Positions 1 through 64,000 of a stretch of DNA of 64,000 nucleotides are shown here, piece by piece (position 1 is the stretch's first letter; each line of letters opens with the position of its first letter). Made by a program: the position numbers and the translations under genes. The DNA is from Ruegeria arenilitoris (GTDB lineage Bacteria > Pseudomonadota > Alphaproteobacteria > Rhodobacterales > Rhodobacteraceae). The stretch is from positions 186,001-250,000 of the forward strand of contig NZ_WPYP01000001.1 of NCBI RefSeq assembly GCF_013030985.1, read 5' to 3'. Below the pieces are notes generated by a model, which was not told the origin of the DNA, did not search any database, and saw only the letters and a list, made by a program, of their open reading frames with translations.

Positions 1-478
1 GCTGGGGTGCGGCACCGTTCAGGTCTGTACTGCGGCAATGACCTATGGGTTCAAGATCATTGATGAACTGACCGCTGGCCTGTCCAAGTGGATGGACGAA
101 AAGGGCTACAAGGACGTCTCGGAAGTTGTTGGTCTTGCTGTTCCAAACGTCACCGACTGGCAGTATCTGAACCTGAACTATATCGCCAAGGCCAAGATCG
201 ATCAGGACCAGTGCATCAAATGCGGCCGCTGCTACGCAGCCTGCGAAGACACCAGCCACCAGGCGATTTCGATGTCCGAGGATCGGGTGTTCGAGGTCAT
301 GGATGACGAATGCGTCGCCTGTAATCTTTGCGTGGATGTCTGCCCGGTGGATGGGTGCATCTCGATGGAACAGATGGCGGCCGGAGAGGTCGACCCGCGC
401 ACCGGTTTGGAGGTGCAGCCCGACTATGCCAATTGGACGACACATCCAAACAACCCGATGGCAAAGGCCGCCGAGTAA
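1..478 (+). CDS. preA: NAD-dependent dihydropyrimidine dehydrogenase subunit PreA, 3' end
   Basis: This is the C-terminal part of PreA, which with PreT reduces uracil and thymine to their dihydro forms, the first step of reductive pyrimidine breakdown. The reading frame is open from the first full codon at base 2, so the gene starts before the window. Visible are the end of the flavin barrel (LGCGTVQVCTAAM, with the family's GCGTVQVCTA signature) and two 4Fe-4S motifs, CIKCGRCYAACED and CVACNLCVDVCPVDG. PreT is expected upstream but lies outside. The dihydropyrimidinase and carbamoylase genes for the next two steps lie 2.4 kb downstream on the same strand. Confidence 0.93.
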   Translation, partial: LGCGTVQVCTAAMTYGFKIIDELTAGLSKWMDEKGYKDVSEVVGLAVPNVTDWQYLNLNYIAKAKIDQDQCIKCGRCYAACEDTSHQAISMSEDRVFEVMDDECVACNLCVDVCPVDGCISMEQMAAGEVDPRTGLEVQPDYANWTTHPNNPMAKAAE

Positions 479-975
479 GCGTTATTGCAGAATAAGAAGG
501 GGCCGGTGAACAGCCAGCCCTTTGCCGTAAATGTCGCACGCGTGGCCACAGGCCTATGGGTTTTCTATTCTATGTCGAGCAAAGCTCCCGGAGATTTCTT
601 CGGGAGCAGGGTAGTGAGGTCCGGTCAGCGGACAAAGCCGCCTTGTGCATGAGCAGCTATCGCTGACGCTGCATTTGTTCGCGGACGCAACACAGCCATT
701 GCGGCAACGCAGCGTGCGTTACCATAACCGAAATTCAGAGTGTCATTTTGCGGTGTTTGAAACTGCCCTTTCGCGGCACTCAGGTTCGGTATTCGATAAG
801 CGCAACTTTCCCTTCATTTCTAAAACAGCCCGAACTGACGCGAACGGTCCGTAGCTGCCGGTGATCGCGGTGCTGCAGCGCAGCCCGTCGGTCTGGTCAT
901 TCGTTGCAACTGCGGGATCAAGGCTTGCTCGAACTTTGGCTTTGCGGCTCTGCAAAAACCTAATGTTCTAGTGAA
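479..975. other. Non-coding stretch after preA
   Basis: About 500 bases without a convincing gene. The short open frames here lack ribosome-binding sites and recognisable proteins. A 7-bp inverted repeat (GCTCCCG at 584-590 and CGGGAGC at 601-607, 10-nt loop) could end preA transcription, but no T-run follows it. Nothing else was recognised. Confidence 0.5.
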
Positions 976-1686
976 TCAGCCACCGATCTGGGTCATCGTA
1001 GCTTGAACCGCATGATATCTTTGAGCGTTGGGCGGGTGCGTTCCTAGAAAGCGATCACCAGGATCGGGAACTCGCGCGAAGTACAGCGCACCTTTGAGTG
1101 GATCATAGCCCGCTTTATGGGCGATTACCGTGCCTAGTTGATCAGCTTCCAATTCAAAGTTCTTTGAATAGCTGCGCCCGCCAACAAACGCTCCAAGATC
1201 TTGCGCTGCGGCAATGTCATTCGGTCCAGTCCCGGCTATTGTTGCCAGACTCGCCAAAATAACCGCACCAGCGGCCGCGTTCTGAGCACGTCGCGCTAAA
1301 TGACCTTGAATGTGGTGAGCGGCTTCATGCGCCATAACAAATGCAAGTTCATCGGTATTGTTCACATTACGTGTCAGCGCTTGGGTCATCGTGATCACCG
1401 GGCGTCCCGACTTGCTTAAACTTTGATAGGCGTTTGAGGGTGCTTTTTTATTTGGATCAATGCGGATCAAAAAATCGCAATTCACTCCTGCAGTGCGGCG
1501 GCGGCATTCTCGCTCTGCCGCGGGTTCTATTCGAGAGGCTACCTGACGGAATCTAATTTGTGCCTGCTGTGAACTGACGGGGGCACTTGCGCGACCGGGG
1601 TTTGGGATCGGCGCCGATGGAGGAGGGTTGGTTGATACGCATCCCGCCAGCATCAAAATAGCTAATACCAATACAGTTCGCTTCAT
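976..1686 (-). CDS. M48 family metalloprotease, predicted lipoprotein
   Basis: A zinc metalloprotease of the M48 (Ste24/HtpX/LoiP/BepA) type, probably anchored in the envelope and acting in protein quality control. The start was placed at 1686, inside a longer frame, because it follows GGAAAGA and opens a clean lipoprotein signal (MKRTVLVLAILMLAGC, lipobox LAGC). The catalytic HEXXH motif is HEAAH within MAHEAAHHIQGHL, and the downstream ELEAD segment supplies the third zinc ligand. At 236 residues it is of normal length for the short lipoprotein M48 group. It sits alone on the opposite strand between preA and rutR with long non-coding flanks and appears less GC-rich than its neighbours, so it may be a later insertion into the pyrimidine cluster. 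Confidence 0.88.
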   Translation of the reverse strand: MKRTVLVLAILMLAGCVSTNPPPSAPIPNPGRASAPVSSQQAQIRFRQVASRIEPAAERECRRRTAGVNCDFLIRIDPNKKAPSNAYQSLSKSGRPVITMTQALTRNVNNTDELAFVMAHEAAHHIQGHLARRAQNAAAGAVILASLATIAGTGPNDIAAAQDLGAFVGGRSYSKNFELEADQLGTVIAHKAGYDPLKGALYFARVPDPGDRFLGTHPPNAQRYHAVQATMTQIGG

Positions 1687-2113
1687 AAACACATCTTTCC
1701 AACAATTTAGAGCACCGAAATAGAGTCCGCAGTCCTCGAAAAGCCAACATCCAAATTCGAGTCTAGGGCCTGAATGAGTTGTTATCCAATAACAGAGGAG
1801 ATTGTCCGTAGTCGCACCCCGGTTCAGCTGCTGCCAAAATGGTAAGCACCGCAAATGGCATTGCAACGAACGGCCAGTTGGTTCGCGACTCCGTCACTAA
1901 CGACCTGAACCGCGTTGAACGCGTCAACAGTCGCTATTGCCGCCGCTCCACGGCTTGAAACCAATCTGCTTCGCGGCGAAGGGAATGCTGCGTGTGCACG
2001 CACAGTTCTGCGGGCGCTTACGGTATGGGCTCGGAACGGACATTAAGCTCCGAGCTTCACTATCGTTCACCTGCACCACTTACTGTAAAGGGTCGGGGTG
2101 AACGTCCCTTTTT
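1687..2113. other. Non-coding stretch between the M48 gene and rutR
   Basis: About 430 bases with no supported gene. It holds two imperfectly spaced inverted repeats: GCTCGGA (2029-2035) with TCCGAGC (2049-2055), and CGTTCACC (2064-2071) with GGTGAACG (2097-2104). The second lies directly past the rutR stop and could fold in the rutR transcript, but there is no T-run. The M48 promoter should be near 1690-1860; no clear consensus boxes were seen. Confidence 0.45.
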
Positions 2114-2722
2114 CTATGGTGTGAGCAGTTTGCGATAGAGCGTGTCGATAAACGGTTCGGCGCCCTCGAACGGGTCTTCATCGCCCAAAATCGCGCGCAC
2201 CTGCACATCGAAGTCCGCATAATGCTGGGTCAGGGCCCAGATCGAGAATACCAGGTGATAGGGGTGAACCTGCGCAATTTTGCCCTCGTCCATCCAATGC
2301 TTGAGGATCGTGGTTTTCTCATCCACCAGCTGTTTCAAATCCTGCGACAGCGCGTCGTGAATGCGCGGCGCGCCCTGAACCAGCTCATTGGCAAACAGAC
2401 GGCTTTCGCGCGGCAGTTCGCGGCTCATCTGCAGTTTGCGACGGATGTAAGAGAGGATTTCCTCCATCGGGTCACCGGCCTCATCCAGATCGTGCAGCGG
2501 GGCAAGCCAGACATCCAGAAGGCCAGATAGAAGGGCGGTGTGAATCGCCTCTTTCGACGGGAAGTAATACAACAGGTTCGGTTTGCTCAGCCCGGCTTCG
2601 GTTGCGATCTGGTCGACGGTCGAGCCGCGAAACCCGTGTGCCGAGAACACATTCAAGGCAGCGTCCAGAATCGCTGCTCGGTTCTTTTTCTGAATTCTGG
2701 TTGGGGCGCGGTCTTTGGGCAT
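2114..2722 (-). CDS. rutR: TetR family regulator, RutR type
   Basis: A 202-residue TetR repressor with the N-terminal helix-turn-helix (about residues 15-60, AAILDAALNVFSAHGF...IATEAGLSKPNLLYYFPSK) and a C-terminal domain typical of RutR/YcdC (LFANELVQGAPRIHDAL, HPYHLVFSIWALTQHYADF). In E. coli RutR binds uracil or thymine and controls pyrimidine use. Here the gene is divergent from the carbamoylase-dihydropyrimidinase-ABC operon, and the shared 171-bp interval contains a perfect RutR-consensus palindrome. Control of the reductive pathway by pyrimidines is therefore inferred. The start gives a normal family N-terminus. Confidence 0.9.
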   Translation of the reverse strand: MPKDRAPTRIQKKNRAAILDAALNVFSAHGFRGSTVDQIATEAGLSKPNLLYYFPSKEAIHTALLSGLLDVWLAPLHDLDEAGDPMEEILSYIRRKLQMSRELPRESRLFANELVQGAPRIHDALSQDLKQLVDEKTTILKHWMDEGKIAQVHPYHLVFSIWALTQHYADFDVQVRAILGDEDPFEGAEPFIDTLYRKLLTP

Positions 2723-2828
2723 GTTTTCAGGCTGTCTCTTTTTCCGGCAAGCAGGCGGCGTTTATGCCAAAATTATCGACGGTGTCTCGCAATTTCTTGA
2801 CTGATGACCAACCCGTGATAGCGTGAGT

Positions 2829-2844
2829 TTGACCAGATGGTCAA
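2829..2844. promoter_or_regulatory. RutR operator
   Basis: TTGACCAGATGGTCAA matches the published E. coli RutR consensus TTGACCANNTGGTCAA at every fixed position; one further base pairs on each side (2828-2845). It lies about 50 bases before the chosen start of the carbamoylase gene and 107 bases before rutR. A -35-like TTGACT is at 2797-2802, though no well-spaced -10 box is clear. The position fits repression of the catabolic operon relieved by uracil or thymine. Confidence 0.85.
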
Positions 2845-2893
2845 ATCAAGACACCAAAAGCGAGCTAAATCGCAAGCAACAGGGAAGAAGAAA

Positions 2894-4144
2894 ATGGCAG
2901 CTCCGGCGCAGAACCTCAGGATCAATGGCGACAGGTTGTGGGACAGTCTGATGGAGATGGCCAAGATCGGCCCCGGTGTGGCGGGTGGCAACAATCGCCA
3001 GACCCTGACCGATGAGGATGCCGAAGGGCGCGCGCTGTTCCAGAAATGGTGTGAGGACGCCGGTTGCACGATGGGGTTGGACCAGATGGGTAACATGTTT
3101 GCCCGCCGCGAGGGCACTGACCCCGAGGCGCTGCCGGTCTATGTCGGCTCGCATCTGGATACACAACCCACGGGCGGAAAGTATGACGGCGTTTTGGGGG
3201 TGCTGGGCGGTTTGGAAGTGATCCGCACCCTGAACGATCTGGGCATCAAGACCCGGCACCCCATTGTGGCGACCAACTGGACCAACGAAGAGGGCACGCG
3301 ATATGCGCCGGCGATGTTGTCCTCGGGCGTTTTTGCCGGGGTTCACGCGCAGGATTGGGCTTATGACCGCGAGGATGCCGAGGGCAAGAAGTTCGGCGAT
3401 GAGTTGCAGCGCATTGGCTGGCGGGGCGACGAAGAGGTTGGCGCTCGCAAGATGCACGCGTTCTTTGAGCTGCACATCGAACAGGGGCCAATCCTTGAGG
3501 CCGAAGGCAAGGATATCGGTGTTGTCACCCACGGGCAGGGCCTGAGCTGGACGCAGGTCACAGTGACGGGGAAGGACGCTCATACCGGCTCGACCCCGAT
3601 GCCGATGCGCAAGAATGCCGGTCTGGCAATGGCGCGGATTCTGGAAAAGGTGGACGAGATCGCGTGGTCAAATGCGCCCCATGCGGTGGGTGCGGCTGGG
3701 CATATCGACGTTTATCCGAACTCGCGCAACGTGATTCCGGGCAAGGTGGTCTTCACAGTCGATTTCCGTTCACCCGATCTGGACGTGATCACGGATATGG
3801 AGAATCGGTTGCGTGTCGCGGCCGAGGATATTGTCGATAAGATGGGTCTGCAGATCGAGTTCGAGAAGGTCGGTGGTTTTGATCCGGTGAAATTCGATGA
3901 TGGCTGCGTAGCGGCTGTGCGCGATGCGGCCGAGCGGCTGGGCTTTTCGCATACCGACATCATTTCGGGCGCCGGGCATGATGCATGCTGGATCAACCGC
4001 GTGGCGCCGACCGCGATGGTCATGTGCCCATGCGTGGACGGGCTGAGCCACAATGAGGCCGAGGACATCAGCAAGGAATGGGCTGCTGCCGGGGCGGATG
4101 TTCTGTTTCACGCAGTCGTCGAGACGGCGGAGATCGTGGAATAG
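2894..4144 (+). CDS. Zn-dependent N-carbamoyl amidase (N-carbamoyl-beta-alanine amidohydrolase type)
   Basis: This 416-residue M20/hydantoinase-carbamoylase enzyme should hydrolyse N-carbamoyl-beta-alanine (from uracil) and its 2-methyl analogue (from thymine) to the beta-amino acid, CO2 and ammonia, the last step of the reductive pathway. Metal and substrate motifs are GSHLDTQPTGGKYDG (residues 85-99), NEEGTRY, ELHIEQGP, GQGLSW and SGAGHDACW. I chose the start at 2894 (MAAPAQNL) because AGGGAAGAAG precedes it. The longer frame from 2837 would begin inside the RutR operator and add 19 basic residues that look non-coding. Related L-carbamoylases and allantoate amidohydrolases share the fold; the next-door dihydropyrimidinase and PreA favour the pyrimidine role. 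Confidence 0.87.
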   Translation: MAAPAQNLRINGDRLWDSLMEMAKIGPGVAGGNNRQTLTDEDAEGRALFQKWCEDAGCTMGLDQMGNMFARREGTDPEALPVYVGSHLDTQPTGGKYDGVLGVLGGLEVIRTLNDLGIKTRHPIVATNWTNEEGTRYAPAMLSSGVFAGVHAQDWAYDREDAEGKKFGDELQRIGWRGDEEVGARKMHAFFELHIEQGPILEAEGKDIGVVTHGQGLSWTQVTVTGKDAHTGSTPMPMRKNAGLAMARILEKVDEIAWSNAPHAVGAAGHIDVYPNSRNVIPGKVVFTVDFRSPDLDVITDMENRLRVAAEDIVDKMGLQIEFEKVGGFDPVKFDDGCVAAVRDAAERLGFSHTDIISGAGHDACWINRVAPTAMVMCPCVDGLSHNEAEDISKEWAAAGADVLFHAVVETAEIVE

Positions 4145-4200
4145 GGGGCTCGGCCCCCCGTCGCCCGCTGGGCGACTCCCCCGAGGTATTTTTGGCCAGA
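4144..4200. repeat. Double-hairpin intergenic palindrome, terminator-like
   Basis: Directly after the carbamoylase stop come a hairpin GGGGGC-TCG-GCCCCC (4144-4158), a second perfect 7-bp hairpin GTCGCCC-GCT-GGGCGAC (4160-4176), then CCCCCGAGGTATTTTTGG with a T-run at 4189-4193. From general knowledge, very similar GC-palindrome plus GAGGTATTTTTGG(C/A)C motifs recur at gene ends in Rhodobacteraceae genomes, so this is probably a dispersed repeat. It lies inside the operon before hydA, where it could lower read-through or stabilise the 3' end. Confidence 0.6.
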
Positions 4201-4237
4201 TGAAGCAAGCGGCGCAGACCGCAACAGGGAGATTAAA

Positions 4238-5692
4238 ATGAGCACTGTCATCAAGAACGGAACCGTCGTGACCGCCGATCTGTCTTACAAGGCGGATGTA
4301 ATGGTAGAAGATGGAGTGATCACCGAGATCGGAATGGATCTGAAAGGTGACAAGGAACTGGATGCGACCGGGTGCTATGTCATGCCGGGTGGGATCGACC
4401 CGCACACCCATTTGGAAATGCCATTCATGGGCACTTACTCCAGTGATGATTTCGAAAGCGGTACGCGTGCGGCTTTGGCCGGGGGCACCACGATGGTGGT
4501 GGATTTCGCGCTGCCGAACCCCGGTGAGGGGCTGCTGGATGCGTTGAAGCGCTGGGACAACAAATCGACGCGGGCGAATTGCGACTACTCGTTCCACATG
4601 GCGGTGACATGGTGGGGCGAACAGGTGTTCGACGACATCAAGACGGTGATCGAGACGCGCGGCATCAACACATTCAAGCACTTCATGGCCTACAAGGGCG
4701 CGCTGATGGTGAACGACGATGAGCTTTTTGCCTCGTTCAAGCGTCTGGCCGAACTGGGCGGTATTGCCATGGTGCACGCCGAGAATGGTGACGTTGTGGC
4801 CGAGTTGCAGGCCAAGCTGATGGCCGAAGGCAACACCGGCCCCGAAGCCCATGCCTATTCGCGTCCGCCGCAGGTGGAAGGTGAGGCGACCAACCGCGCC
4901 ATCATGATTGCCGACATGGCGGGTGTGCCGCTCTATGTGGTGCATACCTCCTGTGAAGAGGCTCACGAAGCCATTCGCCGGGCCAAGATGCAGGGCAAAC
5001 GGGTGTGGGGTGAGCCTCTGATTCAGCATCTGACGCTGGATGAGAGCGAGTATTTCCACCAGGATTGGGATCACGCGGCGCGGCGGGTCATGAGCCCTCC
5101 GTTCCGGAACAAGCAGCACCAGGACAGTCTGTGGAACGGTCTGCACTCGGGTACTCTGAGCGTAGTGGCGACCGACCATTGTGCTTTTACGACCGAGCAG
5201 AAGCGCTTTGGCGTGGGCGATTTCACCAAGATTCCGAATGGCACGGGCGGCTTGGAAGACCGGATGCCGATGCTGTGGACCCATGGGGTGAATACCGGAC
5301 GACTGACAATGAACGAGTTCGTCGCCGTGACGTCAACAAACATCGCCAAGATCATGAATTGCTACCCGAAAAAAGGTGCGATCCTAGTTGGGGCTGATGC
5401 GGATATCGTGGTGTGGGACCCTGAAAAAACCAAAACGATCAGTGCGGACACGCAACAATCCTCGATCGATTACAACGTGTTCGAGGGGAAAGAGGTCAAA
5501 GGTCTGCCGCGCTTTACCCTGACACGCGGTCAAGTGGCGGTGCATGACGGTGAAATTCGCACTCAGGAAGGGCATGGTGAGTTTGTCGCGCGCGAACCCA
5601 ATGGTCACGTGAACAAGGCGCTGAGCACCTGGAAAGAGCTGACCGCGCCGCGACCGGTCGAGCGGACGGGTATCCCGGCGACGGGGGTGTAA
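4238..5692 (+). CDS. hydA: Dihydropyrimidinase
   Basis: A 484-residue cyclic amidohydrolase that opens dihydrouracil or dihydrothymine to the N-carbamoyl-beta-amino acid, the middle step of the pathway. The binuclear metal centre is visible: HTH in GGIDPHTHLEMPF (H56, H58), the lysine to be carboxylated in KHFMAYKG (K153), histidines in MVHAENGD and VVHTSCEEAH, and the aspartate in ATDHCAFT. Length and motifs fit dihydropyrimidinase better than allantoinase or D-hydantoinase alone. A good ribosome-binding site (CAGGGAG) lies 7-8 bases before the ATG. It follows the carbamoylase gene by 93 bases, and its stop directly abuts the GTG of the next small gene. Confidence 0.93.
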   Translation: MSTVIKNGTVVTADLSYKADVMVEDGVITEIGMDLKGDKELDATGCYVMPGGIDPHTHLEMPFMGTYSSDDFESGTRAALAGGTTMVVDFALPNPGEGLLDALKRWDNKSTRANCDYSFHMAVTWWGEQVFDDIKTVIETRGINTFKHFMAYKGALMVNDDELFASFKRLAELGGIAMVHAENGDVVAELQAKLMAEGNTGPEAHAYSRPPQVEGEATNRAIMIADMAGVPLYVVHTSCEEAHEAIRRAKMQGKRVWGEPLIQHLTLDESEYFHQDWDHAARRVMSPPFRNKQHQDSLWNGLHSGTLSVVATDHCAFTTEQKRFGVGDFTKIPNGTGGLEDRMPMLWTHGVNTGRLTMNEFVAVTSTNIAKIMNCYPKKGAILVGADADIVVWDPEKTKTISADTQQSSIDYNVFEGKEVKGLPRFTLTRGQVAVHDGEIRTQEGHGEFVAREPNGHVNKALSTWKELTAPRPVERTGIPATGV

Positions 5693-6094
5693 GTGGCGGT
5701 TGTTCGCGGTGTTTTGGGGTACTTGGCAGCAGTGTATTGCGCGTCCCTGATCATTTGGGGATGGCAAATGAGCATCTTTAGGCAGCCATGGCCAGCACAA
5801 GTCGGTTTGGTCATTCAGGCGGGAATAACGTTGCCGTTGGCTGTAGTGTTCTCAGCCATTCCGGCCTTTGTACTGCGGATGATTGCGGTGATCTTTCACC
5901 TTCTTCATCCGATAACGGCTGGGGTTTGTGGCGCAGTGACGGGTGCGGCGGTGTACCTTTTGCTCAACACCGAAAATATGACTGGACGACCTTTGGTGGT
6001 CGATTTGCATGGCCTACTACTGTTTAGCGTTGCAGGAGCGATTGCTGGGTTGGTTTGGCTTTGGGTCGAAAGATTGGGGACTAATAAAGAATGA
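5693..6094 (+). CDS. Small four-helix membrane protein of unknown function
   Basis: I do not recognise this 133-residue protein. It has four hydrophobic stretches (about residues 5-27, 36-58, 62-86 and 100-125) with short polar loops, so it should be an inner-membrane protein. The start is a GTG placed immediately after the hydA stop. Its stop overlaps the start of the ABC ATPase gene as ATGA, which argues for translation in the operon. Base composition is less GC-biased than in the neighbours. A role with pyrimidine uptake or efflux is possible only by position. Confidence 0.6.
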   Translation: MAVVRGVLGYLAAVYCASLIIWGWQMSIFRQPWPAQVGLVIQAGITLPLAVVFSAIPAFVLRMIAVIFHLLHPITAGVCGAVTGAAVYLLLNTENMTGRPLVVDLHGLLLFSVAGAIAGLVWLWVERLGTNKE

Positions 6095-6876
6095 CAACTG
6101 GTGCGCCGGTAATTGAGGCTAAAAACCTCGACCTCACCTTCCAAACAAACGATGGCCCGGTCCAGGCCCTTAAGGATGTAAACCTGACCGTCAACAAAGG
6201 CGAGTTTGTGAGCTTCATCGGCCCCTCGGGCTGCGGCAAGACCACCTTCTTGCGTTGTATCGCAGCGCTGGAATCGCCGACCGGAGGAGCGCTGACCGTC
6301 AACGGCATGACGGCGGATGAGGCGCGGCGGAACCGGGCTTATGGCTATGTGTTTCAGGCGGCGGGTCTGTATCCTTGGCGGACTATTGCCAAGAACATCA
6401 AACTGCCGCTTGAGATCATGGGATACTCGGGCAAGGAGCAGGAAGAGCGGGTGAGCAAGGTTCTGGAACTTGTTGATCTTGCGGGGTTTGGCGGCAAGTT
6501 TCCCTGGCAGCTGTCGGGCGGGATGCAGCAGCGCGCCAGTATCGCGCGGGCGCTGGCATTTGATGCCGATATCCTGTTGATGGACGAACCCTTTGGCGCG
6601 CTGGACGAGATCGTGCGCGACCACCTGAACGAACAGCTTCTGGCGCTTTGGGCGCGGACGGAAAAGACCATCGGTTTCGTAACGCACTCGATCCCCGAGG
6701 CGGTGTATCTCAGCACCAAGATCGTGGTGATGAGCCCGCGACCTGGGCGGATCACGGACGTGATCGACAGCCCTCTGCCGAAAGAACGACCGCTGGATAT
6801 TCGCGATACTCCGGAATTCATCGAAGTGGCGCATCGTGTACGCGAGGGGCTGCGGGCGGGGCATGCCGATGTTTAG
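6091..6876 (+). CDS. ABC transporter ATPase, SsuB/TauB/ThiZ type
   Basis: The 261-residue nucleotide-binding subunit of an importer. Walker A is GPSGCGKTT (about residues 45-53), the signature is LSGGMQQRASIARAL, Walker B is ILLMDEPFGALDE, and the switch histidine is in FVTHSIPEA. This sequence class serves permeases for sulfonates, nitrate, riboflavin or pyrimidine-like compounds. It starts with an ATGA overlap with the small membrane gene and runs into two permease genes and a THI5-type binding protein. The location inside the RutR-linked operon suggests import of a pyrimidine or related compound. Confidence 0.88.
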   Translation: MTTGAPVIEAKNLDLTFQTNDGPVQALKDVNLTVNKGEFVSFIGPSGCGKTTFLRCIAALESPTGGALTVNGMTADEARRNRAYGYVFQAAGLYPWRTIAKNIKLPLEIMGYSGKEQEERVSKVLELVDLAGFGGKFPWQLSGGMQQRASIARALAFDADILLMDEPFGALDEIVRDHLNEQLLALWARTEKTIGFVTHSIPEAVYLSTKIVVMSPRPGRITDVIDSPLPKERPLDIRDTPEFIEVAHRVREGLRAGHADV

Positions 6877-7801
6877 ACAGGAGTTACATGCGTTTTGGGC
6901 CGTTCTTACGGTGTTGTTGGTAATCGGCGTATTCTGGTACGCCGCCTGTGTGCCGATGAACATCAAGGGTGTTCTGACCGAACAGGAAAGGACAGGCGCT
7001 GAGGTGCAGCCTCCGTCCGCCAAGGAGCGGCGCGACATGTCCGAATTCGGTCTGGCGTTGAACAACAGATTTGCCATTCCGGCCACGTGGGAGCAGGAAA
7101 GGCCTCGTCTTCCAGCCCCACATCAGGTGGCCATCGAGATGTGGGAGACGACGGCGCAGAAGAAGATCACTTCGAAACGGTCGCTGTTCTATCACGGCTG
7201 GGTGACGTTGAGCGCAACGATGCTGGGCTTTGCGATCGGTACTGGGCTGGGCATTCTGTTGGCCGTCGGGATCGTTCACAGCAGGGTTATGGACCTTTCG
7301 GTGATGCCATGGGCCATTGTCAGCCAGACCATTCCGATCATTGCGCTGGCTCCGATGATCATTGTGGTGCTGTATTCGGTGGGTGTTCAGGGGATCATTC
7401 CCAAGGCTATTATCTCTGCCTATCTCAGCTTTTTTCCCGTCGTCGTTGGCATGGTCAAAGGCCTGCGCAGCCCAGATGCGATGCAGCTGGATCTACTGCG
7501 GACCTATAACGCCAGCCGGTCCCAGGGGTTTTGGAAGCTGCGCTTGCCAGCGTCGATGCCGTACCTGTTCACTTCGCTGAAGATCGGCATCGCGGCCTCA
7601 CTGGTCGGGGCCATCGTGGGTGAGCTGCCGACCGGGGCGGTCGCCGGTCTGGGCGCGCGCCTGTTGGCGGGCAGCTATTACGGTCAGACGGTGCAAATCT
7701 GGTCGGCCTTGTTTGCCGCAGCCATTCTGGCCGCCTGTTTGGTCGGCTTGTTGGGGTTGGTCGAGCGGACCGTGCTCAAGCGGATGGGGATGGCGCAATG
7801 A
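6869..7801 (+). CDS. ABC transporter permease with extended N-terminus
   Basis: A permease of the SsuC/TauC type, about 310 residues. An N-terminal helix (about residues 8-27) is followed by a polar segment of roughly 80 residues, then five to six helices with the cytoplasmic coupling region around ATYNASRSQGFWKLRLPASMPYLF. The start is uncertain between 6863 and 6869; 6869 was chosen because GGGCGGGG lies at a suitable distance. It overlaps the end of the ATPase gene, and its stop overlaps the next start as ATGA. The second permease implies a heterodimeric membrane channel. Confidence 0.85.
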   Translation: MFRQELHAFWAVLTVLLVIGVFWYAACVPMNIKGVLTEQERTGAEVQPPSAKERRDMSEFGLALNNRFAIPATWEQERPRLPAPHQVAIEMWETTAQKKITSKRSLFYHGWVTLSATMLGFAIGTGLGILLAVGIVHSRVMDLSVMPWAIVSQTIPIIALAPMIIVVLYSVGVQGIIPKAIISAYLSFFPVVVGMVKGLRSPDAMQLDLLRTYNASRSQGFWKLRLPASMPYLFTSLKIGIAASLVGAIVGELPTGAVAGLGARLLAGSYYGQTVQIWSALFAAAILAACLVGLLGLVERTVLKRMGMAQ

Positions 7802-8643
7802 TCTTTGTATTCTGTGCAATCCTTCTGTGGCTGTTCGGCTGGTGGCTGAACGGGCGTCTGGCCAGCGGTCCTTATGCCGGTACCCGGTTGGTGCGGTTTG
7901 TCGCGCCGCTGGTGTTCGGCTTGACCGTGATTGGCATCTGGGAACTGGTGGTGCGGGGGCTTGAAGTGCCCTTGGTCATCTTGCCAGCACCCTCGGTGAT
8001 CGCGGTGCGCTTTGGTGGCAGCCTGCCGGTCCTGTGGGCCGACTTCGTGCAGACCATCATCAAAGGCGCGCTCAGCGGTTATATCATCGGCTGCGGATCG
8101 GCTTTCTTGATGGCGATTGCGGTGGATCGCTGGGACTTCCTGCGCCTCGGCCTTCTGCCGGTCGGAAACTTCGTCGCGGCATTGCCGATTGTCGGGACCG
8201 CTCCGATCTTGGTGATGTGGTTCGGGTTCGACTGGCACTCCAAGGCCGCTGTGGTCGTGGTGATGGTGTTCTTCCCGATGCTGGTGAACACCGTGGCGGG
8301 TTTGCGCGAGGCCACGGCCATGCAGCGCGACCTGATGGAAACCTACGCGGCGACCTATTGGCAGAGCTTCCTCAAACTCCGACTACCGGCCGCGATGCCG
8401 TTTATTTTCAATGGTCTAAAGATTTCTACCACTCTGGCGCTGATCGGCGCTATCGTGGCCGAGTTCTTTGGTTCGCCAACCCTGGGCATGGGATTCCGGA
8501 TCTCGACCAGCGTCGGACAACTCTCGCTGGATATGGTCTGGGCCGAGATCGTCGTGGCCGCATTGGCCGGGACGGCGTTCTATGGGCTGGTGGCCATGAT
8601 CGAAAAAGCGGTGACATTCTGGCACCCGTCGCAAAGAGGATAA
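7798..8643 (+). CDS. ABC transporter permease, second subunit
   Basis: A 281-residue SsuC/TauC-type permease with about six membrane helices. The conserved coupling stretch is METYAATYWQSFLKLRLPAAMPFIFNGLK. It is paired with the upstream permease, which it overlaps by ATGA. In homologous riboflavin or hydroxymethylpyrimidine-type systems two such permeases make the channel served by one ATPase and a THI5-type binding protein. A short stem-loop and the binding-protein gene follow. Confidence 0.87.
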   Translation: MIFVFCAILLWLFGWWLNGRLASGPYAGTRLVRFVAPLVFGLTVIGIWELVVRGLEVPLVILPAPSVIAVRFGGSLPVLWADFVQTIIKGALSGYIIGCGSAFLMAIAVDRWDFLRLGLLPVGNFVAALPIVGTAPILVMWFGFDWHSKAAVVVVMVFFPMLVNTVAGLREATAMQRDLMETYAATYWQSFLKLRLPAAMPFIFNGLKISTTLALIGAIVAEFFGSPTLGMGFRISTSVGQLSLDMVWAEIVVAALAGTAFYGLVAMIEKAVTFWHPSQRG

Positions 8644-8658
8644 CAAAACTTCAACAGA

Positions 8659-8672
8659 CCCCGAAAACGGGG
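8659..8672 (+). promoter_or_regulatory. Intercistronic stem-loop before the binding-protein gene
   Basis: CCCCG-AAAA-CGGGG forms a 5-bp stem with a four-base loop in the 56-base gap between the permease and binding-protein genes. There is no T-run. Such hairpins often protect the neighbouring mRNA segment so that the binding protein is made in excess; that role is inferred here. Confidence 0.4.
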
Positions 8673-8699
8673 CACCAACAACAACTAGGAGATATGAAG

Positions 8700-9689
8700 A
8701 TGAACAAGCTACTCAGCGGGGCGGTTGCCGCCTTCAGCCTGGCAGCCAGCGCGGCGCTGGCAGCGGATGAGGTGACATTGCAGCTCAAATGGGTCACGCA
8801 GGCGCAGTTCGCGGGCTACTACGTGGCCAAAGATAAAGGGTTCTACGAAGAAGAGGGCTTGGACGTCACCATTCTGCCGGGTGGCCCTGATATCGCACCG
8901 ACGCAGGTGATCGCGGGCGGTGGTGCTGATGTGACCGTTGAGTGGATGCCTGCGGCGCTGGCCGCGCGCGAAAAGGGTCTGCCGCTGGTCAACATCGCGC
9001 AGCCGTTCAAAAGCTCGGGCATGATGCTGACATGCTGGAAGGACGCCGGGATTTCCTCACCCGAGGATCTGAAGAACCGCACTTTGGGTGTATGGTTCTT
9101 TGGCAACGAATTCCCGTTCATGAGCTGGATGAGCCAGTTGGGCATCGACACCGGCGGCAAGAGCGACAGCGGTGTCGAGGTTCTGAAGCAAGGCTTCAAC
9201 GTCGATCCTCTGTTGCAGCGTCAGGCCGATTGCATCAGCACCATGACCTATAACGAATACTGGCAGGTCATCGACGCAGGCGTCAGCCCGGATGAGCTGG
9301 TGACTTTCAAATACGAAGATCAGGGCGTCGCCACGCTGGAGGACGGCCTGTACGTTCTGGAAGAAAACCTCAACGATGCGGCGTTCACCGACAAGATGGA
9401 GCGTTTCGTCCGGGCCTCGATGAAGGGCTGGAAATACGCCGAAGAGCATCCTGATGAGGCTGCCGATATCGTCCTAGAAAATGACGCCACCGGTGCCCAG
9501 ACTGAAGAGCATCAGAAGCGCATGATGGGTGAGATCGCCAAGCTGACCGCCGGTTCGAACGGTGCGCTGGACCCGGCGGATTTCGAACGCACCGTGGGCA
9601 CTCTGTTGGCTGGCGGGTCCGATCCGGTGATCACCAAGCAACCCGAGGGCGCCTGGACACATCAGATCACGGATGCAGCTCTGAACTGA
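8700..9689 (+). CDS. ABC transporter substrate-binding protein, NMT1/THI5 type
   Basis: A periplasmic binding protein of 329 residues. Signal peptide MNKLLSGAVAAFSLAASAALA is followed by ADEVTLQLKWVTQAQFAGYYVAKDKGFY, the characteristic start of the THI5/NMT1-ThiY-RibY group that binds pyrimidine or flavin-like ligands. The start at 8700 is 7 bases after AGGAGA; an in-frame ATG at 8694 is too close to that site. The open frame extends much further upstream but there it overlaps the permease gene in another phase. Context suggests a pyrimidine nucleobase or derivative as ligand; the true ligand cannot be read from the sequence. Confidence 0.88.
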   Translation: MNKLLSGAVAAFSLAASAALAADEVTLQLKWVTQAQFAGYYVAKDKGFYEEEGLDVTILPGGPDIAPTQVIAGGGADVTVEWMPAALAAREKGLPLVNIAQPFKSSGMMLTCWKDAGISSPEDLKNRTLGVWFFGNEFPFMSWMSQLGIDTGGKSDSGVEVLKQGFNVDPLLQRQADCISTMTYNEYWQVIDAGVSPDELVTFKYEDQGVATLEDGLYVLEENLNDAAFTDKMERFVRASMKGWKYAEEHPDEAADIVLENDATGAQTEEHQKRMMGEIAKLTAGSNGALDPADFERTVGTLLAGGSDPVITKQPEGAWTHQITDAALN

Positions 9690-9712
9690 TCCCGCCTCAA
9701 ACCTTGAACACG

Positions 9713-9744
9713 CGCGGTCCCAAACGGGGCCGCGTTTTCTTTTT
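9713..9744 (+). terminator. Rho-independent terminator of the pyrimidine operon
   Basis: A 9-bp stem CGCGGTCCC (9713-9721) pairs with GGGGCCGCG (9726-9734) with one G-U pair and an AAAC loop, followed at once by TTTTCTTTTT. It lies 24 bases after the binding-protein stop and closes the operon that began at 2894. Confidence 0.88.
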
Positions 9745-9807
9745 GATATGTCGGAAACGTGTCTGTACTTGGTGTGCAGTCAGGCTAGTATTATCCTGTA
9801 ATCAGGC

Positions 9808-9825
9808 GCATTTCATACGAAATGC
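9808..9825. promoter_or_regulatory. Candidate operator before tupB
   Basis: GCATTTC-ATAC-GAAATGC is a perfect 7-bp inverted repeat ending 17 bases before the tupB start. It resembles a dimeric repressor site, followed by an AT-rich GATATATAGG. The HTH plus binding-protein-like regulator at 12126-12998 or a ModE-type protein are possible binders; neither is shown. Confidence 0.5.
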
Positions 9826-9842
9826 CGATATATAGGTAGAAA

Positions 9843-10556
9843 ATGCAGGGATTTGCAACGGAATTCAACTCAGCCTTGTCTCTGATCCTCCAAGGGGATG
9901 CAGAACTGTGGGCGATTGTGCTGTTATCCCTCAAAGTTTCCATCTTCGCCGTCCTGATTTCCGCTCTGATCGGGATGCCTGTCGGGGCCGCGCTCGCGGT
10001 TGCGCGGTTTCCGGGGCGGCGCGCTGTGATCGTGCTGATGAACGCCCTGATGGGGTTCCCACCGGTTGTCGTGGGGTTGCTGGTCTATCTGATGCTGTCG
10101 CGCTCGGGACCGTTGGGCGTTCTTGAACTGCTTTACACGCCGACCGCCATGATCATCGCGCAGGTCGTACTGGTCACACCTATTGTTGCGGCACTGACCC
10201 GGCAAGTGGTCGAGATGCTGGCCGAGGAATATTCGGAACAGCTGCGCTCGTTAGGTGTGTCGCGGCTGGCCTCGGTGCCGGTGCTGCTGTGGGATGCACG
10301 GCTGGCGCTGGTAACCGCATTGCTGGCCGGGTTTGGCCGCGCGATTGCCGAGGTCGGGGCAGTTATCATCGTCGGCGGCAACATCAACCATGTGACCAGG
10401 GTGATGACGACGACCATCGCGCTTGAGACGTCCAAGGGCAACCTAGCGCTGGCCTTGGCGCTGGGGGCCATCCTGATCGGGATTGCCATAGCTGTGAATG
10501 CCATGGTCAGCACGCTCAGCCTGCGGGCCGAGCAGGAGGGGTTGCGCCATGCGTGA
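9843..10556 (+). CDS. tupB: Tungstate ABC transporter permease TupB
   Basis: A 237-residue permease of the TupB/WtpB/ModB group with five to six helices and the coupling loop around EMLAEEYSEQLRSLGVSRLASVP. It pairs with the TupC ATPase and the TupA binding protein that follow. The family imports tungstate with very high affinity across the inner membrane. A run AGGTAG precedes the start weakly. The gene overlaps tupC by 8 bases. The downstream formate dehydrogenase cluster is the likely consumer of the metal. Confidence 0.88.
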   Translation: MQGFATEFNSALSLILQGDAELWAIVLLSLKVSIFAVLISALIGMPVGAALAVARFPGRRAVIVLMNALMGFPPVVVGLLVYLMLSRSGPLGVLELLYTPTAMIIAQVVLVTPIVAALTRQVVEMLAEEYSEQLRSLGVSRLASVPVLLWDARLALVTALLAGFGRAIAEVGAVIIVGGNINHVTRVMTTTIALETSKGNLALALALGAILIGIAIAVNAMVSTLSLRAEQEGLRHA

Positions 10557-11283
10557 TCTGGTCAATGAAATGACTAGCTGTCTATCGGTCGACGGGGTGC
10601 GGATCACCCGCAAAGGTAAGGCGTTGCTGGATGTAGAGCACCTGTCGATGGATGGGCCGGGACCGACTCTGATCCTTGGGCCGAACGGGTCGGGCAAAAG
10701 TCTGCTTTTGCGCTGCCTGCACGGGCTAATCGTGCCCGATCGCGGGCAGGTCCGGCAGGACGGAGTGGTCCTGAATGCCGAACACAAGGCGCGGCAGGCG
10801 ATGGTGTTTCAGCAACCCGTGTTGCTGCGCCGGTCGGTTGCGGCCAATCTGGATTTCGTACTGAAACGGCAAGGACTGTCCCGCAGCGCCCGCAAAGCCC
10901 GTATCGAGGAGTTGCTGACCGAAGGTGGGTTGGACGGCAAGGCCCGGCAATCCGCGCGGTCCCTGTCCGGGGGGGAGGCGCAACGGCTGGCGATCCTGCG
11001 CGCTCTTGCCTTGGACCCCGAAACGCTGTTTCTGGACGAACCCACCAGCGCGCTAGACCCAAGCGCAACGCAGATGATCGAACGGATGATCCTGCGCGCC
11101 TCGACCCGTGGGGTCCGGATCGTCATGGTCACGCATGACATCGGGCAGGCTCGGCGGTTGGCCGCCGATATCGTGATGATGCAGGGCGGCCATGTGGTTG
11201 AACATGGGGCCGCCAAACAGATACTGGATGCCCCCGAAAGTGACGCGTCGCGTCGGTATTTGGCTGGTGGGCTGGTGACTTAA
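10549..11283 (+). CDS. tupC: Tungstate ABC transporter ATPase TupC
   Basis: The 244-residue ATP-binding subunit. Walker A is GPNGSGKSLLLRC, the signature is LSGGEAQRLAILRAL, Walker B is TLFLDEPTSALDP, and the switch histidine is in MVTHDIGQA. The start at 10549 was chosen over the longer frame from 10498 because AGGAGGGG precedes it by about 8 bases and the extra residues repeat the tupB end in another phase. There is no C-terminal TOBE/molybdate-binding domain, as expected for TupC rather than ModC. Confidence 0.88.
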   Translation: MRDLVNEMTSCLSVDGVRITRKGKALLDVEHLSMDGPGPTLILGPNGSGKSLLLRCLHGLIVPDRGQVRQDGVVLNAEHKARQAMVFQQPVLLRRSVAANLDFVLKRQGLSRSARKARIEELLTEGGLDGKARQSARSLSGGEAQRLAILRALALDPETLFLDEPTSALDPSATQMIERMILRASTRGVRIVMVTHDIGQARRLAADIVMMQGGHVVEHGAAKQILDAPESDASRRYLAGGLVT

Positions 11284-11303
11284 TCAAAATAATGGAGATC
11301 GAA

Positions 11304-12119
11304 ATGATCCGGAATATTGTTCGGGCAGCAGTGGTAACTCTTGGCCTGACGGCAACGTCAGTCAGCGCCGAAGAGCCGTTTATCGTCGTGCAATCGACAA
11401 CATCAACGCAGAACTCGGGCCTGTTGGATTACATCCTGCCGGGGTTTGAGGCCGAGACGGGCATCGACGTTCGTGTCGTCGCAGTTGGCACCGGGCAGGC
11501 GATCCGCAATGCAATCAACGGAGATGGGGACGTATTGCTGGTGCACGCCAAAGACGCGGAAGAGAAGTTCGTCGCGGATGGTTGGGGCGTTGAGCGGTTC
11601 GACGTGATGTATAACGATTTCGTCCTGGTCGGGCCGAAATCGGACCCGGCCAAGATTAAGGGTGGCGCGGATATCGTGGCGGCGTTGAGCGCCGTGGCCG
11701 AGGCCGAGGCGCCCTTTGCCTCTCGCGGGGATGACAGTGGCACCCACAAGGCCGAGATGCGCCTGTGGGGTGCTGCCGGTTCCGATCCGACCGAGGCGTC
11801 GGGCGAATGGTACCGAGAGACGGGCTCGGGCATGGGGGCGACACTCAACGTGGCCAGCGGAATGGACGCCTACGTGTTGACGGATCGCGCCACGTGGCAG
11901 TCCTTTGGGAACAAGGGCAAACTCGAAGTTCTGGTCGAAGGCGACCCGCGTTTGTTCAACCAATACGGTGTCATCCTTGTGAACCCCGAAAAGCACCCGC
12001 GTGTGCGGGCTGCGGCGGGGCAGAGGTTCATCGACTGGCTGACTGGTCCGGATGGGCAGGCGGCGATCGAGTCCTATAAGCTGGAAGGTCAGCAGCTGTT
12101 CTTTCCCAACGCCAAGTGA
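11304..12119 (+). CDS. tupA: Tungstate-binding periplasmic protein TupA
   Basis: A 271-residue binding protein with signal peptide MIRNIVRAAVVTLGLTATSVSA. The two hallmark oxyanion loops are present: QSTTSTQNSGLLDYILP near residue 30 and SRGDDSGTHKAE near residue 140. These separate TupA from ModA and phosphate-binding proteins. The start at 11304 follows GGAG at a good distance; the frame's earlier ATG at 11292 lacks one. Tungstate is the family ligand; some members also bind molybdate. It ends 6 bases from the convergent regulator gene without an obvious terminator. Confidence 0.9.
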   Translation: MIRNIVRAAVVTLGLTATSVSAEEPFIVVQSTTSTQNSGLLDYILPGFEAETGIDVRVVAVGTGQAIRNAINGDGDVLLVHAKDAEEKFVADGWGVERFDVMYNDFVLVGPKSDPAKIKGGADIVAALSAVAEAEAPFASRGDDSGTHKAEMRLWGAAGSDPTEASGEWYRETGSGMGATLNVASGMDAYVLTDRATWQSFGNKGKLEVLVEGDPRLFNQYGVILVNPEKHPRVRAAAGQRFIDWLTGPDGQAAIESYKLEGQQLFFPNAK

Positions 12120-12125
12120 CCGAGG

Positions 12126-12998
12126 CTAACCGCTTGCGCCGTTGTGGTGGATCGTCCCCAGACCGGACAGATCATATCCACCGAACTCGGCGGCGCGGGT
12201 GGTGAAACGGTCCGATTGCACGAATCCAAGCAGTTTGAGCATCGGGTCGTCGAAATAGGCCCGCCGCCAGATCGCAAGGTCCAGACGTTCTGAATGGGTC
12301 GGGGAAAAGCCAAGATCATAAAGGCCTGCCAAAGCCCCCAGTCCGAACCCGGCCTCGGCCTTGCTGTCATGCAGGGCTATGGCCAGTTCCTCTTCGGTGC
12401 GGGCGCAAGTGGGCAGGGCGTCCAGATCCTCGCGCGTCAGACTGTGGGCCTTGAGCTCTGCGTCGAACAGCCGTTGGCTGGCGGCGCTGTCCTGACGCAG
12501 GATCACCCGGCGACCTTTCAGGTCTGCAAAGCCCGCTATACCGGAGACATCGGGTGCCAGCAGCAGCCCGCGTTTCCTGCGCGCGACTTCATACAGAACA
12601 ACCGGGGCCTCACCCAGATTGTCGCGCAGGGCCTGCGTGTTGAACCCATCGTCTTCGTGGATATGCAATGCGGCGGCTTGCGCTGTTCGGTCCTTCAGGC
12701 GGGTCAAGCCGTCGAACGAGCCATCATAATAGGTAGCCAGACCCGAGCCACTTTCGCGCAAGGCCCAGTCCAGCAGCGGATCGTGACTGCCAGCGACAAT
12801 CGGGGGCAGGGGCGGTTCAGCCACCTGCGGGCCAGAACGGGATGCGTTCAGCCACGCAATAACTTCGGCCCGGGGAAACAGCAGCTTGCCCATGGCGCGG
12901 ACGCAGGGGACCTCGCCGGAAGAAGCCAGATCATAGGCCTTGCGCTCGCCAATGCGCAGCAGGTCGGCCAGTTCTTTGGTCGTCAGATATTCGGACAT
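12126..12998 (-). CDS. Excisionase-type HTH regulator with periplasmic-binding-protein-like domain
   Basis: A 290-residue predicted regulator. Residues 1-50 are a MerR/excisionase-type HTH (LTTKELADLLRIGERKAYDLASSGEVPCVR...FPRAEVIAWL). The rest resembles a binding-protein fold (AGSHDPLLDWALRESGSGLATYYDGSFDGL, then FADLKGRRVILRQDSAASQRLFD). Proteins of this build are often found beside molybdate or tungstate genes, so oxyanion sensing is inferred. It starts directly after the stop of the 41-residue gene (TGA then ATG), making it the last gene of the formate dehydrogenase run, and it converges on tupA. It is a good candidate to tie metal supply to enzyme synthesis. Confidence 0.78.
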   Translation of the reverse strand: MSEYLTTKELADLLRIGERKAYDLASSGEVPCVRAMGKLLFPRAEVIAWLNASRSGPQVAEPPLPPIVAGSHDPLLDWALRESGSGLATYYDGSFDGLTRLKDRTAQAAALHIHEDDGFNTQALRDNLGEAPVVLYEVARRKRGLLLAPDVSGIAGFADLKGRRVILRQDSAASQRLFDAELKAHSLTREDLDALPTCARTEEELAIALHDSKAEAGFGLGALAGLYDLGFSPTHSERLDLAIWRRAYFDDPMLKLLGFVQSDRFTTRAAEFGGYDLSGLGTIHHNGASG

Positions 12999-13124
12999 TC
13001 AGTCGAGCCGCACCGCCGCACCAGAGCCCGCGTCAGCGGCGCTGAACCCGATCTGTTGCAAAGTGAAGGGCGCGGCGACGGTAATTACGACCATTGCGGC
13101 CACAGCGGCAAGAAAGGCTTTCAT
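12999..13124 (-). CDS. 41-residue exported or membrane protein in the formate dehydrogenase operon
   Basis: A small gene with a strong ribosome-binding site (GGAGGAG 5-6 bases before the ATG). Its start overlaps the stop of the WD40-cytochrome gene as ATGA, and its stop abuts the regulator start. The protein begins MKAFLAAVAAMVVITVAAPF, a single hydrophobic helix or signal peptide, and continues with a short tail ending GAAVRLD. I do not recognise a characterised family. The tight coupling on both sides supports a real gene with a role linked to the dehydrogenase complex. Confidence 0.75.
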   Translation of the reverse strand: MKAFLAAVAAMVVITVAAPFTLQQIGFSAADAGSGAAVRLD

Positions 13125-14398
13125 TGGTCTCCTCCGGTTCCGTTTTCCGGTGCTGTCGCACGGCGCAGAAAAGTGATCAGGTCGTCCCGGTCGCTGGCCT
13201 GTGTGATCCGCTGCATCGGCATCTTTGACCCCGGTATGTAGTGGTCTGGCCCCTGATCGAAAAGGGCGTTTATCGTTTCGTCATTCCAAATGATATCAGA
13301 GTCTTGCAGCGTGTCCGAGTAGAAATATCCCGGCAGCGTGCCAGCCTTGCGGCCAAAGATGCCATGCAGGGTCGGACCCGCGCGCCGTTGCCCGTCGGGC
13401 GTCAGGCTGTGACAGATCGAGCATTTGCGGGCGAACTGGCGTTCTCCGTTGCTCATCTCATCGGGGTTTTTCAGAAAGCTGGGTTCGGTGGCGGCCATCT
13501 GCGTCTGGTCGCCAAGCGCGGTGACGGGCCAGCTGTACATTGCCTCATCAAGACCGCCTGCGTGCAGGTTCTGACCGTCGGGAGAAAAGGCCAGCGCCCA
13601 GACCGGCCCGCGCAGGGTGGCGCGGAAATCCTGCGCGATACGCCACTCGGCGGTGTCGATCACCATGATGTATCCCTGACCATCGCCCACAGCCAACAGG
13701 CTGCGATCCGGGCTGAGCGCCAGCGCCAGAATAGGGCGGCGTTCGAGGGTAAAGTCGCGCACATCCCCGGTGGTCAGGTCCAGAATGCGGGTGACGCCGT
13801 CCACCGCGCCATAGGCGATCCAATTGTCCCGGGCATTCAGAACCAGTTCGTTGATCCCAAACCCGTGTTCGATCAGCCGTCCGGTCTCCTGCCCGGTGGC
13901 CACATCCCACTCCCGCAGCGTTCCGTCCATGCCCGCCGAATACAGCGTCGAACCATCCGGGGAAAACGTCACGGCGTTCACACCGCTGCCTGCCTCAAGC
14001 CTTTGCGAGGCTGATCCATCCTCGGGCCACAGCCCGATCGTACCATCCCAACTGGCAGTAGCCACATGGGTTTTCGAGGCCGCAAGTCCCACGATCTTAC
14101 CCTTGTGCTGGCCGACAATCTCTCCGCCCGGCCAGCGGCGCAGGGTGAAGTCATCTCCGGCCGAATAGATCGCGCGCCCGTTGAAGGCGACAGAGTTGAC
14201 GGCGGCCTCGTGCCCCTCCAGCCATTCGGGCTTGCGGTCCGACCACAGACCAACGGAATTGTCGAAACTGGCAGTGGCAATCCGCCCGTCGGGCGCAGCG
14301 GCGATCCCCATGATCGGCCCGCCGTGACCTTTCAGCGTGAAAAACTCGCCCAAGGCGGGCAGGGGAACCAGCGCCAGTGCCAGAGCCAGCCAGCGCAT
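13121..14398 (-). CDS. WD40-repeat protein fused to a C-terminal cytochrome c
   Basis: A 425-residue exported protein. After signal peptide MRWLALALALVPLPALG come about seven WD40-like blades (residues 22-290; repeats such as IATASFDNSVGLW, VATASWDGTIGLW, LYSAGMDGTLREW). A class I cytochrome c domain follows, with heme motif CSICH (residues 326-330) and a likely axial Met at 393 (GSKMPMQRI). It should sit in the periplasm as an electron carrier or docking platform for the formate dehydrogenase. The start is directly adjacent to the cytochrome b gene stop (TAGATG), and the end overlaps the 41-residue gene. Its exact partner is not known to me. Confidence 0.87.
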   Translation of the reverse strand: MRWLALALALVPLPALGEFFTLKGHGGPIMGIAAAPDGRIATASFDNSVGLWSDRKPEWLEGHEAAVNSVAFNGRAIYSAGDDFTLRRWPGGEIVGQHKGKIVGLAASKTHVATASWDGTIGLWPEDGSASQRLEAGSGVNAVTFSPDGSTLYSAGMDGTLREWDVATGQETGRLIEHGFGINELVLNARDNWIAYGAVDGVTRILDLTTGDVRDFTLERRPILALALSPDRSLLAVGDGQGYIMVIDTAEWRIAQDFRATLRGPVWALAFSPDGQNLHAGGLDEAMYSWPVTALGDQTQMAATEPSFLKNPDEMSNGERQFARKCSICHSLTPDGQRRAGPTLHGIFGRKAGTLPGYFYSDTLQDSDIIWNDETINALFDQGPDHYIPGSKMPMQRITQASDRDDLITFLRRATAPENGTGGDQ

Positions 14399-15601
14399 CT
14401 ATTCGGCGGGTGAGGCCGCAGCCTTGCCGGCCTCTTTGTCCTGCACCTCTTCCAGCCACAGCGAGTGATGCTCGCGCGCCCATTGCTCTTCGACCTCACC
14501 CGAGCCCATCGCATCGAAGGCGCCTTCCATGCCGACCGAGCCGAGATAGATGTGGGCGATGATGATGGCGATGAACACATAGGCGACCATCACGTGCCAG
14601 ACCTGAGCGTATTGCATTTCCTCTTGCGGAGACATCTGCGATGGCAGGGTTAGCCCGAACATCTGGGGAATGCCGGTCGAGTTGGCGATCTCGAAAGTCT
14701 TTGCAAACATCGGCAACTCAAACGGAAACAGCAGGGACAGGCCCGACAGGCTGATCGAAACACCCAGCAGGATGCAGGCCCAGAAGATCACCTTTTGACC
14801 TGCGTTGAACTTTTTGGCGGGCGGGTGGCTGCCCTTGGTGAACAGTCCCCCTCCGGCTGCCAGCCATTTCAGGTCTGTGCGGTTGGGGATGTTGTGGGCG
14901 ATCCAATTCACGGTGACGATGATCAGCCCCAGGATAAAGGACCAAGCCAGATTGTTGTGCAGCCATTTGCAGCCTTGGGCGATGGTCGCGAAGCCTTCTT
15001 TGCCGAAGATCGGGATCAGGAAGTCACGCCCATAGAGAGTCAGCAACCCGGTTACCCCGAGCACCAAGAAAGACCCGGCGAATAGCCAGTGGCCGAAACG
15101 TTCGAAGCCGTTAAAACGGGTGACGGTGCGGCCGGTCTTTTCCCCGTCAATGCGGATTTTCCCGCGGATCAGGAAGAACAGAACGATAATGGCGACCATC
15201 CCGCCCAAGATGTAAGTACCGTATTCACGCAGTGGCCCGGTGCGGAAGGTCAGCCACCACATTCCACCATCCTGAATCAGGACGCCCGCTGCGGGGCCTT
15301 TGGACGAAACCGTAGTATCCGCCGAGCCATATCGTATGGCGCGGTAAACATCGCTGTCGGACGCAATGCCGCGTGTACCGAGCTGACCCAACAAACCCTC
15401 GGCATTCCCCTGACCGGTGTTTCCCGAGCGATAGCTGTTATCCACTTTCTCACCGCGTTGCCGTGCGAGGATATCCTCAAGCGTGGTCGCGCCACCGGTT
15501 TGGGCGCGTTCTTCGGTTGTGGCTTCTGCCTCGGTGGACTGCGCCAGAGCGGCGCTGGTTAACCCCAGGGCGAACAGGAATGCGATGAACAAGCGGAACA
15601 T
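14399..15601 (-). CDS. fdoI: Formate dehydrogenase gamma subunit, cytochrome b556
   Basis: A 400-residue membrane subunit that should pass electrons from the iron-sulfur subunit to quinone. Signal peptide MFRLFIAFLFALGLTSAALA is followed by a periplasmic segment of about 100 residues that the short E. coli FdoI lacks. The cytochrome b domain has four main helices with heme-binding histidines (FERFGHWLFAGSF, HNNLAWSFILG, VWHVMVAYVFIA, IAHIYLGSVGMEGAFDAM). The start at 15601 was chosen because it opens a signal peptide and follows GAGG. The extended N-terminus is usual in alphaproteobacterial versions. Confidence 0.9.
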   Translation of the reverse strand: MFRLFIAFLFALGLTSAALAQSTEAEATTEERAQTGGATTLEDILARQRGEKVDNSYRSGNTGQGNAEGLLGQLGTRGIASDSDVYRAIRYGSADTTVSSKGPAAGVLIQDGGMWWLTFRTGPLREYGTYILGGMVAIIVLFFLIRGKIRIDGEKTGRTVTRFNGFERFGHWLFAGSFLVLGVTGLLTLYGRDFLIPIFGKEGFATIAQGCKWLHNNLAWSFILGLIIVTVNWIAHNIPNRTDLKWLAAGGGLFTKGSHPPAKKFNAGQKVIFWACILLGVSISLSGLSLLFPFELPMFAKTFEIANSTGIPQMFGLTLPSQMSPQEEMQYAQVWHVMVAYVFIAIIIAHIYLGSVGMEGAFDAMGSGEVEEQWAREHHSLWLEEVQDKEAGKAAASPAE

Positions 15602-15671
15602 CTGAACCTCGGTCAAAATTCCAAAGCAGGCGACCCGCACGGGCGGATCACCTGTTTTTCATGTAGACGGA

Positions 15672-16265
15672 TCAGCCGCCTTTTTGGTCGTAGGCCGTGC
15701 CCCAACCCCACGCGCCCGAGCCAAAGCCACGGGCGACGACACGCTCGCGGTAGATGGCCGAAACCACGTCGCCGTCACCGGCAAGCAGGGCCTTGGTGGA
15801 GCACATCTCGGCGCAAAGGGGCAGTTTGCCCTCGGCGATCCGGTTGCGACCATATTTGGCGAACTCTGCGGTCGAGTGCGTTTCCTCGGGGCCGCCAGCG
15901 CAGAAGGTGCATTTGTCCATCTTGCCGCGCGATCCGAAGTTGCCCGCCTGCGGGTATTGCGGCGCACCGAACGGGCACGCGTAGAAGCAATAACCGCAAC
16001 CGATACACAGGTCCTTGGAGTGCAGGACGACGCCTTCTTCGTTCTGATAGAAGCAGTCGACCGGGCACACCGCCATACAGGGCGCATCCGAGCAATGCAT
16101 GCAGGCAACCGAAATCGAGCGTTCGCCCGGGTTGCCGTCATTGATCGTCACCACCCTACGGCGGTTGATGCCCCATGGGACCTCGTGCTCGTTCTTGCAC
16201 GCGGTGACGCAGGCGTTGCACTCGATGCAGCGTTCAGCGTCGCAGAGAAACTTTGCTCTAGCCAT
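15672..16265 (-). CDS. fdoH: Formate dehydrogenase beta subunit, 4Fe-4S electron transfer protein
   Basis: A 197-residue ferredoxin-type subunit that wires the catalytic subunit to the cytochrome b. Four cluster motifs are seen: CIECNACVTACKNE, CMHCSDAPCMAVCPVD, CIGCGYCFYACPFG, and CTFC with CAEMC near residues 140-170. It is shorter than E. coli FdoH (about 300 residues) and lacks the C-terminal membrane anchor, so it should depend on the gamma subunit for docking. It begins 11 bases after the alpha gene. Confidence 0.92.
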   Translation of the reverse strand: MARAKFLCDAERCIECNACVTACKNEHEVPWGINRRRVVTINDGNPGERSISVACMHCSDAPCMAVCPVDCFYQNEEGVVLHSKDLCIGCGYCFYACPFGAPQYPQAGNFGSRGKMDKCTFCAGGPEETHSTAEFAKYGRNRIAEGKLPLCAEMCSTKALLAGDGDVVSAIYRERVVARGFGSGAWGWGTAYDQKGG

Positions 16266-16276
16266 TATCGTCCTCC

Positions 16277-19171
16277 TTACGCTGCCGAGATTTTGCAGAG
16301 AGTCGCTTTGGTCTCCTGCATCTGGGTTACTGAATCATAGCCATAGGTCTGGGCGGTGTTGGAACTTTCACCCAAGACATAAGGATCGGCTCCTGCGGGG
16401 TATTTGTGCCGCAGGTCTTCACCCTGGAAATGGCCGCCGAAGTGGAATGGCATGAAGGCCACGCCAGCGCCGACCCTGTTGGTCAGCATCGCCATCACCT
16501 TGACCTTACCGCCTTCGGGACCTTCGACCCAGACCTGTTGCCCGTCACGGATACCAAGGTTGTTGGCATCGCGCGGGTTGATCTCGACGAACATGTCCTG
16601 CTGCAGCTCGGCCAGCCACGGGTTCGACCGGCTTTCCTCACCGCCGCCTTCATATTCGACTAGACGACCAGACGTGAGGATTATCGGGTAATCCTTTGAA
16701 AAGTCGTTCTTCTGGATCGAGGCATAAAGGGTGGGCAGGCGATAGGCCTGACGGTCTTCGTAGGTCGGATAGTCCTCCACCAGATCGCGCCGGTTGGTAT
16801 AGAGCGGCTCGCGATGCAGCGGGATCGGATCCGGGAAGGTCCAGACGACCGCGCGGGCCTTTGCGTTCCCGAAGGGCGCGCAGCCATGCTCGATCGCGAC
16901 CCGCTGGATGCCGCCCGACAGGTCGGTTTTCCAGTTGGTCTCGGGACCCGCAACGGCATCGATGGCCGCGCGTTCCTCGGCGGTCAGATCACCGTCCCAG
17001 CCTAGGTCCATCAGCATCTGCATCGTGAATTCAGGGTATCCATCCTGAATTTCCGACCCAGCGCTATAGACCCCTTCGGCTAGCAGGTTGTCGCCGTCGC
17101 GTTCCACACCGAAACGGGCACGGAAGGTCAGGCCACCTTCGGCCACCGGTTTGGACATGTCATAGAGGTTCGGCGTGCCGGGATGCCCCATCTCCGCCGT
17201 ACCCCAACATGGCCAGGGCAGACCGTAATATTCACCGTCATTGGGCCCACCAATGGCCTGCAGCGTGGTTCTGTCGAACGTGTGCTGGTTGGCCATATGG
17301 CTTTTCAGGCGCTCGGGCGACTGGCCGGTATAGCCGATGGTCCAGAGACCGCTGTTGAACTCACGCGTGATGCTTTCAACATTCGGGGTTTCCGGGTCTT
17401 CCATTTCGATATTGCGGAACAGCCTGTCCGCCCAGCCGAACTTGTTGGCGAACTTGGCCATGATGACCTCGTCCGGCAGGCTTTCGAACAGCGGCTCAAC
17501 CACCTTGTCGCGCCACTGCAACGACCGGTTCGATGCCGTGACCGAGCCACGGGTTTCGAACTGCGTACAGGCGGGCAACAGGTAGACGCCATCGGTACGG
17601 TCATGCAGAACGGCCGAGACGGTGGGATACGGGTCGATCACGACCAGCATGTCCAGCTTCTCCATCGCCGTCTTCATCTCCGGGCCCCGCGTTTGCGAGT
17701 TCGGAGCGTGACCCCACAGAACCATGGCGCGGACGTTGTTGTCCTGATCCATGTTGGCCGGGTCTTCCAGAACACCGTCGATCCAACGCGAGACCGGGAT
17801 GCCGCGCTCGTTCTGCAGCGACTTGTCCTTGCCGTCCTTGTCCTTGATCGTGGCGAACTGACCTGCAAGCCATTCGGAGTCTTCACCCCAGACACGGCCC
17901 CAGTGGCCCCATGCCCCTTTGGACAGACCGTAATAGCCGGGCAGGGTGTGGGACAGAACACCAAGGTCCGTCGCGCCCTGCACGTTGTCATGGCCGCGGA
18001 AGATGTTGGTGCCACCACCCGAGGTGCCCATGTTGCCCAAGGCAAGCTGAAGCACGCAGTAGGCGCGGGTGTTGTTGTTACCGTTGGTGTGCTGCGTACC
18101 GCCCATACACCAGATCACCGTACCTGGACGGTTGTTGGCCATGGTGCGGGCCACGCGACGCAGTTGCGAGCCCGGCGTGCCGGTGACGCGTTCGACCTCT
18201 TCCGGGGTCCACTTGGCAACTTCTTCACGGATCTGGTCCATGCCCCAGACACGGGTGCGGATGAACTCTTTGTCTTCCCATCCGTTGTCGAAGATGTGCC
18301 ACAGGATCCCCCAGACAAGCGCAACGTCCGTACCGGGGCGGAAGCGGACATATTCATCCGCATGCGCTGCGGTGCGCGTAAAGCGTGGGTCGCAGACGAT
18401 CAGCGGCGCGTTGTTCCGCTCTTTCGCGCGCAGAACATGCAGCAACGAGACGGGGTGCGCCTCGGCCGGGTTGCCGCCGATGATGAAGATGGCCCGAGAG
18501 TTATGGATGTCGTTGTACGAATTGGTCATGGCGCCGTAGCCCCATGTGTTCGCTACACCCGCAACAGTGGTTGAGTGGCAGATACGGGCCTGATGGTCCA
18601 CGTTGTTCGTGCCCCAGTAGGCGGCGAACTTGCGGAACAGATAGGCCTGTTCGTTGTTGTGCTTCGCAGAACCCAACCAGTACACGCTGTCCGGCCCGGA
18701 TTCCTCGCGGATGCTCATCATGCCGTCGCCGATCTCGTTGATCGCCTCTTCCCAGCTGATGCGCTTCCACTCGCCGCCTTCCTTTTTCATCGGATACTTG
18801 AGGCGGCGCTCGCCGTGGGCGTGCTCGCGGACCGAGGCCCCCTTGGCGCAGTGTGCACCCAGATTGAACGGGCTGTCCCAACCGGGTTCTTGCCCGATCC
18901 AGACGCCGTTTTGCACTTCGGCTACGACAGTACAGCCGACTGAACAGTGGGTGCATACGGATTTGATATTATCAACGGCCTGGTTCGCCGCTGTCTGGGC
19001 ACTGGCTGGCGTCACGGTTCCACCCGTGGCGCTGATCGCGGCCAATCCGCCGATCGTCAGGCCCGAGCCACGCAGAAACGCGCGGCGATCGACGGTTTTC
19101 TCGCCGACCTGGGACAGGATACTTGTCCGCTGGGGGCGTCTCGCAACCCCGTTGGTCTTTTTCCTTAACAT
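16277..19171 (-). CDS. fdoG: Formate dehydrogenase catalytic alpha subunit, Tat-exported
   Basis: The 964-residue molybdopterin oxidoreductase that oxidises formate to CO2. A Tat signal is present (DRRAFLRGSG near residue 29). A 4Fe-4S cluster uses C73, C76, C80 and C108 (CTHCSVGC). The metal ligand is cysteine 198 in ARICHSTTVAG, encoded by TGC rather than by a selenocysteine codon. The molybdopterin dinucleotide-binding domain lies at the C-terminus. A strong site AGGGAGGAAAC precedes the ATG. Molybdenum or tungsten cannot be told from the sequence, but the adjacent TupABC importer makes tungsten likely. Confidence 0.94.
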   Translation of the reverse strand: MLRKKTNGVARRPQRTSILSQVGEKTVDRRAFLRGSGLTIGGLAAISATGGTVTPASAQTAANQAVDNIKSVCTHCSVGCTVVAEVQNGVWIGQEPGWDSPFNLGAHCAKGASVREHAHGERRLKYPMKKEGGEWKRISWEEAINEIGDGMMSIREESGPDSVYWLGSAKHNNEQAYLFRKFAAYWGTNNVDHQARICHSTTVAGVANTWGYGAMTNSYNDIHNSRAIFIIGGNPAEAHPVSLLHVLRAKERNNAPLIVCDPRFTRTAAHADEYVRFRPGTDVALVWGILWHIFDNGWEDKEFIRTRVWGMDQIREEVAKWTPEEVERVTGTPGSQLRRVARTMANNRPGTVIWCMGGTQHTNGNNNTRAYCVLQLALGNMGTSGGGTNIFRGHDNVQGATDLGVLSHTLPGYYGLSKGAWGHWGRVWGEDSEWLAGQFATIKDKDGKDKSLQNERGIPVSRWIDGVLEDPANMDQDNNVRAMVLWGHAPNSQTRGPEMKTAMEKLDMLVVIDPYPTVSAVLHDRTDGVYLLPACTQFETRGSVTASNRSLQWRDKVVEPLFESLPDEVIMAKFANKFGWADRLFRNIEMEDPETPNVESITREFNSGLWTIGYTGQSPERLKSHMANQHTFDRTTLQAIGGPNDGEYYGLPWPCWGTAEMGHPGTPNLYDMSKPVAEGGLTFRARFGVERDGDNLLAEGVYSAGSEIQDGYPEFTMQMLMDLGWDGDLTAEERAAIDAVAGPETNWKTDLSGGIQRVAIEHGCAPFGNAKARAVVWTFPDPIPLHREPLYTNRRDLVEDYPTYEDRQAYRLPTLYASIQKNDFSKDYPIILTSGRLVEYEGGGEESRSNPWLAELQQDMFVEINPRDANNLGIRDGQQVWVEGPEGGKVKVMAMLTNRVGAGVAFMPFHFGGHFQGEDLRHKYPAGADPYVLGESSNTAQTYGYDSVTQMQETKATLCKISAA

Positions 19172-19302
19172 TGGTTTCCTCCCTTGCTCGCCATGTCAGC
19201 CATGGCTGGCTTGGTACTTTTTGTGCCGACGTCAGGGCCAATCGCAACCGTCAGTCGGGTGGTGACGTCGTCCGGTTCAGAGCCGGGCGCTGTCGTCGCG
19301 GC

Positions 19303-19491
19303 TCAGAAGCGCGCGCTTTCCAAATAGGCGCGGGTATGCGCGGTGTCCTGTATCCGGGTTTCGTCCGTTGGCAACTTGGCTGCTTCGGCCTCTCCGGTCA
19401 GGCTGGCGGCGGCAACAGCAGCAGGCGCTGCGGTTCCGGCCAGTTTGAGGAAGTCGCGGCGCGTGGCGCCTTCTTCCTTGGTCTTGCTCAT
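19303..19491 (-). CDS. Small Tat-targeted protein of formate dehydrogenase clusters
   Basis: A 62-residue protein with a twin-arginine motif (ATRRDFLKLAG) and a short tail ending LESARF. It matches the pattern known as the formate dehydrogenase region TAT target family, whose role is unresolved. The start at 19491 follows a perfect AAAGGAGGAAC; an in-frame ATG 18 bases upstream has none and would contain the ribosome site. It lies between torD and the alpha subunit gene and may escort or tether the exported enzyme. Confidence 0.85.
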   Translation of the reverse strand: MSKTKEEGATRRDFLKLAGTAAPAAVAAASLTGEAEAAKLPTDETRIQDTAHTRAYLESARF

Positions 19492-19549
19492 GGGTTCCTC
19501 CTTTCCCATTTGCGATCTAGCGCCAATTCGGGCGCTGGCGAGTGGCGGG

Positions 19550-20161
19550 TTATGCCGCCGTCATTCGGAACGCTTCCCGCTCGATCTCCATGAACACCCG
19601 ACCGGCGGTGCCGACGGACGCATAGAGAACCGAGTTCTCGGCTGCTTCCAAATCCGAATAGAAATGCGTGGCCCAGGGGCCGATATGTTTGTTCCAGAAC
19701 GCTTTCTGATCCTCAAGCGAGGCAGGCGCGCCAAAGCGGCCAACAATCATGCCCGCCATCATCTCCATCAGCGAGGCGATGTTGTCTTCGGGTTCGAACA
19801 CGTTCTGCGCCCGCGTGATGCCGCGTGCGGCCATGTCGTTGCGCAGCTGGGCCAGAGGTTTCTCGTTCAGGAAGCCGGTGAGGTAGAAACTGGCATAGGG
19901 CAGCAGCTCACCTCGGCCGAGTCCAATGAACAGGGCGTTGAACTCACGTTCGGCCGCCGCGGGTTTGGTGACCTTTGCCACCCGCGCCATGGCCTGAATG
20001 GCCTGACCCAGATCGGTCTCATCCCCGGTCAGGCTAGCCACCTGTTCCAGCAGCATCTGATCCGGAGGAGCGGCCAACATCAGCCCGAGAAAATTGTAGA
20101 AATCCGCGCGCAGGCGATCTTCGGTCGAGACGTCCATTTGATGCGCCTTACTTGCGGTCAT
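19550..20161 (-). CDS. TorD/DmsD family chaperone
   Basis: A 203-residue all-helical chaperone for molybdoenzymes. The typical segments are LRADFYNFLGLMLAAPP, ELLPYASFYLTGFLNEKPLAQLR, and EPEDNIASLMEMMAGMI with the conserved E.D.I..L.E..A.L pattern. It should bind the Tat signal of the alpha subunit and hold it for cofactor loading. The start at 20161 overlaps the DUF3306 gene by 14 bases and follows AAGGATAT. Confidence 0.88.
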   Translation of the reverse strand: MTASKAHQMDVSTEDRLRADFYNFLGLMLAAPPDQMLLEQVASLTGDETDLGQAIQAMARVAKVTKPAAAEREFNALFIGLGRGELLPYASFYLTGFLNEKPLAQLRNDMAARGITRAQNVFEPEDNIASLMEMMAGMIVGRFGAPASLEDQKAFWNKHIGPWATHFYSDLEAAENSVLYASVGTAGRVFMEIEREAFRMTAA

Positions 20162-20726
20162 GGGGATATCCTTCGAATTCAAATTTCATGCGGCGCGGGG
20201 TGGGGGGCAGGTCGACCTCTTCGGGGGCTTCTGCTTCGGCGATAACGAGCGGCTCGGGCGTCGGTTCATCACTCACCTCTGGCTCCGGTTCCTCAGTGAC
20301 CGGTTCAGGCTCACTCTCTTCGGCTTCCGCAGCCAAAGCTTCGATATGGGCCAACATGCCCTTGCCAACCTGATAGGCGGTGGGAATGTTTTCGATCACA
20401 CACACCGCGTCGGTATAGTCCTCACCGTAATCAACCAGCCCGTCCACATTGGCCAGCACCGGGTTCAGCCGCCACAACCGCCGCAGCGCGCGACGGCGCA
20501 GACGGTCGGGCACCGCCTTGGCCATGAAGCCCGAGACGTCATCCCCGTCCTGCAACTGATCGGGATCGGGAAGGTTGAACTCGGCCAGTATCTCGGCATC
20601 CGACTTTTCGTCCAGCTCGGCCTGCTGCGCTGCGACTGCCTGTTCTTCGGCCGCGATAACCTCGGCTTCGGCCTCGGCCTGAACAGCGGCCTTGCGGCGG
20701 GACCAGAAATCGCGGGCTTGGGTCAT
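20148..20726 (-). CDS. DUF3306 family protein
   Basis: A 192-residue protein of the DUF3306 family found in formate dehydrogenase clusters. The N-terminal two thirds hold FWSRRKAAV, SDAEILAEFNLPDPD and a basic stretch LRRRALRRLWRLNPVLANVDGLVDYGEDYTD. The C-terminal third is a low-complexity acidic and proline-rich tail (EPEPVTEEPEPEVSDEPTPEP), probably disordered. It is cytoplasmic, with no signal. It is coupled by ATGA overlap to DUF3305 upstream and overlaps torD downstream. Its biochemical role is unknown. Confidence 0.85.
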   Translation of the reverse strand: MTQARDFWSRRKAAVQAEAEAEVIAAEEQAVAAQQAELDEKSDAEILAEFNLPDPDQLQDGDDVSGFMAKAVPDRLRRRALRRLWRLNPVLANVDGLVDYGEDYTDAVCVIENIPTAYQVGKGMLAHIEALAAEAEESEPEPVTEEPEPEVSDEPTPEPLVIAEAEAPEEVDLPPTPRRMKFEFEGYPHDRK

Positions 20727-21277
20727 TGCACGATCCTCCGCGGGGCGCGGTAGACATCCGAGGTCTGACGGATACGGGCATCGCCTTTGCCGTCCTCGAC
20801 CAGATCGGTCCGCTTCTTGTCGCGACGGCGTTTGATGAAAACCTCATCGCGGTGGTGTTCCAACGCGAAGTCGCGAACCCAGGCGATCAGCCCCTCGGTC
20901 ATCGGGATTTTTTCGACGATCTCTTCTCCGGTATCCGCATAATCCTGCCCTTCGAACGGGGACGCCGTGACAAGCACCGCATCCATTGGGCGCTCTCCAT
21001 CCAGAGCATCACGCAGAACAAGATAGATCGAGGGCTGGCCGTCGGAGAGGTTGACCATGTAGGCCTCGGCCTCATCGGGCCATAGCGTAAGCGGGAGGGT
21101 CGCCGCGTGATACTCCACAGCTTCACCCTCGCGGCGCAGTTCCTGCCAGTCGGCAGGTCCAGCACCGGGCAAAACGGCAACTGCGCGCCAGTTCCATTTC
21201 GCCCAGCGGGTTACACCGGGTGTTTTGCGCACGACGACGCCGATTGGCATTTCAATCTGGCTTGCGGCCTTCGCCAC
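20723..21277 (-). CDS. DUF3305 family protein
   Basis: A 184-residue protein of the DUF3305 family, partner of DUF3306 in formate dehydrogenase loci. Recognisable parts are MPIGVVVRKTPGVTRWAKWNWRAVAVLPGA, LWPDEAEAYMVNLSDGQPSIYLVLR and VLVTASPFEGQDYADTGEEIVEKIPMTEGL. It is cytoplasmic. It is the first gene of the minus-strand run that ends with the HTH regulator, and its promoter must lie in 21278-21508, shared with the divergent polyferredoxin gene. Confidence 0.85.
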   Translation of the reverse strand: MAKAASQIEMPIGVVVRKTPGVTRWAKWNWRAVAVLPGAGPADWQELRREGEAVEYHAATLPLTLWPDEAEAYMVNLSDGQPSIYLVLRDALDGERPMDAVLVTASPFEGQDYADTGEEIVEKIPMTEGLIAWVRDFALEHHRDEVFIKRRRDKKRTDLVEDGKGDARIRQTSDVYRAPRRIVQ

Positions 21278-21311
21278 TTAGTCCTCCCCGGAAGGCTCTC
21301 CCCTGCCTTCC

Positions 21312-21377
21312 ATTGCGTCTACTATGGTACACAATCCGGCTTTGTGCCAAGCCTGAACTGTTCCCAATGGACGCAAT
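21312..21377. promoter_or_regulatory. Inverted repeat in the divergent formate dehydrogenase promoter region
   Basis: ATTGCGTC (21312-21319) and GACGCAAT (21370-21377) are perfect 8-bp inverted copies 50 bases apart, in the 231-bp gap between two divergent gene sets. Paired distant half-sites suit a looping or oligomeric regulator. No cognate protein is identified. Confidence 0.4.
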
Positions 21378-21508
21378 CACCAATTGTTTATGAGGCTGCG
21401 CCCTTTCATAGACCCGGTACGCAGGTAGTTTGTCTAGCGGGGATTGCCACTTTTTGCAGACACCCTAATCTGAACCCAAGAAGGGAAGGACGTCCGGGAG
21501 GGGAGGCC

Positions 21509-23461
21509 ATGGGCACAAAAATTCTGCTATGCGACTGTGCGGGGACGCAGGAACTGGACGCCGAGAAGATCGCGTCGGCCTGCGGTGCTGCGTGTTCCCG
21601 GGTTCATACGGCGCTGTGTACCACCGAACTGGAATCTGCGGCCTCGCTGATGCAGGCCGGGGACACCGTGATTGCCTGTGGGCAGGAGCAGGAGGTGTTC
21701 AGCGCGCTTGCCGAAGAGATGAATATCGAAACGCCGGGGTTTGTGGACCTGCGCGACCGCGCCGGATGGTCCGAGCAGGGTGCTAATGCGGTGCCCAAGA
21801 TGGCCGCCCTGGCCGCCGAGGCGATGCTACCGCAGCCGATCACACCCAGCGTGGACGTGTTCAGCGAGGGCACCTGTTTCCTCATCGGGCCGGGGGAGCC
21901 GTGTTTTGATCTGGCCGAACGTCTGGCAACGACGCTGGCGGTTACGGTGCTGGTCACCGATGACGCCCAGCCGTTCTCGCGGGCCTATGACGTGGTGCGC
22001 GGGCGGGTACGGTCGCTGACCGGTGCGCTGGGCGGGTTTTCGTTGCGGCTGGACGCCCTGCAGCAGGTCGAGCCGGGCGGGCGTGGTGCTTTTGCGTGGT
22101 CCGCGCCGCGCGACGGGGCGAAATCCGCCTGTGACATCGTGATCGACCTGACCGGGGGAACGCCGTTCGTGCAAGCCCCCGCGAAGCGTGAGGGGTATTT
22201 GCGCGCCGACCCGAGGGATAAAGTCGCCGTCGAGCGTCTGGCCTTTGAGGCAGTACAACTGGTCGGAACCTTCGAAAAACCGCTCTACGTGCGGATGGAA
22301 GAGACGCTGTGCGCCCATTCCCGTGCCGAACAGGTGGCTTGCACCAACTGTCTGGATATCTGCCCAACAGGTGCGATCACTCCGGCTGGTGAGCATGTGA
22401 CCATCGATCCAATGATCTGCGCCGGGTGTGGCGAATGCGCGGCGGTGTGCCCGTCAACGGCGATCACCTACGAAGACCCGCCGGTTTCGGCCCTGTTGTC
22501 TCGGATGCACATTCTTGCGTGCACTTATCGGCGCGCAGGTGGCACCGCACCCCGGTTGTTGGTGCATGACGCCCACGGGGCCGAGATGATCCGGCTGGCC
22601 GCCCGGTTCGGTCGCGGCCTTCCTGCGGACGTTATTCCGTTAGAATTGAACGTGATCTCGGGCTTTGGCCATGCCGAGATGTTGGCCGCACTGGCGCACG
22701 GCTTTGCCCGGGTCGATGTGCTGCTGGCTCCGGCCACCGAACGCGATGCGCTGGTCCGGGAACTGGAACTGGCGCAGGCGATTGCCGGGCCGGGTAAGAC
22801 GGAGCTGATGGATGAGGCTGACCCGGACGCGTTGGTGTATTTGCTATATGCGCAGGAAGTCCCGCCACCTCTGGCGGATCCGGTGCTGCCTCTGGGCAAT
22901 CGAAGACAAATCGCGCGGCTGTCGGCGCAGGCGCTGAACCCGCAGGCGGAGACTCCGTTGCCCTTGCCCGAAAACGCGCCTTACGGGGCCGTGGCAGTGA
23001 ATACGGATGCCTGCACATTGTGCCTCAGCTGTGTCTCTCTCTGCCCGTCGGGTGCATTGGTTGATAACCCGGACAAACCGCAGTTGAACTTCCAGCAGGA
23101 TGCCTGCCTGCAATGTGGGCTGTGTAAGGGGATATGCCCCGAGGACGCGATTACGCTGGTTCCGCAGCTTGACCTCTGTGATGCGGCCTTATCGCAGCTG
23201 GTGTTGAATGAAGAGGAACCCTTTGCCTGTGTCGAATGCGGCGCCTTGTTCGGTGTGAAGTCAACCGTCGAGCGGATCATGGAGAAGCTTTCGGGTACGC
23301 ATCCGATGTTTGCCACCTCGGACAAGGCCCGGATGATCCAGATGTGCGACAATTGCCGTGTGAACACGCAGTTCCAGCAGCAGGACAACCCGTTTCAGTC
23401 CAATCCCAAGCCCAAGGTGGTTACGACCGAGGACTATTTCTCAAAACGCAAGGATCACTGA
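21509..23461 (+). CDS. Polyferredoxin-like 4Fe-4S protein with zinc-ribbon-like end
   Basis: A 650-residue iron-sulfur protein of formate dehydrogenase loci. Residues 1-260 contain scattered cysteines and no clear known fold. Two pairs of 4Fe-4S motifs follow: CTNCLDICPTG with CAGCGECAAVCPS (about 279-317), and CTLCLSCVSLCPSG with CLQCGLCKGICPED (about 502-544). The end carries CVEC (574-577) and CDNC (613-616), a possible metal site. The start at 21509 follows GGGAGG; the frame is open further upstream but without support. It may pass electrons to or from the dehydrogenase or help assemble it. It ends with a 7-base convergent overlap with the cytochrome gene. Confidence 0.85.
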   Translation: MGTKILLCDCAGTQELDAEKIASACGAACSRVHTALCTTELESAASLMQAGDTVIACGQEQEVFSALAEEMNIETPGFVDLRDRAGWSEQGANAVPKMAALAAEAMLPQPITPSVDVFSEGTCFLIGPGEPCFDLAERLATTLAVTVLVTDDAQPFSRAYDVVRGRVRSLTGALGGFSLRLDALQQVEPGGRGAFAWSAPRDGAKSACDIVIDLTGGTPFVQAPAKREGYLRADPRDKVAVERLAFEAVQLVGTFEKPLYVRMEETLCAHSRAEQVACTNCLDICPTGAITPAGEHVTIDPMICAGCGECAAVCPSTAITYEDPPVSALLSRMHILACTYRRAGGTAPRLLVHDAHGAEMIRLAARFGRGLPADVIPLELNVISGFGHAEMLAALAHGFARVDVLLAPATERDALVRELELAQAIAGPGKTELMDEADPDALVYLLYAQEVPPPLADPVLPLGNRRQIARLSAQALNPQAETPLPLPENAPYGAVAVNTDACTLCLSCVSLCPSGALVDNPDKPQLNFQQDACLQCGLCKGICPEDAITLVPQLDLCDAALSQLVLNEEEPFACVECGALFGVKSTVERIMEKLSGTHPMFATSDKARMIQMCDNCRVNTQFQQQDNPFQSNPKPKVVTTEDYFSKRKDH

Positions 23462-24183
23462 AACTGTAGCGGCGCACCCAGATCGGCCGCCTTGATGACC
23501 GAGACGAAAGCCAGGATGGCGTCCAGCTCTTCCACGGTCATCTCGACCGGATGTATGGGCGAGGGGCGCGCGGGATCAAAAGGTGCGGTCAGCCCGTCGA
23601 TCTGGGTGAAAGCGGGATGGGGGTTCAGCGCAAAGAACGCCTCAAACCGTTCCGACCAGTCGGGCATCGCGCGCAGCACGGCAAAAGAGGGCGTAGAGCC
23701 CAACCCGTTCATGCGGTTCTTTGGCCCGATCACGTGGCAGCGTCCGCAATGGGTCATCGACAGTTCCTCACCTCGGGCGGTGTCACCGTCGATTACCGGG
23801 TCGGCTTGTGTCGCTGTGGCCTCGATACGGGCAGAGAAGGGCGTGCCGTGTTCGGGTGTAAAGCTTTCTACAGTGTTCTTGCCGATATCGGACAACAGCC
23901 AGTCGCGGAACCGTTCGTGCCTGGCGTTGTCTCCGATCCGGAGGTGATAGATCACGCCGTCGCGGGCAAAGACCGGATCGCCTGGTGGCGCGGTTTCCAG
24001 CACTAAAACGCCCGCATCATCCGCAATAACGCGTATCCCGGTCTTGAGAGAGAAGCGCGGAAGGATATGTTGCAACAGACCAGAGTCTTTTACCTCGGCC
24101 GGGGCGGCCAGACCCAATGCCTCCTGCGACCAAGAGGGACTGGCAGAGAGCGTCAGGCTCAGGCACAAGAGGACAAAGCGCAT
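23455..24183 (-). CDS. Exported cytochrome c with a TupA-like N-terminal remnant
   Basis: A 242-residue exported protein with signal peptide MRFVLLCLSLTLSASPSWS. Its C-terminal half is a cytochrome c with heme motif CGRCH (146-150). Residues 25-115 resemble two separate pieces of TupA: DSGLLQHILPRFSLKTGIRV against NSGLLDYILPGFEAETGIDV, and RFRDWLLSDIGKNTVES against RFIDWLTGPDGQAAIES. The middle of TupA, including its second oxyanion loop, is missing, and the TTST loop is not kept. The start at 24183 opens a signal peptide; an earlier ATG at 24258 does not. A periplasmic electron carrier for formate oxidation is likely. Confidence 0.82.
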   Translation of the reverse strand: MRFVLLCLSLTLSASPSWSQEALGLAAPAEVKDSGLLQHILPRFSLKTGIRVIADDAGVLVLETAPPGDPVFARDGVIYHLRIGDNARHERFRDWLLSDIGKNTVESFTPEHGTPFSARIEATATQADPVIDGDTARGEELSMTHCGRCHVIGPKNRMNGLGSTPSFAVLRAMPDWSERFEAFFALNPHPAFTQIDGLTAPFDPARPSPIHPVEMTVEELDAILAFVSVIKAADLGAPLQFQ

Positions 24184-24291
24184 GGCCCAGCCTAACGGCC
24201 CGGCCCCGAATGCGTCAAATGAACTGAACAAGACGGAGACACATGCAATGAAACGCAACCTCGTGGTGGGTCAAGTCAAAGGGGTAACGGC

Positions 24292-25353
24292 ATGAGTGTT
24301 CGTGACGCGGTTCTGGCGAACCTGAAGAAGATCACTGATCCTGTGTCTGGTCAGGATATCGTCAGCGCGGGTGTGGTGCGTGCGTTGAACGTCGAGGGCG
24401 ACACGGTGCGCTTTGTGCTGGAGATTGACCCGAAATACGCCGAGCAGATGGAGCCGGTTCGCGCGACCGCCGAGAAGGCGGCGCAGATGGTGGACGGGGT
24501 GGCCAAGGTCTCGGCGATGATGACCGCGCATTCCGACAAGGCGCCGCCGGATCTGAAACCTAAGCCCAAGCCCTCGCAAACCGGTCCGCAGGCCGTTCCG
24601 GGCGTGGACCGGATTATCGCCGTAGCTTCGGGTAAAGGTGGCGTCGGTAAATCCACCGTTTCGGCCAACCTCGCCTGTGCCTTGGCGGCCGAAGGCCGTC
24701 GTGTGGGTCTGTTGGACGCCGACGTCTACGGCCCGTCGCAGCCCCGGATGCTGGGTGTCTCAGGCCGGCCGGCCAGCCCGGATGGCAAGACCATCCTGCC
24801 GTTGCGCAATCACGGCGTCACCATGATGTCGATGGGTCTGATGACCAATGAAGGGCAGGCGGTTGTCTGGCGTGGTCCCATGCTGATGGGCGCGCTGCAG
24901 CAGATGATGAACCAGGTGCAATGGGGCGCGCTGGACGTGCTGATCGTTGACCTGCCGCCCGGAACCGGTGACGTGCAACTGACGCTCAGCCAGAAGTTCA
25001 AGGTGGATGGCGCCATTGTTGTTTCCACCCCGCAGGACGTGGCCCTGATCGACGCCCGCAAGGGGATCGACATGTTCAACCAGCTCAAGACGCCCATCGT
25101 TGGTATGATCGAGAATATGTCCACCCATATCTGTTCCAACTGCGGGCATGAGGAGCACGTGTTCGGTCATGGCGGCGTGAAGTCCGAGGCCGAGGCGCTG
25201 GACGTTCCGCTGCTGGGGGAAATTCCTCTGCATCTGGATATCCGGGTGGCGGCGGACGGTGGTGCGCCCATCGTGGTCAGCAAACCCGACAGCCCGCAGG
25301 CCGAGGCGTTCCGCAAGATCGCCCGCGATATGATTGCCAAGGGCAAGGCATGA
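24292..25353 (+). CDS. Mrp/NBP35 family iron-sulfur carrier ATPase
   Basis: A 353-residue P-loop ATPase that binds and transfers 4Fe-4S clusters. The N-terminal 80 residues are a MIP18/DUF59 domain (VLANLKKITDPVSGQDIVSAGVV). The deviant Walker A is SGKGGVGKST (113-122), followed by LLDADVYGPSQPRMLG and VDLPPGTGDVQLTL. The cluster ligands are CSNC in THICSNCGHE. A strong GGGG-rich site precedes the start. Its stop overlaps the next start (ATGA), so it heads a three-gene set next to the formate dehydrogenase cluster and may serve that enzyme's clusters. Confidence 0.9.
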   Translation: MSVRDAVLANLKKITDPVSGQDIVSAGVVRALNVEGDTVRFVLEIDPKYAEQMEPVRATAEKAAQMVDGVAKVSAMMTAHSDKAPPDLKPKPKPSQTGPQAVPGVDRIIAVASGKGGVGKSTVSANLACALAAEGRRVGLLDADVYGPSQPRMLGVSGRPASPDGKTILPLRNHGVTMMSMGLMTNEGQAVVWRGPMLMGALQQMMNQVQWGALDVLIVDLPPGTGDVQLTLSQKFKVDGAIVVSTPQDVALIDARKGIDMFNQLKTPIVGMIENMSTHICSNCGHEEHVFGHGGVKSEAEALDVPLLGEIPLHLDIRVAADGGAPIVVSKPDSPQAEAFRKIARDMIAKGKA

Positions 25354-26042
25354 CCCAGCCGGTCTTTCCCCCCTTGCTGTCGGGCCATCCGGTGCAGGGT
25401 GGGGAAGATCCGTTCGAACGCGCACAGTCCATGGCGGCGCTGGGCTGTGACGCCGGGTCGGTCGTTTACAACATTCAGGCCGACCGGCTGCGGGTGGCGA
25501 TTGTATTCGCGCCCGAGGTTGCGTTGCAGGATGCCATGGCGATGTTGCCCCTGTGCGCTGTCGGGTTCCAGAACGCGCTGGGCGCACTGGCCCCGCCCGA
25601 GGTGGCCGTGCATCTGGGCTGGGACGGATTGATCTGCGTGAACGGTGCGAAATGCGGTGCGTTCCGTGTCGCAGCGTCCACAGCAACTGCGAACGAAGAG
25701 CCCGACTGGTTAGTGGTCGGATGGGAACTGGCGCTGATGCAAACCAGCGTGACACCGGGAGAAACTCCGGAAGTAACGGCCCTCTATGACGAAGGCTGTG
25801 CCGAGGTTTCGCCGGTGCAACTGGTCGAAAGTTGGTCGCGGCATATGCTGACCTGGCTCAACCGCTGGCAAGAGGACGGCAATGCGCCGCTGCACGGTGA
25901 ATGGATGGGCTTGTTACGTGGTGTCGGCGAACCCTGTGACACCGGCGTTTTTCTGGGCACGGACGAACGCTTTGGGATGCTGATCCGCGACGGTGCCGAA
26001 ACCCACCTGCGCCCCCTGACCGAATTGTTGGAGAACGGATGA
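25350..26042 (+). CDS. Biotin/lipoate ligase-like protein (DUF4444 type)
   Basis: A 230-residue protein related to the biotin/lipoate A/B protein ligase fold, of the kind with a C-terminal DUF4444-like part (GEWMGLLRGVGEPCDTGVFLGTDERFGMLIRDG). A lysine is present in NGAKCGAFRV, where ligases place their catalytic lysine, but the usual biotin-binding GRGR motif is not seen. It overlaps Mrp and the next gene by ATGA on both sides. True ligase activity is uncertain; the fixed position with Mrp suggests a maturation role. Confidence 0.72.
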   Translation: MTQPVFPPLLSGHPVQGGEDPFERAQSMAALGCDAGSVVYNIQADRLRVAIVFAPEVALQDAMAMLPLCAVGFQNALGALAPPEVAVHLGWDGLICVNGAKCGAFRVAASTATANEEPDWLVVGWELALMQTSVTPGETPEVTALYDEGCAEVSPVQLVESWSRHMLTWLNRWQEDGNAPLHGEWMGLLRGVGEPCDTGVFLGTDERFGMLIRDGAETHLRPLTELLENG

Positions 26043-26521
26043 TGAAACTGGCCCGCGCGATCCATTTCGATGAAAGCGACATTAACGTCTTCCATTCCCC
26101 GGCCCGAACCGGAGAATGGTGCATCTCGGGCGGGTTCGAGTTTTCGAACTGGGGGCAGGCCGATCTGGAAGGTAAGGCGCGACAGGCCTTTTCGAACGGC
26201 TGGCTGGGGGTCGAGACATTCGGACGGGTGACCTTTGTAGCCGTCACACAGATCGAACAGTCGGAACTGGACCAGATCGCGCGAAATCTGGCCGAGCATT
26301 TCGTGCAATTCTACGGCGCGCCTTCGGTTGAGGCCGCGTTGGGTGTGGCGCAGACCGAGATCACCCATATGGCCGAACTGTGTGAGGAACACGCGCCCAA
26401 TACTCTGCTGACCGTTGCGCGCGAATTGTCCGAAAGTGGCGTGCACGAGGCATTTCGCATCATCACCCCACAGGAAACGCAGCTTGAGGCTCTGGCCGTT
26501 CACGGCTCGTTGGATGATTAA
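26039..26521 (+). CDS. DUF6505-type hypothetical protein
   Basis: A 160-residue cytoplasmic protein with no signal or membrane segment. It begins MMKLARAIHFDESDINVFHSPA and contains EFSNWGQADLEGKARQAFSNGWLG, which I associate with the DUF6505 family. No catalytic motif is visible. It is coupled by ATGA overlap to the ligase-like gene and ends in a 4-base convergent overlap with the flavin reductase gene. Function unknown. Confidence 0.68.
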   Translation: MMKLARAIHFDESDINVFHSPARTGEWCISGGFEFSNWGQADLEGKARQAFSNGWLGVETFGRVTFVAVTQIEQSELDQIARNLAEHFVQFYGAPSVEAALGVAQTEITHMAELCEEHAPNTLLTVARELSESGVHEAFRIITPQETQLEALAVHGSLDD

Positions 26522-27018
26522 AGCAGGTCCGCGAACCCGCCGAACTGACCGCGCTTGAAAATCAGGCCCTTGCCGGTGCGGTACATCACCTGTTCGACTT
26601 CGCCAACAAGGATCAGGTGATCCCCGGCCTCGTGTTTGGCATGAAGCTGGCAATCGAACCGCGCCAGACAATTGGCCAGCTGCGGTCGGCCCTTGTGATC
26701 GGTTTCCCAAACAGCATGTGAAAAATCCAACCCGTTGCGGGCGAACCTCAACGCCTGATCCTGCTGCTCTTCGGCCATTACGTGAATGGAATAATGCTGA
26801 CAGGCGTTGAAGGAATTAAACCGGTGTGAATCGTTGGCCAGACACCACAACACCAGCGGCGGATCCAGTGACACCGACGAAAACGAATTGACGGTGATCG
26901 CGCGCGGTCCGTTGCCCGAGTTCGTCGTGACGACGGTGACGCCGGTTCCGAAACACCCCAGTGCTTCGCGAAATGCGGAGCTTTGGTCCGGGGTAGGGGT
27001 GAAGGTCTTTTCCGTCAT
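26518..27018 (-). CDS. Flavin reductase-like FMN-binding protein
   Basis: A 166-residue protein of the flavin reductase (HpaC/RutF-like) family. Typical segments are REALGCFGTGVTVVTTNSGNG, ITVNSFSSVSLDPPLVLWCLANDSH and DHLILVGEVEQV. Such proteins reduce FMN with NAD(P)H for a partner monooxygenase or bind flavin stably. The start at 27018 gives the normal family length; an ATG at 27054 is also possible, and neither has a strong ribosome site. No monooxygenase gene is adjacent. Confidence 0.82.
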   Translation of the reverse strand: MTEKTFTPTPDQSSAFREALGCFGTGVTVVTTNSGNGPRAITVNSFSSVSLDPPLVLWCLANDSHRFNSFNACQHYSIHVMAEEQQDQALRFARNGLDFSHAVWETDHKGRPQLANCLARFDCQLHAKHEAGDHLILVGEVEQVMYRTGKGLIFKRGQFGGFADLL

Positions 27019-27106
27019 CGTGCGCTCGTGCAGTGGCCGCGCATCAGGTGCCACGGCCTGCGGGGATTGTCCATGAAAAGGTGAATTTGGCTCGAATATT
27101 TTACGG

Positions 27107-28519
27107 TTAGTTCAGGTCTTCCAGCAAACGGCCGTGCTGACGGGTGGCCTCGATGACGGCCCCAAAGGTCGTCATGCCGCGCGCCTGCAGCATCGGCAGC
27201 ATCTTGACCAGTGCCTGCGCCGTGGCGACCGCATCCCCAAGCGCCGTGTGACGCAGCTCGTGCGGAATGGTGATCTCCAGCCTGTCGCAGAGGGCGTCCA
27301 GCGTGTGTTTGTCGCTGGCCCCAAACAGAACCGCAGACAACAGTACCGTGTCCAGAATGGGGTGGCCCCATTCGACATCCATACGCTTGGCGTGACGCCG
27401 CAGAAAGGCCATATCGAAGGGCGCGTTGTGCGCGACGATCACCGCATCCCGCGCGAACTGGTGAAAGGTGCGTCCGGCATCGGTAATATCCGGTGCGCCT
27501 TCGACCATGCGGTCGCTGACCTTGTGCACCTTGGTCGAGGCCGGCGGGATCGGCATCCCGGGATTGACCAGCATGTCCAGCTTCTCACCCTCGACAATCC
27601 GGCCGTTCACCACCCGAACCGCGCCGATCTGGACGATCTCGTCCTTATGCGGCAGCAACCCGGTGGTTTCGGTGTCAAAGACGACAAAGCACAGATCCTG
27701 AAGTGCAAGGGTTTCAAACTGGCCCCCGGTCGCGCTGTTCAGCAGGTCGAAATCATAGACCAGAGGCCGAGCGGCCTCGGGTTCGATATTGGCTGCGCTG
27801 TCGTCAAAGATCAGCAGGTAACCGGGCGCGTCGCCCAGTGGCTTCATCCGGGCGGAATAGGTCTGCGCGCCGTCGATGCTGGCCAGTGTGCAGGCGACCT
27901 CGAGTCCGGTTTTGCTTAGTTTTTCATAAGCTTCCTGAAGTGCTGTGGGCTGCAGGTATTCGAAAAGGGAGGCATTCAGACGGGGATGTGCGATTTGGGC
28001 CAGAACCCCGGCAGCCTGACCGTCATAGAGAACGATCTTATGGGTCGGACTGGCCAGAACCATCGCAACCGGGATCTCGGTCAACAGTGCCGTCAGCCGT
28101 TGTTTTTCGGCGGCAAGATGGGCCGTTTCGGCTGCGACGGCCTCGGCAACATCCATCGTTTTACCTGACAATTGATCGGCCAGACCGGCCGCTGCTGGGG
28201 CCAGATCGCCCAGATAACGCGCGGCCTGCATGTCGACATCCGTACTGACACCGGCATGAGCACGGGCGCGCAGTTGAGCTGACAAACGCTCGATCGGTTT
28301 GGCGACATTGTCGTCAAACAGCAGCCATACGCCGACGATCAGGCCGACCATGCCGAATGCCATGAGGATTTCGGCAAAGATGAAGGCATTTGCCAGAGCC
28401 GGATCCGCAGCGCGCCTGTAGCTGATCCACAGTGCCAGAGAGCTGACCACCACGCCCCCCAGGGCCAGCAGGCAGAAAAACAGGAAAATACGTATGCGCA
28501 GGCTTAGCCGGGTCAGCAT
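27107..28519 (-). CDS. Membrane-anchored HAMP/PAS-like sensor with DnaQ-type 3'-5' exonuclease domain
   Basis: A 470-residue protein of sensor-like build. Two membrane helices (about 8-33 and 43-67) are followed by a HAMP-like linker (NVAKPIERLSAQLRARAHAG), a coiled region (120-145) and a PAS-like domain (about 146-245). A DEDDh exonuclease domain comes last (275-445), with D282 and E284 in FDTETTG, H364NAPFD, and H423 to D428 in RHTALGDA. It resembles the PolC/DnaQ epsilon domain but here the output is tethered to the membrane. It is downstream of the cNMP/CBS/DUF294 gene and the symporter genes. Degradation of a nucleotide signal or oligonucleotide is a guess. Confidence 0.85.
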   Translation of the reverse strand: MLTRLSLRIRIFLFFCLLALGGVVVSSLALWISYRRAADPALANAFIFAEILMAFGMVGLIVGVWLLFDDNVAKPIERLSAQLRARAHAGVSTDVDMQAARYLGDLAPAAAGLADQLSGKTMDVAEAVAAETAHLAAEKQRLTALLTEIPVAMVLASPTHKIVLYDGQAAGVLAQIAHPRLNASLFEYLQPTALQEAYEKLSKTGLEVACTLASIDGAQTYSARMKPLGDAPGYLLIFDDSAANIEPEAARPLVYDFDLLNSATGGQFETLALQDLCFVVFDTETTGLLPHKDEIVQIGAVRVVNGRIVEGEKLDMLVNPGMPIPPASTKVHKVSDRMVEGAPDITDAGRTFHQFARDAVIVAHNAPFDMAFLRRHAKRMDVEWGHPILDTVLLSAVLFGASDKHTLDALCDRLEITIPHELRHTALGDAVATAQALVKMLPMLQARGMTTFGAVIEATRQHGRLLEDLN

Positions 28520-28520
28520 G

Positions 28521-29039
28521 TTACACTCCGCAGGTTGCCTCGATTACTGGGTCGCCGTCATCGGCATTCACCCAATCGACGTTCAGCAAATGGCCGTCAT
28601 CTCCAAATTCAACGCCGTCCGCCAGACTGGCCCGGCTGTTGGAGGCGCAATCGACGGCCACCGGCAATTTCGATATCGGGGCCCAGCGGCCAAAGAAATA
28701 CAGGTCCACAAGACGTTGCTGGGGAACCTGTTCGTTGGTACGGACCGAGACCGTATCGATGGCCGCGAACCGGTCGACGAAAGGCACCGCATAGGTCCAC
28801 GGACGATAGAAGGCACGGCTTTCGACCTCCTGTACGATTTCCATGCCTTCGGGCAGGGTTTCGACGGTGCGGTCATACCAGGAATATTCGCTGGCGATGG
28901 TCATGCCGATCATGCCCAGCCCCGCTGCAACCGGAGCCGCCCAACGGGGCAGACGGCCGCCCGTCAGTTTGTTCACTACCATCACCACACCTGCAAAGGC
29001 GAAGCCTGCAAAGATGGTGCCGATCAGTTCCAGAAACAT
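28521..29039 (-). CDS. Hypothetical membrane protein in the symporter cluster
   Basis: I do not recognise this 172-residue protein. Two N-terminal hydrophobic helices (about 4-24 and 34-52) are followed by a soluble domain of about 115 residues with two cysteines (VDCASNSR and the near-terminal EATCGV) that may pair in the periplasm. Its stop is one base from the start of the exonuclease gene, so the two are co-transcribed. It follows the DUF294 gene by 49 bases. Confidence 0.72.
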   Translation of the reverse strand: MFLELIGTIFAGFAFAGVVMVVNKLTGGRLPRWAAPVAAGLGMIGMTIASEYSWYDRTVETLPEGMEIVQEVESRAFYRPWTYAVPFVDRFAAIDTVSVRTNEQVPQQRLVDLYFFGRWAPISKLPVAVDCASNSRASLADGVEFGDDGHLLNVDWVNADDGDPVIEATCGV

Positions 29040-29088
29040 GTGTCTCTCCGAATTTCGGACGCTTGCGTCCGTTTAGTGTTATTCCGGC

Positions 29089-30915
29089 CTAGCCAAGCAT
29101 ACCTTTGCCATGGCCCACCGCAGATTGCATTGTTTTTACAACAACGAAGGCGTCGCGCAGATGGCTTCGCTCGAAATCCGACAGGGCGGATGGCGGAAGA
29201 TAGTTGTCGGGCTTTTCGCCGGATTTGACCAGCCTTGCCTGATGTTCCAGCCGGGTCTCGGCAATCAGGTCATAGGCGTCCAGAATGTCCCGCGCACCTG
29301 CCGGGCTGAGCACTCCGGCGGCTTCGGCGGCTTTCAGGCGGGCGCGGGTGTTGGCCTCGGTCAGCTGGCCCTGCAGGCTGTAGACGCGGGCCAGATCGAC
29401 CACCGGCACCACGCCATTGTGCTTCAGGTCCAGCGTGTTGCGGTGCTCACCCGAGCGGATAGTGGCGAAGCCCCGCAGCAGGCCAAGTGGTGGTGTGTGT
29501 TTCAGCGAGTTCGAAATCATATGCGCCACGAAAATCGAATTCGCATTGGCCGCGGCCAGCGTGTCGGCCTGAAGTTCGGTAAACAGCTCGAATGCGCCGC
29601 CGATCGGGCGCAGGTCGAACATGACCGAGGCCAGCATCTGTGCCTCGGGGTTCGGTTTCGCGATCCAGCCCTTGAAATAGTCGCGCCAGACTTGCACCGG
29701 CTGACACCAGCGGGGATTGGTCGCCATCATGTCGCCGGGGCAATAGAAATATCCGCAGGTATCCAGCCCGTCTGACACAAATTTCGCCAGTTCCGTGAAA
29801 TAGGTCATATCCGCATCGGTCACGCGGTCATCCAGCACCAGGCAGTTGTCCTGATCCGACACGCCGGTCTGTTCCTGACGCCCTTGCGAGCCGCAGGCCA
29901 GCCACAAATAGGGCACCGGCGGTGGACCAAGTTTCTTTTCGGCCAATACCAGCAGCCGCCGTGTAGCAGTGTCGGCAATGTCGGTAATCAGGCGGGTGAC
30001 GATTTCGTGCCGGTTGCCAGCCGCAACCAGTTGCACCAGCAATTGCGGGATTTCGGCCGTAACCAATGCCATTTCAGCGGCTGAATTGGCAAGGGCGATC
30101 TGACGGACCAATCCGGCCGAACTGACCGCCTGATAATGGGTCAGGTCGGTCTGTGTCACGATGCCGACCAGCTTGCCGCCCTCAGAAACCGGGATGTGAC
30201 CAATCCCGCGTTCCATCATCACATGCAGCACATCCGAGCCGATATCGGAGGGTGACAAAGTGATCGGATCAGCAGTCATGATCGCCGACACCGACGTGGT
30301 CTCGGGCATGGCGTCCGCCACGTATTTGCCCGAGATGTCGCGCAGCGTGACAATGCCTTGCAACGACTCGCCCTCGGTCACGCAGAGGCTTGAGATATGG
30401 CGATCACGCATCAACCGCGCGGCCTCCTGAACCGGCATGGCTGCGGGGCAGGTGGCGGGATCGCGGGCCATCAATACATCTATCGCAGTGGTGGCCAGGC
30501 TTTGCGGCCCGGACCGCTCACCGCGTGTCCGGTCAAAGAACTTGGCGACGAAGTCATGGCTGTCGATCAGTTGACGCACCACAGCGGGGGGCAGGACAAA
30601 AAGAACAGTCGGGGTATCTGCGTGCGCATGCGTTGCAGCTTTGCCGTTTTTCAGCAGGCCGCGCTCGCCAAAGGAATTTCTAAGCCCGAGATGAGAGACC
30701 ACGGCGCCGTTTTCATCCGTGATCTCGACCTGACCCTCATAGATCAGGAAGATACCGGGCAGGGTGTGGCCCAATTTGTAAACCGGGGAGCCTTCATCCA
30801 CCTCGCGCACCTCGATCTGTTTGGCCAGATCGTCCAGTGCTGTGGCGGGCAGGGCGTCATAGGGGTGTACGGATTTCAGAAACCGGGTGATCTGGTCATG
30901 TGAAAGGGGCATCAT
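29089..30915 (-). CDS. cNMP-binding, CBS and DUF294 nucleotidyltransferase-like protein
   Basis: A 608-residue cytoplasmic signalling protein. A cyclic-nucleotide-binding fold comes first (about 15-130, with FGERGLLKNGKAATHAHA), then a CBS pair (about 145-270). A DUF294 nucleotidyltransferase core follows, with GSQGR (342-346) and D354/D356 in GVSDQDN, as in GlnD-type enzymes, and a DUF294 C-terminal helical domain (450-600) ends the protein. The catalytic residues look intact. Proteins of this build are regularly found beside acetate or other monocarboxylate symporters. A terminator separates it from the symporter stop. Target and nucleotide are unknown. Confidence 0.88.
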   Translation of the reverse strand: MMPLSHDQITRFLKSVHPYDALPATALDDLAKQIEVREVDEGSPVYKLGHTLPGIFLIYEGQVEITDENGAVVSHLGLRNSFGERGLLKNGKAATHAHADTPTVLFVLPPAVVRQLIDSHDFVAKFFDRTRGERSGPQSLATTAIDVLMARDPATCPAAMPVQEAARLMRDRHISSLCVTEGESLQGIVTLRDISGKYVADAMPETTSVSAIMTADPITLSPSDIGSDVLHVMMERGIGHIPVSEGGKLVGIVTQTDLTHYQAVSSAGLVRQIALANSAAEMALVTAEIPQLLVQLVAAGNRHEIVTRLITDIADTATRRLLVLAEKKLGPPPVPYLWLACGSQGRQEQTGVSDQDNCLVLDDRVTDADMTYFTELAKFVSDGLDTCGYFYCPGDMMATNPRWCQPVQVWRDYFKGWIAKPNPEAQMLASVMFDLRPIGGAFELFTELQADTLAAANANSIFVAHMISNSLKHTPPLGLLRGFATIRSGEHRNTLDLKHNGVVPVVDLARVYSLQGQLTEANTRARLKAAEAAGVLSPAGARDILDAYDLIAETRLEHQARLVKSGEKPDNYLPPSALSDFERSHLRDAFVVVKTMQSAVGHGKGMLG

Positions 30916-30935
30916 GAAATCCTGGGTCTTTGGTT

Positions 30936-30967
30936 GAAAAATCCCGCCCGGTGGTGTGCCGGACGGG
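30936..30967 (-). terminator. Terminator after the Na+ symporter gene
   Basis: Read on the minus strand, CCCGTCCGG (30959-30967) pairs with CCGGGCGGG (30943-30951), one G-U pair, with a 7-base loop, followed by ATTTTT. It lies between the symporter stop and the DUF294 gene start and should reduce read-through into the signalling genes. Confidence 0.8.
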
Positions 30968-31021
30968 AGTAGTAGATCGAAAAATGCGACACATGGAAGT
31001 TAGCCATATGCCGCATCATGC

Positions 31022-32806
31022 TCATTTACTCTGAGCTGCGCCCGCGCCACGGGGAATGCGAACGCTTTCGACCAATTCAACGATCTCCTGCGGAGTCTCT
31101 TTGGTCATACCGGCGACAACATATGCGACTGCAAAGTTGATCATCGCACCGATGGCGCCGAACGAGGTCGACTTGATCGGACCCAGCAGCGGGTCAGCAT
31201 CGGTGAACGAGTTGGTGCCCGGAATGAACAGCCAGCCCTTGTGCAGGAAGATGTAGATCAGCGTAACGGTCAGACCTGCCAGCATACCAGCAACCGCGCC
31301 GGTGTTGTTGATGCGGGTCGAGAAGATCCCCATCATCAGTGCCGGGAAGATCGAGGCAGCCGCCAGACCGAAGGCCAAGGCCACGGTTTGCGCCGCAAAG
31401 CCCGGTGGGTTCAGACCCAGATAGGTTGCGACAACGATAGCCACAGCCATTGCGATCCGAGCCGCCATCAGCTCACCTTTTTCCGAAATCTGCGGGTTGA
31501 TTGCGCCTTTGACAAGGTCGTGGGACACAGCCGACGAAATCGCCAGCAACAGGCCCGCAGCGGTCGACAGAGCAGCCGCAAGACCACCAGCCGCGACCAG
31601 ACCGATCACCCAACCCGGCAGGTTGGCAATCTCGGGGTTGGCCAGAACCAGGATGTCACGGTTGAACTTGGTCAGCTCGTTGCCAACCCAGCCTTTTTCC
31701 GCAGCAATTTCCTGCATCTTTTCGGACTTGTCGTTGTAGTACTGGATCTTGCCGTCGTCGTTCTTGTCTTCCCAATCCAGAAGACCGGTTTTCTGCCAGG
31801 TTTTCATCCAGTCATAGCGCGGATCGGTGTCGATTTCCTCGACCGAAACAGCGCCACCTTCGATGCCACCGTTGGGCCACATCATGTCGGTGATGTTCAG
31901 ACGCGCCATTGCGCCAACCGCAGGGGCGGTCAGGTACAGCAGAGCGATGAAGACCAGCGTCCAGCCAGCCGACCAACGTGCGTCAGACACTTTCGGCACG
32001 GTGAAGAAGCGCATGATCACGTGCGGCAGACCGGCAGTACCGATCATCAGCGACAGCGTGAACAGAACCATGTTCAGCGTGTTCGAGTGGTGTGCCGTGT
32101 AGTCAGCAAAACCCAGCTCGGTAACGATCGCGTCCAGCTTGGTCAGCAGGGGCTCACCGCTGGCGGTGTCACCGAACAGACCCAGGGCCGGGATCGGTGT
32201 GCCGGTCAGCTGCAGCGAGATGAAGATCGCCGGGATGGTGTAGGCTGTGATCAGCACGCAGTACTGAGCAACCTGGGTGTAGGTCACACCCTTCATCCCG
32301 CCGAACACCGCGTAAGCAAACACGACACAGGCACCGATCAGCAGACCGGATGTGTTCGACACCTCAAGGAAGCGGCCAAAGGCCACGCCCACGCCGGTCA
32401 TCTGACCGATCACGTAGGTCACCGACGCGACGATCAGACAGATCACAGCAACGATACGTGCGGTCTGGCTGTAGAAGCGGTCGCCGATGAATTCCGAGAC
32501 GGTGTATTTGCCGAACTTACGCAGGTAAGGCGCAAGCAGCAGAGCCAGCAGCACGTAGCCACCGGTCCAACCCATCAGGAAGGTCGAGTTGTCATAGCCG
32601 GTAAAGGCAATCAGGCCCGCCATCGAGATGAACGAGGCCGCGGACATCCAGTCCGCCGCTGTCGCCATACCGTTGGTGACCGGGTGAACGCCGCGACCGG
32701 CGGCGTAGAATTCCGATGTGGAACCCGCGCGGGCCCAGATCGCGATGCCGATGTATAGCGCAAAGGACGCGCCAACAAACAGCAGGTTGATGGTAAACTG
32801 ATCCAT
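31022..32806 (-). CDS. Sodium:solute symporter large subunit
   Basis: A 594-residue member of the solute:sodium symporter family, of the large type that pairs with a DUF4212 small subunit. It has about 13 helices. MATAADWMSAASFISMAGLIAFTGYD near residue 50 matches the ActP-like start. A hydrophilic insertion of some 80 residues (around 305-390) contains VSVEEIDTDPRYDWMKTWQKTG. Substrates in this group are acetate, propionate or related acids; the nearby acetyl-CoA synthetase supports acetate. It starts 15 bases after the small subunit. Confidence 0.9.
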   Translation of the reverse strand: MDQFTINLLFVGASFALYIGIAIWARAGSTSEFYAAGRGVHPVTNGMATAADWMSAASFISMAGLIAFTGYDNSTFLMGWTGGYVLLALLLAPYLRKFGKYTVSEFIGDRFYSQTARIVAVICLIVASVTYVIGQMTGVGVAFGRFLEVSNTSGLLIGACVVFAYAVFGGMKGVTYTQVAQYCVLITAYTIPAIFISLQLTGTPIPALGLFGDTASGEPLLTKLDAIVTELGFADYTAHHSNTLNMVLFTLSLMIGTAGLPHVIMRFFTVPKVSDARWSAGWTLVFIALLYLTAPAVGAMARLNITDMMWPNGGIEGGAVSVEEIDTDPRYDWMKTWQKTGLLDWEDKNDDGKIQYYNDKSEKMQEIAAEKGWVGNELTKFNRDILVLANPEIANLPGWVIGLVAAGGLAAALSTAAGLLLAISSAVSHDLVKGAINPQISEKGELMAARIAMAVAIVVATYLGLNPPGFAAQTVALAFGLAAASIFPALMMGIFSTRINNTGAVAGMLAGLTVTLIYIFLHKGWLFIPGTNSFTDADPLLGPIKSTSFGAIGAMINFAVAYVVAGMTKETPQEIVELVESVRIPRGAGAAQSK

Positions 32807-32821
32807 TTTCCCCGCTCTCCC

Positions 32822-33106
32822 TTACTCTTCGTCTACGCCGTATTCGGCGTCCAGCTTGTTCATGCGCCAGGCGTAGTTGAAGATCAGCACCAGAAAGACC
32901 AGAATCGATCCCTGCTGAGCGAACCAAAAGCCCAGATCGGTTCCGCCAACGGCGATGCCCGACAGTAGCGGACGCAGCAGAATGCCGAATCCAAACGACA
33001 CCAGCGCCCAGATGACGAGGCTGATGTAGATGAGGCGCAGGTTGGCCTGCCAATAGCCCTTATCGGCTTCGGCAGTCTGCGCGGAGTTTGTTGAATGATC
33101 CGCCAT
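32822..33106 (-). CDS. DUF4212 symporter small subunit
   Basis: A 94-residue protein with two membrane helices (about 23-45 and 57-80) and the conserved YWQANLRLIYISLVIWALVSFG and FWFAQQGSILVFLVLIFNYAWRMN. It is the small partner of the large sodium:solute symporter that follows. The start at 33106 has AGGAGGAAC in front; the frame is open upstream but that part lacks conserved sequence. Confidence 0.9.
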   Translation of the reverse strand: MADHSTNSAQTAEADKGYWQANLRLIYISLVIWALVSFGFGILLRPLLSGIAVGGTDLGFWFAQQGSILVFLVLIFNYAWRMNKLDAEYGVDEE

Positions 33107-33290
33107 TGCGGGTTCCTCCTTCGCTTCCTCGTTGGGCGGCCCGTCACCCAACTCCTCCAGTGCGTCGGGCCGCTTCTCGATTGTGCCGAACACCGGGTTG
33201 GCGTCAGGCAAAACTCCACCGGTCCGCCAAGGCGGGTCCTTTGAAGTATTCTGTTGTAGGATCAAAGCCCCGTGGGCTTATCTCCTCCCC

Positions 33291-33974
33291 TTAGTTCATG
33301 ACCTCGCGCACGAGCCCTTGCATGTCGTTGGCGATGTCATCGATCTGGCCCATGGCGTCGATGCCATTCAGCACGCCTTGGGCCTGATAGTAGTCAATCA
33401 GCGGTGCCGTCTGCGCGTGATACGCGGCTAGGCGCGAGGCCACGGTTTCCGCATTATCATCGGCGCGGCGCTTGAATTCGGTGTGGCCACACTTGTCGCA
33501 CTTGCCCTCCTCGGCAGGTTGCTTGAACTGATCGTGATAGCCTTCACCGCAGCCGGCGCAGGTGTAGCGACCCGAGATGCGGATCACCATTTCGTCGTCC
33601 TGAACCTCGAGGCTGATCGCGGCGCTGATCTTTTGTCCGGCAGAGCTCAGCAGGCCATCCAGCGCCTCGGCCTGAACCGTGGTGCGGGGGAAGCCGTCCA
33701 GAATAACGCCTTTGGCGCAATCCGGCTGGGCCATGCGGTCCCGCAGGATGGCGATCACGATCTCATCGCTGACAAGATCACCGGCCTCCATGACGGCCTT
33801 GGCGGCCAGACCAGCCTCAGTGCCTGCAGCAACGGCATCGCGCAGCAGATCACCGGTGCTGAGTTGAACCAGCCCGAACTTGTCTTCCAGCATACGAGCT
33901 TGCGTGCCCTTCCCGGCGCCCGGAGGGCCGAGAAGGATCAGAACGGCGGGGGTAGTGGTAGCGGCAACGTCCAT
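33291..33974 (-). CDS. adk: Adenylate kinase
   Basis: A 227-residue long-form adenylate kinase catalysing AMP + ATP to 2 ADP. The P-loop is GPPGAGKGT (16-24), the NMP-binding part contains STGDLLRDAV, and the lid carries four cysteines (CAGCGEGYH and CDKCGH), a zinc finger. GAGG precedes the ATG at 33974; a GTG three bases upstream is also in frame. It lies 7 bases after acsA. Acetyl-CoA synthetase releases AMP, so this kinase may recycle it locally. A second adk near ribosomal genes would be usual, but cannot be seen here. Confidence 0.92.
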   Translation of the reverse strand: MDVAATTTPAVLILLGPPGAGKGTQARMLEDKFGLVQLSTGDLLRDAVAAGTEAGLAAKAVMEAGDLVSDEIVIAILRDRMAQPDCAKGVILDGFPRTTVQAEALDGLLSSAGQKISAAISLEVQDDEMVIRISGRYTCAGCGEGYHDQFKQPAEEGKCDKCGHTEFKRRADDNAETVASRLAAYHAQTAPLIDYYQAQGVLNGIDAMGQIDDIANDMQGLVREVMN

Positions 33975-33981
33975 CACAACC

Positions 33982-35946
33982 TCACTTGTTCGCGCGGTTT
34001 GCGATCAGGTCATCGACCACCGACGGATCGGCCAGGGTCGAGGTGTCACCCAGCGAGCCAAAGTCGTTCTCGGCAATCTTGCGCAGGATACGGCGCATGA
34101 TTTTGCCCGAACGGGTTTTGGGCAGGCCAGGGGCCCACTGGATTACATCCGGTGAGGCGATCGGGCCAATCTCGGTCCGGACCCAGGTGCGCAGTTCTTT
34201 CAGCAGGTCGTCGGAAGGCTCGCGGTCATTCATCAGAGTGACATAGCAATAGATGCCTTGTCCTTTGATTTCATGGGGATAGCCCACCACGGCGGCCTCG
34301 GCCACGGCGGCGTGCGCCACCAGCGCGCTTTCGACCTCGGCTGTGCCCATACGGTGACCCGACACGTTGATCACATCATCGACGCGACCGGTGATCCAGT
34401 AATCGCCATCTTCGTCACGGCGGCAGCCGTCGCCGGTGAAGTAGTAGCCCTTGTAATCCGAGAAATAGGTCTTCTCGAACCGCTCATGGTCGCCCCAGAC
34501 GGTGCGCATTTGGCCCGGCCAGCTGTCTTTGATGCACAGAACACCCTCGACACCGTTGCCGTTGATTTCAACACCGGATTGCGGGTCCAGCACGACGGGT
34601 TGAATACCAAAGAAGGGCTTCATGGCCGCGCCGGGTTTCATCGCGTGGGCGCCGGGCAGGGGCGTCATCAGGTGGCCGCCGGTTTCGGTCTGCCACCAAG
34701 TGTCGACGATCGGGCATTTTCCCTTGCCGACAACCTCGTTGTACCAGTTCCACGCCTCGGGGTTGATCGGCTCACCCACTGTGCCCAGCACTTTCAGATC
34801 GCTGAGGTCATGTTTTTCGACCCACTCGCTACCCTGACCCATCAGGGCGCGAATAGCGGTCGGAGCGGTATAGAACTGGTTCACCTTGTGCTTGGCGCAG
34901 ACTTCCCAGAAACGACCCGCATCCGGATAGGTCGGAACACCTTCAAACATCACCGAGGTCGCGCCGTTGGCCAGCGGGCCATAGACGATATAGCTGTGAC
35001 CGGTGACCCAGCCCACATCCGCAGTACACCAGTACACGTCACCTTCGTGGTAGTCGAAAGTCACTTCGTGGGTCAGCGCGGCATAGACCAGATAGCCACC
35101 GGTGGTATGCACAACACCTTTCGGCTGACCGGTCGAACCCGAAGTGTAGAGAATGAACAGCGGGTCTTCGGCGTTCATTTCGGCGGGCGCGCAATAGTCA
35201 TCCGCTTCCAGAGCCATTTCGTTATAATCGTAGTCCCGGCCGGAAACCCAGGTGGTTTGACCGCCCGTCCGCTTGACGACCAGACATTTCACCGTGTCCT
35301 TGCAGTGCAGCAGCGCAGCATCCGCGTTGGATTTCAGAGGCGTTTTACGTCCACCACGCGGCGCTTCGTCGGCGGTGATGATAACTTTGGCGTCGCTTCC
35401 GTTTACACGGGCTGCCAGGGCGTCAGGAGAGAAACCAGCGAACACGATCGAGTGGATCGCACCGATACGGGCACAGGCCAGCATCGCATAAGCCGCTTCG
35501 GGGATCATTGGCAGGTAGATGACAACACGGTCACCTTTACGCACGCCCATCGATTCCAGGATGTTGGCCATGCGGCAGGTGCGGCGGTGCAGTTCGGCAT
35601 AGGTGATGTGCTGTGCCGCGTCAGTCGGATCATCCGGCTCCCAGATGATGGCGGTCTGATCGCCGCGCGTTTTCAGGTGACGGTCCAGGCAGTTGGCGGA
35701 AACGTTCAGCGTGCCGTCGGCGTACCAGTTGATATTGACCGACCCGAGGTCATAGTTGACATCCTTGACCTGGTTGAACGGCTTGATCCAGTCGATCCGC
35801 TTGCCTTGCTCACCCCAGAACGCGACGGGATCTTCAATCGAGGCCTTGTACATTTCGTTGTACTTGTCGGCATCGACATGTGCACGCGCAACGGTCTCGG
35901 CGGACGGCGGATAGACGTTGGCATCTGCCTGGGCAGCGGTTGTCAT
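33982..35946 (-). CDS. acsA: Acetyl-CoA synthetase (AMP-forming)
   Basis: A 654-residue acyl-AMP-forming enzyme activating acetate to acetyl-CoA. Seen are the P-loop [38 protein letters not shown] with the acetate-pocket tryptophan of Acs, and the C-terminal [15 protein letters not shown] whose lysine is acetylated in regulated homologues. Length matches the family. It is the first gene of a minus-strand run with adk and the symporter pair. Two palindromes lie upstream of its start. Confidence 0.95.
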
Positions 35947-36360
35947 ACTGAGGCTCCTCCCTCTGGACTGAAATTATTGGAACGATATTGCCCGCCCAAC
36001 GAGCGCTGTCGATCCGTTTCCTCCCCGACTTGGATAATACGGAGAACTGAAAACAATGAAATAAATTACCGAAATCCCAGCATTTGTTTGTAAACAAATT
36101 TTACCGACTTTGGCAAAGTAGTAAAAAAAGTAAGATATAGCTGCAAAACAGAATAAAAAACAAAATGTTGCGTGTTAATGATGTTCGCCGTGCCCCGTCA
36201 GGGCGGTTTCGGTATTTTGCGCACATTCATTTCATCTTTTGGTTGTTAGCGCTGGCGGTCGCCATTGCAGCAGCCCGTCCGGGGTTGGCACATTTCGATG
36301 TTGGCGCTAGCTTGAATCTCAAGCGCTTGGACAAGAAGCGCAGCAAAGGGAGAACTCATC
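35947..36360. promoter_or_regulatory. AT-rich divergent control region between acsA and dctP
   Basis: About 410 bases without a gene. The stretch 36040-36170 is markedly AT-rich for this genome. It contains ATTTGTTT-GT-AAACAAAT (36082-36099, 8-bp perfect arms) and ACTTTG-G-CAAAGT (36107-36119, 6-bp perfect arms), both 130-175 bases before acsA and pointing to regulator binding. The second resembles TTTGCAAA-type sites of short-chain fatty acid regulators but has an extra central base. The dctP promoter must also lie here. Confidence 0.5.
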
Positions 36361-37377
36361 ATGAAAAAATATTTGAGCGGCGCTGCAGTCGCCGCCTTGG
36401 GTGTTGCATTCGTCACCGAGGCCGCAGCAACCGAATGGAATGCCTCTGTCTGGGGTAAACGGCGCGCCTTTACCGAGCATGTGGAAAAGCTGGCCGAGCT
36501 GGTCAGTGAAAAGACCGGTGGCGAGTTTACCATCAACGTCAGCTACGGCGGCCTGTCCAAACCCAAGGAAAATCTGGACGGGATCGAGATCGGCGCATTC
36601 GAGATGGCCCAGTTCTGCGCCGGCTATCACCGCGATAAGAACCGCGCCATCACCGTGCTGGAACTGCCGTTTCTGGGTGTGAACACTTTGGAAGAAGAGG
36701 TGGCCGTCAGCCACGCCGTCTATGATCACCCGGCGGTCAAGGATGAGATGGCGAAGTGGAATGCCCGCATTATCATGACTTCGCCCATGCCGCAGTACAA
36801 TCTGGTCGGCACCGGTGATCCGCGTGACGAACTGGCCGAGTTCGACGGGATGCGCGTGCGCGCGACCGGTGGTCTGGGGCAGGCGTTCGAAGCCGTCGGT
36901 GGTGTGCCGACCTCGGTCCCCGCAACCGAGGCGTTCAATGCGATGGAGTCCGGTGTCGTCGATACGGTGGCTTTTGCCCAGCACGCACATCTTTCTTTTG
37001 GCACCATCAATGAGGCCGACTGGTGGACCGCTAACCTGAACCCCGGCACCGTCAACTGCCCGGTTGTGGTGAATATCGAAGCCTATGAGGCGCTGCCTGC
37101 TGAACATCGCGAAGCGCTGAACAGCTCGATCAGCGAGGCGATTGATCACTACCTCGCCAATTACGGCGGGCTACTTGAGAAATGGGACAGCGTTCTGGAA
37201 GAAAAGGGCGTCCAGAAGGTCGAGATCGACGATGCCGTGATCGAAGAGTTCCGCGCCAAGGCTGCAGATCCGATTCGTGAACAATGGATCGCAGACATGA
37301 CCGCTCAGGGTTTTCCGGCGCAGGATCTTTATGATCTGGTCCAGACAACGCTGAAGCAGCAGCGCGGCGGTAACTGA
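36361..37377 (+). CDS. dctP: TRAP transporter substrate-binding protein DctP
   Basis: A 338-residue periplasmic receptor for a TRAP importer. Signal peptide MKKYLSGAAVAALGVAFVTEAAA is followed by the two-lobed DctP fold. The segment GMRVRATGGLGQAFEAVGGVPTSVPATEAFNAMESGVVDTV contains the conserved arginine that holds a ligand carboxylate. The site AAGGGAG precedes the ATG. The ligand is probably an organic acid; its identity cannot be read from the sequence. It is followed by a stem-loop and then by dctQ and dctM. Confidence 0.92.
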   Translation: MKKYLSGAAVAALGVAFVTEAAATEWNASVWGKRRAFTEHVEKLAELVSEKTGGEFTINVSYGGLSKPKENLDGIEIGAFEMAQFCAGYHRDKNRAITVLELPFLGVNTLEEEVAVSHAVYDHPAVKDEMAKWNARIIMTSPMPQYNLVGTGDPRDELAEFDGMRVRATGGLGQAFEAVGGVPTSVPATEAFNAMESGVVDTVAFAQHAHLSFGTINEADWWTANLNPGTVNCPVVVNIEAYEALPAEHREALNSSISEAIDHYLANYGGLLEKWDSVLEEKGVQKVEIDDAVIEEFRAKAADPIREQWIADMTAQGFPAQDLYDLVQTTLKQQRGGN

Positions 37378-37386
37378 TTGCCTGAT

Positions 37387-37410
37387 CCGGGTGCCTGATC
37401 GGGCACCCGG
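37387..37410 (+). promoter_or_regulatory. Strong stem-loop between dctP and dctQ
   Basis: CCGGGTGCC (37387-37395) pairs perfectly with GGCACCCGG (37402-37410) around a six-base loop, in the 62-base gap after dctP. No T-run follows. It probably protects the dctP transcript or partly stops transcription, so that the receptor exceeds the membrane subunits. Confidence 0.7.
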
Positions 37411-37439
37411 ACACCATTCAAATACAGGGGATCACCGGA

Positions 37440-38069
37440 ATGGCAGGACAGGCCACGGTGCTTGAAGACGGCAGCGGTCTTAGCTGGCTGGACCGTCATC
37501 TATTGAAGTTAGAGCAGTTTCTGGCACTGATCAGCGGTCTTGCCGTGTTCGGGCTTATGGTGTTGGCCGTGGTTTCGGTCAGCGGCCGCAATGCGATCAA
37601 TGCGCCGCTGCCGGGCTATGTGGACTGGATCGAACAGGCCATGCCCCTGATCGCCTTTCTGGGCATTTCCTATGTGCAGCGCGAAGGCGGCCATATCCGG
37701 ATGGATATCATGATCTCGCGCCTGCATGGCCGGGCGTTGTGGCTGTTCGAGCTGATCTCGGTGATCCTCATCCTTGTTCTGATGCTGGCGCTGGTTTGGG
37801 GCAGTTGGTCCCATTTCGACCGCTCTTTCGACTTTGGTGCCCCGATGTGGAGCCGCGACAGTTCGATTGACATCGGTATTCCGCTCTGGCCCGCCAAGCT
37901 ACTGGCGCCAGTGGCTTTTTCGGTCCTGTGTGCAAGGTTGGTGCTACAGGTCTGGGGATACGGGCGCGCCCTTGTGTTGGGTCTCGAGCATCCTGTGGCA
38001 GTGCCGCTGATCCAAGATGCGGCGGCGCAGGCTGCTGCTGAAGCAGAGCAATTCGAGGGGCAGGACTAG
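37440..38069 (+). CDS. dctQ: TRAP transporter small membrane subunit DctQ
   Basis: A 209-residue DctQ-type protein with four membrane helices (about 27-50, 63-82, 100-122, 148-170). GYVDWIEQAMPLIAFLGISYVQREGGHIRMDI is the typical second-helix region. It joins DctM in the membrane complex. AGGGGA precedes the ATG. The stop is 3 bases before dctM. Confidence 0.9.
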   Translation: MAGQATVLEDGSGLSWLDRHLLKLEQFLALISGLAVFGLMVLAVVSVSGRNAINAPLPGYVDWIEQAMPLIAFLGISYVQREGGHIRMDIMISRLHGRALWLFELISVILILVLMLALVWGSWSHFDRSFDFGAPMWSRDSSIDIGIPLWPAKLLAPVAFSVLCARLVLQVWGYGRALVLGLEHPVAVPLIQDAAAQAAAEAEQFEGQD

Positions 38070-38072
38070 CGT

Positions 38073-39476
38073 ATGGACACGATAGACATTGGTCTGTGGG
38101 TCACTGGTGGCCTGCTGCTATTGGTTGTCACGGGAATGCGTGTAGCCTTTGCGGCGGGGCTTGCCGGGTTGGTCGGGCTGGTCTGGATTTTCTGGGCTAA
38201 ATTCGGATACGATCCCGATCGCTTTGGCAAAGCCTTAACGGTGGCCGTCAAAACGGCCGGGCAGGTACCGCATTCCAAAGTGGCTGCCCATACGCTCAGC
38301 CTGATCCCGACCTTCATCCTGATCGGTTATCTGGCCTATTATGCGGGCCTCACGCGCGCATTGTTCGAGGCCGCCAAACGCTGGGTGGCGTGGGTGCCGG
38401 GTGGGCTGGCGGTTTCGACCGTGTTTGCAACCGCCGGGTTCGCCGCGGTGTCGGGTGCGTCGGTCGCCACGTCGGCCGTCTTCGCCCGCATCGCCATCCC
38501 CGAGATGCTGAAGGTCGGCTACAACAAGCAATTCGCCGCCGGAGTCGTTGCCGCCGGAGGCACGTTGGCCTCGCTGATCCCGCCTTCGGCCATTCTGGTG
38601 ATCTACGCTATCATCGTTGAGCAAGACGTGGGCAAGCTGTTGCTGGCCGGTTTCATTCCGGGCGCCTTTTCGGCGGTGATCTACGGGTTGCTGATCGTTG
38701 GGATTGCAGTTTTCTTCAAGAGTGTTGGCCCACCGGTCACAGGCTTTACTTGGAAACAGCGCTTCGCCTCTTTGCCCGGCGCGTTTCCCATCGTGGCCGT
38801 GATCCTGATCATCATCTGCTTTGTCTACAACCCGTTCGGGGAAAAGGCTTGGGGCACCCCGACCGAAGGCGGCGCCATCGGTGCCTTTATCGTCTTCTGC
38901 TTTGCCCTGTTCCACGGGATGCGGTGGTCCGAGTTGAAATCGGCGCTGCTGGAAACCGCCAAGTTGACGGCCATGATCTTCACGATCATCTGGGGCGTGC
39001 TGATCTATGTCCGGTTTCTGGGGTTCGCCGACCTGCCGGGGGCGTTTTCGGACTGGATTACCTCGCTGGAAATGTCGCCGATGCTGATCCTGATCTGCAT
39101 CCTTCTGGCCTATGCGGTGCTCGGCATGTTCATGGACGCCATTGGGATGCTGCTGCTTACATTGCCGGTGGTCTACCCAGCGGTGATGGCCCTGAACGGC
39201 GGGGAGGCAGTCAGCGCAGCGGACAGTACCTTCGGCATGTCCGGCCCGATGTGTGCGATCTGGTTCGGTATTTTGGTGGTCAAAATGGCCGAGTTCTGTC
39301 TGATCACACCACCCATCGGTCTGAACTGTTTTGTGGTGGCTGGTGTGCGCCCGGACCTGAGCGTTCAGGATGTGTTCAAGGGCGTCACGCCGTTCTTTAT
39401 CGCGGACGGCGTAACCATCGCGCTGCTCGTGGCGTTCCCGAGCATTGTTCTCTACTTGCCGTCGCTGGCCGGATAG
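38073..39476 (+). CDS. dctM: TRAP transporter large permease DctM
   Basis: A 467-residue DctM channel subunit with about 12 helices, driving uptake by the sodium gradient. Recognisable parts are TAGFAAVSGASVATSAVFARIAIPEM, VVAAGGTLASLIPPSAILVIYAIIVEQDVGKL and VKMAEFCLITPPIGLNCFVV, all conserved in DctM. A bidirectional-type hairpin follows at once and separates it from the convergent ocd gene. Confidence 0.93.
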   Translation: MDTIDIGLWVTGGLLLLVVTGMRVAFAAGLAGLVGLVWIFWAKFGYDPDRFGKALTVAVKTAGQVPHSKVAAHTLSLIPTFILIGYLAYYAGLTRALFEAAKRWVAWVPGGLAVSTVFATAGFAAVSGASVATSAVFARIAIPEMLKVGYNKQFAAGVVAAGGTLASLIPPSAILVIYAIIVEQDVGKLLLAGFIPGAFSAVIYGLLIVGIAVFFKSVGPPVTGFTWKQRFASLPGAFPIVAVILIIICFVYNPFGEKAWGTPTEGGAIGAFIVFCFALFHGMRWSELKSALLETAKLTAMIFTIIWGVLIYVRFLGFADLPGAFSDWITSLEMSPMLILICILLAYAVLGMFMDAIGMLLLTLPVVYPAVMALNGGEAVSAADSTFGMSGPMCAIWFGILVVKMAEFCLITPPIGLNCFVVAGVRPDLSVQDVFKGVTPFFIADGVTIALLVAFPSIVLYLPSLAG

Positions 39477-39503
39477 AAAAAGCCCCCGGGGTTAACCGGG
39501 GGC
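39477..39503. terminator. Terminator between dctM and ornithine cyclodeaminase genes
   Basis: GCCCCCGG (39482-39489) pairs with CCGGGGGC (39496-39503) around GGTTAA. An A5 run on the plus strand (39477-39481) is a T-run on the minus strand, so it works best as the terminator of the minus-strand ocd operon, which ends 25 bases away. It may also help stop dctM transcription. Confidence 0.85.
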
Positions 39504-39527
39504 GAGGTAAAGCTAATTGCGGGTTCT

Positions 39528-40568
39528 TCAGCTTGCCCGCATGAGCATCCCATACAGATCGCGCGGGTCATCCGGGTCAGCCAGCATGTCGAGGGGTTCA
39601 AAGAAATTGGTGCCTTCAATAGCAGATTTGACATAGCGCAGAGCGGAGAAGTCCTCGATTGCAAAGCCCACACTGTCGAACAGGGTGATCTGCCGGTCGT
39701 CGCGGCGCCCCTCGGCCTGTCCGGTCATGACCTGCCACATCTCGGTCACAGGGTGATCGTCCTCCAGCGCCTGAATCTCGCCTTCGATCCGCGTTTGTTC
39801 GGGGTATTCGACAAAGATGTCCGAGCGCAGAAGGATATCCCGGTGCAGTTCCGTTTTGCCCGGGCAGTCGCCGCCGATGGCGTTGATGTGCACACCGGGA
39901 CCGACCATGTTGTCGGTCAGGATCGTGGCATACTTCTTATCGGCCGTGCAGGTGGTGATAATATGCGCGCCCTCGATGGCCTCTTCGGGGGTTGAACAGG
40001 AAACAACGGTCAAACCGGTCCCTTGCAAGTTGGCGGCGCATTTCTTGGTCGCGTTGCTGTCGGTGTCATAGAGGCGCACGGTCGTAATCCCGCACATCGC
40101 CTTGAAGGCCAGGCATTGGAACTCCGACTGCGCGCCATTGCCGATCATGGCCATGACTGTTGAGGACTTCGGCGCCAGATAGCTGCCGACCAGTGCCGAG
40201 GTTGCCGCAGTTCGCAGCGCGGTCAGCATTGTCATTTCGGTCAGCAGGGTGGGGTAACCGGTGTAAACATCCGCCAGCAGGCCAAAGGCGGTCACGGTCT
40301 GTAACCCCTCTGAGGTGTTCTTGGGGTGACCGTTGACGTATTTGAACCCATAAGCCTCACCGTCCGAGGTCGGCATAAGTTCGATCACGCCATGCGGCGA
40401 GTGGGCCGGGATGCGGGGCGTTTTGTCGAAGCTTTCCCAGCGTTTGAAATCGGATTCGATCTGAGCCGCGATCTGAGTGATCATCTGCTCGACCCCAACG
40501 TGATGCACCAGACGCATCATGTTGTCGACGGACACGAAAGGCACAAGCGCCTTGTCAGAAGGTTGCAT
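39528..40568 (-). CDS. ocd: Ornithine cyclodeaminase
   Basis: A 346-residue enzyme of the ornithine cyclodeaminase/mu-crystallin family that turns ornithine to proline and ammonia using bound NAD. Seen are GYPTLLTEMTMLTALRTAATSAL, AMIGNGAQSEFQ in the dinucleotide-binding fold, and NAIGGDCPGKTELHRDIL with the catalytic aspartate region. It is the last gene of the arginase-CtlX-Ocd run, giving arginine to ornithine to proline. Confidence 0.92.
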   Translation of the reverse strand: MQPSDKALVPFVSVDNMMRLVHHVGVEQMITQIAAQIESDFKRWESFDKTPRIPAHSPHGVIELMPTSDGEAYGFKYVNGHPKNTSEGLQTVTAFGLLADVYTGYPTLLTEMTMLTALRTAATSALVGSYLAPKSSTVMAMIGNGAQSEFQCLAFKAMCGITTVRLYDTDSNATKKCAANLQGTGLTVVSCSTPEEAIEGAHIITTCTADKKYATILTDNMVGPGVHINAIGGDCPGKTELHRDILLRSDIFVEYPEQTRIEGEIQALEDDHPVTEMWQVMTGQAEGRRDDRQITLFDSVGFAIEDFSALRYVKSAIEGTNFFEPLDMLADPDDPRDLYGMLMRAS

Positions 40569-40577
40569 CGGGGTCTC

Positions 40578-41495
40578 CTATCGGCGGGACAGGTGGATGC
40601 CTGCAATCATGCAGCGCACGGATCCACCGGCAGTTTCAATTGTCGGAACCGAGAGCGGCAGCGGCGTGGCGCTGGCCTCGATTGTAGCGATTTGTTCAGG
40701 GGCAAGCGCGGCAAGCGCCCGGCTGGACAGAGCCAGCACCAGACCGTCGCGACCGCTGAGTTCAATGGCGTTACCGGCGAACTCGGCGATCTGCTCGTGG
40801 CTCAGATCAATCACGGTACGACCGCTTTCCTCAAGTCGCGCCTGGACCGTCGCGCGGCGTTCCGGGTCGGTGATCATATCCAGGCAAATCAGCGCGTAGT
40901 TCGTGCCGATGCCCATCAGAACATTGGTGTGATAAACATCGCGCCCCCCGCCATCCTTCGCTTCGAACACGATGGGCTCATAGTTGAAATGGGTGCAAAA
41001 ACGCTCCAACAGCACGGGATCGGCACGGTTGGATTTGACGGTATAAGCCACGCGGCCGATGTGGTCCAAGACCATCGCGCCGGTGCCTTCCAGCGCCAGC
41101 TTGTCCTGTTCCAGACCAGAATAGTCGATCACGTCCTGAACGCGGTATTCCTGTTTCAACACTTCGATGACGTCCGCCCGGCGCTCACGCCGACGCGACG
41201 GAACATACATTGGATAGATCGCGACATGCCCGCCGGGATGGGTCGAGAACCAGTTGTTCGGGAATACACTGTCGGGCGTGTCCAGATCGCCGTGATCGTC
41301 AAAGACGTGAACCCTCACGCCGGCATCACGCAACTGAGCGACCGCTTTGTCATGTTCCGCGCGCGCCGCGTCAGAGGGTGTCGCCGTGTGCGTGGCGAGT
41401 GTCTGAAACGCGTTGTCACCCTGTGTCTCGGGGTTTGAGGTAAAGGCATGAGGCCGGATCATCACGACGGCTGAAGGGGCTTGCAGAGATTGCAT
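40578..41495 (-). CDS. ctlX: Arginine deiminase-fold hydrolase, CtlX type
   Basis: A 305-residue hydrolase of the amidinotransferase/arginine deiminase fold. Catalytic segments are PDSVFPNNWFSTH, GGGRDVYHTNVLM with the active histidine, and the terminal GGSVRCMIAG with the nucleophilic cysteine. This matches the group named citrulline utilisation hydrolase CtlX, thought to release ornithine from citrulline. It overlaps the arginase stop by one base (TGATG). Acting on citrulline would feed the same ornithine pool. Confidence 0.85.
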   Translation of the reverse strand: MQSLQAPSAVVMIRPHAFTSNPETQGDNAFQTLATHTATPSDAARAEHDKAVAQLRDAGVRVHVFDDHGDLDTPDSVFPNNWFSTHPGGHVAIYPMYVPSRRRERRADVIEVLKQEYRVQDVIDYSGLEQDKLALEGTGAMVLDHIGRVAYTVKSNRADPVLLERFCTHFNYEPIVFEAKDGGGRDVYHTNVLMGIGTNYALICLDMITDPERRATVQARLEESGRTVIDLSHEQIAEFAGNAIELSGRDGLVLALSSRALAALAPEQIATIEASATPLPLSVPTIETAGGSVRCMIAGIHLSRR

Positions 41496-42415
41496 CAGAA
41501 ACTCCGAGTTGGGCGGTCGAAGATGCGGCGGCCCAGCAAAGAGGCGGCCAGGTCGACCATCAGTTTTGCGGTGCGGCCACGTTCGTCGAGGAACGGGTTC
41601 AGCTCGACCAGATCCAGCGAACAGACGAGGCCGCTTTCGTGCAGCAGTTCCATCACCAGATGCGCCTCGCGTTCGGTCGCACCGCCGGGGACGGTGGTGC
41701 CGACCGCGGGGGCGATGGACGGGTCGAGGAAATCGACATCCAGCGAGACATGCAGGATACCATCGGCCGCCCGAACCCGATCCAGAAACGCCATCAGGGG
41801 GGCTTTGATCCCGTGTTCATCGATGCTGCGCATATCGGCCAGCATGGCGCGGTCCTGTTCCAGCCGTGCGCGCTCGGCCGGATCGACAGAACGCAGGCCA
41901 ATCATTCCAACGCGGTCGGTCGGCACCGGGGCGGGCACCGGTGGAAAGGCGTCGAACCCCGGTTGATCGGTGAAATACGCGACGGGCGTGCCATGCAGGT
42001 TGCCGCTGTCGGTGCTTTCAGGCGTATGAAAGTCGCTATGGGCGTCCAGCCAGAGCACGAAAAGGGGGCGTCCGATCCGTTCTGCGTGGACGGCCATGCC
42101 GGCGACGGTGCCCATCGACAGGGCGTGATCGCCGCCCATGAAAATCGGCAGGCCATTAGGTGCTGTATCCTGTGCCGTGCGGCTCAAGGCGCTGGTCCAT
42201 CCGATTACCTCGGGCAGGGCGAACAGATGTGAGTGTTCAGGCGTGCCCGTTTCGTCAGGGCTGATGTCACCAAGATCGGTGACCTGGTGCCCCAGATCGG
42301 CCAAAGCCTGGTCCAGACCCGCTACCCGATAGGCGTCCGGCCCCATTCGGCAGCCCTGACGCCGCTTGCCTGCGTCCATCGGAGCGCCGACCAATATTAC
42401 GTGTTTGTTGTCCAT
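41495..42415 (-). CDS. rocF: Arginase
   Basis: A 306-residue manganese arginase hydrolysing arginine to ornithine and urea. The metal ligands are visible: GGDHALS (94-100, H97), DAHSDFHTP (D124, H126, D128) and SLDVDFLDPSIAP. FLGRRIF-type family C-terminus is present (SLLGRRIFDRPTRS). It is the first gene of the catabolic run and is divergent from an Lrp-type regulator 86 bases away. Confidence 0.94.
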   Translation of the reverse strand: MDNKHVILVGAPMDAGKRRQGCRMGPDAYRVAGLDQALADLGHQVTDLGDISPDETGTPEHSHLFALPEVIGWTSALSRTAQDTAPNGLPIFMGGDHALSMGTVAGMAVHAERIGRPLFVLWLDAHSDFHTPESTDSGNLHGTPVAYFTDQPGFDAFPPVPAPVPTDRVGMIGLRSVDPAERARLEQDRAMLADMRSIDEHGIKAPLMAFLDRVRAADGILHVSLDVDFLDPSIAPAVGTTVPGGATEREAHLVMELLHESGLVCSLDLVELNPFLDERGRTAKLMVDLAASLLGRRIFDRPTRSF

Positions 42416-42501
42416 ATGACTATTTAGAGCTGCGAGCCGGGTTGCGAGAAGAGATCAAATTGTTCAAAATGAAACTGGCGCGCTCGAAACGGGAAGCACT
42501 T

Positions 42502-42930
42502 ATGGACGATTTGGATAGCAGACTGCTGAATGCTCTACACCGGGATGCACGGGCATCGCTGTCCGAACTGGCCGAAACGCTTGGAGTCACTCGCACGACG
42601 GTGCGCAGTCGGCTGCAGCGCCTGAAGCAATCGGGCGAGATCGTGGGCTTTACCGTCCTCACCCGGCAGGACGTGGCCGAAAGTCCGGTGCGCGGATTGA
42701 TGATGCTGGAAATCGAAGGACGTGGCACCGAGCGCACGATGGCCCGCATCGCCGCCCTGCGTCAGGTCCGCGCCGTGCATACGACCAATGGCAGCTGGGA
42801 TCTGATCGCTGAAATCGGAACCGAGACTCTGGCCGAACTGGACGAGGTCCTGTTTCAGATTCGGCGGATGGAGGGGATTACCAAGTCCGAGACCAACCTA
42901 TTGCTGTCCACGCGCAAGGGTCGCGTCTGA
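42502..42930 (+). CDS. Lrp/AsnC family regulator
   Basis: A 142-residue regulator with an N-terminal HTH (LDSRLLNALHRDARASLSELAETLGVTRTTVRSRLQRL) and a C-terminal ligand-sensing RAM domain. The start at 42502 gives the standard Lrp N-terminus; the frame opens upstream at a TTG (42442). It is divergent from arginase and probably controls the arginine/ornithine genes in response to an amino acid. No clear palindrome was picked out in the short gap. Confidence 0.88.
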   Translation: MDDLDSRLLNALHRDARASLSELAETLGVTRTTVRSRLQRLKQSGEIVGFTVLTRQDVAESPVRGLMMLEIEGRGTERTMARIAALRQVRAVHTTNGSWDLIAEIGTETLAELDEVLFQIRRMEGITKSETNLLLSTRKGRV

Positions 42931-43033
42931 TCCGCCCATAGTGCTTTGAGGTTCAAGGAAAATGTGCAAGAGTTCCCTCGCGCGGCCGATCCGCCCGCGG
43001 GATCATTGCAGCACCTCAGAGCAGGGAAAAACC

Positions 43034-45643
43034 ATGACCACGCAGGAGACAGGCAAAGAACTCTGGGCTGTACGCTTGGCTGAGCGGGTCACCGGGTTTC
43101 TCGAAAAACCTCTAGTCAGGATTGCGGTGCCGGTCTTGGTTACCCTGATCGCACTGGTGGTGCTGCATGAGCTGTCTCATCACGTGAAATGGGGTGACGT
43201 TCAGACGGATGTGGCGAATACATCTTGGAAGCTGATGCTCGTCGCCTTCTGCTGGACCTGTTTCAGCTTTCTTTCGCTGTCCATGTACGACGTGTTCGCC
43301 GTGCAGAGTGTGGCGGATGGAGAGGTGCCTTTGCCGGTTGCTGGCATGGCCGGGGCCAGCGGTTATGCTGTGTCCAATTGCCTTGGGTTTTCCTACATTA
43401 CCGGCACGGCGATCCGGTATCGCATCTATGCCTCGCTCGGGCTGGATCTGAGCCGGGTCGCGGGCGTTATCGCGACCTCGTGGATCGCGTTCTGGTCAGG
43501 ACTGGTTCTGTTGCTGGGTATATTGCTGACCCTGCATCCCGACGGGATTTCCAACGTACTGCCCATCAGTGACACCACGGAAACCGTGATCGGTCTGTGC
43601 CTTCTGGCAGCGCTCGTTGCCCTGTTCCTCTGGCTTGCCAAAGGGGGGCGCAGGCTGGCTTACGGCGGGGTTGGGTTCAACCTGCCGGGCGGCAAGCTGG
43701 CTGGCTTGCTGACATTGGCCGCGATCGGAGACCTGTGTGGCGCCTCGATGGTGCTTTATACGCTGATGCCCGATGACCTTGGGGTCGGTTATCCCTATTA
43801 CTTCACGATCTATATCGGGGCCATTGCCGTTGGAATCGTCAGCCACGCCCCGGGCGGGATCGGTGCGTTCGAGGCGACGCTGATCGCCGGGCTGGGCGCC
43901 TCGGGCCGGTCTGACGTGATCGCGGCCCTTTTGCTTTATCGGTTGGTCTACACTTTCTTGCCCTTCGTCATCGCCAGCCTGTCAATTGCGGTGGCCTCGG
44001 CGCTGACGCATCGCCACCATATCAGCGGCGCGGCGACCTGGGTCTATCGTGCGATTCGCCCGATTGTGCCGATGGTGGCTGCGGGCGTGACTGCGGTGGC
44101 GGGGGTCATCTTGCTGGTCTCGGGCGCTTTGCCGTCCAGCAGCCAGAACCTCGGCTTGTTGCGGGACTTCCTGCCGTTGTCTTTTGTCGAGGCCTCGCAT
44201 TTGTTGGGCAGTGCGGTGGGTGTGCTGCTGATCCTTGTGTCGCGCGGATTGTTCCGCAAGCTCTACCGCGCATGGATCGTGGCGATGTTGCTGATGGTGG
44301 CCGGGTTCGTGGCTTCGCTGACCAAAGGTTTGGATACGCATGAGGCGATAGGCATGTTGGCCTCTATCGCCGTTCTTGCCACGTTCCGGGGGGCGTTTTA
44401 TCGCGTCAGTGGGGCCTCGATCTTTCGCCTGAACATCCCGTGGCTGGTCAGTGTTTTTGCTCTGCTGGCGGTCATCTTCTGGATCGGGCTGTTCGCCTAT
44501 TCCCATGTCGAATACCAAAACGCGCTGTGGTGGGAATTCGCGTGGAACGGTGACGCCTCGCGCTTTCTGCGGTCCAGCCTTGTGGTGGCGGTCATTCTTG
44601 GTGTGGTGGCCGTGAACTCACTGTTCGGGCGGGAAATCCCCCAGTTGCAGCGCACCGAAATTCCTCCGGCCGTGGAACGTCTTGCGCTGGAAAGCGAGGA
44701 TACCGAGGCACAGATTTCACTGACCGGAGACAAGCAATTCCTGATCGCACCGGATGAAACCGCATTTCTGGCCTATGCCGATACTGGCAACGCCCTGATC
44801 ACCAAAGGTGAGCCCGTTGGGGATGAAAAGGCCGGTCAGCAACTGATCTGGCAACTGCGCGAAATGGCGGATCGCGAGGGCAAGCTGTGCGCGTTTTACA
44901 GCGTGTCCACCAAGTATCTGCCGACCTTCCTGGATCTTGGCCTGTCTATCCTGAAAATCGGTGAGGTCGCCCGGGTTCCGCTGAAAGATTTTTCGTTGGA
45001 CGGCAAGTCCCGCAAGCGGTTCCGGCAGGCCAAGCATCGCGCGGAACGCGAAGGTTATGTATTTGAGGTCATTCCGAAAGAGGAACTGGCCCCGGTCCTG
45101 CCCGAACTGCGCAAAATTTCCGATGACTGGCTTCAGCAAAAGGCGGGCGAAGAGAAGGGGTTTGCCCTCGGTGGGTTTGATGAAAAATACCTGTCTTACT
45201 TCGACCATGCCGTGTTGCGGAAGGGCGATACAGGCCAGATTGTTGCCTTCGCCAACCTGTTTCAGGGCGGACATAAGTCCGAATTGTCGCTGGACCTGAT
45301 GCGGTATGAGCCGGACGGCTCGAATTTCATCATGGACGCTTTGTTTGCCGAGATGATGTCCTGGGGCGCAGAGCAGGGGTTCCACTGGTTCTCGCTGGGG
45401 GCAGCGCCGTTTTCAGGTATTGAGAACCGTCAGCTGGCCTCTTTCTGGAATCGCGTCGGCGGGTTTGTCTATGAGCATGGTGAGCAGTTCTATCATTTCG
45501 AAGGGTTGCGGTCGTTCAAGCAGAAGTTCGACCCGGAATGGAGCCCGAACTATCTGGCCAGCCCGGGTGGCCTGGCCGCGCCGCGTATCCTGTATGAAGT
45601 GAATATCCTGATATCCGGCGGACTGCGGGGGCTGACAAAGTAG
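43034..45643 (+). CDS. mprF: MprF-type phosphatidylglycerol aminoacyltransferase/flippase
   Basis: An 869-residue bifunctional membrane protein. The N-terminal part is a multi-helix flippase domain (about residues 30-340, with SYITGTAIRYRIYASLGL and SHAPGGIGAFEATLIAGLG), and further helices run to about 550. The C-terminal 300 residues are the DUF2156 synthase (LGLSILKIGEVARVPLKDFSLDGKSRKRFRQAKHRAEREGY, ENRQLASFWNRVGGFVYEHGEQFYHFEGLRSFKQKF). It should add an amino acid, typically lysine or alanine, to phosphatidylglycerol and raise resistance to cationic peptides. The start at 43034 follows CAGGGAA. Confidence 0.9.
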   Translation: MTTQETGKELWAVRLAERVTGFLEKPLVRIAVPVLVTLIALVVLHELSHHVKWGDVQTDVANTSWKLMLVAFCWTCFSFLSLSMYDVFAVQSVADGEVPLPVAGMAGASGYAVSNCLGFSYITGTAIRYRIYASLGLDLSRVAGVIATSWIAFWSGLVLLLGILLTLHPDGISNVLPISDTTETVIGLCLLAALVALFLWLAKGGRRLAYGGVGFNLPGGKLAGLLTLAAIGDLCGASMVLYTLMPDDLGVGYPYYFTIYIGAIAVGIVSHAPGGIGAFEATLIAGLGASGRSDVIAALLLYRLVYTFLPFVIASLSIAVASALTHRHHISGAATWVYRAIRPIVPMVAAGVTAVAGVILLVSGALPSSSQNLGLLRDFLPLSFVEASHLLGSAVGVLLILVSRGLFRKLYRAWIVAMLLMVAGFVASLTKGLDTHEAIGMLASIAVLATFRGAFYRVSGASIFRLNIPWLVSVFALLAVIFWIGLFAYSHVEYQNALWWEFAWNGDASRFLRSSLVVAVILGVVAVNSLFGREIPQLQRTEIPPAVERLALESEDTEAQISLTGDKQFLIAPDETAFLAYADTGNALITKGEPVGDEKAGQQLIWQLREMADREGKLCAFYSVSTKYLPTFLDLGLSILKIGEVARVPLKDFSLDGKSRKRFRQAKHRAEREGYVFEVIPKEELAPVLPELRKISDDWLQQKAGEEKGFALGGFDEKYLSYFDHAVLRKGDTGQIVAFANLFQGGHKSELSLDLMRYEPDGSNFIMDALFAEMMSWGAEQGFHWFSLGAAPFSGIENRQLASFWNRVGGFVYEHGEQFYHFEGLRSFKQKFDPEWSPNYLASPGGLAAPRILYEVNILISGGLRGLTK

Positions 45644-45646
45644 CTG

Positions 45647-47209
45647 TCAGTTCAGGCTGGCACGAGTGGGGGTTTCCTGAAGCAGATCGCCCCAATCGGT
45701 GCGATAGGCCATCTCGGCCAGAACGGTTTCGGGCAGGAATTCCTGATTCTGGCGGATTTGCCAGCCGCCGCCCAGACCCTTGTAGACAGCCACCAGATTG
45801 CTGGACACCTGCTGCCGCGCCTCGATCAGGTTGGCTTGCGACCGCAGCAGCGCGGTCTGCGTGTTCAGGATACGGGAATAGTCGGCAATGCCGTCGCGGT
45901 ATTGGTCCACCGCGATCTCGGCCGCTTTGCGCGATGCCGCCACGCTGTTCTCATAGAACCCAACCTGCTTGCGCGACTGGGTATAGGCAACCATCGCGCT
46001 TTCAACCTCGGAATAGGCGGTCAGAACGGTGTTCTGGTAGTTCGCGATCAGGGCCTGATAGGCCGCGTCCTGAGCGCGGACGTTGTTCTTGATCCGGCCA
46101 TAGTTCAGCACGTTCCAGACCACACCAGCATTGGCCAGACTGGTGGTGCTGGCCGAAGAAAACAGATCCCGCCCGCCCGAGGCTTGCAGGCCAATGGACC
46201 CCGACAGAATGAACTGGGGGTACAGATCAGCCATCGCGATCCCCACCTGCGCCGACTGTGTCGCCGCCGCCAGCTCTGCCGCGCGCACGTCCGGGCGGCG
46301 GCGCAGCAACTCGGCCGGAACGCCGACGGCCACGTTAGAGCGAGCCGAGGGAATGCGCCCGGAATTGCCCAGCAGGCTGGTCATCCGCGACGGGGTGGTG
46401 CCCAGCAACACGGCCAGCGCATTCTTGGCTTGCTGAATGTCGCTTTCGATCTCGGGCACCAGAGCTTTGGTGTTGTTCAGCAGCGCTGTGGATTCCTGCA
46501 CGTCCAACTCGGTCGTCACACCGTTGTCGAAACGCAATTGGGTCAGGTCGGCAGAGGCCTGTTGCAGTGAGATGTTTTCACGCGCAACGGTCAGAGATTC
46601 CTGCAGAGCGCGGATATTCACATACAGCGCCGCAACATCCCCGGTCAGTGTTACCAGGGCGTCGTCGTAGTTGGCCACCTGCAGAGCCAGATTGGAGCGC
46701 GCCGCCTGAACGCCGCGGCGTTGCTGACCCCAAACATCCAACTCCCATTGGGCATCGAACCCGACTTGTGAGGTCGAAAACTCGGTATCCAGAGGGATGA
46801 TCCGTTGGATATCAGAAACTGGCCTAAGGTTGTCGCTGATCTGTCGCTGCTCAATCGATCCACCGATGGCCTGCGATTGCGGGTACAGTTCTCCGAACGC
46901 GATCCCGAGTTGCGCGCGGGCCTGTAAGACACGGGCACCGGCCACTTGCAGATCAAGGTTCTGGGCATAGGCCTCGGCAATCAGTTTGTTCAGAGTGGGA
47001 TCGTTGAACGTCTCCCACCATTTCACGACCGGCGCGCTGCGCGAGGTCAGGCCGCTGGGGCCAGCGCTGGGGCTGTTGACCTCGATCCATTCCTTCACGA
47101 CCGGAGAGTTCGGGCGCACAAAATCGGGGCCGACTGGCGTGCAGCCGACCAGCAGGGCCGTGCATAGGGCGGTGCCGATCAGTCTGCGGTGAAGCTTGGC
47201 CCGGGTCAT
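45647..47209 (-). CDS. Outer-membrane efflux lipoprotein, NodT/OprM family
   Basis: A 520-residue TolC-type outer-membrane channel with lipoprotein signal (MTRAKLHRRLIGTALCTALLVGC) and the family start TPVGPDFVRPNSPV. Long coiled-coil stretches and the repeated halves of the fold are visible (FGELYPQSQAIGGSIEQRQ; LLRRRPDVRAAELAAATQSAQVGIAMADLYPQFILSGS). It lies 11 bases after an HlyD-type adaptor gene and should form an envelope-spanning exporter with it. Confidence 0.9.
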   Translation of the reverse strand: MTRAKLHRRLIGTALCTALLVGCTPVGPDFVRPNSPVVKEWIEVNSPSAGPSGLTSRSAPVVKWWETFNDPTLNKLIAEAYAQNLDLQVAGARVLQARAQLGIAFGELYPQSQAIGGSIEQRQISDNLRPVSDIQRIIPLDTEFSTSQVGFDAQWELDVWGQQRRGVQAARSNLALQVANYDDALVTLTGDVAALYVNIRALQESLTVARENISLQQASADLTQLRFDNGVTTELDVQESTALLNNTKALVPEIESDIQQAKNALAVLLGTTPSRMTSLLGNSGRIPSARSNVAVGVPAELLRRRPDVRAAELAAATQSAQVGIAMADLYPQFILSGSIGLQASGGRDLFSSASTTSLANAGVVWNVLNYGRIKNNVRAQDAAYQALIANYQNTVLTAYSEVESAMVAYTQSRKQVGFYENSVAASRKAAEIAVDQYRDGIADYSRILNTQTALLRSQANLIEARQQVSSNLVAVYKGLGGGWQIRQNQEFLPETVLAEMAYRTDWGDLLQETPTRASLN

Positions 47210-47220
47210 GTCATGCGTCC

Positions 47221-48366
47221 TCAGATATCCAATGGTCGGATGAAGTTGGCGAAGGAGTAAAGGCGGATATTGATGCGGCGCAGGAACTCAAAGCTTTTGC
47301 CTTGCCCAGTGTAGATTGCCACCGCCGCGTGGCCACCAGCAGGGAAGGTGTGACCATCCGGAATATCGACCGAGATTTGTACAGCAATGCGGCCCGGCAG
47401 TTTCGGCAGTTCAAAGCCGGGCAGACGGCCCGAGGGCAGGTACTGACCCTGACGGGTGGCCCACCAGATCGCTTCGACCTTGCCGGTCAGAATCTCGCCG
47501 GGATATAGATCAAGTGCAACCTCAACCGGCTGTCCGACTTCGACGAATTTCAGGTTCTGCTGGCGATAGGTGGCAAGAATATAGGGGTTGTCCTTGGTGA
47601 CAAAGCTGGCGATCGCGCCCAAACGGATATCCCCCACAACCAGACCTGGACGGGCCTGTTGCGACACGATCATACCATCTTCGGGTGCATAAATCGTTGT
47701 GTTATCAAGGAAGTACTGGGCTTTTTCCAACTGAGCCTGCGCCTGAAGGATGCCCGTGTTCACTCCGTCAATCTGTGAATCAAGCGCCAGTTGGGCCTTT
47801 TCCAGGTTGGCTTCGGCCTCTTTGATCTGTGCCTGATCCTCGGTGACCTGTTCATTCCAACGATCCAGCTCATCCTGACGTGCGCCGCCCGCAGGCACGA
47901 GATTTTCATAGCGCGCCTGTTGCGTCATCGCATAGGCCAATTGCGCGTTTGCGCGTTCTACGTTTTCAACCGCGACAATGACATCTTGTTCCAAAATCTT
48001 GGCGTTCTGCTCGGCTGCGACCAGTTGCGCGGTAGCCTCCTCGACTTCTAGCGCGAACACAGTGTCGTCAAAGCGGTAGAGGGGATCGCCCTTCTTGACC
48101 TCGGTATTCGGCTCGACCAGCACCTCGGTCAGGATGGTCGGTTCGGTCAGCCGCGGCACGATCTGGATGGTCGAGCGGACAACGTGGCTGTCGATCGAGT
48201 AGGGTTGAAAGAACCGCAGCGCCACCAGAAACACCAGCAACAGGTGTGCGCCAATCCAAAAGGTGACGATCCCCCAGGTGATGTTGAACTTCAGCCATTG
48301 GACTTTGAAAAAAATGAACCAGACAAAGATGATGTAGAACAGCGTAATGCCGAGGGCGACGAACAT
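47221..48366 (-). CDS. HlyD-type membrane fusion protein, YiaV-like
   Basis: A 381-residue adaptor with two N-terminal hydrophobic helices (about 3-21 and 30-50), a lipoyl-like half (VLVEPNTEVKKGDPLYRFDD), a long coiled hairpin (105-200) and the matching half (YAPEDGMIVSQQARPGLVVGD). In build and partner it resembles E. coli YiaV, which occurs with the DUF3302 protein YiaW. Such adaptors join an inner-membrane component to an outer-membrane channel; no dedicated pump gene is beside it. Confidence 0.85.
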   Translation of the reverse strand: MFVALGITLFYIIFVWFIFFKVQWLKFNITWGIVTFWIGAHLLLVFLVALRFFQPYSIDSHVVRSTIQIVPRLTEPTILTEVLVEPNTEVKKGDPLYRFDDTVFALEVEEATAQLVAAEQNAKILEQDVIVAVENVERANAQLAYAMTQQARYENLVPAGGARQDELDRWNEQVTEDQAQIKEAEANLEKAQLALDSQIDGVNTGILQAQAQLEKAQYFLDNTTIYAPEDGMIVSQQARPGLVVGDIRLGAIASFVTKDNPYILATYRQQNLKFVEVGQPVEVALDLYPGEILTGKVEAIWWATRQGQYLPSGRLPGFELPKLPGRIAVQISVDIPDGHTFPAGGHAAVAIYTGQGKSFEFLRRINIRLYSFANFIRPLDI

Positions 48367-48387
48367 AGTCAGTGAATTCCTTTGGCC

Positions 48388-48750
48388 TTAGCTCTTCTGC
48401 GTCTCGTCCGGGTCCAGCGGGTCGCGGTATTCTTCGTTCACCGAACCGCCCAACCGTTTGATTTCCTTGCGAATGGCGTCTTTCTCGTCATCAGGCGTGC
48501 GGCGAATGTCGACCGTGACGCCATCGTGGAACGCCCACATGAAGGCATGAACCCAAGGGACAACGGCCAGAAACCCCATCCATCCCATGATCTTGACAGC
48601 TTCGGCGTGTGGGTGATTGCGTTTGATCGCGATCCGCCCGGGCAGTCCCATGATGAACAGAAACAATGCCATCACCGCTGCCAGCAGCAATATCAATGCC
48701 ACGAATGTCAGATAGTCGTAAAAGCCAAGCGGCTGTCCCAGTAATCCCAT
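48388..48750 (-). CDS. DUF3302 inner-membrane protein, YiaW-like
   Basis: A 120-residue protein with two helices (about 10-33 and 52-72) and FYDYLTFVALILLLAAVMALFLFI, GLPGRIAIKRNHPHAEAVKIMGWMG, typical of DUF3302/YiaW. A strong GGAGG stands before the ATG at 48750; an upstream start at 48810 would run into the dsbB-like gene. It is 21 bases before the HlyD-type gene, the same order as in the YiaW-YiaV pair. Function unknown, probably an exporter subunit. Confidence 0.85.
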   Translation of the reverse strand: MGLLGQPLGFYDYLTFVALILLLAAVMALFLFIMGLPGRIAIKRNHPHAEAVKIMGWMGFLAVVPWVHAFMWAFHDGVTVDIRRTPDDEKDAIRKEIKRLGGSVNEEYRDPLDPDETQKS

Positions 48751-48784
48751 GCTCGTGCCTCCTTTTGGGAAGGTTCCCTCATCC

Positions 48785-49348
48785 TCAGCCGTCGCCACCC
48801 ATTTCGTCAATCAATTTATAGCTGGTGGGAGGATCGGCGCAGATACCCGGTCCGCATTCCACCAGGGTCGAGACCGCATTCAGCGCAGCCAAACCGAACA
48901 TAATGAAAAATGCGGCCTTCGCCAGCACACTACCGCCGAAGCGGGGCTGAGGTTCGCTGTCATACTGACGGTCAAACATCAGCATGATTGCAGTGCCCAG
49001 CAGAATCAGGAAAAAGCAGATCGCAGCCCAGGTGTAATAATGCAGTCCCAGCACGGGCGAGCCGTAATGCCCGGTGCCCGGCACGATATGCAGCAGGATC
49101 TGCCGAACGGCGACGCTGCCGCCAAACAACGCGCCAAGCAGCATGATGCCGTAGTGTCGGGGGCGGGCCCCATGAAGCAGGTTCAGCCCCAAACCCACGC
49201 CCACGGCGACAAAGCCAACCCGTTGCAACAGGCACAAGGGACACGGAAGCTCGTAGAGTTTCAACTGATAAAAATAGGCCAGCAATAGCACCAGGCTGAC
49301 CGCCAACATGCCTAGTGCGTTCAGGGTGCGTGAGAGTTCAGGTGTCAT
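48785..49348 (-). CDS. dsbB: DsbB-like disulfide bond formation protein
   Basis: A 187-residue four-helix membrane protein with ELPCPLCLLQR (cysteines in the first periplasmic loop, about 36-39), as in DsbB. A second cysteine pair is near the C-terminus (VECGPGICADPP). It should reoxidise a periplasmic thiol oxidase with quinone. Its start is 10 bases after a tiny membrane-protein gene. The position of the second pair differs from E. coli DsbB and is closer to the BdbC/DsbI-like variants. Confidence 0.83.
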   Translation of the reverse strand: MTPELSRTLNALGMLAVSLVLLLAYFYQLKLYELPCPLCLLQRVGFVAVGVGLGLNLLHGARPRHYGIMLLGALFGGSVAVRQILLHIVPGTGHYGSPVLGLHYYTWAAICFFLILLGTAIMLMFDRQYDSEPQPRFGGSVLAKAAFFIMFGLAALNAVSTLVECGPGICADPPTSYKLIDEMGGDG

Positions 49349-49358
49349 CCGGGCTCTC

Positions 49359-49514
49359 CTACAACTGGATCGTCAGTTGGCTGGTGGCGTGGAATTTCAG
49401 CCAATACACACTCAACGCCAGCGTGAAAAAGAACAGCACATTGGCGGCTGTAGTACGATTAAAATAATTCAGCCCCATCGTGGCTGTAAGTAACGCAAAC
49501 AAAAGCGCTATCAT
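49359..49514 (-). CDS. 51-residue DUF5993-type membrane protein
   Basis: A short gene before the dsbB-like gene, preceded by GGGAGGGGAGA. The protein has two hydrophobic helices, MIALLFALLTATMGLNYF and AANVLFFFTLALSVYWLKFH, and a short tail. The pattern fits DUF5993, small proteins that accompany DsbB-like genes. It may stabilise the DsbB-like protein; the function is unproven. Confidence 0.78.
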   Translation of the reverse strand: MIALLFALLTATMGLNYFNRTTAANVLFFFTLALSVYWLKFHATSQLTIQL

Positions 49515-49628
49515 GGCCCGGATCTCCCCTCCCGTGCGACGATTGCAATATGCATGAGTGTGTCAGGCGACGGCCGATCTGGCAAGAACCAGTGTCCGGG
49601 ATTCACCTTTAGTGCGAATTACTTAACG

Positions 49629-50390
49629 TCAACCGCAAAGCTTTACCTGCGTGTTCCATTCATTACATTTGCGGGCCAGATCATTGGGCAAGGCGTGATC
49701 GGTGTAGAACACGTCCACTTCGGACAGCGAGGCAATCCGCGCCGGAGCGGTCCGCTGGAACTTTGACTGATCGGCCACAAGGCAGGTCTTGCGCGCCTGC
49801 GCTATGATGGTCTGGCTGACCCGCACCTCTTGAAAGTCGAAGTCCAGCAGGTCCCCGTTTATGTCCAGCGCGGAACAGCCGATGATCGCATAGTCAAACT
49901 TGAACTGTTCAATGGTCGAGATTGTCAGGTTGCCGATCAGCCCGCCATCCGAGCGACGCAGCACGCCTCCGGCGACGACGATCTGACAATCTGGGTTTTC
50001 GACCAGGATGTTTGCCACATTCATGTTGTTGGTGACCACCATCAGGTCCTTGTGGCCCAGCAACTGCCGGGCAACGGCCTCGGTCGAAGTGCCGATGTTC
50101 AGAAACACGGACGCTCCGTCCGGGATATCCTGCGCGCAAAGCTGCGCGATGCGCGCCTTTGTGTCGGCGTTCAGGGCGCGGCGGTCTTCATAGCCGATAT
50201 TGGACACGCCCGATCGCAACACCGCGCCACCATGCACGCGGTCGAGTTTGCCCATGTCGGCCAGTTCGGACAGGTCCCGGCGAATGGTCTGAACCGTAAC
50301 TTCGAACCGCGCGGCCAAATCTTCGACCATAACGCGGCCGTCCTGTCTGGCGATGTTCAGAATGTCGGACTGGCGAAAGGATAGGGACAC
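49629..50390 (-). CDS. glpR: DeoR family repressor GlpR
   Basis: A 253-residue DeoR-type repressor. The HTH covers about residues 1-60 (FRQSDILNIARQDGRVMVEDLAARFEVTVQTIRRDLSEL) and a sugar-phosphate-sensing domain follows. The start is a GTG at 50390, which gives the normal GlpR N-terminus (fMet-SLSFRQ) and follows GGAG; an ATG at 50444 would add 18 unlike residues. In homologues glycerol-3-phosphate lifts repression. It is divergent from glpD with operator-like repeats between. Confidence 0.88.
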   Translation of the reverse strand: MSLSFRQSDILNIARQDGRVMVEDLAARFEVTVQTIRRDLSELADMGKLDRVHGGAVLRSGVSNIGYEDRRALNADTKARIAQLCAQDIPDGASVFLNIGTSTEAVARQLLGHKDLMVVTNNMNVANILVENPDCQIVVAGGVLRRSDGGLIGNLTISTIEQFKFDYAIIGCSALDINGDLLDFDFQEVRVSQTIIAQARKTCLVADQSKFQRTAPARIASLSEVDVFYTDHALPNDLARKCNEWNTQVKLCG

Positions 50391-50412
50391 GGTTAGCTCC
50401 AAACTGGGTGAG

Positions 50413-50527
50413 TTCGTTTTTGTTCCGTTTTCCGGAATATTCAACAGAATGACATATGGAGGAGTAATAATTTGCTATCTCTGTGACAAAACGAACATAA
50501 ACGAAAACAAACATTGACGAAACGCGG
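50413..50527. promoter_or_regulatory. Candidate GlpR operator repeats between glpR and glpD
   Basis: Near glpR are TTCGTTTT (50413-50420) and TTCCGTTTT (50423-50431), about 10 bases apart. Near glpD are inverted copies: AAACGAAC (from 50489), AAACGAAA (from 50500) and GACGAAAC (50517-50524). DeoR-family repressors commonly bind tandem TTCGTTT/AAACGAA half-sites spaced by one helical turn. The two arrays face each other across the AT-rich promoter and could allow looping. Confidence 0.6.
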
Positions 50528-50577
50528 GTCTCCAAGGTTAATGAGCGCGTTTTCCACCAATGGGGAATCACCCGGAT

Positions 50578-52164
50578 ATGAAACAGACACAGGAACAGGT
50601 CTCTGACCTCTTCATTATCGGCGGCGGTATCAACGGATGCGGCATTGCCCGCGATGCGGCGGGGCGCGGGCTGTCGGTGACACTGGCCGAGATGAACGAT
50701 CTCGCCTCGGCGACGTCTTCGGCCTCGACCAAGCTGTTTCACGGCGGGTTGCGGTATCTGGAGTATTTCGAGTTCCGCCTTGTGCGCGAGGCGCTGGTCG
50801 AACGCGAAACCCTGCTGCGCGCGATGCCGCATATCAGTTGGCCGATGCGGTTTGTGCTGCCGTATCACGAGGATATGCGCTTTGACTCGGAAACCCCGAC
50901 CTCGCGCTTGCTGAGCACGGTGATGCCCTGGATGAAGGGTCGCCGGCCGGCGTGGCTGATCCGTCTGGGGCTGTTCATGTATGACCATCTGGGTGGGCGT
51001 AAAATCCTGCCGGGCACGGACGCGCTGGACCTGAAAACCGCCCCCGAAGGGCGGCCGCTGCAGGATAAATTCGAGACGGCCTATGAGTATTCGGATTGCT
51101 GGATCGAGGATTCACGGCTGGTAGTCCTCAACGCCCGCGATGCCGAGGCGCGCGGGGCAAAGATCTTGGTGCGCACCGAGGTTCTTTCGGCGGAACGCGT
51201 GGACGACCTGTGGGAGGTGACGCTCCGGGATCGTGACAGCGACGAGACACGTGTGGTCCGGGCCAGAATGCTGATCAACGCTGGCGGCCCGTGGGTCGGC
51301 GATATCATCCAGTCAAAAATCCGCGTGAACTCGCGCGAAGGTGTCCGGCTGGTGCGCGGCAGCCATATCGTGACCCGCAGGCTGTTCGACCACGACAAAT
51401 GCTATTTCTTTCAGGGTGAGGATGGCCGCATCATCTTTGCCATTCCGTATGAGCGCGACTTCACTCTGATCGGCACCACTGACCAGGACCATCCGGATCC
51501 GTCCGAGCCTCCGATCTGTACCGAGGCTGAGCAAGACTACTTGTGCACTTTTGCGACGAAGTATTTCAAGAAACCGGTGACCCGCGACGACATCGTCTGG
51601 ACCTATTCCGGCGTGCGTCCTTTGTACGATGACGGGGCCAGCAGCGCGACGGCAGCAACGCGGGATTATACGTTGAAGGTCGACGCGCAGGGCGGGGCGC
51701 CCGTGCTGAATGTGTTTGGCGGCAAGATTACGACCTACCGTCGGCTGGCCGAAAGCGCGCTGGAGAAAGTGGCTGAGCACTTCGCAGACCTGCCCGGTTC
51801 CTGGACTGCGGGTGTTGCCTTGCCAGGCGGGGATTTCCCTGTCGATGGGGTGCAGGACCTGGTGGCTGGGCTCGAGGCGGATTACAGCTTTCTGGATCGC
51901 GCCTGGGCTGAACGGCTTGTGCGAGCTTACGGCACCGAATCCCGCGCCATTCTGGGGGATGCGCATTCCTTGGAGGATTTGGGCGAGGATTTTGGCGCTA
52001 CGCTGACCGCGCGGGAACTCGAATGGCTGATGGACAGGGAATACGCGCGCAAGGCCGAGGATGTGGTCTGGCGCAGGAACAAACTGGGCCTGCGGTTGAC
52101 TGACGATCAGATTGCCCGGATCGAAGACTGGATGTTGCAGCGCTGCGCGCAAGCCGCTGCCTAA
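50578..52164 (+). CDS. glpD: Glycerol-3-phosphate dehydrogenase
   Basis: A 528-residue flavoprotein that oxidises glycerol-3-phosphate to dihydroxyacetone phosphate and gives electrons to quinone. The FAD fold is DLFIIGGGINGCGIARDAAGRG, and FHGGLRYLEYFEFRLVREAL and GVRPLYDDGASSATAATRDY are typical of GlpD. The start at 50578 follows GGGGAA at slightly long spacing. A bidirectional terminator follows. It is divergent from its repressor gene glpR. Confidence 0.94.
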   Translation: MKQTQEQVSDLFIIGGGINGCGIARDAAGRGLSVTLAEMNDLASATSSASTKLFHGGLRYLEYFEFRLVREALVERETLLRAMPHISWPMRFVLPYHEDMRFDSETPTSRLLSTVMPWMKGRRPAWLIRLGLFMYDHLGGRKILPGTDALDLKTAPEGRPLQDKFETAYEYSDCWIEDSRLVVLNARDAEARGAKILVRTEVLSAERVDDLWEVTLRDRDSDETRVVRARMLINAGGPWVGDIIQSKIRVNSREGVRLVRGSHIVTRRLFDHDKCYFFQGEDGRIIFAIPYERDFTLIGTTDQDHPDPSEPPICTEAEQDYLCTFATKYFKKPVTRDDIVWTYSGVRPLYDDGASSATAATRDYTLKVDAQGGAPVLNVFGGKITTYRRLAESALEKVAEHFADLPGSWTAGVALPGGDFPVDGVQDLVAGLEADYSFLDRAWAERLVRAYGTESRAILGDAHSLEDLGEDFGATLTARELEWLMDREYARKAEDVVWRRNKLGLRLTDDQIARIEDWMLQRCAQAAA

Positions 52165-52167
52165 GAT

Positions 52168-52200
52168 AAAAGCCCCGCCGATCTGGCGGGGCTTTTCTTT
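52168..52200. terminator. Bidirectional terminator between glpD and the RND pump
   Basis: GCCCCGCC (52172-52179) pairs with GGCGGGGC (52185-52192) around GATCT, with TTTTCTTT after it on the plus strand and a T-rich stretch on the minus strand (plus-strand GATAAAA). It serves glpD and the convergent RND gene. Confidence 0.92.
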
Positions 52201-52203
52201 GAT

Positions 52204-55200
52204 TTACGCCGCTTCCTCGGAAGGTCCCGGATCGTTTTTGGTTCCCTTGATCCACTCCCTGAGGCTTTGCATCAGGGCATACAGAACCGGTACCAGAATG
52301 ACGCCGACCAGTGTGGCTGCCAACATACCACCGAACACGGCGACGCCGATGGCCTTCTGACTGGCCGCGCCTGCACCACTGGCCGCCAGCAGCGGCACAA
52401 CACCCAGTAGGAAGGACAGCGCGGTCATCATCACCGCGCGGAAACGCTGGTAAGCAGCCTCGGCGGCGGCGTCCTTGATCGACAGGCCATTGGCCCGCTG
52501 CTCCATCGCAAATTCAACGATCAGAATGCCGTTCTTCGACGCAAGCCCCACAAGCATGATCATCCCGATCTGCGTATAGAGGTTGATGTCACTGCCCACG
52601 ATGGCCACCGCGGCCACCGCCCCGAACAGAGCGACGATTACCGACAGCAGGATCGAAACTGGCATTGTCCAGCTTTCATACTGACCGACAAGGAACAGAT
52701 AGCCGAACAGGATCGCCAGACCCAGAATGACGATTACGAGGCTGCCTGAGGCCAGCTGCTGCTGCGCCGTCCCGGTCCATTCGAACGCATAGCCCGGGGG
52801 TAGGGCGGTCGCCGATTCCTCGGTCATGACGTTGATCGCATCGCCGGTGGAAAGCCCCGGGGCAGGAACCGCCGTCACGGTTGCCGAGCGGAACAGGTTG
52901 TGGCGTTTCAGCAGCACCGGCCCCAGCACGTTCTCAACATCAACGAGCGTACCCAGAGGGACCATCTCACCCTTTGTCGAACGCACGTAAAGGTTTGAGA
53001 TATCCTCGACCTTGTCGCGATAGCTGCCGTCCGCCTGGATCATCACGCGATAGACCCGGCCGAACAGGTTAAAGTCGTTTACGTAGTAAGACCCCAACTG
53101 CGCCTGCATGGTCTGGAACACTTCGGCCACGGACACTTGCAGCGTCTTGGCTTTCTCGCGGTCCAGATCGACGAACAATTGCGGCACGTTTGCGCGGAAG
53201 GTCGTGTAGGCCTGACCGATCTCGGGCCGTTGGTTTGCTGCGTAGACGAACGACCCCACGGCCGAGGCCAGATCCTGAGGCGATCCGCCGCCGGTTTGCT
53301 GGACCTCCATCTCGACACCGGCAGACATCCCCAGGCCTTGAATGGGCGGCGGGTTGAAAGCCACGATCGAGGCCGCGGACTCGCCATAGGCGATGGCCAG
53401 GACCTTTTGCAGGATTGCGTCCGCGCTCAGGTCGTCTTCCTGACGCTCATCCCAGTTGTCGAGGTTCACAAAGATCGCAGCGCCGTTGGTTGTGGTGCCG
53501 TTCAGGATCGAGAAGCCGTTGATCAGAACGGTGCTTGCCACGCCGGGGATTTCCTGAATCTGGTCGTCTACCCGGGCCGAGACAATTTCGGTACGTTCCA
53601 GCGTCGCCGCGTCGGGCAGCTGAATATCGACGAACAGATAGCCGTTATCCTCAAGCGGCAGGAACCCGCTGGACGTGTTGGACATGATGGTTCCGGTGCC
53701 CATCGCCAGTGCCACGATGACGCCAAGACCGATTACCGGCAGGATCAGCAGCTTGCGCACGATGGCCACATAACCACTGCGGACGGTGCCGATGAACCTT
53801 TCAAACACGGCCAACAGCCCCTTTGGCGGACCCGAGCGGGGACGCAGCACCAGTCCGCACAAGGCCGGTGACAGGGTCAGTGCGTTGATCGACGAGATCA
53901 CAACAGCGGTCGAGATCGTCACAGCGAACTGCGAATAGAGCCGCCCCGAGATGCCCGGCATGAAGGTCACCGGTACGAACACGGCCAGCAGAACCAGCGT
54001 GGTCGCGATGACGGGGCCGGTGATCTGACCCATGGCCTTGCGGGTGGCCTCGGCAGGGGGCAGCCCCTCGTCGGCAATGATCCGTTCGACGTTTTCAACC
54101 ACGACAATGGCATCATCCACCACGATCCCGATGGCCAGAACCAGCGCAAACAGAGAGATCGTGTTCAGCGACATGCCGAACAGCAGCAGGAATGCGAATG
54201 TCCCGATCAGTGAGACCGGGATCGCAACCGCCGGAATGATCGTTGCGCGCCAACTGCCAAGGAAGATGAAAACAACCGTGATCACCAGCGTGAAGGTCAT
54301 GATCAGCGTTGTGACCACGTCGTTCAGCGACTGATCCACAAAGTCGGTTGTGTTAAACGGCACGGCGAATTCCACATCCGTGGGGAAACTGCGCGACAAT
54401 CGCTCCAGTTCGGCCTCGACCCGATCAGATACTGCCAGCGCGTTGGCGCCGGGGGCCTGATAGATGCCGATGACGGTTGCCGGAACACTGTCAAAGTAAC
54501 CGGAAGCCGCATAGTACTCCGCGCCCAGTTCTACCCGTGCGATATCCTTGACCCGCACGATTGATCCGGCATCACCTGTTCGAATGACAATCTCACCGAA
54601 CTCTTCTGCCGAAGTCAGGCGGCCTTTGGTTTTGATTGTGTATTGAAATGTTTGCCCCTCGGGCACCGGCGGCGCACCGATCGAACCGGCTGAAACTTCG
54701 ACGTTCTGCTCGCGGATGGCGTTGATCACATCCCCGGGCGTGATGGACAGGGCGGCCATCTGATCCGGGTCCATCCAGATGCGCATGGCATATTCCAGAT
54801 TGGTCAGAACGTCGGCCTTACCAACGCCTTGAACCCGTGCCAGAGCATCTTTCAGGTTTATCGAAGCATAGTTCGACAGAAACACACTGTCATAGGTGCC
54901 GTTGGGCGAGGTCAGCGTGACCAGCAACAGCATGTTGGTCGATGCCTTCTGCGTGACCACACCCGAGGACGTTACCTCGGCCGGCAGCGAAGACATCGCT
55001 TGCGCCACCCGGTTCTGCACGTTCACCGAGGCGATATCGGGATCGGTACCAACCTCGAACGTGATGTTCAGCGAGTAAGAGCCGTTATCCGACGAGGTGG
55101 ACGTCATATAGATCATGTCGTCCACACCGTTCACCTGCGCCTCGATGGGCGCGGCGACTGTGTTTTCCACGGTTTCGGCGTTTGCACCGGTGTAGGTGGT

Positions 55201-55341
55201 GGTCACACTGACAACGGGCGGCGTGATGTCCGGAAACTGGGCGACCGGCAGAACCATGTAGCCGATCGCGCCCATGATGGTCAGGACAAGCGAAATAACA
55301 AGCGCCAGCTTGGGCCGGCTAATGAACAGGGCAGAGAACAT
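52204..55341 (-). CDS. RND multidrug efflux pump, AcrB/MexB family
   Basis: A 1045-residue inner-membrane proton-driven pump of the hydrophobe/amphiphile efflux type. About 12 helices and two large periplasmic loops are evident. The proton-relay aspartates are in [21 protein letters not shown], and the AcrB-like start is [24 protein letters not shown]. It follows the adaptor gene by 3 bases. No outer-membrane gene is attached, so it may share the NodT-type channel at 45647-47209 or another one. Confidence 0.93.
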
Positions 55342-55344
55342 TGG

Positions 55345-56505
55345 TTACTCTCCCGGCTGCTCAGAGGCCACGACCGCATCCACGGCCACACCCGGACGAA
55401 CCCTTTGCAGGCCCTCTACGATGACGCTTTCACCTTCGCGCAGGCCTTCCTTGACGATGATTGCAGACTCGACCGTGTCTCCGGTGGTGATATAGCGCTG
55501 CTCGACCATCTGCTTGTCATTCACGACCAGTACGAACTCTCCCCGCTGGTCACGTTGCAGCGCGGCCTGAGGGACCAGGACCTCGAGGGTGGGTTCCAAC
55601 GCTTCGATCTGAACGCTCAGGAACTGACCGTCGACGATCAAACGACCGGTGTTTGCAAATTCCGCCCGAACAGTGATTGCGCCTGTCAGAGGGTCGATGC
55701 GATTGTCAACGAAAACGATCTTGCCAGTTTCATCCAAGTCGGTTCCGTTGGGCAGTGTTAGGTGCACGTTCGGGCTTTTGTCGCTTTCCGCCAATGAGGC
55801 GGCACTCTCACCATATTGCTCCAGAACGGTTGTGAATTGTTTTTCGTTCAGCGAAAAGTTCACATAAATCGGCGCTTCGCTCACCAAATTTACGAGTGCA
55901 GGGTTTGTCGGCCCAACCACGTCACCCACACTTGTGGTGACGCGGCCGATACGCCCGGAAAAGGGGGCGTGAATTTTGGTATAGCTCAGGTCAAGTTGCG
56001 CTTGCTGGATTGCGGCATTTGCTGATTTCACTTCAGCCTCGGCGACCAGTTCATTCGCACGTGCGATGTCCCGCTCGGACTCGGGGGTCGCGTCGCGTAG
56101 GTAAAGCTCTTCCTTTCGGGCCAGCTCTACCTTTGCCAGTTCCAGATTGGCCTCAGCACGCTCTAAATCGGCCTTGCGGGCTTCGAGTGTGGCTTCATAG
56201 AGATCGGGTTCGATCGTGAACAACAAATCGTCTTTTTCCACGAGAGAACCGTCAGTCACCTCCTGGCTCTCAAGAAATCCGTTGACCCTTGCTACGATGT
56301 CAACTTTGTCGACCGCCTCGGCACGACCGATGAAAACAGCTTCTTCAGTGATTTCCTGCGTATAGGCCGCAGCGATGGACACCTTGGGCGGCGGGGCGTC
56401 GCTTTGATCCTGCGCCAGGGCCGAATTTGCCATGCCCATACAGACCAAGGCGGCGACGGCTGGCCCGTGGAAGCGGGATTTGAAGTTCTTCAATGCAAAG
56501 GACAT
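55345..56505 (-). CDS. RND efflux adaptor protein, AcrA/MexA family
   Basis: A 386-residue periplasmic adaptor with signal peptide ending NSALAQ, a lipoyl half-motif (VARVNGFLESQEVTDGSLVEKDDLLFTIEPDLYEA), a coiled hairpin (100-165) and the second half (YTKIHAPFSGRIGRVTTSVGDVV). No lipobox cysteine is at the cleavage site. It is the first gene of the pump pair; no regulator gene is adjacent. Confidence 0.92.
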   Translation of the reverse strand: MSFALKNFKSRFHGPAVAALVCMGMANSALAQDQSDAPPPKVSIAAAYTQEITEEAVFIGRAEAVDKVDIVARVNGFLESQEVTDGSLVEKDDLLFTIEPDLYEATLEARKADLERAEANLELAKVELARKEELYLRDATPESERDIARANELVAEAEVKSANAAIQQAQLDLSYTKIHAPFSGRIGRVTTSVGDVVGPTNPALVNLVSEAPIYVNFSLNEKQFTTVLEQYGESAASLAESDKSPNVHLTLPNGTDLDETGKIVFVDNRIDPLTGAITVRAEFANTGRLIVDGQFLSVQIEALEPTLEVLVPQAALQRDQRGEFVLVVNDKQMVEQRYITTGDTVESAIIVKEGLREGESVIVEGLQRVRPGVAVDAVVASEQPGE

Positions 56506-56719
56506 GGCAGGCGCCTCGTTAAACTATGGATCATGCGCCCGGGCAGACTGACTGCCCCGACGAGTCGACTGAATTTCTGGTCAGGATGGCCGTTTTGCGC
56601 GTATATCTCAAGCTTCTTGAATGCGAATTAATCGTTCCGGTCGGCAGAATTTTTCGCGCCGACAGGCTAACTTAGGCTGACTTTCTTAAGCCGGCTTTCT
56701 CAAATTCCAGCCAGAACAA

Positions 56720-56752
56720 CGAAAACGAGGGCCGCGCGGATCCCCGTTTTCG
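56720..56752 (-). terminator. Terminator-like hairpin after metG
   Basis: On the minus strand, CGAAAACG (56745-56752) pairs perfectly with CGTTTTCG (56720-56727), with a further GGG/CCC inside after a bulge, followed by TTGTTCT. It is 22 bases past the metG stop. The rest of the 268-base gap to the adaptor gene (56506-56773) shows no gene; it must hold the pump promoter. Confidence 0.65.
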
Positions 56753-56773
56753 AGTTCGACGTTGAGCGTTAGA

Positions 56774-58492
56774 TCAGGCGCGTGTTCCGGCAAACCGGGT
56801 TTGCCAGTCTTCGCGCTGCTCGTCGGTGATTTTGGCGAACAGAACGTCCGGCACGGTGAATTCATGACCGGCAGGCAGGGCGCTGAGCGCGGCCTCGACA
56901 TCCTCGGGCCAGCTGGTGTCCAGCGTGTTCATCGCGCTCAGCATTTTGGCCGAGGTTTCTGGGATGAACGGGGCGCTGAGAACGGCGTAGAGACGGATCA
57001 AGTTCAGGCCCAGACGCACTTGTGCTGCGGCCTGTTCCGGGTCTTCCTTGAAGGTCGACCAGGGGGCGGCGGCCTGAAGATATTCGTTGCCTGCTACCCA
57101 GATCGCCCGCAGCTCCTGCGCGGATTTGCGAACCTCCATCGCCTCCATATGCCCCTCATAGGCTCGGACGCGGCGGGTGAGTTCTTCGATCAGCGCGTTT
57201 TCACGTTCGCCATAGCTGCCGCCTTCGGGCACAGCCTCGGAGAATTTCGAGCGGCAGAACTTCGTGATCCGGCTGACAAAGTTGCCCAGCACGTCGGCGA
57301 GGTCCTTGTTCACCGATTGCTGGAAGTTCTCCCACGTGAACTCGCTGTCGCTGCTTTCGGGGGCATGGCTCAGCAGCCACCAGCGCCAGAAGTCGGCGGG
57401 CAGGATGTCCAGCGCCTGATCCATGAACACGCCACGACCTTGGCTGGTCGAGAACTGACCGCCGTCATAGTTCAGGTAGTTGAAGGATTTCAGGTGATCC
57501 ACCATCTTCCATGGCTCGCCCGAACCCAGAATGGTGGCTGGGAAAGACAGGGTGTGGAAGGGTACGTTGTCCTTGCCCATGAACTGGACATAACGCACGT
57601 CATCCGCGCCTTTGTCGGTGCGCCACCAGCGTTCCCAATCGGCATCAGATTTGCCGTTGGCATCCGCCCACTCCTTGGCGCAGGCAATGTATTCGATCGG
57701 CGCGTCGAACCAGACATAGAAGACCTTGCCTTCCATCCCCGGCCAGTCCTGATCACCTTTCTTGACCGGAACGCCCCAGTCCAGATCGCGGGTGATGCCG
57801 CGATCCTGCAGGCCGTCACCATCATGCAGCCACTTCTTGGCAATCGACGTTGTCAGGATCGGCCAGTCGGTCTTGCTGTCGATCCAAGCGTCCAGCTGAT
57901 CCTTCATTGCCGACTGGCGCAGATACAGGTGCTTGGTCTCGCGCACCTCCAGATCGGTCGAACCGGAAATGGCCGAGCGCGGCTCGATCAGATCGGTCGG
58001 GTCCAACTGCTTGGTGCAGTTCTCGCACTGGTCGCCGCGCGCGCGCTCATAGCCGCAGTTGGGGCAGGTGCCCTCGATATATCGGTCGGGCAGGAACCGG
58101 CCATCGGCGTTTGAATAGACCTGTTTTTCGCTGACCTCACGGATCAAGCCCGCATCATCCAGCTTGCCCGCGAAATGCTGAGTCAGTTTCTTGTTCTGCT
58201 CGCTGGACGACCGGCCAAAGTAGTCGAAGCTGAGGCCGAAGCGGTTGGCGATATCTGACTGCACGCCATGCATTTCGGCGCAATACTCGGCCACCGGCTT
58301 GTCAGCCTTGGCAGCGGCCAGTTCGGCCGGCGTGCCGTGCTCGTCCGTGGCGCACAGGAACATGACCTCGTTCCCCCGGCCACGCTGGTAGCGCGCATAC
58401 AGGTCGGCAGGCAATTGCGAGCCGATCAGGTTGCCGAGGTGCTTGATCCCATTGATGTAAGGGATCGCCGAGGTGATGAGAATCCGAGCCAT
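56774..58492 (-). CDS. metG: Methionyl-tRNA synthetase
   Basis: A 572-residue class I synthetase that charges tRNA-Met. Seen are the HIGH-type HLGN in [14 protein letters not shown] and a zinc knuckle with four cysteines (C143, C146, C156, C159). The place of KMSKS is [11 protein letters not shown] (346-356), without the usual lysines. The C-terminal anticodon-binding domain follows, and there is no EMAP/Trbp111 extension. The start is the only good one and matches the family ([12 protein letters not shown]). Confidence 0.94.
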
Positions 58493-58667
58493 TTTGCGTT
58501 TCCACGTATCTATCTGCGCGCCCGTCTACCTTATGTGGTCGGTCAGCAAAAGCCCGGTTTCGCCGGTAAACGCCCGAAACGACGGATAATTGCCTGTCCA
58601 GCATGACCTTCGCGTGATGGTCCCTGGCCGTGTATGATGGGCGTACATATTTTTCAGGGGGGATAAA

Positions 58668-59600
58668 ATGAAGCTATTCTTTGTTCATCGCCTGATGCAG
58701 GTGTCCGCAATTCTCTGTTTAACCCTTTTCTTGACGCCGAGCAGCCAAGCAGACCAAAGCAAAGCCCTGGATGCGATTGACAGCTTTGACAAAGCGATGC
58801 TGTCGATTTTCCACCGCGGTCAGGACGCGCTGACGTCGCAGACGCGGCCGGTCATGGTGATTGCTCGGGATGTGACGATCCTGTCTGAGGATGGTCAGGT
58901 GTCTTTTCCCAGAGACGCGCCAAACTACCTTATTTTCAAATCCACATCCCACGTCCTTTTGGGGATGATCGGTGCCGTTACTCCGTGGCCCGAAGCAAAC
59001 GATGATGATGCAAGGTGGAAAAAGGACTTTGCAGCCATTGGGCGGGAAATCGACACGCTTTTGCCGTGGATAGAAAAGCTCGACCTGCCGGAAGAAGAGG
59101 TTGCTAGGCAACGAAAGATGCTTGAGGCCGCGCGCACCTTCACCAATGCAGCGGTCCAGCGCGGCACCCTCGACCGGCAGGACGTCTCAGACGCGATCAA
59201 CGACATGCGCCCGGTCTGGGCAGCCAACATGCGCCAAGCGGCGCGGGCCGAGCTTTCCGCGTTGCACAAGGCCGTGTCTGATGCGCGCGCGGCAATCAGC
59301 AAAGAAGACTGGGATGAGATGTATGTCGTCCATCACGGCGGGTCCAATGTTGCGGGGATCAACGTCGTCGAACTGTATCTTGAGCGCGTGATGCCGCAGA
59401 AAGTAGCGGCGGGTCAGGTTATGTTTGCCGAAAATGCACATGGCAACAAGGCGATGGCCGATTTCGTCGGCTATGAGAAGATGCAACGCCTTGTAGGCGC
59501 TTGGGCTTTCGGTGACCCGGGGCGCATGGAAGTTGACCTGTTGGGCTATGAGGCAGGTGCACTTCTGGATGAAATGATCCCGTCCTCACCGCCTGAGTAA
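58668..59600 (+). CDS. Exported hypothetical protein
   Basis: I do not recognise this 310-residue protein. It has a signal peptide (MKLFFVHRLMQVSAILCLTLFLTPSSQA) after GGGGGGA, and a mainly helical mature part with no membrane helix. The only cysteine is in the signal peptide. Features are SFPRDAPNYLIFKSTSHVLLGMIGAVTPWPE and DWDEMYVVHHGGSNVAGINVVELYLERVMP. It lies alone between metG and a convergent MFS gene. A periplasmic role is likely; nothing more can be said. Confidence 0.75.
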   Translation: MKLFFVHRLMQVSAILCLTLFLTPSSQADQSKALDAIDSFDKAMLSIFHRGQDALTSQTRPVMVIARDVTILSEDGQVSFPRDAPNYLIFKSTSHVLLGMIGAVTPWPEANDDDARWKKDFAAIGREIDTLLPWIEKLDLPEEEVARQRKMLEAARTFTNAAVQRGTLDRQDVSDAINDMRPVWAANMRQAARAELSALHKAVSDARAAISKEDWDEMYVVHHGGSNVAGINVVELYLERVMPQKVAAGQVMFAENAHGNKAMADFVGYEKMQRLVGAWAFGDPGRMEVDLLGYEAGALLDEMIPSSPPE

Positions 59601-59611
59601 CACCCTGGGCA

Positions 59612-60832
59612 TTACTCCTCGCGCGACCTCTTGAGCAACCGCCCGATGGTGAACGAGGTGCGCGGCGCATAGACATAATTGGTCCGCTCGTCCGGTGTCG
59701 GGCGCGAGCGCATCCGTGCCACGCCGAATATGATCAGAACCAAGTGTCCGGCGGCCACAAAGGCGAATAGGGCACCTGGACCAAATTGCTGGATCAGCGT
59801 GGATGAGATGTAGGGTGAGGCAATTGCCCCCAGCGCGTACCAGAACATCAGCGCGGCTGACAGTTCCACCCGTTCCTCCGTGGTAGCAAAGTCATTTGCG
59901 TGCGCAGAAGAAACCGAGAAGATCGGAAAGGTCGTCAGGCCAAAGATCCCAGCCGCCAGCATTACACCCAGCGTACCGGTACCGCTTGCGGCCATCGTAA
60001 CACCACAGCTGAGCACAGCAGCACCGGACAGCCAGATCAGCACCCAGCGCCGGTCATATTTATCGGCGAGCCATCCCAACGGGTACTGCGCCAATGCTCC
60101 GCCCAATACAAACGAGGCAAGGAAGAACGCGATCTGATCCACGCCCAGACCAACCTCTTGCCCGTAAACGGGGCCGACCATGCGGAAAGAGGCCGAACTG
60201 AGCGCCGCAACGATCACACCCGCCACCGCCAGGGGCGAACTGCGCCAGGCCAGTTTGGGTCGCAGGCGGGGGGCGTCGGGTGTGATCGGCTGGCTGGCGC
60301 GGGTCAGTGTCAGCGGCAATAGCGAAGCACAACACAGGATCGCCAACAGGTTATAGGACACGTACGAGGCGGGCGGCAGCACGGCAATGATCAACTGCGC
60401 CCCCAGCGATGCCCCCATGTCGACGAACCGATACGTCCCCATGGCCCGCCCACGGGTTTCGTTGGTGACTTTGGCATTCAGCCAGGCCTCGATCACGGTG
60501 TAACTGCCTGCAACGCAGGTGCCCGAGGCGATCCGCAACATAGCCCATAAATAAGGGTTGTCCGTCAGCGTATGCCCGATCAGCCCCATCGCCCCCAAGG
60601 CTGTACAGACGGCAAAGGCCCGCGAGTGGCCGACGTTCCCCATAAGCCGCGGGGCCCACCAGCAACCAATGAAAAAGCCTAGGAAATGCGATGATCCCAA
60701 CAGACCGATCTGCTCGGTCGTGAAATTCAGCGTCAGGCCCGAGATGGCGTCCAGCGGTCCGACGCCGCCGGTGGAAAGCTGCAGCAGAATGACGGAAAGA
60801 AAAAGGGCGGCAAAGGAAATGATCGTGCGCAT
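59612..60832 (-). CDS. MFS transporter, YcaD-like
   Basis: A 406-residue major facilitator with about 12 helices. GLLGSSHFLGFFIGCWWAPRLMGNVGHSRAF and RIASGTCVAGSYTVIEAWLNAKVTNETRGRAMGTYRFVDMGAS resemble the YcaD group. The substrate is unknown. The start at 60832 opens on the first helix; an ATG at 60853 is also in frame. It is convergent with the exported hypothetical gene. Confidence 0.85.
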   Translation of the reverse strand: MRTIISFAALFLSVILLQLSTGGVGPLDAISGLTLNFTTEQIGLLGSSHFLGFFIGCWWAPRLMGNVGHSRAFAVCTALGAMGLIGHTLTDNPYLWAMLRIASGTCVAGSYTVIEAWLNAKVTNETRGRAMGTYRFVDMGASLGAQLIIAVLPPASYVSYNLLAILCCASLLPLTLTRASQPITPDAPRLRPKLAWRSSPLAVAGVIVAALSSASFRMVGPVYGQEVGLGVDQIAFFLASFVLGGALAQYPLGWLADKYDRRWVLIWLSGAAVLSCGVTMAASGTGTLGVMLAAGIFGLTTFPIFSVSSAHANDFATTEERVELSAALMFWYALGAIASPYISSTLIQQFGPGALFAFVAAGHLVLIIFGVARMRSRPTPDERTNYVYAPRTSFTIGRLLKRSREE

Positions 60833-60902
60833 GATGGGCTCAGCATTACCCAATATGCTGTCAATGCGCGCGCCTTATCGACGCGCAGGCGTCGTTTTTT
60901 GG

Positions 60903-61499
60903 CTATCCGGCTTTTTTGATCTCGGCCCGGATGTCCAGCCCGACGGTGTCCTGCACCAGATCGGCATAGCCGGACGCGCCGAAATCGTGACGGTTCAGCG
61001 CGCCGGTCAGGCGAATGGACAGCATGTCCAGATTGTCCGACGCGCTGCCCGAGGGGCGGAAGAGGTCGGCTTGCAGGGCGATCGGTTTCGTGACGTCGCG
61101 CAGGGTCAGGTCGCCGGTGATTTTTGCCCCGCGCGAGATTCGCCCGCCTTCGCCCAGCTGCACCCTGGTCGATACGAAATGAATGGTCGGAAACCGTGCG
61201 ACATCCAGAACGCCTGCGCCCAGCATCGCGTTTCGGGCAAATGGCAATCTGGTGCGGGCTTTGGCGGCGTTCAGGGTGACACTGACGCGGCTGTTGGTCA
61301 GATTGCTCAGGTCGATCCGTATATCCGCCGACTGGATCGGCATGGATCCGGATTGGGCAAGGCCTGATAGATCGAAGGTAAAGTCAACAGATGTGCCCTT
61401 GGGCACCAGCACGTAACGGCTCTGGCCTGCATCGGCCGGGCGGGTCAGAGGCAGAGTGGCCAACCCGGCCAGAAGTGAGCGCCGGGTCAGGTGGGTCAT
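60903..61499 (-). CDS. YceI family exported protein
   Basis: A 198-residue YceI-type beta-barrel protein that binds isoprenoid-like lipids in homologues. A twin-arginine-like signal (LTRRSLLAGLATLPL) is present. The domain shows GTSVDFTFDLSGLAQSGSMPIQSADIRIDLSNL, FPTIHFVSTRV, KITGDLTLRDVTKPIAL and NRHDFGASGYADLV, as expected. The start at 61499 overlaps the upstream MFS stop as ATGA, so the pair is co-expressed. Confidence 0.9.
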   Translation of the reverse strand: MTHLTRRSLLAGLATLPLTRPADAGQSRYVLVPKGTSVDFTFDLSGLAQSGSMPIQSADIRIDLSNLTNSRVSVTLNAAKARTRLPFARNAMLGAGVLDVARFPTIHFVSTRVQLGEGGRISRGAKITGDLTLRDVTKPIALQADLFRPSGSASDNLDMLSIRLTGALNRHDFGASGYADLVQDTVGLDIRAEIKKAG

Positions 61500-62710
61500 G
61501 CCAAGGCCTCCTGCCTGCGCGGGCGTGAACGGTTCAGCAGCACCAGCAGGATGGCAATGTTCAGGCCGTTCCACAGAATGCCGTTGATGAAGGCCAGTTG
61601 GTAATTGCCGGTGACGTCGTAAATCCAACCGGACATCCAGCCACCCAAAGCCATGCCCATGATCGTCATCATCATGACGAACCCAACGCGGGCGCCGGCC
61701 TCTTGCGGAGGCATATACTCGCGGACCACCAGCGCATAGCTGGGCACGATACCGCCCTGCGCCAGCCCGAACAGCAGACTGATGACGTAAAGCGAGACCA
61801 TCCCGTCATAAGGCAGGAACAGGAACAGGGCGATGCATTGCAGAACCGAGCCGATCAGCAGGGTCATCACGCCGCCCAACTTGTCGGCCACCAGCCCCGA
61901 GATCACGCGGCTGACCACGCCGCCCAACAGCATCAGCGACAGCATCTCGGCCCCGACGGCCGGACCGTATCCCAGACCGACGCAGTACGAGACGATGTGA
62001 ACCTGCGGCATCGACATCGCCACGCAACAGCCGATCCCGGCCAGACCCAGAATGTATTGCAGGGCGCGTGGCGATATTCCAACGCTGCGGGCGTTGATCT
62101 GCGCGTTGGCGGCGGCAGTGCTGTGCGCCTCGACCGGGACCTGACGGCGTAGAAGAAGGGATAGGGGGATGACGACTGCCAAGGTTATGACAGCCAGCGT
62201 CAGATAGACTTGCTGCCAGCCGTCGCGGGCCAGAATGCCCGACAGAAGGGTGGGCCAGATCGCCCCGGACAGGTAATTCCCGCTGGCCACCAGCGCGACG
62301 GCGATCCCGCGCCGCCGCATGAACCAGTGCGAGATATCGGCGATCAGCGGCCCGAACCCGATGGACGTGCCCAGCCCCAACAGCAGATGCGCCACCGACA
62401 GCAGCAGGATATTCGGTGCCCATGTCGCCAGCAGGTAACTGATTGCGCTTAGAATTGCGGCTCCAATCAGCGCCTTGGTCACGCCCAGCCGGTCGACCAT
62501 CTGCCCCAGCCACATGTTCCCCAGCGCAAAACCGATCATGGCCAGCACATAGGGCAAAGAGGCCTCGGCCCGACCGGCCCCGAACTGTGCCTCGACGGCG
62601 GGCATCACCACGATCACCGCCCACATGCCCACGTTGGCGACTGTGGCAATGGCAAGCGTGATCAGAAGGCGTATCCAGGAGTACCGGCTGTCATGGATCG
62701 GATGGCTCAT
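61496..62710 (-). CDS. MFS transporter, monocarboxylate/oxalate-type
   Basis: A 404-residue major facilitator with 12 helices, of the group that includes OFA and monocarboxylate carriers (GLGTSIGFGPLIADISHWFMRRRGIAVALVASGNYLSGAIWP). The substrate is not evident. It overlaps the YceI gene by ATGA. The start matches a natural short cytoplasmic N-terminus before helix 1. Confidence 0.86.
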   Translation of the reverse strand: MSHPIHDSRYSWIRLLITLAIATVANVGMWAVIVVMPAVEAQFGAGRAEASLPYVLAMIGFALGNMWLGQMVDRLGVTKALIGAAILSAISYLLATWAPNILLLSVAHLLLGLGTSIGFGPLIADISHWFMRRRGIAVALVASGNYLSGAIWPTLLSGILARDGWQQVYLTLAVITLAVVIPLSLLLRRQVPVEAHSTAAANAQINARSVGISPRALQYILGLAGIGCCVAMSMPQVHIVSYCVGLGYGPAVGAEMLSLMLLGGVVSRVISGLVADKLGGVMTLLIGSVLQCIALFLFLPYDGMVSLYVISLLFGLAQGGIVPSYALVVREYMPPQEAGARVGFVMMMTIMGMALGGWMSGWIYDVTGNYQLAFINGILWNGLNIAILLVLLNRSRPRRQEALA

Positions 62711-62774
62711 GTCTGAACGCTAGGGCCGGGGTCTGTTTTTTGCCAGTCACAAGTTTTGTGATCCTCGTGAGGTG

Positions 62775-63395
62775 TCACACCAATACATCTTGCGTTTCGA
62801 TCCGGGTCAGGTTCAGCCCGGCGCGCGGTTTGGTCTGGGTGGCCTGCCAACTGACCGGGGGCAGGGCGCGGGCGCGGCGGCGGGTCACGGCCCAGCGGCG
62901 GGCCTCTCCCTGATGGTTGGCGGCCATGTGCCAGCGGGTCTCAACCCCTTGTGCGCCACCGTCGCCGGGGGTCAGCAGCAGCCCCAGCGGAGCCCGCCCC
63001 ATCGCGCCACCCTGTTCGGCGGCCAGATGCATCCGCCGCACCGGCGTCAGCCCCGGTGCGCCGGGCAGGTCGCCGATGATCAACGGGATCGCTCCGCTGC
63101 GCAGGGCCTCTTCCATGCACCACAGCAGATCCTCGGCGCGGGTGGGTCGGACGAAGATGAACCGGGCGGGATCGGCAAACGGCATCATGCCGTCGGGGTT
63201 CAACTGGCCGGGTTCCCACGCGGGCGAAATCCACAGCACCGGTCCCTGCGCCTGACCTGCCAACCACATGGCAAAGCTGCGCCGGGCGGGGCCGCAGGCC
63301 TCGTGCACACGACCCAGTTGCAGGGTGATCTGCGGATGCAGGGTTAGCCCCGGCGCCTCACGCGCGGGTTTGCGGCCGAGAAGGTTTGTAGACAT
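62775..63395 (-). CDS. ImuA-like protein without imuB/dnaE2
   Basis: A 206-residue protein resembling the ImuA/SulA-like, RecA-related factor of the mutagenic ImuAB-DnaE2 system (GRVHEACGPARRSFAMWLAGQAQGPVLWISP, DPARFIFVRPTRAEDLLWCMEEALRSGAIPLIIGDLP, TPVRRMHLAAEQGGAMGRAPLGLLLTPGD). The usual partner genes imuB and dnaE2 are not downstream, where an MFS gene sits instead. It may have another function or act with partners elsewhere. Confidence 0.7.
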   Translation of the reverse strand: MSTNLLGRKPAREAPGLTLHPQITLQLGRVHEACGPARRSFAMWLAGQAQGPVLWISPAWEPGQLNPDGMMPFADPARFIFVRPTRAEDLLWCMEEALRSGAIPLIIGDLPGAPGLTPVRRMHLAAEQGGAMGRAPLGLLLTPGDGGAQGVETRWHMAANHQGEARRWAVTRRRARALPPVSWQATQTKPRAGLNLTRIETQDVLV

Positions 63396-63454
63396 GCCGT
63401 TAATCTAGCATGTTCTCACTTTGTTCTCAATCCGGGAATGCCACCAAAGACCCT

Positions 63455-64000
63455 TTACCGCGACAGGATCATACGGCCATCGGTGAACTGGATATTCGAA
63501 AACCGGTGCAGATAGTCCATGCCCAGCAGCGACTGACGCAAATCACCCTCGTTGACCCAGGCCGCAACGCCGTGGTCAATGATCGGGCCGAGCTCAAGAC
63601 TGTCCAGCCGGATGGGCGCGGTGCGCACCTCTCCGTTCGCGGTCGATGCGCGCCCGATGTAGTTCAGCTGGTCGGGATCAACGCCGATGCGTCTGGCGTC
63701 CTGTTCGCTAAACACAATCTGGCTGGCGCCGGTATCAACAAGGAAATTGATCGGCTCACCGTTCACCAGCACGGGCAGGTAATAGTGGCCGTCATAAGCT
63801 CGGGGCACCTCAATCGTTTCGCCGGTGACGGTCATCTGCGGGGCGGGGGCAACGGTCGAGCGGATGTCTTCCCACAGGCCGACAACGGCAATGACGCCGA
63901 CGAAGATAAAGACCCAGGCCATGGCCTGCTGCATGGTTTTGTTCAGGGATTGGCGGTTCTGCGAGATGAACCAGAACAGAACTGCCGTGCCAAGCACGAC
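63455..64000 (-). CDS. Retropepsin-like aspartic protease, 3' part
   Basis: The frame is open to the window end, so the true start lies beyond it. At least 181 residues are seen: hydrophobic helices near the N-terminus (AVLFWFISQNRQ, QAMAWVFIFVGVIAVVGLWEDI), then a single aspartic protease-like domain with active-site FLVDTGASQIVFSE and the C-terminal SLLGMDYLHRFSNIQF. This is the membrane-anchored clan AA type common in alphaproteobacteria. The role is unknown. Confidence 0.85.
   Translation of the reverse strand, partial: VVLGTAVLFWFISQNRQSLNKTMQQAMAWVFIFVGVIAVVGLWEDIRSTVAPAPQMTVTGETIEVPRAYDGHYYLPVLVNGEPINFLVDTGASQIVFSEQDARRIGVDPDQLNYIGRASTANGEVRTAPIRLDSLELGPIIDHGVAAWVNEGDLRQSLLGMDYLHRFSNIQFTDGRMILSR

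Follow-up and report, generated by a model that had tools for sequence, protein, structure and literature searches.

A formate dehydrogenase gene island of Ruegeria arenilitoris that combines a probable tungstate importer, candidate maturation genes and a half-TupA cytochrome

The window analysed here is a stretch of 64,000 nucleotides of Ruegeria arenilitoris DNA, in which the block at positions 9843-26521 combines the genes of an FDH3-type formate dehydrogenase with a TupBCA-like tungstate importer and numerous accessory genes. We interpret this block as an island that would supply a tungsten formate dehydrogenase with its metal, mature it and carry its electrons; the protein named TupCyt would be the cytochrome reserved for it, with a tungstate-binding lobe put to new use for docking. 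We assign a probability of about 0.6 to this interpretation, whose conditional parts are the metal content, the docking and the electron flow.

Table 1. Genes and intergenic regions of the formate dehydrogenase island, in window coordinates.
Feature	Position	Strand	Basis and remarks
TupB-like permease	9843..10556	+	PF00528 and NF038017 above cut-off; NF041773 (TupB) 165.7 bits, below 320
TupC-like ATPase	10549..11283	+	PF00005 above cut-off; NCBIfam matches shown all below cut-off; start chosen
TupA-like tungstate-binding protein	11292..12119	+	PF12849 above cut-off; NF041772 225.4 bits, below 400; TTS motif at residues 36-38
HTH_17 + PBP_like protein	12126..12998	-	PF12728 and PF12727 above cut-off
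p41, 41-residue protein	12999..13124	-	One hydrophobic segment; C-terminal VRLD conserved
WD40 beta-propeller + cytochrome c	13121..14398	-	PF00400 and PF00034 above cut-off
FdhC, cytochrome b subunit	14399..15601	-	TIGR01583 above cut-off; alternative GTG start at 15640
FdhB, iron-sulfur subunit, FDH3 type	15672..16265	-	NF038355 above cut-off
FdhA, Tat-targeted catalytic subunit, Cys ligand	16277..19171	-	Three Pfam domains above cut-off
TAT-signal protein, 62 residues	19303..19491	-	TIGR01409 above cut-off; TIGR02811 below
TorD-family chaperone	19550..20161	-	PF02613 above cut-off; start uncertain
DUF3306	20148..20726	-	PF11748 above cut-off
DUF3305	20723..21277	-	PF11749 above cut-off; DUF3305 part of MobA-DUF3305 model matched, below cut-off
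Divergent intergenic region, fdh operon/polyferredoxin	21278..21508	.	One promoter-like match
pFd, polyferredoxin-like protein	21509..23461	+	PF00037 above cut-off; four Fer4 stretches
TupCyt	23455..24183	-	Signal peptide; TupA lobe A ~20-121; c-type heme domain ~130-242; CGRCH 146-150; His189
Divergent intergenic region, TupCyt/Mrp	24184..24291	.	
Mrp/ApbC-type Fe-S carrier	24292..25353	+	PF10609 and PF01883 above cut-off
BPL/LplA-fold protein + DUF4444	25350..26042	+	PF16917 and PF14563 above cut-off
DUF6505	26039..26521	+	PF20115 above cut-off

All genes named in a sequence-only reading of the block are present at or near the positions assigned to them (Table 1), and the Pfam and NCBIfam domain assignments hold. 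The coupling by gene overlaps claimed there is also real: the overlaps, whose lengths depend on the start codons chosen, amount to 4 nt each for p41/WD40-cytochrome, DUF3306/DUF3305, Mrp/BPL and BPL/DUF6505, and to 8 nt for TupB/TupC. Convergent overlaps join pFd to TupCyt (7 nt) and DUF6505 to a flavin reductase gene (4 nt). The promoter and terminator scans of the locus both yielded numbers of matches close to those of shuffled sequences (5 vs 3.9 and 20 vs 14.4, respectively); the promoter-like match between the divergent fdh operon and polyferredoxin gene is not above shuffles for the scan overall.

In the case of the enzyme itself, FdhB reaches 344.3 bits against NF038355 ("formate dehydrogenase FDH3 subunit beta"; curated cut-off 240), FdhC exceeds the cut-off of the cytochrome b gamma subunit model TIGR01583 (139.6 vs 115.85 bits), and FdhA carries the molybdopterin oxidoreductase domains PF00384, PF01568 and PF04879. 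The Cys ligand ascribed earlier to FdhA can be read in its translation, in the motif ARICHST. FdhA and FdhB are close relatives of the subunits of the FdhAB structure 9vap (1419 bits against 9vap_A and 335 bits against 9vap_B, respectively). FdhA stays below TIGR01553 (344.4 vs 814.2 bits) and TIGR01591 (483.4 vs 666.25 bits), and by these scores is not an FDH-N alpha subunit proper. The 62-residue TAT protein scores 35.7 bits (E 7.9e-9) against the formate TAT family TIGR02811, whose cut-off is 48.45.

The sequence-only reading had proposed that the accessory genes belong with the formate dehydrogenase, and for most of them co-occurrence in family genomes and the locus counts bear this out. 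The genome set comprised 159 family genomes, 79 with an FDH3-type FdhA, including divergent members at 60-63% identity (G191, G196, G198 and G226), and 80 without; three FDH3-negative genomes that were re-examined (G180, G229 and G318) all have contig-cut island loci. Two of 82 FdhA places (G167:C36 and G282:C125) were left out, and the locus counts refer to 77 loci, 62 of them uncut, with the paralogue loci L111-L113 excluded. DUF6505 is found in 76/79 genomes with FDH3 and in 4/80 without it, and the ligase-fold protein in 76/79 and 3/80, or in 77/79 and 5/80 if weak PF16917 matches (E ~1e-11 to 1e-13; G171, G214 and G282) are counted. At the class level, 15 of 16 genomes with DUF6505 also have FdhA, as counted by eye. 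Genome G224 has DUF6505 without FdhA.

The order and orientation of a ten-gene core are kept in 53 of the 62 uncut loci, and the association of the genes in these relative loci exceeds chance. TorD is present in all 62, followed by pFd (61), DUF3305, Mrp and BPL (60 each), DUF3306 and DUF6505 (59 each), TAT (54), TupCyt (48), WD40-cytochrome (42), TupA or TupB (35) and p41 (31). The membership claim thus stands for most accessory genes, while the regulator (17/77 loci), p41 (37/77) and the WD40-cytochrome (50/77) are variable. Because the evidence comes mostly from one family, and p41, the regulator, the WD40-cytochrome and the importer vary among loci, the neighbourhood might reflect ancestral synteny without joint function. 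We regard this as very improbable, given that DUF6505 and the ligase-fold protein are missing, with the few exceptions counted above, where FDH3 is missing, that the class-level link of DUF6505 to FdhA reaches further, that the importer is attached at either end of the island and in both orientations, and that the divergent loci L076, L077 and L108 hold the gene set in different orders.

It should be noted that Mrp, which had been taken as a part of the formate dehydrogenase system, is near-universal (156/159 family genomes) and is not specific to it. Two or more Mrp matches occur in 53/79 FDH3-positive and 8/80 FDH3-negative genomes, and the copy at the locus is often an extra paralogue; in the source genome, no other match of ApbC grade (E <= 1e-60) exists. 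In the BPL-fold protein, residue 101, which we take to be the position of the catalytic Lys of BirA, is K in 3 of 64 sequences, so that the presumed catalytic Lys of biotin/lipoate ligases is not conserved. Residues 5-227 of this protein match 3bfm (268 bits), a biotin protein ligase-like structure annotated as of "unknown function", and the family is here tied to FDH3. The predicted model of DUF6505 (pLDDT 89) gave no good fold match.

The TupA and TupB proteins of the locus are divergent as judged from their sequences, and neither reaches its NCBIfam equivalog cut-off (Table 1). The TupA family profile A2, built from 33 TupA matches minus two truncated ones (31 sequences), nevertheless matches three TupA-like proteins of solved structure, 3muq, 5my5 and 3lr1, each with an E value of at most 2.2e-92. 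In the alignment of these 31 sequences, T36, T37 and S38 are conserved at 90% or more, and R145, T151 and D198 are invariant; from their spacing, the latter would correspond to R118, T124 and D170 of the 5my5 TupA. As to the regulator, the HTH_17 + PBP_like protein is presumed to be oxyanion-responsive; a search of it against PDB sequences gave no match. No paper on TunR came up in the literature searched.

The importer was proposed to supply metal within a single system. TupA is present in 79/79 FDH3 genomes, in 27/27 genomes whose sole such enzyme is a MeFDH1-like one, and in 5/53 genomes with neither, so that the importer tracks both enzymes. TupA follows the union of the two, which rules out an importer exclusive to FDH3. 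The part of the proposal that stands is the proximity: the importer lies near FDH3 (within 15 kb) in 39/79 genomes and near FDH1 in 3/99. Could the importer serve only the cytoplasmic MeFDH1-like tungsten enzyme, with its proximity to FDH3 due to shared regulation and FDH3 using molybdenum? None of the 99 genomes that encode the MeFDH1-like enzyme lacks TupA, and 27 of these have no FDH3; among solved structures, the MeFDH1-like protein best matches the tungsten enzyme 7vw6/8j83, at 1100.5 bits. As TupA also tracks this enzyme, the 72 of 79 FDH3 genomes that have both enzymes do not tell them apart. However, TupA is still present in 7/7 genomes with FDH3 but without the MeFDH1-like enzyme, and in the 72 genomes with both, it neighbours FDH3 35 times and FDH1 twice, which makes this explanation unlikely. 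The co-occurrence and linkage of TupA indirectly suggest that the periplasmic FDH3-type enzyme most likely carries tungsten.

What the sequence-only reading overlooked is the nature of its second cytochrome. By homology and fold, TupCyt is lobe A of TupA fused to a c-type heme domain, and the combination of half a TupA with a cytochrome makes a new domain architecture; a literature search for a fusion of a tungstate-binding lobe to cytochrome c gave no match. Only lobe A aligns to TupA, lobe B is lacking and the TTS position is not conserved, so that TupCyt does not qualify as a two-lobe TupA. As a reservation, the hhalign alignment reaches just one TupA piece, the first of two, and the VIA-align comparison barely tests the cytochrome part. 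A Foldseek search with the predicted model, whose pLDDT exceeds 90 across most of residues 21-120, found nothing at E <= 0.001 by itself; its top-ranked entry was unrelated, and ranks 2-4 were TupA-like (E 0.057-0.17). The lobes, which are short, form one clade without any TupA inside, and are nearer to TupA clade I in 52/53 cases (mean identity 26.6% vs 21.9%). The heme motif residues C146, C149 and H150 are present in 53/53 sequences, and PF00034 matches 49/53 at E up to 1, with the window protein just at the cut-off (21.3 bits). The heme domain has two invariant histidines, and the heme probably has two His ligands.

Having neither lobe B nor the oxyanion site, TupCyt cannot bind tungstate as TupA does. 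As far as the available part of the report on the Desulfovibrio alaskensis TupA (5my5) goes, the lobe B residues R118, T124 and D170 and the TTTS motif are those absent from TupCyt, which, unlike that protein, is fused to cytochrome c (PMC5517513). TupCyt could be an electron-exit cytochrome only, with the lobe an inert relic of gene fusion; homologues without the lobe, which such a relic would allow, occur in other families at FDH3 loci (L194, L195 and L196) and in two genomes of the family (L203 and L204). Against this, the lobe is full-length in all 53 aligned sequences, has invariant residues of its own (P42, R43, F44, K47, W95 and G101) and is confidently modelled, and we consider an inert lobe doubtful. 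Its new, invariant surface signature PRFxxK most likely turns the lobe into a module that docks on FdhAB or activates it. In a bolder version, which we hold to be quite unlikely, TupCyt would be a metal-enzyme activator fused to an electron acceptor: lobe A would recognise TupB, tungstate-loaded TupA or tungsten-loaded FdhA, and the redox state of the heme would link the oxidation of formate with either the uptake of tungstate or the release of mature enzyme. TupCyt is not essential, since 21/79 FDH3 genomes, some of them contig-cut, have no match to it.

In the supply, maturation and electron-transfer island that we favour, tungstate would be taken up via TupBCA, possibly sensed by the HTH-PBP protein, and split between FDH3 and the cytoplasmic MeFDH1-like enzyme. 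DUF3305, DUF3306, TorD, the TAT protein, the polyferredoxin, the locus Mrp, the ligase-fold protein and DUF6505 would form the maturation set, in which the role of each DUF is conjectural; its members other than Mrp travel with FDH3. Electrons would pass through FdhC to quinone, with TupCyt as a dedicated periplasmic cytochrome whose lobe may dock on or activate FdhAB, comparable to XoxJ and XoxG for lanthanide methanol dehydrogenase. As described in the accessible portion of that work, XoxG/XoxJ also comprise a cytochrome and a partner of the periplasmic-binding-protein type, both reserved for a single metal-dependent C1 dehydrogenase of the periplasm, but they are two separate proteins serving another enzyme and another metal, and the parallel is one of analogy (PMC7391723).

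Known systems resemble parts of the island. The FdhGHI operon, as far as the excerpt seen describes it, also has TorD/DmsD adjoining the fdh genes, with the DUF3305/DUF3306 pair and a TAT protein; unlike the locus, that excerpt names no Mrp, BPL-fold protein, DUF6505, WD40-cytochrome, TupCyt or tungstate importer (PMC4464133). The MeFDH1 tungsten pathway of Methylorubrum extorquens, moeA1-mobB-tupBCA, likewise clusters a tungstate importer with tungsten-FDH maturation genes; in the sections available, FDH1 is cytoplasmic and the importer lies with moeA1-mobB, apart from enzyme and cytochromes (PMC13197769). A literature search on Ruegeria formate dehydrogenase and tungsten returned unrelated papers only, its counterpart on Roseobacter returned three papers, and DUF6505 was absent from the matches listed in a search swamped by "cytochrome".

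There is demand for active tungsten formate dehydrogenases in CO2 reduction, and their production in other hosts is held back by a lack of maturation factors, as stated for MeFDH1 in the consulted parts of two reports (PMC13197769, PMC13396061). The island provides a testable parts list for a probable tungsten formate dehydrogenase that common marine bacteria encode, and both DUF6505 and the orphan 3bfm ligase-fold family gain a candidate enzyme, FDH3. In the case of TupCyt, the ligand-binding lobe of a transporter appears to have been recruited into an electron-transfer protein that serves the very enzyme in need of the imported metal.

The two divergent gaps of the island, at 21278-21508 and 24184-24291, are likely its control regions, and the genes around them (see table) lie in a host genome of 4.76 Mb, whose closest named relatives belong to Ruegeria. 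The sequence-only reading had placed these genes side by side with several overlaps, in agreement with the layout: 4-nt overlaps join Mrp, the ligase-fold protein (BPL) and DUF6505, and polyferredoxin and TupCyt, the lobe-bearing cytochrome, overlap by 7 nt. The translated FdhA motif contains Cys rather than selenocysteine. The 41-residue protein p41, whose GFS...VRLD tail is kept in most of 37 relatives, looks from its sequence like a single-span membrane peptide, and is perhaps a small subunit of the FDH3 complex. At the flanks, the permease gene directly upstream of tupB and the following binding-protein gene, presumably of the thiamine-precursor type, are linked in only 6/77 loci; the flavin reductase-domain gene, overlapping DUF6505 tail-to-tail by 4 nt, is present in 58/71 close named loci versus 8/62 uncut family loci.

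Features of the island, its flanks and the second formate dehydrogenase of the same genome (window positions unless a contig is given)
Feature	Position	Strand	Remark
ABC permease (PF00528), binding protein	7798-9689		
tupB-tupC-tupA	from 9843	+	
DUF3305-DUF3306-TorD-TAT-FdhA-FdhB-FdhC-WD40 cytochrome-p41-HTH/PBP regulator	21277 down to 12126	-	operon
p41	12999-13124		
Polyferredoxin	from 21509	+	
TupCyt	after polyferredoxin	-	convergent with it
Mrp-BPL-DUF6505	after TupCyt	+	
Mrp	24292-25353		
BPL	25350-26042		
Flavin reductase-domain protein (PF01613)	26518-27054		
MeFDH1-like NAD-linked formate dehydrogenase alpha subunit	G000:C32:90006-92354		L002, window's own genome

The family sample comprised 159 genomes, about one per genus, of which 79 encode FdhA at E <= 1e-200 (FDH3+). 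DUF6505 exceeded the cut-off in 80 genomes (76/79 FDH3+ versus 4/80 FDH3-) and strong BPL hits were found in 76/79 versus 3/80, so that the proposed co-occurrence holds for both proteins. The solved relative of BPL, 3bfm, has no known function; this structural-genomics orphan family is nearly confined to FDH3+ genomes within the sample. The heme domain of TupCyt, whether or not a lobe accompanies it, occurs in 58/79 versus 3/80 genomes, and these three (G180, G229 and G318) carry contig-cut island loci, two of which retain the start of FdhA. Among 162 genomes sampled at class level, FdhA was found in 26 and DUF6505 above the cut-off in 16, 15 of them with FdhA (overlap counted by eye); DUF6505 is missing from 11/26 FdhA genomes and is therefore a lineage-limited addition. 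Paralogous FdhABC sets, 58-61% to FdhA, occur at L111 (G231:C4), L112 (G208:C43) and L113 (G226:C12) without any island accessory gene within the fetched 20 kb. Two or more Mrp copies are present in 53/79 FDH3 genomes; the single match of the window genome at E <= 1e-60 is the island copy, which may now fill the housekeeping role.

Ten core genes share order and orientation in 53/62 uncut loci, while much of the gene set is retained in differing orders at five loci (L076, L077, L104, L108 and L109); polyferredoxin and Mrp flank TupCyt in 47/48 loci. FdhA, FdhB, TAT, TorD, DUF3306, DUF3305, polyferredoxin, Mrp, BPL and DUF6505 are all present in 71/71 uncut loci among the best 80 of 342 named loci, Roseibium (Stappiaceae) included; these relatives, which a single peptide pattern confirmed in GTDB r220, are close ones, and their 10-kb flanks mostly stop short of the importer. 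The importer is within reach in 35/62 uncut family loci, beyond FdhC in 20 (10 per orientation) and beyond DUF6505 in 15 (14 and 1). That the importer was attached more than once and at different positions speaks for a linkage under selection, not one simply inherited.

The MeFDH1-like enzyme of the window genome, searched as a control, is likely a second tungsten enzyme: among solved structures it matches the tungsten enzyme 7vw6/8j83 best (1100.5 bits), with 531.3 bits for 6tg9, which we take to be the R. capsulatus enzyme. This type (FDH1) occurs in 99/159 family genomes. TupA (E <= 1e-30) is present in 72/72 genomes with both enzymes, 7/7 with FDH3 only, 27/27 with FDH1 only and 5/53 with neither, two of these five having cut FDH3 loci; TupA therefore follows either enzyme. 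The earlier view of the importer as one system with FDH3 thus stands for proximity (TupA within 15 kb of FDH3 in 39/79 genomes, of FDH1 in 3/99) but not for exclusivity. The FDH3-only genomes (7/7 versus 5/53, p 2e-6) provide the cleanest, albeit indirect, sign that FDH3 itself would need tungsten.

Lobe-less TupCyt cytochromes occur at FDH3 loci of three other families (L194, L195 and L196), adjoining the WD40-cytochrome and tupBCA in L194 and filling the slot between polyferredoxin and Mrp in L196. The heme domain thus accompanies FDH3 even without the lobe, which was probably gained; a loss of the lobe would be the less simple reading.

Operons that combine TorD and fdh genes with DUF3305/DUF3306 and a TAT gene have already been described (PMC4464133), and in Methylorubrum a tungstate importer is described next to the maturation genes of a tungsten-FDH (PMC13197769). 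A solved structure, 9vap, exists for a relative of the FdhAB core. Searches of the open-licence PMC literature turned up no work on this island or on its half-TupA cytochrome.

We propose that the importer and the regulator, judged by family, would supply tungstate, and that cofactor, Fe-S and Tat maturation probably involves DUF3305 (also found within a MobA-DUF3305 model), DUF3306, TorD, TAT, polyferredoxin, Mrp, BPL (which shows no conservation of the presumed catalytic Lys and has Cys102 in 55/64) and DUF6505. FdhC would reduce quinone, and electrons may leave for the pool of c-type cytochromes through the WD40-cytochrome and TupCyt. For TupCyt, we favour a docking or activation lobe joined to an electron acceptor, which would be comparable to XoxJ and XoxG (PMC7391723).
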